Below are positions 1-22,504 of a DNA stretch of 22,504 bases, piece after piece (within the stretch, counting starts at the first letter, position 1; every line of letters starts with the position of its first letter). A program made the position numbers and the translations under genes. The notes beneath the pieces were generated by a model. It worked only from the letters and a program-made list of their open reading frames with translations. It had not been told where the DNA came from and searched no databases. The DNA is from a virus: positions 1-22,504 of IMG/VR virus record IMGVR_UViG_3300043099_000212; one strand, 5' to 3'.

Positions 1-1
1 T

Positions 2-154
2 CAAATCTGGCAGCAACTTACTGATGCTGGATGGAAAAATGCTGCTGATGGTGTAGATGCTGCTGCAAATTCTGCGGGGAATGATGTAACCAAACTTATG
101 GCAGCACACGATTATGCTTGCTGGCACCTTCAAGAATTGGAAAAAGGAGAGTAA
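2..154 (+). CDS. Hypothetical protein, 5' truncated by window edge
   Basis: An open frame enters from the left edge and stops at TAA 152-154, giving 50 residues with no stop. The composition is normal for a soluble protein (Ala- and Asp-rich, ending HLQELEKGE). The AAGGAG near its end is well placed to serve the next gene at 160. I do not recognise the family and the start lies outside the window. Confidence 0.7.
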   Translation, partial: QIWQQLTDAGWKNAADGVDAAANSAGNDVTKLMAAHDYACWHLQELEKGE

Positions 155-159
155 CTGAA

Positions 160-375
160 ATGACTGAACTTCTTAAAACTCCAATAAGATATGTGGTAGA
201 TATTCAAAATAAAAAGATTTCTCTTCATCAAGAAGAGGACTTTGAAGTATTATCTTTCAATACTATTGATGAGTTTATGTATGCTCTAACAGATATTCGC
301 AAAACAAACAACATTATCTGGTATGTAATTCCACCAGGATTGATTGACCCCCCTATTAATGAGAATGTCAAATGA
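160..375 (+). CDS. Small hypothetical protein (71 aa)
   Basis: Start chosen at ATG 160 rather than the in-frame upstream ATG 118, because AAGGAG lies about 10 bases before it and 118 would overlap the previous gene. The protein begins MTELLKTPIRYVVDIQ and looks like a compact alpha/beta domain. Its stop TGA overlaps the next start (ATGA at 372). Function not recognised. Confidence 0.75.
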   Translation: MTELLKTPIRYVVDIQNKKISLHQEEDFEVLSFNTIDEFMYALTDIRKTNNIIWYVIPPGLIDPPINENVK

Positions 376-938
376 ATGAACGACTAAATCATAAACTTGA
401 TACAAGCAAACTCAAAACCATCAAAGATATAAAAAATGTCTTTGATACTATGGGTTTGATTGCTTCTATGGGTGAAGATAATGAACAATATGAAGTCGCA
501 AAGGAATACTTCACTATTCCTTATAAGCATCCTGAAATCAAAGGTTCATTTCAATTACCACGCAAGTCATTAGAAGAAATCTCACAAGAGTTTGAAGAGA
601 AGATTGATAACCAGATTGAGGATGTAGAGTACAAGTTCGCACAACTCAAATACTATCAAGAGCATCGTTATAATCAAAAGTTTGATCGTATTATTCAGAA
701 CTTTGAATCCGCAAAAAAATATGGTAGTTTCCCAGTCACACTTACAGTAGGAGCAGACGGTTCTTATCTTGTTGCCAATAATACTGTATCTTGGAACACA
801 GAGTATAGAATTGGTACAAATGAGGTAGGATACTGGGACATTAAACCAAACATCAAAGTGTATCTGGAAAAGAAACCAAATCGTATTGTGAGATATTTTT
901 CAAAACTGCTTCTGGACTTTACTTGGAAAGACAAATGA
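372..938 (+). CDS. Hypothetical protein (188 aa)
   Basis: ATG 372 shares four bases with the preceding stop, which suggests translational coupling. Residues about 55-120 are rich in E/K/Q and predicted helical, including an EFEEKIDNQIEDVEYKF stretch that could form a coiled coil. The C-terminal third is beta-rich. No catalytic motif seen; family not recognised. Confidence 0.8.
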   Translation: MNERLNHKLDTSKLKTIKDIKNVFDTMGLIASMGEDNEQYEVAKEYFTIPYKHPEIKGSFQLPRKSLEEISQEFEEKIDNQIEDVEYKFAQLKYYQEHRYNQKFDRIIQNFESAKKYGSFPVTLTVGADGSYLVANNTVSWNTEYRIGTNEVGYWDIKPNIKVYLEKKPNRIVRYFSKLLLDFTWKDK

Positions 939-1120
939 CTGAACGAGTTAAATTCGTAACGATCACCCGTACAATTGATCCGAAGACACGCATTCATTAT
1001 CTTGATGCGATTGATGCAAATGGTATTCACTGGATGGCACAGATGGAGACTGATGTAGAAAAGTGGATCACATATAAAGAGTTCTGGTATCAAGACCCAC
1101 AACAACCATTAGACCTATGA
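935..1120 (+). CDS. Small hypothetical protein (61 aa)
   Basis: The frame is open from TTG 923, but ATG 935 is the better start: it sits in the recurrent overlap motif ATGACTGA with the stop of the previous gene at 936-938. The protein reads like a small beta-sheet domain (VKFVTITRTIDPKTRIHYLD). Its stop overlaps the next ATG at 1117. Function unknown. Confidence 0.75.
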   Translation: MTERVKFVTITRTIDPKTRIHYLDAIDANGIHWMAQMETDVEKWITYKEFWYQDPQQPLDL

Positions 1121-1284
1121 CTAAACTATCTTTTGAAGACTGGAAAAACTCTAACGAAATGACGGCAACTTGGGTGCCTGATGAAGTTCTTGAAGCAGAC
1201 GCAAAAAAACATAATAAGACAGTAGAAGAAATCAAAGATATGTTTCTACAACCAATTTATCAGGAGTATTTGGAAAATGACTAA
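1117..1284 (+). CDS. Small acidic hypothetical protein (55 aa)
   Basis: Found by reading the gap between neighbours: ATG 1117 overlaps the previous stop by four bases and TAA 1282-1284 lies eight bases inside the next gene. Sequence MTKLSFEDWKNSNEMT... ends YQEYLEND; hydrophilic and helical. Fills the gap with no slack, which supports it as a real gene. Function unknown. Confidence 0.7.
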   Translation: MTKLSFEDWKNSNEMTATWVPDEVLEADAKKHNKTVEEIKDMFLQPIYQEYLEND

Positions 1285-1891
1285 ACATCCTACATCAGAA
1301 TGGGAGTGGGAAGACACTGCCGAAGTCGCATTTCAGGAATGGTTTAACGACCTTTATGGTGGTTTTTCACTTCGTAGTGAGCACTTCTTTGGTGATTGTG
1401 AAGTTGAGGATGTGAATACTCGTAAGGACTTGATGACCAAGTGGTTGCATTCAGCCTTCTTGACGGGTTATAATACTGGGAGATGCTCCAAGACAATGAC
1501 TGAATATCAACCAACTCCACAAACACCAGAACAAGTTGCACAAGGTCTTCGTGATGTTATGAAACAAGCAAAGAAAGATGGTGTCTTTGATGTAGTTGAT
1601 GAACCTGATTGGTATGATGAAGTAGAATGGGATGAGAAGGATAATCCTACTTCATACATTACCGATGAGGTTGTGAATAGGTTGATGGAAAAATATCAAT
1701 CTCAAAAACTCTGGAACATCTTAAAAGACAAATGGGGGTTTTCTGAAGATGCTTGTGGTGATATTGTAGAGGCAGTTGCAGAATGGTTGCCGAAAGAACA
1801 ATCAGCAGCAGGAAGTCAAAATGTAGATACTGAATTACTTGTGGATGGATTTAATGATTGTTTGCGTAAAATGAAGGAGATGTTACGATGA
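1277..1891 (+). CDS. Conserved cyanophage-type hypothetical protein (204 aa)
   Basis: Two parts are visible. Residues 10-75 contain WLHSAFLTGYNTGR, a pattern I associate with short phage proteins. The C-terminal part (DIVEAVAEWLPKEQSA... through CLRKMKEMLR) resembles the tail of other small cyanophage hypotheticals. The acidic middle (DEPDWYDEVEWDEKDN) looks like a linker. Possibly a fusion of two small phage modules. No enzyme motif seen. Confidence 0.75.
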   Translation: MTKHPTSEWEWEDTAEVAFQEWFNDLYGGFSLRSEHFFGDCEVEDVNTRKDLMTKWLHSAFLTGYNTGRCSKTMTEYQPTPQTPEQVAQGLRDVMKQAKKDGVFDVVDEPDWYDEVEWDEKDNPTSYITDEVVNRLMEKYQSQKLWNILKDKWGFSEDACGDIVEAVAEWLPKEQSAAGSQNVDTELLVDGFNDCLRKMKEMLR

Positions 1892-2085
1892 GTATTGTGT
1901 TCAAACCTATGAGAAGATGGAGTAAATCAGTAGAACCATCTCAAAAAGAACTTGATGCCATTCAAAGAGGTGAACTGGCAGAACTTCCTCAAGGTGGTGA
2001 TAATCCATCCAAGTTCCTTTACAAAGATATGGGTGGTCATCTATACTGGGTAAAATTGCAACCTTATGAGAAGTGTGATGACTGA
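1888..2085 (+). CDS. Small basic hypothetical protein (65 aa)
   Basis: ATG 1888 overlaps the preceding TGA (ATGA). The N-terminus is basic (FKPMRRWSKS), followed by a helical SQKELDAIQRGELAELPQGG and a short beta segment GGHLYWVKLQ. The stop at 2083-2085 is the second TGA of ATGACTGA, which starts the next gene. Function not recognised. Confidence 0.7.
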   Translation: MSIVFKPMRRWSKSVEPSQKELDAIQRGELAELPQGGDNPSKFLYKDMGGHLYWVKLQPYEKCDD

Positions 2086-2689
2086 ACATAATCTCCCTGT
2101 GCCTGATGATATGGTGTGGGTCAATCTCACCCAAGAAGAAATAGAAGAACTCCGCAACAAAAAGCACGAATTGACTGAATACGGTAGAGAACAACTCCGG
2201 AAACTTATGAGTAAGCAACCCATCAATGCAAAAGTATCCACACACGATTACAATAAGATTGTGGAACTTATGAATAATCAGGAACCATATCCTGATGCAA
2301 TGTTTGAGGAGGCAGAGCGTCGTGAAGCAGAGCGTAAAGCACTTGATGCTGTTGATAAACTCTACAAAGAGAATGGTGATGATCTAAAACAACTTGCGGA
2401 GATTGAGAAGGAAGAATGGGAACGCAAAGAACGAAGTGATACTGTTCTGCGACGCTATAATCACTTCTATAATGAAGAATGTTCTGGTCTTCCTCATGGG
2501 ACACCAATTACACCAGAACATATGCAAGCACTCACACTGGAATGTATGATTGATGCTCTCATTTGCGAAAATATGAATGTGGAGTATAATGTGATTGCGA
2601 TTGATGACATCAAAGATTTGATTGCACGATTGTATCAACAGAGTGATGAGTTTCTTGAACGAGTGAGAAAGAACAATGAAACTGTGTAA
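2078..2689 (+). CDS. Hypothetical helical protein (203 aa)
   Basis: ATG 2078 in the ATGACTGA overlap is preferred over ATG 2066, which would overlap the previous gene by 20 bases. Long charged helices run through residues 15-130 (TQEEIEELRNKKHELTEYG, EEAERREAERKALDAV), consistent with coiled coil. The C-terminal part (ALTLECMIDALICENMNVEY) is more globular. No known domain recognised. Confidence 0.75.
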   Translation: MTEHNLPVPDDMVWVNLTQEEIEELRNKKHELTEYGREQLRKLMSKQPINAKVSTHDYNKIVELMNNQEPYPDAMFEEAERREAERKALDAVDKLYKENGDDLKQLAEIEKEEWERKERSDTVLRRYNHFYNEECSGLPHGTPITPEHMQALTLECMIDALICENMNVEYNVIAIDDIKDLIARLYQQSDEFLERVRKNNETV

Positions 2690-2891
2690 AGATTGTAAGT
2701 ATTATCGTAAGGATTGGTTGACTCATTTATTTGGAATGGGATTCCGACACGATACTTGTGCCTCACCAAACACTACCACAAATCCTGTAACTGGATATGA
2801 TAAAAGATTTTGTGATATGCTGAGGTCAAGTCGTTGGAAAGAACTTGATTATTCTTGTGGTCCTGATGGTAGGTTCTGGGAGGCAAAATGA
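2676..2891 (+). CDS. Cys-rich, probably zinc-binding small protein (71 aa)
   Basis: The N-terminal C4-x2-C7 pair (KLCKDCKYY) is followed by C28 (TCASP), C46 and C61 (CGPDGRFWE). The spacing and the closing CGPDG-FW segment match a class of small phage zinc-knuckle proteins I recall, although no exact family can be fixed. It overlaps the previous gene by 14 bases and ends in an ATGA overlap with the next. Metal binding is inferred from the cysteines only. Confidence 0.75.
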   Translation: MKLCKDCKYYRKDWLTHLFGMGFRHDTCASPNTTTNPVTGYDKRFCDMLRSSRWKELDYSCGPDGRFWEAK

Positions 2892-3043
2892 AGTCGCTCC
2901 GAGTGAATGTAACAACCAAAGTGAATATTTTGGTTGACGATGATGATGACTTATGGGCAATCAAACAGACGGCACTTCAAGCAATCCACGATAAGATTCA
3001 TTTCCTAGAAAAAGATAGTTTTTACCTTGAATACGATGACTAA
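2888..3043 (+). CDS. Small protein with VDDDDD segment (51 aa)
   Basis: ATG 2888 overlaps the previous TGA, and TAA 3041-3043 lies eight bases inside the next gene (ATGACTAA). The pattern is a beta strand (LRVNVTTKVNILV), a run of aspartates, then a helix. The gene at 18001 has a loosely similar layout (QVTLDI, YDDLDLD). Function unknown. Confidence 0.7.
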   Translation: MKSLRVNVTTKVNILVDDDDDLWAIKQTALQAIHDKIHFLEKDSFYLEYDD

Positions 3044-3230
3044 ACTAGTAAGATGGGAAGAAAATCCTGACGAAATTGTGCTGGAAGAGGTGGAAATGTT
3101 TCACTTGGAAAGTATGAACGAACGGAGTCTGTGGGTGGGCATTTACACACAAGACAAAAAGATTTACCACTTGAATATTCACGCCGATGGTGATAAACTG
3201 AGATACTACTGGAGCGATGAAACGCCGTGA
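3036..3230 (+). CDS. Small hypothetical protein (64 aa)
   Basis: ATG 3036 (ATGACTAA overlap) is preferred over the in-frame TTG 3027. The protein is beta-rich with alternating hydrophobic residues (EIVLEEVEMFHLE, SLWVGIYTQDKKIYHLNI), probably a small barrel or sandwich. Its stop overlaps the GTG start of the next gene. Not recognised. Confidence 0.7.
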   Translation: MTKLVRWEENPDEIVLEEVEMFHLESMNERSLWVGIYTQDKKIYHLNIHADGDKLRYYWSDETP

Positions 3231-3577
3231 GATTTGAAAACCCAACAAAATGGGAACTCTTCCTTGATGGATTTCGTAATGTCTTGTATATTCTTGACTG
3301 TTATAATGACGGTGATGAATGGGGATATGGTGAGTTCTGGGAGAGTTTGAGTATAGGTTGGTATCGAGAGTATATCTTTCCTTATGATGACCCATACAAC
3401 CTAACTATCAGTCCAGAACGTAAGTTGAGGTTAGCACAAGAACTACCAAAGATTACTCTATCGGTAGAGGATTATGATGAACTTGTGCGACGAATCAATG
3501 AACCACAAGACCCTGCTGTGGTAGAACGAATTAAAGAGATTATGAATCGTAAAGCACCTTGGGATGATGAACAATGA
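3227..3577 (+). CDS. Hypothetical protein with GTG start (116 aa)
   Basis: No ATG occurs in frame near the 5' end. GTG 3227 overlaps the preceding stop as GTGA, and GGAG lies about 13 bases upstream. It contains aromatic-rich YNDGDEWGYGEFWESLSIGWYREYIFPYDD and a helical C-terminus. Ends in an ATGACTGA overlap. Function unknown. Confidence 0.7.
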   Translation: MRFENPTKWELFLDGFRNVLYILDCYNDGDEWGYGEFWESLSIGWYREYIFPYDDPYNLTISPERKLRLAQELPKITLSVEDYDELVRRINEPQDPAVVERIKEIMNRKAPWDDEQ

Positions 3578-3714
3578 CTGAAATTGAAAAACAATTAGAA
3601 AAAATCGCAGAAGAACTTGGTGGAAAGTTGGAACACTATATTTGTTCTGACCTTCATACCGAACACAAAAAGTATGTAATTACCTATGCTCAACAAAAAC
3701 GACAAAGTACTTGA
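3574..3714 (+). CDS. Small hypothetical protein (46 aa)
   Basis: Starts in ATGACTGA at the end of the preceding gene (MTEIEKQLEKIAEELGGKLE), giving a helix and a short strand (KKYVITYAQ). Its last 29 bases overlap the next gene in another frame. The C-terminal QQKRQST may be non-critical read-through. A frameshifted single gene is possible but not required. Confidence 0.55.
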   Translation: MTEIEKQLEKIAEELGGKLEHYICSDLHTEHKKYVITYAQQKRQST

Positions 3715-3865
3715 GGTTCGCTTGTATTCTCCCCACAAGTGTGATTTTATGTGTGAGCGTGAGGATGGGACACGTTATCTCTTCAGGAGACTTGATGGGG
3801 ATTCTTATTGGGAACTTATTAAAACTGATACTGGTTGGGTATACGGAGAACAGATATGTCCTTGA
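3686..3865 (+). CDS. Small beta-rich hypothetical protein (59 aa)
   Basis: An in-frame TAA at 3677-3679 forces the start to ATG 3686, inside the tail of the previous gene. The pattern VLEVRLYSP-KCDFMCEREDGTRYLFRRLDGDSYWELIK is a convincing antiparallel sheet. The stop lies ten bases into the next gene. Function unknown. Confidence 0.6.
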   Translation: MLNKNDKVLEVRLYSPHKCDFMCEREDGTRYLFRRLDGDSYWELIKTDTGWVYGEQICP

Positions 3866-4041
3866 GTGAAAAGGATAAAATCTTTTTTAATGTTTGGTCT
3901 TGTGCCTATCGTCGTAGATATGCTGCGAAACTCAAACAAGATTGGGAACTGTATAACCGTGAACACCAAACTTTGCTGATGTGCCTTAAAATAGCAAGGT
4001 GGACACAGTTTGACACAGAAAAACCACAATACCTAAAATGA
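3856..4041 (+). CDS. Small basic hypothetical protein (61 aa)
   Basis: ATG 3856 (MSLSEKDKIFFNVWS) is chosen over TTG 3835, which would deepen the overlap with the previous gene. Positively charged helix around CAYRRRYAAKLKQDW; possible nucleic-acid contact, but no motif supports this. Ends with an ATGA overlap at 4038. Confidence 0.65.
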   Translation: MSLSEKDKIFFNVWSCAYRRRYAAKLKQDWELYNREHQTLLMCLKIARWTQFDTEKPQYLK

Positions 4042-4229
4042 CTCAAACGTTTAAACAAACTTGTGATAAACCTTATGATCGTCATGATTATAAGGTTGTT
4101 TTTGAAGATGGTAAAGAGATTATCTTCGATAACTATGAAGATGTTCAACTCACTTGGTTTCAAAATGGCGGACACTTTTTGAGTCATATTGAGGTTTTGG
4201 ACAAAAAGAAAAGCAAGGGGTTCAAATGA
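4038..4229 (+). CDS. Small hypothetical protein (63 aa)
   Basis: ATG 4038 overlaps the preceding TGA. The core HDYKVVFEDGKEIIFDNYEDVQ is a beta hairpin followed by WFQNGGHFLSHIEVLDKKK, a small alpha/beta layout. AAGGGG near its end is a good ribosome site for the gene at 4226. Not recognised. Confidence 0.7.
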   Translation: MTQTFKQTCDKPYDRHDYKVVFEDGKEIIFDNYEDVQLTWFQNGGHFLSHIEVLDKKKSKGFK

Positions 4230-4420
4230 TCTCAATTTTTGATTTGATGCATGATGAGCGTCGTTATGGTTGGGTAGTGGATAGTCGCTATCAATGGATC
4301 AATATGCTGACCAAGATGCAGAAGAATAAACCTCAAAGGTTTAAAGAATTTCAGTATTCACAAGCAACCATTTATCATCACATAGATAGATTGAATCAGG
4401 AGCAAAACACCTACGACTAA
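4226..4420 (+). CDS. Small hypothetical protein (64 aa)
   Basis: ATG 4226 overlaps the previous stop and is preceded by GCAAGGGG, one of the better ribosome sites in this array. The protein MISIFDLMHDERRYGWVVDSRYQW is mostly helical. TAA 4418-4420 overlaps the next start by one base (TAATG). Function unknown. Confidence 0.7.
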   Translation: MISIFDLMHDERRYGWVVDSRYQWINMLTKMQKNKPQRFKEFQYSQATIYHHIDRLNQEQNTYD

Positions 4421-4896
4421 TGAGCGAAGTAACTTTTAAGAAGCATAGAGTATTCCGTGAAACCCAGTCAGTCATCTTCTACGATATTTCAGTAGAAGGT
4501 TCTAACGCATCCGACCTTGTAGTTCATGAAGGACCTGCTATCTCTCCTCCTGATGATATTGTAGGAGCAAAGCAGTTTTACATTCATTACCATCAGATTG
4601 ACCACAATCGTGTTCTGTCTGGCATTCGTACATTTGAACTTGTAAATCCTGAATGGAGGTATCCTTATCACATCGTTCATCTTAATCGTAGCTCTGGTGC
4701 TCTGGTCATTCCTCAGAGAACATACCATCGTTCTTGGTCAGGAGAAGAAGGATCTATTGTAATTAACCAAGCAATTCGTGATGATGAGTTTGATGATAAG
4801 ACGGAGTTCATTCCCATATCAGCAGCACAGAATGAAGACCTTTACCGCATCCTAGCACACGAAAAACCAGTCATTCATACACTTGGAGAAATGTGA
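4420..4896 (+). CDS. Cupin-like protein (158 aa)
   Basis: Two cupin-like segments occur in order: residues 52-75, QFYIHYHQIDHNRVLSGIRT, with H56, H58 and H62; and residues 94-106, GALVIPQRTYHRS, with H103. The strand-rich body and IPxxTYHRS turn fit a small double-stranded beta-helix with possible metal ligands. I recall close relatives as uncharacterised cyanophage proteins. Substrate unknown; cupin assignment is inference from pattern. Confidence 0.75.
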   Translation: MSEVTFKKHRVFRETQSVIFYDISVEGSNASDLVVHEGPAISPPDDIVGAKQFYIHYHQIDHNRVLSGIRTFELVNPEWRYPYHIVHLNRSSGALVIPQRTYHRSWSGEEGSIVINQAIRDDEFDDKTEFIPISAAQNEDLYRILAHEKPVIHTLGEM

Positions 4897-5057
4897 TGAA
4901 CTTTACCTCTGAACAATATAAACTCATCTTTACTGCTGTGCGTCGCTATCAGTTTGAGAAAACCATCCTTGATAGCAAAGAGTATCACGAGTGTGGTGAG
5001 ATACTTGACGAACTGTTTGATTCCGTGTATACTCAACGTGTTGAACAACCTACCTGA
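4896..5057 (+). CDS. Conserved cyanophage small protein (53 aa)
   Basis: Starts at ATG 4896 in TGATG and stops at TGA 5055-5057. The sequence YQFEKTILDSKEYHECGEIL followed by DELFDSVYTQRVEQPT is a signature I recognise from T4-like cyanophage hypotheticals. Two amphipathic helices, no catalytic residues. Overlaps the next start by one base. Confidence 0.75.
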   Translation: MNFTSEQYKLIFTAVRRYQFEKTILDSKEYHECGEILDELFDSVYTQRVEQPT

Positions 5058-5230
5058 TGGACTACACCGAAGAATTTCCTTTTGACCAGTTTCCCTGGAA
5101 GTTGGTTTACAAAGATGGAAATGAAACTCGTAAGTGTTACTTCGATAGTGAACACAACCGCCAAAAGCACATTGATCGCTACAAACTAAAAAAGAAAGAC
5201 ATCAAACTAAGTTACAAATTTGAGGAGTGA
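5057..5230 (+). CDS. Small basic hypothetical protein (57 aa)
   Basis: One-base overlap with the previous gene (TGATG). An acidic/aromatic N-terminus (MDYTEEFPFDQFPWKLVYKDG) leads into a lysine-rich tail (RYKLKKKDIKLSYKFEE). The terminal GAGGAG gives the ribosome site for ATG 5232. Function unknown. Confidence 0.65.
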   Translation: MDYTEEFPFDQFPWKLVYKDGNETRKCYFDSEHNRQKHIDRYKLKKKDIKLSYKFEE

Positions 5231-5231
5231 A

Positions 5232-5387
5232 ATGACAGCACGCACCTTTACTGATAAAAATGGAAACGAATGGAGTTGGGAAGAAACTCCTGAAGTGATT
5301 AAAGCACTCAAAGAAATTCATAAGGACTATGATGGTCCTCTTTACGCTCCTCATCCTGAGATAAAGCATGGAAAAGAAACTAATTGA
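5232..5387 (+). CDS. Small hypothetical protein (51 aa)
   Basis: ATG 5232 follows a GAGGAGTGAA ribosome site. Product MTARTFTDKNGNEWSWEETP... is short and hydrophilic. TGA 5385-5387 lies 20 bases inside the next gene, so both frames are used over that stretch. Not recognised. Confidence 0.65.
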   Translation: MTARTFTDKNGNEWSWEETPEVIKALKEIHKDYDGPLYAPHPEIKHGKETN

Positions 5388-5574
5388 TGATGTTTTCTAC
5401 GTTGAGCAAAAAAAGTATGGACTCTGGTATTCCACTGATAAGGATGGCAACGGACTTATCACGTCTCTCACTGAACAGCAGTGTATCTCAGCGACACATT
5501 TTTATCTTAAAGGACGGCAGGAAGGTTTCGCTGAATCCAAAACTTATGAGTCTGAAGTAGGTGGAAAACTCTGA
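5368..5574 (+). CDS. Conserved cyanophage small protein (68 aa)
   Basis: Contains GLWYSTDKDGNGLITSLTEQ, then FYLKGRQEGF and a closing VGGKL, a combination I recognise from uncharacterised T4-like cyanophage proteins. Small alpha/beta fold likely. Starts inside the previous gene and overlaps the next by 14 bases. Confidence 0.75.
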   Translation: MEKKLIDDVFYVEQKKYGLWYSTDKDGNGLITSLTEQQCISATHFYLKGRQEGFAESKTYESEVGGKL

Positions 5575-5725
5575 TTATCCATATCACGTATTAGATCCTA
5601 CCACTCCTTGGTATGAGTGGTTGTGTTATTGTGAAATATGTTATCAGTTAAATGTTCCAGGACAACCAAACTGGAATCGTTTTATGAGGTATAGAAACTA
5701 TTTGAAAGAGGTTGGTGTATTATGA
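5561..5725 (+). CDS. Small protein with GTG start (54 aa)
   Basis: No in-frame ATG exists upstream. GTG 5561, inside the end of the preceding gene, gives MENSDYPYHVLDPTTPWYEW followed by LCYCEICYQLN, with a C-x-x-C motif that could bind metal. TGA 5723-5725 overlaps the next ATG. Fills the only gap here, which supports it. Confidence 0.6.
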   Translation: MENSDYPYHVLDPTTPWYEWLCYCEICYQLNVPGQPNWNRFMRYRNYLKEVGVL

Positions 5726-5958
5726 GTGAACAGTATTGGTTTCATAGAAAGTGGGGTCTGAAACAAGAGACTCCTATGGATGAACTGTATGAAAGACTTT
5801 CTGCTCTTGAAGAAAAGTATAACGCTCTTCTTCTTGATGTAAAGCGTCTGGAAGAAGAGAACGTTGAAACGACAAATGAACTCTATCGTGTGGAAAATTC
5901 TTTGGACGCTCGCATAGATATTCTTGCCGAACGTTTTTGGTCTGAACAAGATGTATGA
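5722..5958 (+). CDS. Coiled-coil protein (78 aa)
   Basis: ATG 5722 overlaps the preceding stop (ATGA). From residue 18 onward the protein is a nearly continuous heptad pattern (ELYERLSALEEKYNALLLDV, then RLEEENVETTNELYRVEN), a parallel coiled-coil candidate. The N-terminus is aromatic (YWFHRKWGL). Probably an oligomerisation or adaptor protein; target unknown. Confidence 0.7.
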   Translation: MSEQYWFHRKWGLKQETPMDELYERLSALEEKYNALLLDVKRLEEENVETTNELYRVENSLDARIDILAERFWSEQDV

Positions 5959-6136
5959 CTTAGACTGCTTTGAAAAAGCACTCGCACATTTTGGAACCCG
6001 AGTAGATATTATTATTGCTCTTGAGATGGGTGATAAAATTGGTAGCGATGAAGCATATAAAATGATCAAGGAAGAACTGAAACAACTTAAAAAGATTCGT
6101 AAGAAACACAAGGACACTGACTGCGATGAATGTTGA
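5951..6136 (+). CDS. Small helical protein (61 aa)
   Basis: ATG 5951 (MYDLDCFEKALAHFG) is preferred over the in-frame TTG 5924, which lies within the previous gene. It has a hydrophobic helix (VDIIIALEMG) and a lysine-rich helix (EELKQLKKIRKKHKD), and ends CDEC. Overlaps its neighbours by 8 and 11 bases. Function unknown. Confidence 0.65.
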   Translation: MYDLDCFEKALAHFGTRVDIIIALEMGDKIGSDEAYKMIKEELKQLKKIRKKHKDTDCDEC

Positions 6137-6296
6137 TAGTCTTAAGATAACACAAAATGAAGATGGGTCTTTCTCAATGGATTGGGACCCACAAGACCCA
6201 AATTGGAAATGGTTAAATGGGTTGACAAGCAAAGAAATCCAGGTTATTATGGAACAAGCAATCAAAGACTACATCAATGACCTCCAATCCAAATAA
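6126..6296 (+). CDS. Conserved cyanophage small protein (56 aa)
   Basis: Contains NEDGSFSMDWDPQDPNWKWL followed by NGLTSKEIQVIMEQAIKDYI, a pattern I recall from cyanophage hypotheticals. Start ATG 6126 overlaps the previous gene; stop TAA 6294-6296 lies 20 bases inside the next. Not enzymatic by any visible motif. Confidence 0.75.
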   Translation: MNVDSLKITQNEDGSFSMDWDPQDPNWKWLNGLTSKEIQVIMEQAIKDYINDLQSK

Positions 6297-7008
6297 TGCT
6301 AACTTTGATTATAAAGACTATTCACTCGAAAAGTTGCAAGAATGGGTTCATGATGCAATAGACGGGGATGCTTCACCGCATGAAATCTATTCTGCGATTC
6401 GTGAAGTAGTTCGTGAAGATTATTATTATCATAAGGATCGTTTGAGTCGTGCTTCTGGACTTTTGGAACTGTTGAGTGGTCATCGTCCTGTAAAAGATAA
6501 AGAACTTTTTGAAGCAGCAATTGCAGAAAAGAAGTATTATGAGGGTTATGATGACTTTGAGTGTCCTCTTCCAGAACAACATACTGGTTCAACAGTAAGT
6601 AGTCTGGAGTATACAAAAGCAAAGATTGAAGCAAACTCTGCTTGGAATGATGGTTGGACTCAACAATACTACCAAAAAATTGTTGATGAATATGAAGCAA
6701 AACAAAATAAAAAGTCAGGTCCTATTGATGAGGAAAAAGGTAAAACTCTATCATACAGTGAGGCAATTGCCGCTGGTTGGACGATGACTGATGATGGTTT
6801 TTGGATTCCTCCAGAAAAGAAAAAGACGTGGGTTCTGCCCGTTGAAGAAGTCAGAGATGAAGACACTGATAAAGATGAATACTGTATAACATTCCCTGAT
6901 GATCTGCTAGAAGCAGCAAATTTGAAGGAAAATGATGTTATTGAATGGGTAGATCAGGGTGATGGATCTTATCTTTTGAAAAAACACGTTGAAAGGTATA
7001 GATTCTAA
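6277..7008 (+). CDS. Multi-module cyanophage protein with AbrB/SpoVT-like tail (243 aa)
   Basis: Three modules are visible. Residues 15-68 (YSLEKLQEWVHDAI ... IYSAIREVVREDYYYHKDRL) form a helical domain I recall from stand-alone cyanophage proteins. Residues 85-140 form a second helical region. Residues 200-236 (YCITFPDDLLEAANLKENDV then IEWVDQGDGSYLL) match the swapped-hairpin pattern of AbrB/MazE/SpoVT DNA-binding domains. It may therefore bind DNA, perhaps as a dimer. The fusion of modules usually separate in relatives is notable. Overlaps by one base with the next gene. Confidence 0.75.
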   Translation: MTSNPNNANFDYKDYSLEKLQEWVHDAIDGDASPHEIYSAIREVVREDYYYHKDRLSRASGLLELLSGHRPVKDKELFEAAIAEKKYYEGYDDFECPLPEQHTGSTVSSLEYTKAKIEANSAWNDGWTQQYYQKIVDEYEAKQNKKSGPIDEEKGKTLSYSEAIAAGWTMTDDGFWIPPEKKKTWVLPVEEVRDEDTDKDEYCITFPDDLLEAANLKENDVIEWVDQGDGSYLLKKHVERYRF

Positions 7009-7202
7009 TGATTGGTGCTCTTATATGTGGATACAATCTTTTTTGCCATATTGATAATATTAAAAGTGAATATATGAGACCAAAATATCCCCCAGATGTT
7101 GCTCAACTTTGCCAATACTTTGAGGATCAAAAATCAGAACTTCCAGATTATTGCAAATGGAATGATAAACCTTTTACACCAAGACGACGGAGTGAATTTT
7201 AA
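7008..7202 (+). CDS. Small hypothetical protein (64 aa)
   Basis: Starts at TAATG, overlapping the previous stop by one base. The N-terminus MIGALICGYNLFCHI is mildly hydrophobic, too short and polar for a clear membrane span. The C-terminus is basic (FTPRRRSEF). Ends in another TAATG junction. Function unknown. Confidence 0.65.
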   Translation: MIGALICGYNLFCHIDNIKSEYMRPKYPPDVAQLCQYFEDQKSELPDYCKWNDKPFTPRRRSEF

Positions 7203-7432
7203 TGGCACTATCACAATCTGTTGAAGAATCGCTGAAAGAAGCAGAAGGAGCACTGCGTAATGCACTAGCATATGCAGCACGTCAAGAACGCCCGATGGTT
7301 TGTTCAGTAATAGCAGACCTTATTACCCGAATTGAGTCATTGCAAACAACTGATAGTTTGCTAGATAAACTGGAAAACCGTAAACCAGGTGACTCTGGTT
7401 TTTTTGGAACTATCTTTGGAAAAGATGACTGA
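7202..7432 (+). CDS. Conserved cyanophage helical protein (76 aa)
   Basis: The sequence LSQSVEESLKEAEGALRNAL followed by AYAARQERP and the closing RKPGDSGFFGTIF is one I recognise as a conserved cyanophage hypothetical. Mostly helical with a Gly-rich end. Overlaps the next gene by eight bases at ATGACTGA. Function unknown. Confidence 0.75.
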   Translation: MALSQSVEESLKEAEGALRNALAYAARQERPMVCSVIADLITRIESLQTTDSLLDKLENRKPGDSGFFGTIFGKDD

Positions 7433-7775
7433 AGAAAGAAAAAACGCATTTGAAGACTGGTGGAACTCTGATTCATTCAAAGAAATGCAGAAGTCTCACC
7501 AAGAAAGTCTAGAAAGGGCAGTGGGAAAGTATTTTATGCTTTCCGAGTCTGATAAACTTGATATGCTCCAAGCAATATGCTATATTATGTGTAAGGCGGA
7601 AAGTGAAGGAACGAGTCATCGTGGTCTTCAAGATGCACTAGGAGTTTATCCTACTGGTTTCTGGGTGACTGAACTTATGGATGTTCATAATGCCTTGTGG
7701 TCTTATTATCACGATAAAAAGAAAGAAAAAGAACTACTAAACGATCTTGATAGACTTGACAATTTCATTAAGTAA
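7425..7775 (+). CDS. Conserved cyanophage protein (116 aa)
   Basis: ATG 7425 in ATGACTGA is preferred to the upstream GTG 7389. Core residues 50-105 (LDMLQAICYIMCKAESEGTS, then HRGLQDALGVYP, LMDVHNALWSYYHDKK) form a strongly conserved helical protein in T4-like cyanophages, as I recall it. It is the last gene of the long overlapping array; 84 non-coding bases follow. Confidence 0.8.
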   Translation: MTEERKNAFEDWWNSDSFKEMQKSHQESLERAVGKYFMLSESDKLDMLQAICYIMCKAESEGTSHRGLQDALGVYPTGFWVTELMDVHNALWSYYHDKKKEKELLNDLDRLDNFIK

Positions 7776-7859
7776 TATGACTTGATCCCAAAGAAAACAT
7801 TAAGTTTCTAGATAGTATTGTATTGAAATGCTAATATTGAGAAACACCGCAAGAAACTT
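7776..7859 (+). promoter_or_regulatory. First real intergenic gap after the 5' gene array
   Basis: AT-rich 84-base gap. A TAATAT at 7832-7837 could act as a -10 element, but no matching -35 box and no dyad of the kind found downstream is present, so a promoter is only a suggestion. No hairpin terminator seen. Confidence 0.3.
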
Positions 7860-8066
7860 ATGACTCTCGCAAAAACTGGCACAGAAGTTCTTACAAAAGA
7901 AGAATGGGATGAACTTGTGGCACTTAAAGACGCAATTACATATGCTCCACAAACAGTTTCTGCGGAAAAAATGGAAAAGTTCACCGAACTAATGGTTCGC
8001 TCACTTGAAGGTAAGTGTGATCCTCCCCCTCCTAAGAACTGGAGAGGTTCTTCTTTAAGCGAATAA
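7860..8066 (+). CDS. Small hypothetical protein (68 aa)
   Basis: ATG 7860 starts MTLAKTGTEVLTKEEWDELV; the helix continues through ALKDAITYAPQTVSAEKMEK and ends in a proline run (PPPPKNWRGS). I recall similar short cyanophage proteins with an LTKEEW motif. Ribosome site is weak (AAGAAAC). Function unknown. Confidence 0.7.
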   Translation: MTLAKTGTEVLTKEEWDELVALKDAITYAPQTVSAEKMEKFTELMVRSLEGKCDPPPPKNWRGSSLSE

Positions 8067-8068
8067 AA

Positions 8069-8076
8069 AATAAATA
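8069..8076 (+). promoter_or_regulatory. Possible T4-like late promoter box upstream of cp12
   Basis: AATAAATA lies 20 bp before the cp12 start and fits the NATAAATA form proposed for late promoters of T4-like cyanophages. The surrounding sequence is A/T-rich enough for chance occurrence. No dyad operator lies upstream, unlike later promoters. Confidence 0.3.
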
Positions 8077-8096
8077 TATCAACAAGATACAAAACT

Positions 8097-8309
8097 ATGG
8101 ACAATATCGATCAACATATTCAGAAAGATATTAGTATTCTGAATGATCCACAAACATCACCTCAGGCACGGAGACATACTGAAGAGGAACTTGAGGCACT
8201 AGAAGCATACAAAGCAAAACATCCTGATGATGACCATGACCCTACGCCATTGGAGCTTTATTGTGATGCCAATCCTGATGCATTAGAGTGTAGAGTTTAT
8301 GATGACTGA
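8097..8309 (+). CDS. cp12: CP12-like Calvin-cycle inhibitor (70 aa)
   Basis: CP12 is a small, largely disordered redox switch that clamps GAPDH and phosphoribulokinase and shuts down the Calvin cycle; phage copies are thought to push infected cells towards the pentose phosphate pathway. The diagnostic C-terminus is here: residues 51-70, PLELYCDANPDALECRVYDD, with Cys56 and Cys65 spaced C-x8-C as in the GAPDH-binding loop. The N-terminal Cys pair and canonical AWD-VEEL core are absent; EEELEALEAYK (29-39) takes the core's place. Length is normal for the phage form. The gene sits alone between an intergenic gap and a terminator hairpin. Its stop borders a promoter dyad. Confidence 0.88.
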   Translation: MDNIDQHIQKDISILNDPQTSPQARRHTEEELEALEAYKAKHPDDDHDPTPLELYCDANPDALECRVYDD

Positions 8310-8367
8310 GGACAGTTGAAAAACTGGCACAAGGGGTCTCCTGGTTCGCTGGGAGACCCCTTATAAT
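8309..8367 (+). promoter_or_regulatory. Dyad-hairpin-promoter unit before the 8394 gene
   Basis: Degenerate dyad AGGACA-N10-TGGCAC (8309-8330), then 31 bp to TATAAT at 8362-8367. A strong hairpin lies in between. The -35 position is poor, so either the dyad-bound factor or the extended A/T box must supply strength. Confidence 0.65.
8333..8360 (+). terminator. Terminator-like hairpin after cp12
   Basis: A perfect 9-bp stem GGGGTCTCC / GGAGACCCC with a 10-base loop directly follows cp12. The U-tract is short, because the following bases (TTATAATAT) already form the next promoter. Termination is likely but may be partial. Confidence 0.7.
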
Positions 8368-8393
8368 ATATGGGTAATCAACAAACGCCCCCA

Positions 8394-8807
8394 ATGGCAA
8401 CTCGCGCTCGCATCGGTCTTGAACTTGCTGATGGTTCTATCCTGTCTGCCTATCACCACTGGGATGGTTATGAAGCTTGGTTGGGTCGCATCCTGAAGAC
8501 GCACTACAATAGCAAAGAACTTGCTGCCGAACTGATTGACGGTGGTGATATGTCCTGTGCCTGGACTGATGAAGTGTTTGGGTCCGATCAGAAAACCCAA
8601 TATGGTGCTAACTACTACTCTTATCGTGGCGAAGATACTCCTCCTCGCCTTGATGCTGACCTGTGTGAATATCTTCTGCCCGACAACAGCGAAGAGTTTG
8701 CATATGTCTTCCGTAGTGGTGAATGGGTCTGCTACAATATGCACCAGTTTGATGATAGCAAACTGCCTGAAGTTGTAGAGATTCCTTCTGGAGCACTGGC
8801 GGTTTAG
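8394..8807 (+). CDS. Conserved phage MATRARIG-type protein (137 aa)
   Basis: The frame is open from ATG 8370, but TATAAT at 8362-8367 ends only two bases before it, so the transcript should begin after that codon. ATG 8394 gives MATRARIGLELADGSILSAY, and HHWDGY follows. I recall uncharacterised phage and cyanobacterial proteins starting this way with a conserved HWDGYP-like motif. The remainder is acidic with aromatic strands. Role unknown. Confidence 0.8.
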   Translation: MATRARIGLELADGSILSAYHHWDGYEAWLGRILKTHYNSKELAAELIDGGDMSCAWTDEVFGSDQKTQYGANYYSYRGEDTPPRLDADLCEYLLPDNSEEFAYVFRSGEWVCYNMHQFDDSKLPEVVEIPSGALAV

Positions 8808-8819
8808 TCCGCTTTCTGC

Positions 8820-8825
8820 TATAAT
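8820..8825 (+). promoter_or_regulatory. Promoter -10 before the 8848 gene
   Basis: TATAAT followed by ACCCAAGTAGTTGAGG, a diverged form of the leader shared by the promoters at 12185 and 13655. A small GCGG/CCGC hairpin precedes it at 8799-8812. No dyad occurs at the expected distance, one of the few exceptions in this region. Confidence 0.6.
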
Positions 8826-8847
8826 ACCCAAGTAGTTGAGGATCATT

Positions 8848-8973
8848 ATGGACCTGTCTGAACTGATGGATGAACTGCGTGAAATCGCAATGTATGATTC
8901 TGACCCCCAAGATTGGATGGGATACTTAGGAGAAGACGACTACTGGGTGCCAGATCCTGAACTGGCATACTGA
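8848..8973 (+). CDS. Very small acidic protein (41 aa)
   Basis: MDLSELMDELREIAMYDSDP is followed by QDWMGYLGEDDYWVPDPELAY, strongly acidic. It has its own promoter at 8820 and a GAGG ribosome site. Its C-terminal VPDPELAY is encoded by a dyad element serving the next promoter. Function unknown. Confidence 0.7.
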   Translation: MDLSELMDELREIAMYDSDPQDWMGYLGEDDYWVPDPELAY

Positions 8974-9005
8974 CCCCCTCAGCGGTGCCTAGGTGCCGCT
9001 ATAAT
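8947..9005 (+). promoter_or_regulatory. Dyad-promoter unit before the 9027 gene
   Basis: Dyad GTGCCA-N10-TGGCAT at 8947-8968 lies inside the 3' end of the previous coding sequence; 31 bp later comes TATAAT at 9000-9005. The intervening AGCGG...CCGCT (8981-9000) can pair and contains a GGTGCC direct repeat. Confidence 0.7.
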
Positions 9006-9026
9006 ACGTTCATACGCAACCAAGCA

Positions 9027-9467
9027 ATGACCACCACCTTCGCTGACTACGCCGCTGCTGCTGAGGCACGGAAAGACATTGCTGCTGCTGTTCTGGGGCA
9101 TACCTATGCTCTCTGTGAGGCACTGCGGCAGAACTACATTGATTACAGCATCAAGTCTCATCAAAAGTTTATTGATGACGCTGATACTCATGAGTATCAC
9201 CAGAAGCAAATTGATAAACTGAAGCAGGGCACTTGTGATTATGACTTTTTTCCTGAGACTGGTCGTAAGTATCACAAGATCATTATGAATGCGAATGGTT
9301 CGCGTTCTGTCCACGCTTTTGTAGATAAGAAGACTGGTCAAGTGTATAAGTCTGCTAGTTGGAAAGCACCTGCCAAAGGTGTTCGATTCGACCTTCGTAT
9401 CATCGAGCAGCGTGAATGGTTGCTTCAACATGCTGACTGGGCAGGTTCTTATTTGTATGCTCGCTGA
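9027..9467 (+). CDS. Conserved phage protein (146 aa)
   Basis: ATG 9027 lies 22 bases after the promoter -10; the longer frame from 8985 would start before transcription does. The N-terminus is Ala-rich and helical. The C-terminal half, GRKYHKIIMNANGSRSVHAF then VDKKTGQVYKSASWKAPAKG and ADWAGSYLY, is a segment I recognise from many cyanophage and other phage hypotheticals. It resembles a small beta-rich binding domain. Function unknown. Confidence 0.8.
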   Translation: MTTTFADYAAAAEARKDIAAAVLGHTYALCEALRQNYIDYSIKSHQKFIDDADTHEYHQKQIDKLKQGTCDYDFFPETGRKYHKIIMNANGSRSVHAFVDKKTGQVYKSASWKAPAKGVRFDLRIIEQREWLLQHADWAGSYLYAR

Positions 9468-9522
9468 CCACTTGGAAAACTGGCACAGTGGGTGCTTCAC
9501 GGCACCCCAGATGCCCTATAAT
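9465..9522 (+). promoter_or_regulatory. Dyad-hairpin-promoter unit before the 9529 gene
   Basis: Only the right half-site TGGCAC (9481-9486) is canonical. A hairpin GGGTGC/GCACCC (9490-9507) and TATAAT at 9517-9522 follow, 30 bp after the half-site. The ATG at 9529 is only six bases beyond the -10, implying a leaderless or nearly leaderless transcript. Confidence 0.6.
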
Positions 9523-9528
9523 AACATC

Positions 9529-9786
9529 ATGTTCAACACCACTCCTCAAATGTTTGACGCTGCTAAAGAAATCAACGAACTGACTGTCACCAAGTCTCTG
9601 CGCCTTCTGTGCAACGGTTTCAAGAGTGAGTTTGCTACCTTTGCACACGCTGATGAGAGAATGTGTGAGTTGCTTCACGAACTGGCAAGTGAATTTGTGG
9701 ATGCCAACATTCCTGTGGTTGATGAGGACAACCAAGTGGAACTTGCTATGATGCTGCTGGAGTCTCTGGATATTATTGCCCGATGA
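9529..9786 (+). CDS. Small helical protein (85 aa)
   Basis: ATG 9529 (MFNTTPQMFDAAKEINELTV) follows its promoter immediately, so the upstream in-frame ATG 9379 inside the previous gene is rejected. Wholly helical, with several paired hydrophobic stretches (ERMCELLHELASEFVD, ELAMMLLESLDIIA). Ends in an ATGA overlap. Not recognised. Confidence 0.75.
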   Translation: MFNTTPQMFDAAKEINELTVTKSLRLLCNGFKSEFATFAHADERMCELLHELASEFVDANIPVVDEDNQVELAMMLLESLDIIAR

Positions 9787-9869
9787 CTTGGATACTTTTA
9801 TGGATTTTACTTTCTATTCCTGTTGCAGTAATCGTTGGAAAATTAATTGAAACACCCGATGACTGCTAA
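9783..9869 (+). CDS. Tiny single-span membrane protein (28 aa)
   Basis: ATG 9783 overlaps the previous TGA. MTWILLWILLSIPVAVIVGK is a textbook membrane span followed by a short acidic tail LIETPDDC. Small membrane peptides are common in phage early regions. The hydrophobic span argues for a real product, though shortness keeps confidence moderate. Confidence 0.55.
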   Translation: MTWILLWILLSIPVAVIVGKLIETPDDC

Positions 9870-9993
9870 AGAAAAACTTCTTTTTGTTTCATCCTTCGTT
9901 TGGTTTTTGCACTGGGGTCAATGTCTTACATCACGTATTCTGGATACGGTTATTCTAAACTCCTCTGTGAGGACGTTACCACTTGGTTTCTGA
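9859..9993 (+). CDS. Possible overlapping small ORF (44 aa)
   Basis: ATG 9859 overlaps the end of the tiny membrane gene by 11 bases and gives MTAKEKLLFVSSFVWFLHWG, amphipathic to hydrophobic. It then runs 73 bases into the next gene in another frame. It may be real at the N-terminus or simply a leader ORF coupling translation to the metallopeptidase. Confidence 0.35.
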   Translation: MTAKEKLLFVSSFVWFLHWGQCLTSRILDTVILNSSVRTLPLGF

Positions 9994-10397
9994 ATAAGTT
10001 TCTGCCCCGTCATAAAATTGAGGTAGAGATTCTTCATCGTGGTCTGAAACGTGAGGAAGTTTATGGTTACTGTGACTATGTGGGTGAATCCTATCGTCCC
10101 CGTGAGTTTCTTATTGAACTTCAGACCCATATGGAGGAGGAGTTGTATATAAAAACTCTTTTGCACGAACTGGTCCATCTGCGGCAGTGGGTAGTGGGTT
10201 CGCTGCGGTCCAAGCGTGGAAAAATGTATTATGGTAAAGAACCCGTCGAAAATTACGACTATTGGCATCAACCACACGAAATTGAGGCACGAGAGCAAGA
10301 AGAAACCCTATATCTTGAGTACCTGTTTGAGAAGAATGGGTGGACGGATCATCAAGTGGCACAGTTCTTCCCCAACCGCCTGATGGTTGGTGTATAA
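9921..10397 (+). CDS. HExxH zinc metallopeptidase-like protein (158 aa)
   Basis: ATG 9921 (MSYITYSGYGYSKLLCEDVT) is chosen over TTG 9900. Residues 78-90 read KTLLHELVHLRQW: a zincin HExxH at 82-86 in a hydrophobic helix. HQPHEIEAREQE at 116-127 probably supplies the third ligand (E120 or E122), as in SprT/WLM-like mini-zincins. I recall related cyanophage proteins with HExxH followed by QPxEIEA. It may process phage or host proteins or be a nucleic-acid-bound protease; the substrate is unknown. The stop TAA is inside the next promoter's TATAAT. Confidence 0.8.
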   Translation: MSYITYSGYGYSKLLCEDVTTWFLNKFLPRHKIEVEILHRGLKREEVYGYCDYVGESYRPREFLIELQTHMEEELYIKTLLHELVHLRQWVVGSLRSKRGKMYYGKEPVENYDYWHQPHEIEAREQEETLYLEYLFEKNGWTDHQVAQFFPNRLMVGV

Positions 10398-10398
10398 T
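10341..10398 (+). promoter_or_regulatory. Half-dyad/hairpin promoter unit before the 10421 gene
   Basis: Half-site TGGCAC (10357-10362) lies in the coding end of the peptidase gene. Stem CCAACC/GGTTGG (10372-10390) and TATAAT at 10393-10398 follow, 30 bp after the half-site. The TAA at 10395-10397 is both stop codon and part of the -10 box. Confidence 0.6.
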
Positions 10399-10420
10399 AT
10401 TGAGATACTCAAAAATTACC

Positions 10421-11281
10421 ATGACTACTGTTCAAGAACTTCGTGCAAGAATTTGTGCTCTCTGTAAGAAGAAGGGTATTGATAGTAAAGAACTGCCAGA
10501 AACTATTTTGGCATTTATGATGCTCTTCAAGGAAGAATTTGGTGGTGATCCAGAGAACACTCTTACTCTGATGGAAGATGATTCAAATTTGACTGATATT
10601 TCTATTTTTGATGAGAATTTCCGTAAAGATATTAACGATATCATTTCGGATAATTTGAAAAATGATCCTATTTTTCCCCATTTGTTTGAAGTTATAGTTA
10701 ATATTACTACAAGATCTATTGGTATTGGTGAGTATGCTCTTGCCTTTATTCTTAAGGATTATTCTTTTAGTCATGGCGATAATGATGGTCTTCACAAAAA
10801 AGGTAAAACTGAAGTTAAAAAAAGTAATTCAAGTCTTAAAGTTATCAAAACTGGCATAACGGACAAAGGTTTGGTTGATGAACTGAATCGCAAATATTTT
10901 GATGGTAATAAACCTGGTGCATATTTGAAAAAAGATTTTCTTGCACATGTTGCATCAGTATCAAATCCTCAAAAACAATATCTTGATTATTTTACTGAAC
11001 TTTATCCTGGTGTTGATGTAACTCAACTTGCTGAAGACCTGGCAGAGTGCTATACCAATAAAGAAGAATTTAATAATGTTATCGGTAAGTTTGCACTTAA
11101 GCGTTACAAAGAGATTGATGGTTGGTATAATATTTTTTACTTTAACCCAGAAACTAAAAAAGTCGTTAACATTGTTGACGTAAATAACTTGAATGGACTT
11201 GGTTTGAGGTTTTATCCGAAACTTGTTCGACTCAACTGCACTCAAGCAGTCGCTGATGGATATGTTGATGTAAAGATTTAA
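10421..11281 (+). CDS. Unknown protein, possible PD-(D/E)xK nuclease (286 aa)
   Basis: ATG 10421 lies 22 bases after its promoter. The N-terminal 90 residues are helical. Around residues 100-143 the order IGIGEYALAF, then SHGDNDGLHKKGKTEVKKSN and SLK resembles the E ... D ... E-x-K layout of PD-(D/E)xK nucleases, with EVK as the core; this is suggestive only. The C-terminal half (HVASVSNPQKQYLDYFTELY to GLRFYPKLVRLN) is unrecognised. It sits directly upstream of a DNA methylase with its own promoter, so a nuclease-methylase pair is conceivable. Confidence 0.7.
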   Translation: MTTVQELRARICALCKKKGIDSKELPETILAFMMLFKEEFGGDPENTLTLMEDDSNLTDISIFDENFRKDINDIISDNLKNDPIFPHLFEVIVNITTRSIGIGEYALAFILKDYSFSHGDNDGLHKKGKTEVKKSNSSLKVIKTGITDKGLVDELNRKYFDGNKPGAYLKKDFLAHVASVSNPQKQYLDYFTELYPGVDVTQLAEDLAECYTNKEEFNNVIGKFALKRYKEIDGWYNIFYFNPETKKVVNIVDVNNLNGLGLRFYPKLVRLNCTQAVADGYVDVKI

Positions 11282-11287
11282 TTCTGC

Positions 11288-11293
11288 TATAAT
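11288..11293 (+). promoter_or_regulatory. Promoter -10 before the DNA methylase gene
   Basis: TATAAT lies seven bases after the preceding stop and 23 bases before ATG 11317. No dyad occurs at the usual distance, and no hairpin separates it from the upstream gene. The methylase may therefore be controlled differently and also receive read-through. Confidence 0.6.
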
Positions 11294-11316
11294 AGATCAA
11301 TTATCTTGCTATTACT

Positions 11317-12189
11317 ATGAAACCACTCTTCAAATGGACAGGCAGCAAACAGCGTATGGCAAAGCAATATGCTGACTTGTTTTACCCCGAAAAAGTCACC
11401 CGTTATGTTGACCTGTTCTGTGGTGGTCTCACTAACTTGCTGTGGGTCGCAGAACGTTATCCAAATGCAGAACTGGTCATCAATGATTTCAACAGTGAAC
11501 TCATTCTGATGTATCGCAACATCAAGACCAATACGAATGATGTTATCAGCGTCTGGAATGAATGTGTGCAGGTATGGTTGACCAAAACACCAGAAGAGCG
11601 TAAGGAATACTATTACGAACTGCGTGAGAAGTATTGCATGACTGAGCAGGATGATATTACCTATTCTGGTCTGCTGCTGTTTATGCTGCAGGTAAACTTC
11701 AACGGAATGTGGAAAGCATACATCAAATGCAATCACAGATATTCTACTCCACCTGGAACTTGTCTGCAGAAAGAGGGTTTCTTCAATGAAACTAACATCC
11801 GTGAAGTGGCAAAACTATTTCAGCGTTGTGAGATGCTAAATGAGTCATTTGAGAACGTTCCGTTACAAGATGGAGATTTTGTGTATGCAGACCCTCCGTA
11901 TCGGGACAGTGTGGTTCTGTATCAGGGTGGGTTCACCGAAGACCATCAAATTCAATTGTGTAACCTACTGACCTCACATAATGGTCATTTCGCATACTCC
12001 AACAAAGACATTCATGATGGTTTCTATGAGAAACATTTTCCTGGATGTAACATTTACGATATGACCGCTAAGTATACCGCAGGTAGAGGGACTTCTACGC
12101 TAGATGTAGCGGAAGTGCTGGTGACCAACTTTGTGCCAGCTGGACAAGTGGCACAGAACCCTCTTGAGACCGCTCTGGGTGCCCTATAA
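11317..12189 (+). CDS. dam: Dam-type DNA N6-adenine methylase, D12 class (290 aa)
   Basis: Transfers methyl from S-adenosylmethionine to adenine N6 in DNA; GATC is the usual target for this class but cannot be proved here. N-terminal FKWTGSKQRM (5-14) leads into the AdoMet loop VDLFCGGLTNLLW (31-43), with FCGG in place of FxGxG. NDF (57-59) follows, then NFNGMWKAY (127-135) of the target-recognition region and the catalytic DPPY at 192-195 in VYADPPYRDS. Length is typical. Probably protects phage DNA from host restriction or regulates phage promoters. The C-terminal VPAGQVAQ is encoded by a promoter dyad, and the TAA stop lies inside TATAAT. Confidence 0.93.
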   Translation: MKPLFKWTGSKQRMAKQYADLFYPEKVTRYVDLFCGGLTNLLWVAERYPNAELVINDFNSELILMYRNIKTNTNDVISVWNECVQVWLTKTPEERKEYYYELREKYCMTEQDDITYSGLLLFMLQVNFNGMWKAYIKCNHRYSTPPGTCLQKEGFFNETNIREVAKLFQRCEMLNESFENVPLQDGDFVYADPPYRDSVVLYQGGFTEDHQIQLCNLLTSHNGHFAYSNKDIHDGFYEKHFPGCNIYDMTAKYTAGRGTSTLDVAEVLVTNFVPAGQVAQNPLETALGAL

Positions 12190-12190
12190 T
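12133..12190 (+). promoter_or_regulatory. Dyad-promoter unit inside the methylase 3' end
   Basis: Perfect dyad GTGCCA-N10-TGGCAC at 12133-12154, wholly in coding sequence. TTGAGA at 12164-12169 is a plausible -35, followed after 15 bp by TATAAT at 12185-12190. The methylase stop codon is bases 3-5 of the -10 box. Confidence 0.75.
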
Positions 12191-12207
12191 ACTAAGGTAG
12201 TCAAGGG
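12184..12207 (+). repeat. Promoter/leader repeat, copy 1
   Basis: A 24-base stretch (-10 box TATAAT plus the first transcribed bases ACTAAGGTAGTCAAGGG) is identical to 13654-13677. The genes that follow are unrelated, so promoter and leader have been duplicated as a unit or are under common selection. Confidence 0.85.
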
Positions 12208-12215
12208 AAACCACA

Positions 12216-12377
12216 ATGGTCACCGACACCACCACAGACGCCCAACTCCGCCGCACCATTCAGAAAACGATTGAGAATGAAATGCCTCTTCAACTTCTGA
12301 AGCGCATTGTTTATGAGGTGCGTTGTGAAGAACTGGGCATTCGCCCTGATGGTTGGAAACTCTACCCTGAGGACTGA
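12216..12377 (+). CDS. Small hypothetical protein (53 aa)
   Basis: First gene after the 12185 promoter. MVTDTTTDAQLRRTIQKTIE, then helices rich in E/R (LKRIVYEVRCEELG) and IRPDGWKLYPED. Amphipathic helical, with two adjacent charged faces. The following gene begins four bases after its stop. Function unknown. Confidence 0.7.
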   Translation: MVTDTTTDAQLRRTIQKTIENEMPLQLLKRIVYEVRCEELGIRPDGWKLYPED

Positions 12378-12380
12378 ACA

Positions 12381-12542
12381 ATGAGCAAGTATCGCGTTCA
12401 AGTTGAAACCTACGACGGTTGTGTGACCGTCTGGTATGAGAAATCCAGAGCAAAGAAAGCATCTACAATCATCTGCAACCGTGTCTATTCTCAACTTTGT
12501 GGGTTGAACGTTAAAGAAATCACCGTGACTGCTTCTGTATGA
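12381..12542 (+). CDS. Small beta-alpha hypothetical protein (53 aa)
   Basis: MSKYRVQVETYDGCVTVWYE, then SRAKKASTIICNRVYSQLCG and LNVKEITVTASV gives a beta-beta-alpha-beta layout reminiscent of tiny ferredoxin-like folds. Overlaps the next start by four bases. Role unknown. Confidence 0.7.
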   Translation: MSKYRVQVETYDGCVTVWYEKSRAKKASTIICNRVYSQLCGLNVKEITVTASV

Positions 12543-12691
12543 AACCCATTTACATCAAACAGTTTGCAAAGCGATGGTATCTTGTCTGGACTGATACCAA
12601 CAGGACCATCGCATCATTTCCATCTGAGTTTGAGGCTTACGCTGCCCGCAGATATATGATAGAATATAACAAAACAGGAGGAAAACTATGA
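12539..12691 (+). CDS. Small basic hypothetical protein (50 aa)
   Basis: ATG 12539 overlaps the preceding TGA. MKPIYIKQFAKRWYLVWTDT followed by FEAYAARRYMIEYNKTGGKL is basic and may contact nucleic acid. The C-terminal codons contain AGGAGG, a perfect ribosome site for the next gene. Confidence 0.7.
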   Translation: MKPIYIKQFAKRWYLVWTDTNRTIASFPSEFEAYAARRYMIEYNKTGGKL

Positions 12692-12852
12692 GTAACTTTT
12701 GGACACCCAAACTGAATAATGCCACTAACCGTCGCATTGAGAAACTGGAGAGTGAAGGTGTGAAGGTTAATACCAGCACCCACGCAGGGCGTCAATTGAT
12801 TGGTTATAATTATCTGGAACTTGTCAAAGAGGAGTCATATGAAACTGAGTGA
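12688..12852 (+). CDS. Small hypothetical protein (54 aa)
   Basis: Start ATG 12688 lies six bases after AGGAGG, the strongest Shine-Dalgarno in the window. MSNFWTPKLNNATNRRIEKL continues into a polar region and ends ELVKEESYETE. Overlaps the next gene by 14 bases. High translation is expected from the ribosome site; function unknown. Confidence 0.7.
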   Translation: MSNFWTPKLNNATNRRIEKLESEGVKVNTSTHAGRQLIGYNYLELVKEESYETE

Positions 12853-13066
12853 AGAACGACTTGAGCAACTTATCGGATGGTCAATCGTCATTGGCATCAC
12901 AGGTAACCTTTTACTTTGTTTGAATCTGTATCGTCAGATGGGAAACCTTGAGTATAAAGTGAATCAAGTCGAAAGCAATCTGTATAGTGCCGTTCAAACA
13001 TTGAGCACAGAAGTTTATTCACTCAAAAACTCTAAACCACATAATCGCACTGGAGAGTTTGAATGA
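12839..13066 (+). CDS. Membrane-anchored coiled-coil protein (75 aa)
   Basis: ATG 12839 follows GAGGAG by six bases. Residues 12-31 (IGWSIVIGITGNLLLCLNLY) form a membrane span with an acidic N-terminus. Residues 35-65 (NLEYKVNQVESNLYSAVQTL) are heptad-like. The short polar tail overlaps the start of a secreted-protein gene, so the two may act together at the envelope. Topology would place the coiled coil outside the cytoplasm. Confidence 0.75.
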   Translation: MKLSEERLEQLIGWSIVIGITGNLLLCLNLYRQMGNLEYKVNQVESNLYSAVQTLSTEVYSLKNSKPHNRTGEFE

Positions 13067-13443
13067 AACTGCTTGCACTTGCCGCTACTTTGTTGCTGAC
13101 TTCTCCAGCACTGGCACAGACTACACAAAAACCGAAAGTCTATCGTCCATTTGTGTATGAAACTCCTTGTGCCCTGGATGCAGGTCTTCAGGCTCAGTTT
13201 GATACCTGTAAGGTTGTAGAAACCCGTGAGACTGGTGGAGCACTGCGAACCCGTAACATTTACTCCAATCGGTTTGGTCTGACCATCAAATCCTGGTTTG
13301 ATAAGGAGAAAGGTTTTATGACTTGGGACAGTCATAATAAGTTTGCCTATAAATGGGAATATAAAATTAGTGGTACTGGTGAGCAGGGTGCCTGGTCAAT
13401 GGTAATGCCTGGTTTCTTACTTCAAAACGTATCTTGGGACTGA
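13063..13443 (+). CDS. Secreted/periplasmic protein (126 aa)
   Basis: Clear Sec signal peptide: MKLLALAATLLLTSPALAQ, cleavage likely after Ala18. The mature part has two cysteines (CALDAG, DTCKVV) that could form a disulfide, then a beta-rich domain (RETGGALRTRNIYSNRFGLT, KGFMTWDSHNKFAYKWEYK). I recall similar short cyanophage/cyanobacterial exported proteins, all uncharacterised. It overlaps the membrane coiled-coil gene (ATGA), suggesting an envelope role. No lipobox, so not a lipoprotein. Confidence 0.8.
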   Translation: MKLLALAATLLLTSPALAQTTQKPKVYRPFVYETPCALDAGLQAQFDTCKVVETRETGGALRTRNIYSNRFGLTIKSWFDKEKGFMTWDSHNKFAYKWEYKISGTGEQGAWSMVMPGFLLQNVSWD

Positions 13444-13448
13444 TAACA

Positions 13449-13652
13449 ATGACTGAAACAACTGTACAACTGAATGTTCATGAAATTGGTGTGATTCTAT
13501 CTGCACTGCAGTTACTTGGAGTCAGGGAAGAACATCAAATCGCAAGAGAATATGGAAGTGTGCCAGCACTGTATAACAAACTTTACACGGTGTTTGAGCA
13601 GATGGACACTTCGCAAACTGGTCTACGGAACGACGTGGTGCCGTCCTTCTGA
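13449..13652 (+). CDS. Conserved cyanophage small protein (67 aa)
   Basis: ATG 13449 (ATGACTGA) is used rather than TTG 13434. The sequence LNVHEIGVILSALQLL, then YGSVPALYNKLYTVFEQMDT and RNDVVPSF matches a conserved cyanophage hypothetical in my memory. Helical throughout. A hairpin and promoter follow directly. Confidence 0.75.
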   Translation: MTETTVQLNVHEIGVILSALQLLGVREEHQIAREYGSVPALYNKLYTVFEQMDTSQTGLRNDVVPSF

Positions 13653-13660
13653 CCTATAAT
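13603..13660 (+). promoter_or_regulatory. Weak-dyad promoter unit before the 13687 gene
   Basis: The dyad slot holds TGGACA-N10-TGGTCT (13603-13624), strongly degenerate. An imperfect stem ACGGAAC/GTGCCGT (13625-13644) and TATAAT at 13655-13660 follow, 30 bp after the dyad slot. The downstream leader is the copy-2 repeat. Confidence 0.55.
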
Positions 13661-13677
13661 ACTAAGGTAGTCAAGGG
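13654..13677 (+). repeat. Promoter/leader repeat, copy 2
   Basis: Identical over 24 bases to 12184-12207. The region 8820-8839 is a more diverged third copy (TATAATACCCAAGTAGTTGA). Confidence 0.85.
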
Positions 13678-13686
13678 GAAGACCCG

Positions 13687-13947
13687 ATGCAAACGCCTCA
13701 ACTGACCAGCAAGGACGGTAACATGGTTGTTGACTTCTACCCCGTCAAGACCCCCTACGGTGACATCAGCAAAGAGTGGTTTCTCCGTGCTGTTACCTTT
13801 GCTCCTCACGGTCAAGTGTCGAAGAAGTTTCTGAACCGTGTGGAGATGCTGCTGGACATCCGTGAGCGTGTGGCACTTGGTTACACTGAGACCCGTGACA
13901 ACTCCAACCTGCCTCAACTTGGCAATCCTTTCTACGGTGCCTGCTGA
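13687..13947 (+). CDS. Hypothetical protein (86 aa)
   Basis: ATG 13687 is 26 bases past its -10, with AGGGGAAG as ribosome site. The sequence MVVDFYPVKTPYGDISKEWF and LNRVEMLLDIRERVALGYTE is followed by a Pro/Gly-rich end (LPQLGNPFYGAC). Its codons are more GC-rich than those of the 5' array. Ends in TGATG with the next gene. Unrecognised. Confidence 0.75.
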   Translation: MQTPQLTSKDGNMVVDFYPVKTPYGDISKEWFLRAVTFAPHGQVSKKFLNRVEMLLDIRERVALGYTETRDNSNLPQLGNPFYGAC

Positions 13948-14096
13948 TGAAGACCTCTTACATCTTTCTCGCTTTCATTGCTATTTTGATGTGGAACGGT
14001 GTTCTCATCAAACGTGACCAAGAACTGTTCAAGGCATATGATAAAGCATGTGCCGAACTTCCTGCACCTCACCCTAACTGCCGCTACGCAAAATGA
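13947..14096 (+). CDS. Small membrane-anchored or exported protein (49 aa)
   Basis: Residues 4-21 (SYIFLAFIAILMWNGVLI) form a membrane span or uncleaved signal, preceded by one lysine. The outer part holds two cysteines (KACAEL, PNCRYAK) that could pair. Overlaps both neighbours by one and four bases. Role unknown. Confidence 0.7.
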   Translation: MKTSYIFLAFIAILMWNGVLIKRDQELFKAYDKACAELPAPHPNCRYAK

Positions 14097-14275
14097 ACGA
14101 CGAGGACATTAAACAGTTTATGAACGCATTTGAAGACTTTATGAAACATGCTGAGGTCGAACAGTTTAACCATCAAGCATGGGTCGCTGCCCAGCAGTAC
14201 ACTGACAACTTTTATGAACAAAAAGCAGCAGAACTGGAAGTCACCGTAGACTACTACATTCAGGAGTTTGTTTGA
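14093..14275 (+). CDS. Small acidic helical protein (60 aa)
   Basis: ATG 14093 overlaps the previous TGA. MNDEDIKQFMNAFEDFMKHA with further acidic helix (FYEQKAAELEVTVDYYIQEF) gives strong net negative charge. One-base overlap with the next gene. Unrecognised. Confidence 0.7.
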   Translation: MNDEDIKQFMNAFEDFMKHAEVEQFNHQAWVAAQQYTDNFYEQKAAELEVTVDYYIQEFV

Positions 14276-14454
14276 TGGACCAGAAGACAAAACTCATTCT
14301 GGCACAGATGCAGGTTGAGAACATTTACAATCTTCTCAAGGATGGGCAGTATGCTGGTTTCTTTTCATCACATTTGTTTCCCGTCAAGTTTGAGATTCAA
14401 AGACAACTTGCAAACTTGACAAACACTGAGCGTCATACTAAAATAAAGGAGTAA
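14275..14454 (+). CDS. Small helical protein (59 aa)
   Basis: ATG 14275 (TGATG junction) is chosen over TTG 14272. MDQKTKLILAQMQVENIYNL then DGQYAGFFSSHLFPVKFEIQ and RQLANLTNTERH reads as a helix-turn-helix-helix shape without a recognised family. AAGGAG overlaps its stop. Confidence 0.65.
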   Translation: MDQKTKLILAQMQVENIYNLLKDGQYAGFFSSHLFPVKFEIQRQLANLTNTERHTKIKE

Positions 14455-14467
14455 TTTACACATACCA

Positions 14468-14698
14468 ATGAAATCTCTTTACATTGTTGACTACTGGGTT
14501 CCGTTTCCATCTTCTGAGTATGGTGGAGTCGTTTCACTGATTGCTGAGAATGACACGGAAGCATTTGAACTTCTTGCAGAAGAAGAAGGTTTTGATGAAC
14601 GTTATCAGAATCTGATTATGCCAAACGTTGTCAAGGCACAAAAGTTTGCTCTTGTGGATGAGTATGAATCTGGTATCATTGATGCATTTACGACCTGA
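14468..14698 (+). CDS. Conserved cyanophage small protein (76 aa)
   Basis: MKSLYIVDYWVPFPSSEYGG followed by VVSLIAENDTEAFELL is an N-terminus I recognise from cyanophage hypotheticals of ferredoxin-like length. The AAGGAG at 14446-14451 is 16 bases away, further than ideal. The C-terminus ends ESGIIDAFTT. Five bases separate it from the next gene. Confidence 0.75.
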   Translation: MKSLYIVDYWVPFPSSEYGGVVSLIAENDTEAFELLAEEEGFDERYQNLIMPNVVKAQKFALVDEYESGIIDAFTT

Positions 14699-14703
14699 TA
14701 ACC

Positions 14704-14865
14704 ATGGAAAAACTTTATCGTCTTGAAGAACTGACCACCAGCGGTTGGGAACTGGTGGATGTTGATACTGTTCAACTGACCAAAGAACAAGCAAGTGCAA
14801 AGTTAAATGACCTCATTGCCGAAGGATACAATCCAAACCGTCTCCGTGCCGTTGTCGATGCTTGA
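14704..14865 (+). CDS. Conserved cyanophage small protein (53 aa)
   Basis: MEKLYRLEELTTSGWELVDV, then LTKEQASAKLNDLIAEGYNP and NRLRAVVDA: a widely conserved short cyanophage protein in my memory (WEL... LTKEQ ... GYNPNRLRAV). Probably a small alpha/beta unit. Overlaps the next gene by eight bases. Function unknown. Confidence 0.8.
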   Translation: MEKLYRLEELTTSGWELVDVDTVQLTKEQASAKLNDLIAEGYNPNRLRAVVDA

Positions 14866-15136
14866 GTTTCCCCATAAGGCACCCAAAAGAATGTATTATG
14901 AGCAAACAGAGTTTAAACGCAATGTTATTGCTATCTGGATTCATTATCAGCGTCGGTTTGACTACAATCTTGGTGATCCCGTCCGTTGTATCTGGGGGTT
15001 CTACAACACAAAAACAAGAACCTATTATTCCCCCATCAACTCCAAAACCATTGGACAGTCGGTGGATATAGGAAACACAACACCGTATTCTGCAATGATT
15101 CCAAAGCAAACTCCACTTGAAGCAGCGTATGTATAA
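14858..15136 (+). CDS. Conserved cyanophage protein (92 aa)
   Basis: ATG 14858 (MLEFPHKAPKRMYYEQTEFK) is preferred over the in-frame 14807 start, which would overlap the previous gene by 59 bases. The segment VRCIWGFYNTKTRTYYSPIN then VDIGNTTPYSAM looks like a family I recall from cyanophages. Beta-rich and basic. A convincing membrane-protein ORF lies within it in another frame (14898-15071). Confidence 0.75.
   Translation: MLEFPHKAPKRMYYEQTEFKRNVIAIWIHYQRRFDYNLGDPVRCIWGFYNTKTRTYYSPINSKTIGQSVDIGNTTPYSAMIPKQTPLEAAYV
14898..15071 (+). CDS. Possible overlapping membrane protein (57 aa)
   Basis: In the +1 frame inside the 14858 gene. MSKQSLNAMLLLSGFIISVG continues into LTTILVIPSVV, a full-length membrane span (about 6-32) after a short positive N-terminus. 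A Pro-rich outer tail (EPIIPPSTPKPLDSRW) follows. Composition is what a real one-span phage protein looks like, but the upstream ribosome site is poor and the host frame is also credible. Confidence 0.45.
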   Translation: MSKQSLNAMLLLSGFIISVGLTTILVIPSVVSGGSTTQKQEPIIPPSTPKPLDSRWI

Positions 15137-15380
15137 ACCCAGTTTGAATGACTATGTTTCATGGACCAAAGGTGTTGAGGGGTGGGTATACTTTGCCGAT
15201 AAGGAGTACATCACCATTGAGACCAATGTGTTTCCAAAAGATGAACAAAACATTCAAGCATGTTCACTGCACAAAAACAACAGAGTGCTTGTGCTTTGTT
15301 ACAAAGAACAGTGGAGTCAATTAGAGTATGTCGGATACCGTACTGATAAATATTCAGAAGAGATTCTTTCAGAGAAGTAG
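15129..15380 (+). CDS. Conserved small phage protein (83 aa)
   Basis: ATG 15129 (MYKPSLNDYVSWTKGVEGWV) is used rather than TTG 15117. The order YVSWTKGVEGWVYFADKEYI, a Cys-x-LHKNNRVLVLCY segment and QWSQLEYVGYR recalls a small SH3-like beta-barrel family found in many cyanophages. Might bind nucleic acid or protein; unproven. Its stop shares one base with the next GTG start. Confidence 0.75.
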   Translation: MYKPSLNDYVSWTKGVEGWVYFADKEYITIETNVFPKDEQNIQACSLHKNNRVLVLCYKEQWSQLEYVGYRTDKYSEEILSEK

Positions 15381-16045
15381 TGAACGACATACAAGAAGGC
15401 AGAAAAGACCCGTTTGCAAAACATGCCCTTGAGAAAGGATTTGAACTTGTGCGTGATACGGGAAAGCACAACATTTGGAAGCACTCTTCTGGAGCACAGA
15501 TCACATCACCAAAAACAACAAGTGACTGGAGATCATTCAAGAACTTTCAGGCAGAGTTAAAGTCACGTCTTTCACAGTTTGGTGTGACACCAAAACCAGT
15601 TGCTCAGGCACCACAAGCAAAACCAGTTGCACAACCAAAACCATCTGAATCTTCTGCCTCCGAAAGAGAACGGTATTCATCAGGTCAAGCATTAAGAACT
15701 GGAACACAAACAACATTCAAAGACTTTCTAGCAAAGATTCAACAGGCAAAAGAAAAAGCAACACCAGTCAAAGCAACATTATCTGCAAGAATGGCTGCTG
15801 CCTATGACCGCAACCAGGATAAGATTCCACTCACTGCTCAACTCAAGTATCGACCAGGAATGAGAACATCAACTGGTGTTGGTCTGGCAGACTCTTATGT
15901 ACCAGAACAAATGACTGCTCCAAAGTTAATGAATACCAATGTTCTGGATACAAGAACCACAAAAGAAAAGCAAAAGGAAATAAAGATTGAAGCAGACCTA
16001 CTTCCATACAACCCTGACATCGGCAAACGTTATAAAGTTCCATGA
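15380..16045 (+). CDS. HicA-like domain protein with Ala/Pro/Gln linker (221 aa)
   Basis: GTG 15380 overlaps the preceding TAG; no better start is nearby. Residues 16-60 (ALEKGFELVRDTGKHNIWKH, then SGAQITSPKT) match the dsRBD-like HicA fold: GF-x-LVR, G-x-H (His30, the catalytic position in HicA toxins) and a terminal helix. Residues 70-90 are a low-complexity PKPVAQ repeat linker, then an unstructured charged C-terminus. No HicB-like antitoxin is adjacent, so this is more likely an RNA-binding phage protein than a toxin. The extension beyond about 65 residues is unusual for HicA. Confidence 0.7.
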   Translation: MNDIQEGRKDPFAKHALEKGFELVRDTGKHNIWKHSSGAQITSPKTTSDWRSFKNFQAELKSRLSQFGVTPKPVAQAPQAKPVAQPKPSESSASERERYSSGQALRTGTQTTFKDFLAKIQQAKEKATPVKATLSARMAAAYDRNQDKIPLTAQLKYRPGMRTSTGVGLADSYVPEQMTAPKLMNTNVLDTRTTKEKQKEIKIEADLLPYNPDIGKRYKVP

Positions 16046-16284
16046 AGAAGAGAAAAACATTATGGAGATTCTGGGCAAAGGCATTAGGCGAAAAGGCATC
16101 AAAGAATGACAGAGAATCAGACCACGTTGCTCATATACGGACTATTATATTCGGCACTTATCTTCTCACTAATCTTTTTATTATTGCAGGCGTAATTCGA
16201 CATTGGAATGACAATGAAATACCAAGTTGTATACTACAAATTGAAGAAGAACAAAATCACCAAACAAACCGCAATTTTCTATAA
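16042..16284 (+). CDS. Small membrane protein (80 aa)
   Basis: Basic N-terminus MKKRKTLWRFWAKALGEKAS, a polar NDRESDHVAHIRT segment, then a span at about 33-52 (RTIIFGTYLLTNLFIIAGVI). I recall this LWRFWAKALGEK ... DRESD pattern in cyanophage membrane proteins that end soon after the span. Here the tail continues 70 bases into another gene, so the last 25 residues may be fortuitous. Confidence 0.75.
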   Translation: MKKRKTLWRFWAKALGEKASKNDRESDHVAHIRTIIFGTYLLTNLFIIAGVIRHWNDNEIPSCILQIEEEQNHQTNRNFL

Positions 16285-16363
16285 CATTGAGGATGCATCA
16301 TTATGGGAACAACACGTGAAGAAACAAGGGTACACAGACTCAGAAATCGTACCAGTTTTCTGA
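16214..16363 (+). CDS. Conserved small protein overlapping the membrane gene (49 aa)
   Basis: ATG 16214 in the +1 frame gives MKYQVVYYKLKKNKITKQTA, then IFYNIEDASLWEQHVKKQGY and ends SEIVPVF. This beta-alpha-beta layout resembles a small cyanophage family I recall (KYQV-YY ... DA-W--H--KQG). It overlaps the preceding gene by 71 bases and the next by 61, so three frames are used in turn here. Confidence 0.65.
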   Translation: MKYQVVYYKLKKNKITKQTAIFYNIEDASLWEQHVKKQGYTDSEIVPVF

Positions 16364-16563
16364 TACCTGTTTATTGTATTCTTTCAACACTTATTGGATA
16401 TTCACTCTCTGGTGCAGTGACACATCAGTCAACGGTCAATCAAACACTCAAGTTGTGCAATGAACGTCCATTAGAATGCAAGTTCAAGTATGATATTCTG
16501 ATGTATACCGAGACTGGTAAAGTTCCGTATAAGGCAACAGTTCAACCAAAGAACCAAAAGTAA
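16303..16563 (+). CDS. Membrane-anchored protein with conserved tail (86 aa)
   Basis: Span at about 19-39 (FLIPVYCILSTLIGYSLSGA) after a basic N-terminus. The outer part (LKLCNERPLECKFKYDILMY followed by TETGKVPYK) has two cysteines and a YDILMY-ETGKVPYK motif I associate with cyanophage proteins. The start could lie further in; ATG 16303 is the only ATG before the span. It ends tail-to-tail with the endonuclease gene, overlapping it by 22 bases. Confidence 0.7.
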   Translation: MGTTREETRVHRLRNRTSFLIPVYCILSTLIGYSLSGAVTHQSTVNQTLKLCNERPLECKFKYDILMYTETGKVPYKATVQPKNQK

Positions 16564-17318
16564 CCCTTCCAACTGTACTTACCAGGGTTCTTCAGACTTT
16601 TGAGAATGCTGTGTTTATCAGTACATTCAAAGGCACGAACAGCAGCGTTAATACTTTCATAACGGGGACCAATCAACCCCGTTTTTTTATGGACACCAAA
16701 TACCGATCTTTTATTCTTCTTCTCTTCTAATAATTGCCATTTGTATCCGTATGCAGTTCTACCAGTTTTGGCAGCAAGTAGAATGTTAGAATTGTTTCGC
16801 GGATTACCTGTCACTTGTTCTGCTGCGACTCTTGCATTTTCATAGTCAGTACATAAACCAGTATCTAAGTTCTTACCTCTTATTTTAATACCAAAGTGTT
16901 TACCATCTCCTCTATTCTCTTCATTCCATTGTATAAGGTGTGGTGATGACTTATATGTTCTTTCTTTTTTAGGTTTAGGTATCTCGCTATCGCTCAACCC
17001 TACGGGTTCCCGCTTTTCCTGCATTGAGATTACCGTTTTTTCTACATTAGTAACAATAAGATTGTATTCAGGTTTATATTTGTCTATCCATTCATTGAGT
17101 TTGTTCTCTAAACAGGTATCATCGTATTCATCTAACTCTTTGATCATAAAGTTATGCACACCATATTGTCTGAATGCCTTATGTAAAGGTTCAGATGACA
17201 TTCTTTTAGAACGGTCGATGTGGTGTACCCATTCTTTATTCATCGCAAGTGTGGTGTTTCCGACGTATTTTTCACCTGTTTGCTTGTTGAGAATGAGATA
17301 GATGATGCCTCTTTCCAT
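16542..17318 (-). CDS. GIY-YIG homing-type endonuclease (258 aa)
   Basis: Cleaves DNA at a long recognition site, normally to spread its own gene. The GIY-YIG core is at the N-terminus: GIIYLI (4-9) and YVGN (18-21), a basic helix WVHHIDRSKRM (30-40) and a likely metal-binding Glu in CLENKLNEWIDKYKPEYNLI (E71/E76). Two related DNA-binding repeats follow, residues 143-197 (GIKIRGKNLDTG ... AYGYKWQLLE) and 207-257 (GVHKKTGLIGPR ... YSWKGYFWF), NUMOD-like. It is the only minus-strand gene. It appears free-standing: no intron was seen in the flanking genes. ATG 17318 follows a TACAAT by five bases, suggesting a leaderless mRNA. Confidence 0.9.
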   Translation of the reverse strand: MERGIIYLILNKQTGEKYVGNTTLAMNKEWVHHIDRSKRMSSEPLHKAFRQYGVHNFMIKELDEYDDTCLENKLNEWIDKYKPEYNLIVTNVEKTVISMQEKREPVGLSDSEIPKPKKERTYKSSPHLIQWNEENRGDGKHFGIKIRGKNLDTGLCTDYENARVAAEQVTGNPRNNSNILLAAKTGRTAYGYKWQLLEEKKNKRSVFGVHKKTGLIGPRYESINAAVRAFECTDKHSILKSLKNPGKYSWKGYFWFFG

Positions 17319-17323
17319 TTTAT

Positions 17324-17341
17324 ATTGTAAGGTGTTACACC
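17324..17341 (-). promoter_or_regulatory. Endonuclease promoter with operator-like palindrome
   Basis: On the minus strand TACAAT (17324-17329) is just before ATG 17318. Immediately upstream lies the palindrome GGTGTTACACC (17331-17341) inside the would-be promoter spacer, placed as a repressor site would be. The -35 position is poor. Confidence 0.5.
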
Positions 17342-17347
17342 ATAATA

Positions 17348-17381
17348 TATTGTATGGTATATATGATTTATTGTATGGTAT
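17348..17381. repeat. Tandem 13-bp direct repeat upstream of the endonuclease
   Basis: TATTGTATGGTAT occurs at 17348-17360 and again at 17369-17381, 21 bp apart (two helical turns). Read on the minus strand each copy contains TACAAT, so they may be extra -10 boxes or binding sites. Confidence 0.75.
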
Positions 17382-17457
17382 GACAGATTTTGTGTCGTAT
17401 AGTATACAATGAAGATTTAACCTATTATTAACAGAAATATATTTGTGTTTTTTATAA

Positions 17458-17489
17458 TATTCTCAATAAAGTTGATATTATTGAGAATA
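17458..17489. repeat. Left boundary inverted repeat
   Basis: 12-bp perfect arms TATTCTCAATAA (17458-17469) and TTATTGAGAATA (17478-17489) around an 8-base loop. Eleven of the arm bases recur in the 30-bp palindrome at 18185-18214, so the same sequence marks both ends of a 757-bp segment. Confidence 0.9.
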
Positions 17490-17625
17490 CCCAGACCTTA
17501 TGTGTTTAATACTTATAAATGTGTCTGGGTCTTGTGACCTAAGCGAGCGTATCATAAGACGCGGAGTTTGTCAAGTCCGCCCCCCCGCGAAAATGCTCCG
17601 AGACCCACACAAGACTTATAAGGAC

Positions 17626-17654
17626 TTGACATTCTTATGAGTTCGTGATAGAAT
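17626..17654 (+). promoter_or_regulatory. Strong sigma70-type promoter with operator at its start point
   Basis: TTGACA (17626-17631), a 17-bp spacer and TAGAAT (17649-17654): the best consensus promoter in the window. The first array palindrome TCTAGTCGAGA begins at 17654 and covers the expected start site. The -35 box is also one arm of an inverted repeat (GTCAAGTCC 17570-17578 / GGACTTGAC 17622-17630). The transcript would run through the array towards 17781. Confidence 0.75.
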
Positions 17655-17747
17655 CTAGTCGAGAACATGTGTCGAGAAGCACACAATTCTAGACGAGAAC
17701 ACATATATATTGTTATGAATCTCGTCGAGATCTACATCTAGTATATC

Positions 17748-17776
17748 TTGCATCTCGTCGAGCTTTATGCTACAAT
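17748..17776 (+). promoter_or_regulatory. Promoter of the 17781 gene with embedded palindrome
   Basis: TTGCAT (17748-17753), exact 17-bp spacer, TACAAT (17771-17776). The array copy TCTCGTCGAG (17753-17762) fills the first half of the spacer, ideal for repression. ATG 17781 is four bases past the -10, implying a leaderless transcript. Confidence 0.7.
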
Positions 17777-17780
17777 ACAC

Positions 17781-17960
17781 ATGCGTTTCAAAGATCTCGA
17801 CGAGCTTATGTACGACGACTACGATCTCGACTACACATACTGTAACGATCATTCATACGATCTCGACGAGTATTATGCACAAGATGCACTAGATCTCGAC
17901 GAGGATTATGCACGAGATGGGCAAGATTACGAAAGTCTTGCATATCGTCATTATGCATGA
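17781..17960 (+). CDS. Highly acidic Asp/Tyr-rich protein (59 aa), possible DNA mimic
   Basis: MRFKDLDELMYDDYDLDYTY continues with HSYDLDEYYAQDALDLDEDY; 19 of 59 residues are Asp or Glu and about 11 are Tyr, with few basic residues. The array palindrome encodes the repeated L-D-E. Small, strongly negative phage proteins often mimic DNA to block restriction, CRISPR or repressors; that role is inference. It has a well-placed promoter and a leaderless start. Alternatively the frame may be a by-product of the DNA repeats. Confidence 0.55.
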   Translation: MRFKDLDELMYDDYDLDYTYCNDHSYDLDEYYAQDALDLDEDYARDGQDYESLAYRHYA

Positions 17961-17966
17961 TACAAT
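17938..17966 (+). promoter_or_regulatory. Promoter of the 18001 gene with operator at its start point
   Basis: TTGCAT (17938-17943), 17-bp spacer, TACAAT (17961-17966). Both hexamers and the spacing match the 17748 promoter. An array relative TCTAGACTAGA starts at 17966, over the expected start site, and a full copy at 17985 lies in the leader. Confidence 0.7.
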
Positions 17967-18000
17967 CTAGACTAGACACATACATCTAGACGAGACACCT

Positions 18001-18153
18001 ATGCTAGCACAAAAACGCATCATACAGGTAACACTAGACATCATGTGTTATGATGATCTAGATCTAGATAATATTAATTGGCGTGACTTACTCGAACTCG
18101 AACCAGGTGAAGATATCCATTGTAGGGTACAAGAGTTCGATCCGTTCGAGTAA
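18001..18153 (+). CDS. Small protein with LD-rich core (50 aa)
   Basis: MLAQKRIIQVTLDIMCYDDL then DLDNINWRDLLELEPGEDIH and CRVQEFDPFE: beta strand, acidic turn, helix LLELEPGED, strand. The layout resembles the 2888 gene product and other short cyanophage proteins I recall. It has no Shine-Dalgarno in a 30-base leader. The TAA stop overlaps the dyad at 18153. Confidence 0.7.
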   Translation: MLAQKRIIQVTLDIMCYDDLDLDNINWRDLLELEPGEDIHCRVQEFDPFE

Positions 18154-18178
18154 TGTGCCAGTTTAAATATTGGCACAT
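18153..18178. promoter_or_regulatory. Orphan dyad next to the 30-bp palindrome
   Basis: Perfect 8-bp arms ATGTGCCA / TGGCACAT around 10 bases. Unlike the other dyads it is not followed by a -10 box at 30-32 bp. The palindrome 18185-18214 begins exactly where the -35 box would stand. A TATAAT at 18181-18186 lies immediately after it. Confidence 0.75.
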
Positions 18179-18184
18179 GATATA

Positions 18185-18214
18185 ATTCTCAATAAGGCGC
18201 GCCTTATTGAGAAT
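18185..18214. repeat. 30-bp perfect palindrome, right boundary repeat
   Basis: Arms ATTCTCAATAAGGCG and its complement meet without a loop, giving an AscI-type GGCGCGCC centre. The outer 11 bp of each arm match the inverted repeat at 17458-17489. There is no T-run, so it is not a standard terminator. Candidates: recombination or insertion boundary, or binding site of a dimeric protein. Confidence 0.9.
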
Positions 18215-18235
18215 GAATATTTTATGGCAGGAGCG

Positions 18236-18298
18236 GTGGCGATGTATTTTCGTCTACAGGGATACCTCTCCCCTCATTGAATTTGTTATAAGATATCA
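18236..18298 (+). other. Repeated non-coding element, copy 1
   Basis: About 60 bases alignable with 21275-21334: shared blocks GTGGCGA, TTTTC, CAGGGATACC, CCCCTC and TTGT, with a one-base indel that breaks any common reading frame. Both copies come before a GTGCCA dyad (26 and 31 bases later). Possibly a small RNA or leader; no clear stem is conserved. Confidence 0.55.
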
Positions 18299-18326
18299 CG
18301 GCAGATGGTCCCGATCAAGGGGTCTT

Positions 18327-18385
18327 GTGCCAGTTTGTCTAGTGGCACAAGGGTGGTTGCAACCTACCAGGTGATGGGTTAGTGT
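18327..18385 (+). promoter_or_regulatory. Dyad-promoter unit before the 18407 gene
   Basis: GTGCCA-N10-TGGCAC (18327-18348; arms extend to nine bp, CTTGTGCCA). Eight bp later comes TTGCAA (18357-18362), then a 17-bp spacer and TAGTGT (18380-18385). The -35 sits at the centre of an imperfect palindrome around GGTTGCAACC. Confidence 0.75.
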
Positions 18386-18406
18386 ACATTTGTTCGTGAG
18401 GTTTTG

Positions 18407-18619
18407 ATGACTCTCTCCAACCAAACTATTCAGAAACTCGCTGATGCTTTGACCCCTGAAGTGGTTGATTATATTTTTGCTGATGAACGTTGGGTAGACT
18501 TTATGCAAGAGATCATTCCTGATGCTATTCAGGCAAAGATGGGTGATGTTGATGATGACATTCGTTTTGACCTTTCATTGTGCATTATGGACCGTATCTA
18601 CATGAAGAGTGCCAGTTGA
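18407..18619 (+). CDS. Small acidic helical protein (70 aa)
   Basis: ATG 18407 (MTLSNQTIQKLADALTPEVV) preferred over TTG 18404. Helical, with FADERWVDFMQEIIPDAIQA and a closing DLSLCIMDRIYMKSAS. Its overall plan is like the 19375 gene product (MTLT ... short acidic helices), perhaps distant paralogs. The terminal Ser-Ala-Ser and stop are encoded by the next dyad. Confidence 0.75.
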   Translation: MTLSNQTIQKLADALTPEVVDYIFADERWVDFMQEIIPDAIQAKMGDVDDDIRFDLSLCIMDRIYMKSAS

Positions 18620-18666
18620 GAAAGTGTCACAGGGTATGTTGCAAGGTCCCTGGTTTCGTGTATTCT
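18609..18666 (+). promoter_or_regulatory. Dyad-hairpin-promoter unit before the 18688 gene
   Basis: GTGCCA-N10-TGTCAC (18609-18630), eight bp, TTGCAA (18639-18644), 16 bp, TATTCT (18661-18666). A CAGGG/CCCTG stem (18630-18652) encloses the -35. The stop TGA of the preceding gene lies in the dyad's central N10. Confidence 0.75.
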
Positions 18667-18687
18667 AACCACAGTTGAGAAACTTCA

Positions 18688-18981
18688 ATGTTCACCACCA
18701 CTGTTTACTTCGGTGCAAACATTCCTGATGCAGGTGAAGTGAATGCAGTAATGTTCTCTTCGTTTTTGAAAGAAATCATTCAAGAAAACCTGACGGGGTT
18801 TACACTCACTGAGGGTTATGGTTGTTGGAATGGTGAATACGAAAAGGTTCGTATTCTCACTGTTATCTCTGAGGAAATGTTGGATGAAGTGTTGATCATT
18901 GCAGACGAGTATAAGAAACAGTTTCGTCAGGAATGTGTCATGGTAAATGTTGTTCAAAACCACGCATTCTGTTTGGTGTGA
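18688..18981 (+). CDS. DUF3574-like small protein (97 aa)
   Basis: MFTTTVYFGANIPDAGEVNA, then FSSFLKEIIQENLTGFTLTE and GYGCWNG: the order strand-YFG-N, helix F-L-E, GFT, G-W resembles the DUF3574 ferredoxin-like layout and short cyanophage relatives I recall. The later part (KKQFRQECVMVNVVQ) provides a further strand. Function unknown. It has its own dyad promoter and CTTCAATG start context. Confidence 0.7.
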   Translation: MFTTTVYFGANIPDAGEVNAVMFSSFLKEIIQENLTGFTLTEGYGCWNGEYEKVRILTVISEEMLDEVLIIADEYKKQFRQECVMVNVVQNHAFCLV

Positions 18982-19036
18982 CAGTCTGACAAGTGGCACA
19001 AGGGGGGTTGCAATGCCCCCCAGACCCTGATACATT
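18978..19036 (+). promoter_or_regulatory. Dyad-hairpin-promoter unit before the 19061 gene
   Basis: GTGACA-N10-TGGCAC (18978-18999), eight bp, TTGCAA (19008-19013), exact 17-bp spacer, TACATT (19031-19036). The -35 box forms the loop of a six-bp G/C stem (19002-19021). The TGA stop of the preceding gene overlaps the left half-site. Confidence 0.8.
19002..19021 (+). terminator. G/C hairpin whose loop carries a -35 box
   Basis: Stem GGGGGG/CCCCCC with loop TTGCAATG. No U-tract follows, so terminator strength is uncertain; it matches the stronger hairpin at 19600 in design. Confidence 0.6.
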
Positions 19037-19060
19037 ACATTCGTCCCTGAGAGACAAACC

Positions 19061-19186
19061 ATGTTTGATGAACTCTGGTCTGAAATCCAAGACATGCCCG
19101 GTGAGATTTTTGACCTTGACATTCCTGAACTTCGTGATGAGAAGTTCGATGTCAATGAGTACCTGAACGCTAACTACGATTACTGA
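19061..19186 (+). CDS. Very small acidic protein (41 aa)
   Basis: MFDELWSEIQDMPGEIFDLD then IPELRDEKFDVNEYLNANYD; heavily acidic, like the 8848 product in size and style. GAGAGACAAACC precedes the ATG. One-base overlap (TGATG) with the next gene. Function unknown. Confidence 0.7.
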   Translation: MFDELWSEIQDMPGEIFDLDIPELRDEKFDVNEYLNANYDY

Positions 19187-19365
19187 TGCCTGAATTGAAT
19201 CCTAAACTGGAAATGTTGTCTGCTCGTGAACAACTCATGGAGGACATTGATTGTATCATCGAAAGTTTTTTTTATGACACTTGGGGTGATGAATACAATG
19301 AAGAACAACAGGAACTGGTGAAGACGCTATGTGATGCTGTCTGCCGTAACTTTCCTTCTAACTGA
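19186..19365 (+). CDS. Small helical protein (59 aa)
   Basis: Starts in TGATG. MPELNPKLEMLSAREQLMED, then DCIIESFFYDTWGDEYNEEQ and LVKTLCDAVCRNFPSN; three helices, three cysteines. Nine bases separate it from the next gene, without a promoter, so the two are probably co-transcribed. Confidence 0.7.
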   Translation: MPELNPKLEMLSAREQLMEDIDCIIESFFYDTWGDEYNEEQQELVKTLCDAVCRNFPSN

Positions 19366-19374
19366 TACAAACTC

Positions 19375-19590
19375 ATGACTCTCACTTCCCAACAACTTGA
19401 CCAACTCATTGAAAACTACGCTGAGCGTATTGTTGATGAGATGGACGTTAAGTGTTTGATTCAGTTTGCGTATGATACGATTGTTGAGAACTTCGCAGGT
19501 AAATCTGAGGAGGATGTTCTCACTGAGATTTCGTATGTGTATGATGAAGATGTGATTCAAGAACTGATTGAGAGTGTGACAGTTGAATAA
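19375..19590 (+). CDS. Small acidic helical protein (71 aa)
   Basis: MTLTSQQLDQLIENYAERIV then VKCLIQFAYDTIVENFAGKS and EDVLTEISYVYDEDVIQELI. Similar in plan to the 18407 product. The terminal VTVE and TAA stop fall inside the next dyad. Ribosome site weak. Confidence 0.7.
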   Translation: MTLTSQQLDQLIENYAERIVDEMDVKCLIQFAYDTIVENFAGKSEEDVLTEISYVYDEDVIQELIESVTVE

Positions 19591-19634
19591 GTGGCACAAG
19601 GGGGGTTGCGTCCCCCCTTTTTTCGTGCAATACT
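19576..19634 (+). promoter_or_regulatory. Dyad-terminator-promoter unit before the 19658 gene
   Basis: GTGACA-N10-TGGCAC (19576-19597), eight bp, -35 TTGCGT (19606-19611) as the exact hairpin loop, 17 bp, -10 AATACT (19629-19634) with TG one base upstream. The clearest example of the compressed design. Confidence 0.8.
19600..19623 (+). terminator. Intrinsic terminator with -35 box in its loop
   Basis: GGGGGG (19600-19605), loop TTGCGT, CCCCCC (19612-19617), then six T. A textbook intrinsic terminator for the 19061-19590 transcript; the loop doubles as the -35 of the following promoter. Confidence 0.88.
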
Positions 19635-19645
19635 AAGATCACAAA

Positions 19646-19662
19646 CAAAGGGATCTGATGAC
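19646..19662 (+). repeat. Leader/start repeat, copy 1
   Basis: CAAAGGGATCTGATGAC, covering ribosome site, start codon and second codon start, is identical to 22134-22150 in front of an unrelated gene. Confidence 0.8.
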
Positions 19663-20017
19663 TTACAAATGCCCCCGTTGTTCCACATTCGTGAAAGATT
19701 GGGAAGGTGATGATCCTAAATGTGGTTTTGATGAGAATGGTAACTTTCTAGAACGCAACTGGTGTTGTGCAACTCTCACCGCATTGCGTGAGATGGCAGA
19801 AGAGAATGAAGTGTGGTGTGATGATCATTATATGGCGATTGTGAGTCGTTCTGATGTTGGTCACGGTGTTCTCAGTTGGTATAAGCATCGTGGGCAAACT
19901 GATGATTTTCGTGATAGAAACTTTGAACGTGGCACGTTATATTATGCTCAGCAACTTCTGGGTGATGTAGAACCTGATTTTAGTGGTTGGGAAAATGTAA
20001 ATCTGGATGACTTGTGA
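19658..20017 (+). CDS. Zinc-ribbon-like protein (119 aa)
   Basis: N-terminal CPRC (Cys5, Cys8), then Cys22 and the pair Cys36-Cys37 (NWCCATL) suggest one zinc site. The rest is a compact alpha/beta region (ALREMAEENEVWCDDHYMAI, GVLSWYKHRGQTDDFRDRNF) and an acidic tail. Might bind nucleic acid through the ribbon; not established. Strong AAGGGATC ribosome site; its TGA overlaps the next dyad. Confidence 0.75.
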   Translation: MTYKCPRCSTFVKDWEGDDPKCGFDENGNFLERNWCCATLTALREMAEENEVWCDDHYMAIVSRSDVGHGVLSWYKHRGQTDDFRDRNFERGTLYYAQQLLGDVEPDFSGWENVNLDDL

Positions 20018-20072
20018 CAGTTGAGGAACTGTCACACACCCCCTTGCAGACCTCCTTTTTTCGTGCAATACT
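20014..20072 (+). promoter_or_regulatory. Dyad-promoter unit before the ligase-like gene
   Basis: GTGACA-N10-TGTCAC (20014-20035) with extended perfect nine-bp arms GTGACAGTT/AACTGTCAC. Eight bp later TTGCAG (20044-20049), 17 bp, AATACT (20067-20072). A T-run (20056-20061) precedes the -10 as in the 19600 terminator, but the G/C stem is lost. ATG 20079 is six bases on, implying a leaderless mRNA. Confidence 0.75.
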
Positions 20073-20078
20073 AACAGT

Positions 20079-20975
20079 ATGAAAAACACACACCTCGAAC
20101 ACCCCGAAGATACCATCCTGACGGGTGACCTTTCGGTTCTTGATTGGTTCACTGCAAAGGGTCATCTTTCTGTGAAGATTGATGGTGCTCCTGCTATCGT
20201 GTGGGGTATTGACCCTGCCACGGGTACATTTTTCGTGGGCACCAAAGCAGTCTTTAACAAGAAAAAGATTCGTATTGCTCACTCTCACGAAGAGGTAGAT
20301 GCATTTTATGATGGCAACGTTGCACAGATTCTGCACTGTTGCTTTGATAGTCTGCCCCGTACTGAGACAATCTATCAGGCAGACTTCATCGGGTTTGGTG
20401 GACTGAATGAGTACACTTCCAACACCATTACCTATCAGTTCGGTGACATTGTAACGCAAAGCATCATCATCGCTCCGCACACTTGCTATTATGCTGAGAG
20501 CGATCTTCGTGACGCTGTTGCATTCCCTGACCGTGCTATCTGGAATGATACTGAGCACGTGAAGTTCGTGAAACCGAATGCATACATCCTGCACAATCAG
20601 GAGTCGTTCGCTGATGTTGAAGAGGTCTGCAACTTTGCCCGTCAAATGGCAACCACTGCCACCTTTGTGAGTGATAAGGAAGCGACAAAGATCAAACAAC
20701 AGATCAATGCCTGCATTCGTGCTGGTGAAGAAGTCAACCCCAAAGACTTTGATTGTGACATTAACCTGCTGCGTCTGTGGGCATTGGTGAAGTCTATCAA
20801 AGATGATTGTTTGTTCCTCTGCCGCAATGATGGTCCTGCCGCTTACATTAACGGCAACCGAATTGATGCCGAAGGTTATGTCATGACCAATGAGTTTGGT
20901 ATGTTCAAACTGGTCAATCGTGAGGTCTTCGCTTATCATAACTTCAACAGCGGACGCTTTCAGTGTGCCAGTTGA
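20079..20975 (+). CDS. Ligase-family nucleotidyltransferase (298 aa)
   Basis: Shows the covalent nucleotidyltransferase motifs of ATP-dependent DNA/RNA ligases in order: motif I K33-I-D-G36 in LSVKIDGAPAIVWG (Lys33 would carry AMP), FFVGTKAVFNKKK (51-63), motif III-like YQADFIGFGG (99-108), motif IV EGYV (265-268) and motif V FKLVNR (276-281). The N-terminal THLEHPED is typical of a phage family I recall as DUF6267-like, annotated as a possible ligase. Likely seals or caps nucleic-acid ends, for example RNA repair after host tRNA cleavage; substrate unknown. The start is fixed by the conserved N-terminus despite being almost at the transcription start. The last residues C-A-S come from the next dyad. 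Confidence 0.82.
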   Translation: MKNTHLEHPEDTILTGDLSVLDWFTAKGHLSVKIDGAPAIVWGIDPATGTFFVGTKAVFNKKKIRIAHSHEEVDAFYDGNVAQILHCCFDSLPRTETIYQADFIGFGGLNEYTSNTITYQFGDIVTQSIIIAPHTCYYAESDLRDAVAFPDRAIWNDTEHVKFVKPNAYILHNQESFADVEEVCNFARQMATTATFVSDKEATKIKQQINACIRAGEEVNPKDFDCDINLLRLWALVKSIKDDCLFLCRNDGPAAYINGNRIDAEGYVMTNEFGMFKLVNREVFAYHNFNSGRFQCAS

Positions 20976-21024
20976 ATAGGTGGCACACTGCCACCCCCGA
21001 TCCTGCCGCCTGACCCCTTATACT
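20965..21024 (+). promoter_or_regulatory. Dyad-promoter unit before the 21052 gene
   Basis: The strongest dyad: perfect ten-bp arms CAGTGTGCCA/TGGCACACTG (20961-20990) around ten bases. The -10 TATACT (21019-21024) lies 32 bp after the core and is directly preceded by CTGACCCCT, also present before the -10 at 21821 and 22360. No good -35. Confidence 0.75.
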
Positions 21025-21051
21025 GGTTTCATACCAAACGAACCAAACCGA

Positions 21052-21228
21052 ATGCGTTACGATGTGATCTGCCCCTCCGCTCCCTGGGAGAACACGACCA
21101 CTGATGAGGATCGCGCCTACGATCTGTGCTACAGTCTGTCTGAGGATTACGGTTACTGTGAGATCCGTTGCAATGGGATTGTGATCGCAGACTATGGCAA
21201 CCCTGCCACCTTTCTGGGGTGGCGGTGA
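21052..21228 (+). CDS. Small hypothetical protein (58 aa)
   Basis: ATG 21052 is 28 bases past its -10. MRYDVICPSAPWENTTTDED, then LCYSLSEDYGYCEIRCNGIV and IADYGNPATFLGWR: an alpha/beta unit with four cysteines. Codons are clearly GC-richer than in the 5' array. Function unknown. Confidence 0.75.
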   Translation: MRYDVICPSAPWENTTTDEDRAYDLCYSLSEDYGYCEIRCNGIVIADYGNPATFLGWR

Positions 21229-21261
21229 CGCCCTCCCTTTTTTGCGATGCTTTTTATAATT
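21203..21261 (+). promoter_or_regulatory. Degenerate dyad and promoter before a non-coding stretch
   Basis: CTGCCA-N11-TGGCGG (21203-21225) overlaps the end of the 21052 gene; TATAAT at 21256-21261 follows 30 bp later. No ORF starts downstream for 240 bases, so the transcript may be a non-coding RNA covering the element at 21275. Confidence 0.5.
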
Positions 21262-21274
21262 TAAGGCTGCTCCC

Positions 21275-21334
21275 GTGGCGACCTTTTTCATCCTCAGGGA
21301 TACCCCGCCCCTCCTTCGCTTGTGACCTTATCAT
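21275..21334 (+). other. Repeated non-coding element, copy 2
   Basis: Aligns with 18236-18298 through GTGGCGA, TTTTC/TTTTTC, CAGGGATACC, CCCCTC and TTGT. TATAAT at 21256-21261 would start transcription just before it, consistent with a short RNA. Identity is too high for chance but no fold is obvious. Confidence 0.55.
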
Positions 21335-21365
21335 AGAGCCCCAGCACCCCCTGACCAGCCACCCT

Positions 21366-21424
21366 GTGCCACTTTTTGAACTGGCACAGACCCCGTTGAT
21401 CTGACCCCCAGCCCGTGCCATACT
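21366..21424 (+). promoter_or_regulatory. Dyad-promoter unit before the 21505 gene
   Basis: GTGCCA-N10-TGGCAC (21366-21387, arms eight bp), eight bp, TTGATC (21396-21401), exact 17-bp spacer, CATACT (21419-21424). The N10 here (CTTTTTGAAC) is the inverted-orientation version of the usual GTT...AAG centre. Confidence 0.75.
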
Positions 21425-21430
21425 ATGTTC

Positions 21431-21504
21431 ACCAGGGGGGAGGAAAGAGGACCCCCCAAGGGCAGAGGTGAGGACTGCCCACCCCAAAGCATTTCAATCG
21501 ACCC
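21431..21504 (+). promoter_or_regulatory. Structured 5' leader
   Basis: Two consecutive hairpins: GGGGGG (21435-21440)/CCCCCC (21452-21457) and GGGCAG (21460-21465)/CTGCCC (21475-21480), each with a purine-rich loop. At about 75 bases it is much longer than neighbouring leaders and may control translation or protect the mRNA. Confidence 0.5.
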
Positions 21505-21651
21505 ATGGCACTGACCCGCTACGAAGTCCGCTACCAGGTCCCCTACAACAATTGTGAGTGGCGGTCGCAATGGTTCCCCACCCTTGACGAAGCGGAACGC
21601 ATGGTAGAATTCTACCGCTCCTGTGGTTCCCCCGCTCACCTGGCACCATGA
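21505..21651 (+). CDS. Small hypothetical protein (48 aa)
   Basis: MALTRYEVRYQVPYNNCEWR, then WFPTLDEAERMVEFYRSCGS: strand, strand, helix. The AERMVEFYRSCG helix resembles short phage proteins of unknown role. No clear Shine-Dalgarno. Overlaps the next gene (ATGA). GC-rich codons. Confidence 0.7.
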   Translation: MALTRYEVRYQVPYNNCEWRSQWFPTLDEAERMVEFYRSCGSPAHLAP

Positions 21652-21815
21652 TCAAAGCCCTGACCCGTTCCCGCTCCGCAGACTTCCACCGTGCTACCAT
21701 GCTCCGCCTGACCGTTGGTGCTCTGCTGCTGTGGTTGCTCTGGGAACCGATTCGCCCCGTCCGCCATGTGACAGCTCAGGCACTGTACACTGCAGGCGAC
21801 CTGATCGCCCGCTGA
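21648..21815 (+). CDS. Small single-span membrane protein (55 aa)
   Basis: Membrane span at 19-35 (LRLTVGALLLWLLWEPI) after a basic N-terminus, then an outer RPVRHVTAQALYTAGDLIA. I recall similar LRLTVG-LLWLLW cyanophage proteins. An internal ATG at 21699 is a possible alternative start. HVTAQALYT is encoded by a degenerate dyad, and the stop TGA is part of CTGACCCCT. Confidence 0.75.
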   Translation: MIKALTRSRSADFHRATMLRLTVGALLLWLLWEPIRPVRHVTAQALYTAGDLIAR

Positions 21816-21826
21816 CCCCTTACAAT
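21768..21826 (+). promoter_or_regulatory. Degenerate dyad and promoter before the 21851 gene
   Basis: GTGACA-N10-TGTACA (21768-21789) in coding sequence, then 31 bp to TACAAT (21821-21826), immediately preceded by CTGACCCCT. Confidence 0.6.
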
Positions 21827-21850
21827 ACTCTCAGTTCACAAGCGAACCAC

Positions 21851-22102
21851 ATGAAAGTCCAGCAAGTCGGCAGCAACCAAACCGAGGTGACCCTGGCAGA
21901 CGGGACCTGCATCCTGTTCTCCTATGATCAACCCGTCGCCGCCATCGTCCCTGGCAAGGGTTGGATCCGCACCGCTTACCAGTGGAGCGCCACCACCACG
22001 AAGCACGTTAACGCCTGGATTCGCAAGCATCGCGGCAACTACGTGATCGATGAGGTCGCCCGTGTGCCACAATGGGATCTGGATCAGTTGGTGGCGTTCT
22101 GA
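21851..22102 (+). CDS. Conserved small phage protein (83 aa)
   Basis: ATG 21851 lies 24 bases past its -10; the longer frame from 21623 predates transcription. MKVQQVGSNQTEVTLADGTC, then LFSYDQPVAAIVPGKGWIRT and TTTKHVNAWIRKH form a beta-rich domain. I recognise SYxxPVAA-VPG-G-xxT ... T-HVNxW from many phage and some bacterial hypotheticals. Function unknown. The C-terminal VPQWDLDQ coincides with the next dyad. Confidence 0.8.
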   Translation: MKVQQVGSNQTEVTLADGTCILFSYDQPVAAIVPGKGWIRTAYQWSATTTKHVNAWIRKHRGNYVIDEVARVPQWDLDQLVAF

Positions 22103-22122
22103 GGGGCGCCACCCCCTACAAT
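22064..22122 (+). promoter_or_regulatory. Dyad-promoter unit before the 22146 gene
   Basis: GTGCCA-N10-TGGATC (22064-22085) in coding sequence, 31 bp to TACAAT (22117-22122). GGGGC and CCACCCCC in between could pair weakly. Confidence 0.6.
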
Positions 22123-22133
22123 AGGATCAACCG

Positions 22134-22150
22134 CAAAGGGATCTGATGAC
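22134..22150 (+). repeat. Leader/start repeat, copy 2
   Basis: Seventeen bases identical to 19646-19662, spanning ribosome site and start codon. Confidence 0.8.
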
Positions 22151-22346
22151 TGACGCTCAAAAGATTGAGGCACTGACTGATCTCCTCTCCACTGTGATTA
22201 ATACTTTGGAACTCACAAAGTATGACATTGAGGATGTAACTGAGTCTCACAATGTAGTGGTCAAAGCTGATGCTTACCACCAGCAGATGATCGACATTCT
22301 TCACGGTGTGCCAGATGAGGAAGTGGCACAAAGCACCGCCGCCTGA
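22146..22346 (+). CDS. Small hypothetical protein (66 aa)
   Basis: MTDAQKIEALTDLLSTVINT, then LELTKYDIEDVTESHNVVVK; helical with an acidic middle. The ribosome site AAAGGGATC is strong. The C-terminal GVPDEEVAQSTAA contains the peptide imposed by a perfect dyad; compare VPAGQVAQ in the methylase. Confidence 0.75.
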   Translation: MTDAQKIEALTDLLSTVINTLELTKYDIEDVTESHNVVVKADAYHQQMIDILHGVPDEEVAQSTAA

Positions 22347-22365
22347 CCCCCTGACCCCTTACAAT
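22308..22365 (+). promoter_or_regulatory. Dyad-promoter unit before the 22389 gene
   Basis: Perfect GTGCCA-N10-TGGCAC (22308-22329) wholly in coding sequence, then 30 bp to TACAAT (22360-22365), preceded by CTGACCCC twice (22343-22350 and 22351-22358). The TGA stop of the previous gene is in the first copy. Confidence 0.75.
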
Positions 22366-22388
22366 ACTTTCAGTTCAACCGAAACCCC

Positions 22389-22504
22389 ATGACCTACGCT
22401 CAGATCACCGCCTCCGAACTGACCGCCTCTCAGGCACGGTCCGCCATCTATGATCTGGCAGACCTCTACTCCTGGGAGACCATCGCCACTGAGATGATCT
22501 CCCG
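22389..22504 (+). CDS. Hypothetical protein, 3' truncated by window edge
   Basis: ATG 22389 lies 23 bases past its -10. The open frame MTYAQITASELTASQARSAI, then YDLADLYSWETIATEMIS, runs off the window. Helical and Ala-rich; unrecognised from 38 residues. Confidence 0.7.
   Translation, partial: MTYAQITASELTASQARSAIYDLADLYSWETIATEMIS

Follow-up and report, generated by a model that had tools for sequence, protein, structure and literature searches.

T4-like cyanophages time the expression of their genes without MotA, AsiA, Alt and Mod. Passages of two publications state that motA and asiA are absent from these phages (PMC2984593, PMC5780444); those of the former add that Alt and Mod are absent as well and that a putative middle promoter is present in P-SSM4 and Syn9, but not in P-SSM2 or S-PM2 (PMC2984593). 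The window analyzed here, i.e. the whole stretch of 22,504 nucleotides (positions 1-22,504 of IMGVR_UViG_3300043099_000212), is a fragment of a T4-like cyanophage and raises the question of what a recurring dyad, GTGMCA-N10-TGKCAC, does upstream of its promoters. A sequence-only reading had listed 17 such sites at a fixed distance from -10-like boxes and had proposed that a dimeric protein controls a phage-wide set of promoters through them.

A palindrome far above chance expectation

The window contains ten perfect dyads. In 300 dinucleotide shuffles of the window, perfect dyads averaged 0.013 with a maximum of 1, and the reversed-pattern control gave no matches. Dyads with at most one mismatch and a -10 box at 29-32 bp numbered seven in the window and zero in 20 shuffles. 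The dyad is real and far above chance, and the original observation is confirmed. The sites are listed below with the span including the -10 box, the strand, the -10 box, the spacer in bp and the profile score.

8309..8367, plus strand: right-half site 8309-8330 (left half with 2 mismatches); TATAAT 8362-8367, spacer 31; 35.1 bits
8947..9005, plus strand: one-mismatch dyad 8947-8968; TATAAT 9000-9005, spacer 31; 25.8 bits
9465..9522, plus strand: right-half site 9465-9486; TATAAT 9517-9522, spacer 30; 35.0 bits
10341..10398, plus strand: right-half site 10341-10362; TATAAT 10393-10398, spacer 30; 20.9 bits
12133..12190, plus strand: perfect dyad 12133-12154; TATAAT 12185-12190, spacer 30; 36.8 bits
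13603..13660, plus strand: weak slot 13603-13624; TATAAT 13655-13660, spacer 30; no profile match of at least 15 bits
18119..18176, minus strand: perfect dyad 18155-18176; leftward TACAAT 18119-18124, spacer 30; 24.4 bits on the minus strand
18290..18348, strand not assigned: perfect dyad 18327-18348; leftward TATCTT 18290-18295, spacer 31; 28.4 bits on the minus strand
18609..18666, plus strand: perfect dyad 18609-18630; TATTCT 18661-18666, spacer 30; 28.3 bits
18978..19036, plus strand: perfect dyad 18978-18999; TACATT 19031-19036, spacer 31; 32.3 bits
19576..19634, plus strand: perfect dyad 19576-19597; AATACT 19629-19634, spacer 31; E 7e-9, not among the matches of at least 15 bits
20014..20072, plus strand: perfect dyad 20014-20035; AATACT 20067-20072, spacer 31; 28.1 bits
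20965..21024, plus strand: perfect dyad 20965-20986; TATACT 21019-21024, spacer 32; 29.9 bits
21203..21260, plus strand: weak slot 21203-21224; TATAAT 21255-21260, spacer 30; no profile match of at least 15 bits
21330..21424, strand not assigned: perfect dyad 21366-21387; rightward CATACT 21419-21424, spacer 31; leftward TATGAT 21330-21335, spacer 30
21768..21826, plus strand: left-half site 21768-21789; TACAAT 21821-21826, spacer 31; no profile match of at least 15 bits
22064..22122, plus strand: left-half site 22064-22085; TACAAT 22117-22122, spacer 31; no profile match of at least 15 bits
22308..22365, plus strand: perfect dyad 22308-22329; TACAAT 22360-22365, spacer 30; 32.1 bits

Thirteen of the 17 sites listed originally stand, whereas four (13603, 21203, 21768 and 22064) are weak and rest mainly on a good -10 box. 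The slot at 13603 deviates at five of twelve positions (two in the left and three in the right half) and may be an ordinary promoter; that at 21203 deviates at six of twelve (one and five) and is probably not a true site. Eight sites had been described as perfect or near-perfect; nine perfect dyads and a single one-mismatch dyad (8947) are present among the 17. The others were said to keep mainly the right half. At 8309, 9465 and 10341 the right half alone is perfect, and at 21768 and 22064 the left half is intact and the right half carries three and two mismatches, respectively. A -10 box had been placed 30-32 bp after each dyad and is found there, with at most two mismatches to TATAAT, at 16 of the 17 sites. 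The exception is 18327, where the rightward hexamer has three mismatches, the leftward TATCTT at 31 bp is better and the plus-strand profile match is partial. Note that, with four offsets allowed, hexamers with at most one mismatch occur at 3.2% and those with at most two at 19.6% of random window positions, so that the weaker -10 boxes (18609, 18978, 19576, 20014 and 21366) prove little singly. The perfect dyad at 18155-18176, with its -10 box on the minus strand, had been overlooked.

Individual sites show further features. The dyad at 12133 sits within the 3' end of an ORF for a D12 methyltransferase, the promoter at 18609 has a -35-like TTGCAA, and the spacer at 19576 contains a G/C hairpin; public phages match the window at 19575-19635. 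The dyad at 20014 lies immediately upstream of a DUF6267 gene (20079-20975). The one at 21366 scores 31.9 bits on the minus strand and E 5e-6 on the plus strand, and is a candidate divergent promoter.

Rigid spacing and two-way arrangement

In the window and ten cyanophage genomes taken together, the central gap was exactly 10 in 78 sites, while other gaps from 4 to 18 were seen 0-2 times each. The proposed dyad symmetry around an exact ten-base centre is borne out. The extended palindrome comprises 24 bp and reads TGTGMCASTT-N4-AASTGKCACA. Its halves are not equally conserved: the half-site nearer the promoter was perfect in 133 of 154 profile matches, the distal one in 79 of 154. The profile was trained on IMG/VR sites only, from stretches fetched by GTGCCASTTNNNNAASTGGCAC; at least 120 IMG/VR stretches were fetched in this way, and each of them therefore has one or more sites in which the positions of the fetching sequence are invariant.

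The distance to the -10 box is rigid. Among 415 unique dyads with at most one mismatch and a -10 box at 29-32 bp, the spacer was 30 in 223 cases, 31 in 148 and 29 or 32 in 22 each. When 437 dyads were scanned in both directions with the offset left open (874 readings), there were 109 matches to the -10 box at offset 30, 68 at 31 and 17 at 32, compared with 0-6 at each other offset up to 75 and up to 11 at offsets 76-86. No clear 10-bp steps were discernible, as offset 41 gave only 5. The fixed spacing recurred outside the window, in sequences to which the sequence-only reading had no access. The claimed rigidity thus holds beyond the window, with a TATAAT-like box at 30-31 bp, and the claimed centre near -54 agrees with the value of about -53.5 obtained for a hexamer whose first base is at -12. 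A -35 box is weak at these promoters.

The same palindrome can be flanked by candidate promoters in both directions, as at position 66592 of P-SSM2. Of 445 unique perfect dyads, 272 had an in-register -10 box on a single side, 28 had one on each side, and 145 had no good -10 box on either side. At control offsets, a -10 box was found in 91 of 2670 cases and never on both sides.

Distribution among phages and genes downstream

All ten T4-like cyanophages scored contained between 4 and 38 profile matches of at least 15 bits, among them Syn9 with 5, P-TIM40 with 7 and S-CRM01 with 20. S-RSM4 and P-SSM4 each have one perfect dyad. The element is common to viruses of ocean and lake cyanobacteria. 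No match at this threshold was found in T4, Ma-LMM01, the Pelagibacter phage HTVC008M or ten Markov shuffles; HTVC008M belongs to the same family as the T4-like cyanophages. S-TIM5 carries a variant element, in which GGCCC replaces GGCAC in six of seven matches.

Within single genomes the matches tend to cluster. In ACG-2014f 35 of 38 and in P-SSM2 16 of 17 lie within 35 kb, and clustering is looser in S-PM2 (7 of 11) and Syn9 (3 of 5). The element is situated upstream of small genes of the early region and a few conserved ones, encoding DUF6267 and CobS-like proteins. A match of at least 10 bits precedes the DUF6267 gene in seven of the ten cyanophages, whereas none precedes gp43, gp41, gp46, gp45, uvsX, nrdA, hsp20, gp20 or gp18. 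With matches clustered in several phages and none upstream of the replication and structural genes tested, the idea of a phage-wide promoter set is not supported. In Syn9 and P-TIM40, most matches precede small genes without an assigned function. ACG-2014f has 16 perfect dyads in its first 50 kb, all of which lie 79-178 bp upstream of an annotated CDS start on the strand of the -10 box. More generally, an ORF start followed within 150 bp for 132 of 141 matches, but this measure says little because the same is true for 83% of positions drawn at random from the same strand within 5 kb.

Relation to known promoter elements

Doron et al. reportedly described in 2016 a novel element that controls early genes of Syn9 and P-TIM40 and is conserved among T4-like cyanophages. 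The dyad resembles it in being present in both phages and in all ten T4-like cyanophages scored. It is likely identical to that element. Since an early-gene element was reportedly described in 2016, the palindrome is probably not new and little novelty is claimed. The earlier statement that no cyanophage factor is known for this site thus applies to the factor but not to the element itself, which appears to have been reported already. The motif was neither named among the literature matches listed nor stated in the passages of literature consulted. Even if it was described in 2016, the palindrome, its spacing, the weighting of its half-sites and the absence of a host regulon from the genomes scanned limit where its putative binding factor has to be sought, and the exact 24-bp site at a fixed promoter distance offers a bait for the missing protein. 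The element also provides a two-way promoter module and a rule by which early genes of uncultured phages may be spotted.

Middle promoters of T4, with a MotA box and AsiA, are similar in that a phage-specific upstream site is combined with a sigma-70 -10 box in an activator-dependent promoter of a T4-like phage. However, the MotA box is a non-palindromic site near -30, and T4 itself has no profile match, unlike the T4-like cyanophages. Sites of the CRP/NtcA family share the position of a palindrome upstream of a sigma-70 promoter and the TGTG at its outer edge. CRP binds TGTGA-N6-TCACA and NtcA GTA-N8-TAC, usually centred near -41.5 or -61.5. The half-site spacing of this family is not seen in the gap counts given above (10 in 78 sites, 0-2 for others), and with N10 between GTGMCA and TGKCAC and a centre near -54 the earlier view that the dyad is neither NtcA- nor CRP-like is supported.

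A putative dimeric activator and its rivals

We propose, with a probability of about 0.7, that the dyads mark one class of T4-like cyanophage promoters in which the palindrome near -54 would bind a predicted dimer that activates polymerase carrying a host sigma factor, the dimer probably being phage-borne, either synthesized early in infection or delivered with the virion. The TATAAT-like -10 box, accompanied by a -35 box that is weak at best, would be read by the RNA polymerase of the host in combination with the main sigma factor, and the dimer on the 24-bp palindrome would contact this polymerase from a fixed distance. The promoter-proximal half-site would matter more, and a single palindrome could serve two divergent promoters. 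Judging by gene context, the promoters would mainly serve the cluster of small early-region genes, whose expression is presumably early. As a difficulty for this proposal, a factor of phage origin would already have to be present in the virion for these genes to be immediate-early. We offer only tentatively the further suggestion that a virion-carried dimeric activator of the phage turns on early genes on either side and replaces Alt and MotA/AsiA of T4.

A palindrome at many promoters of the same class would also fit the operator of a phage repressor that closes early promoters later in infection, and at the 18155 dyad a plus-strand TATAAT is found at a distance of 5 bp. Repressors usually bind at variable positions that overlap with the core promoter, whereas the dyad ends upstream at about -43, does not touch the -35 and -10 boxes and keeps a rigid distance from the latter. 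Weak -35 boxes are typical of activator-dependent promoters, and together these features make a repressor quite improbable. A number of dyads extend into the end of the preceding gene (for example ACG-2014f 30103 and 36297), and many are followed by a second, G/C-rich hairpin (the spacers average -6.0 kcal/mol compared with -4.2 in shuffled sequences), as might be expected if the preceding transcript carried at its 3' end an RNA hairpin acting as a terminator, processing or attenuation signal. Such a structure would depend neither on rigid spacing to the following -10 box nor on -10 boxes on both sides, and the stem pairs are not compensatory: pair 4/19 is uncoupled (A-T 12 of 325, expectation 13.6) and pair 7/16 is anti-complementary (G-G 133 and C-C 86 against G-C 47 and C-G 42; odds ratio 5.1 overall and 7.8 with one site per contig, relatedness not removed). 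Because 7/16 prefers non-complementary bases and 28 of the 445 perfect dyads have two-sided -10 boxes, we regard the dyad as a DNA site, and dismiss an RNA hairpin or intrinsic terminator as very improbable. That the dyad is a repeat or a replication or packaging site lying between genes by chance would agree with its clustering in one region of most phages scored, but is scarcely conceivable in view of the rigid -10 spacing and the complete lack of two-sided -10 boxes at control offsets.

A site of a host regulator exploited by the phages would account for the single consensus in phages of both Synechococcus and Prochlorococcus, and early promoters depend on what the host provides. Of 400 Cyanobiaceae genomes, 14 contain the strict 24-bp pattern, with 14 occurrences in all (reversed control 0), and two of these sites have an in-register -10 box (L341 and L348). 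Fourteen sites in 400 genomes are too few for a regulon, and a common gene context was not apparent. Four of the sites have flanks in common that resemble the ends of one repeated element, and the L348 contig bears an Api92-like gene and is perhaps mobile DNA. Half-sites with a correctly spaced TATAAT numbered six in 151 host genomes (2 in the control) as opposed to 34 in 16 phage records (0 in the control). A host regulon was found neither in the 400 Cyanobiaceae genomes nor by the half-site scan of 151 host genomes. S-TIM5 with its variant element is recorded on Synechococcus WH 8102, which also speaks against a host protein, and we consider this origin of the factor unlikely.

Search for the binding factor

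Candidates for the putative phage-borne activator were sought by gene co-occurrence, with ORFs of Syn9, S-CRM01 and P-HM2 as seeds and ten element-bearing phages set against four others. Four families were shared by all ten element-bearing phages and, in the searches made, not recovered from the other four, namely MazG, the Syn9 gp172 ORF, a lectin-like ORF and a DUF3110 ORF, although the Syn9 member of the last did match HTVC008M. None of them is activator-like, and they were rejected. Syn9 gp136 (phrog_507) occurs in nine of the ten and in S-TIM5, but not in S-CRM01 with its 20 matches. It was dropped after a model of low confidence (mean pLDDT 69) had shown no resemblance to a known fold. 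Pfam and PHROGs comparisons of ten core proteins each yielded no convincing DNA-binding activator; the CobS-like protein gave a marginal HTH match (E 0.0088) below the cut-off. In the phages compared, co-occurrence, Pfam, PHROGs and fold matching did not reveal the binding factor.

Occurrence in cellular genome contigs

A scan of genome contigs returned 107 sites in 104 stretches, which at first seemed rich in cyanobacteria, a figure uncorrected for the make-up of the collection. By eye, the flanks of several sites suggest mobile-element ends. The only genus among these matches that we take to be a host is Cyanobium (L247 and L311). An in-register -10 box was present at 11 of the 107 sites, in nine stretches. 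Three of the 11 lie in L316, a contig filed as Flavobacteriales that carries a phage-like module and possibly stems from a phage and was misbinned; the remaining eight exceed the 3-4 predicted from the control rate.

The promoter-linked dyad in the window

The window, a 22.5-kb virus record, carries genes for DUF6267, DUF7717 and a D12 methyltransferase along with numerous small ORFs without known function, and all 30 records matching it at the DNA level are Synechococcus phages. On the basis of this gene content and these matches, it is placed among the T4-like cyanophages. It contains ten perfect copies of the dyad GTGMCA-N10-TGKCAC, compared with a mean of 0.013 and a maximum of one in 300 dinucleotide-preserving shuffles, and the promoter-linked dyad described in the sequence-only reading is borne out. 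Of the 17 sites listed there, nine proved perfect, one near-perfect and three retained the right half only, and the other four were weak. The list was also incomplete, as the perfect dyad at 18155, with its -10 box on the opposite strand, had been overlooked.

Further features of the window
9900-10397: ORF with a weak SprT-like match (E 0.0013, under cut-off)
15380-16045: ORF with a weak HicA-toxin-like match (E 0.003, under cut-off)
16542-17318, minus strand: GIY-YIG-like ORF (E 0.004, under the Pfam cut-off), opposite to its neighbours' direction; probably a homing endonuclease
18155: perfect dyad; an additional TATAAT, 5 bp off, on the plus strand
18185-18214: perfect 30-bp palindrome around GGCGCGCC, immediately right of the 18155 dyad

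Geometry and consensus

The half-sites were separated by ten bases in 78 cases and by each other gap between 4 and 18 in none to two; reversed and direct arrangements at gap 10 were absent. The extended consensus reads TGTGMCASTT-N4-AASTGKCACA. It is followed by a TATAATA-like -10, with a weak -35 of about TTSCAA 17 bp upstream of the latter. Among 415 unique sites, in a count that admitted a -10 only at 29 to 32 bases from the dyad, the distance was 30 bases in 223, 31 in 148, and 29 and 32 in 22 each; an open offset scan without preselection gave the same peak. The fixed spacing claimed earlier also held when related cyanophages were scanned with a profile of dyad and -10, the best offsets of the 154 matches peaking at 30 (n = 61) and 31 (n = 62). 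The half nearer to the promoter (proximal) was perfect in 133 of these 154 matches and the distal half in 79.

The spacer separating the dyad from its -10 often contains a G/C-rich inverted repeat resembling an intrinsic terminator, as at 19598-19628 in the window. Mean folding energy of the spacer was -6.0 kcal/mol versus -4.2 kcal/mol for shuffled sequence, and 43% versus 31% fell below -6. It looks as if a terminator were fused with the following promoter.

Distribution among phages and genes downstream

Only two window stretches, 14435-14751 and the dyad site 19575-19635, were matched by the 20 records listed of the 30. A looser search with the latter, which admitted E values up to 10 and hence includes chance matches, returned 227 records, of which 213 bear the name Synechococcus, Prochlorococcus or Cyanophage. 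Perfect dyads were present in 11 of 17 whole phage records and absent from S-CAM7, T4, Ma-LMM01, HTVC008M, P-SSP7 and S-TIM5; a reversed-pattern control gave none in all 17. The profile was trained on IMG/VR sites alone, and matches of at least 15 bits spanning dyad and -10 were counted. Such matches occurred in all ten T4-like cyanophages scored (S-RSM4, P-SSM4 and P-SSP7 were left out), and S-CAM7 had nine despite its lack of perfect dyads. HTVC008M, T4, Ma-LMM01 and ten Markov shuffles yielded none, and S-TIM5 three. In the S-TIM5 variant (163777-170893), GGCCC replaces GGCAC in six of the seven matches listed. The record of S-TIM5 does not place this phage under Kyanoviridae.

Perfect dyads per record; profile matches (at least 15 bits) inside 35 kb
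ACG-2014f: 27; 35/38
S-CRM01: 11; 14/20
P-SSM2: 6; 16/17
P-TIM40: 6; 6/7
S-PM2: 5; 7/11
P-HM2: 5; 7/9
S-SRM01: 5; 17/21
Syn9: 2; 3/5
Syn33: 1; 3/4
S-CAM7: 0; 9/9
P-SSM4: 1 (dyads only)
S-RSM4: 1 (dyads only)

In most phages, the profile matches are concentrated in a single region. All 16 perfect dyads in the first 50 kb of ACG-2014f lie 79-178 bp upstream of an annotated CDS start on the same strand as the -10. An ORF start lies within 150 bp downstream of 132 of 141 matches, but this is also true of 83% of random nearby same-strand positions. Matches of at least 10 bits precede the conserved genes for DUF6267 in seven phages, a CobS-like protein in five, a helicase in three, a peptidase in two, and psbA and gp32 in one each. 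None was found upstream of gp43, gp41, gp46, gp45, uvsX, nrdA, hsp20, gp20 or gp18 in this survey, which left out gp23, a gene missed by the detection method. From gene content and the literature, we infer that the element-rich region is early.

Relation to a described early-gene element

Doron et al. 2016 reportedly found early-gene transcription in Syn9 to be under a novel regulatory element, with similar results for P-TIM40, and this element is said to be conserved among T4-like cyanophages. Both phages contain the present dyad, and the window sites are therefore filed as, probably, new members of that element. The exact palindrome and gap, two-way use, proximal-half weighting, avoided 7/16 pairing and absence of a host regulon are possibly new; novelty is modest unless the factor turns out to be virion-borne. 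A review has cyanophage early transcription probably proceeding through host sigma-70 and calls middle regulation unclear (PMC2984593), and another paper attributes to Doron et al. 2016 that cyanophages are without T4-like middle promoters (PMC5780444).

Nature of the site and its putative factor

Covarying pairs would be expected of a dyad that works as an RNA hairpin. However, pair 4/19 varies independently, and among 325 perfect sites pair 7/16 was non-complementary in 219 and complementary in 89 (odds ratio 7.8 when each contig contributes a single site, relatedness being incompletely removed), and the hairpin was rejected. Judged from sequence, the dyad is a DNA site usable in both directions, and a putative dimer site is its best interpretation. 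Among 445 unique perfect dyads, a -10 stood in register on both sides in 28, on one side in 272 and on neither in 145; at six sets of control offsets, one -10 was found in 91 of 2670 cases and two in none. Position 21366 of the window is a candidate two-way site, and the dyads at 18155 and 18327 are oriented leftward.

S-TIM5 is a Synechococcus WH 8102 phage, and the variant element it carries may point to a factor differing from phage to phage. Gene co-occurrence between ten element-bearing and four other phages gave no convincing candidate: four families including MazG were present in 10/10 and, as searched, 0/4, and none resembles an activator. The best HTH-like lead by eye was Syn9 gp136 (104 residues, phrog_507; 2193-2507 of the retrieved stretch L397, relatives in L404-L483), whose family is strongly conserved in nine of ten T4-like cyanophages and the distant S-TIM5; it is missing from S-CRM01. 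The gp136 gene lies close to head genes in Syn9.

Strict sites numbered 14 in 400 Cyanobiaceae genomes (control 0), and a -10 stood in register at two of these. A half-site plus TATAAT occurred six times in 151 host genomes (control 2) versus 34 times in 16 phage records (control 0). These low host counts speak against a host regulon, though not against every host protein. Six cyanobacterial genome stretches (L223, L284, L342, L344-L346) carry GTGMCA...TGKCAC palindromes with flanks in common, which are perhaps mobile-element ends unconnected with phage promoters. In nine stretches from cellular assemblies (L218, L234, L257, L269, L279, L292, L293, L295, L341), a -10-like hexamer stands in the phage register; these sites may be fortuitous, may belong to misbinned phage DNA or may truly serve the cell.
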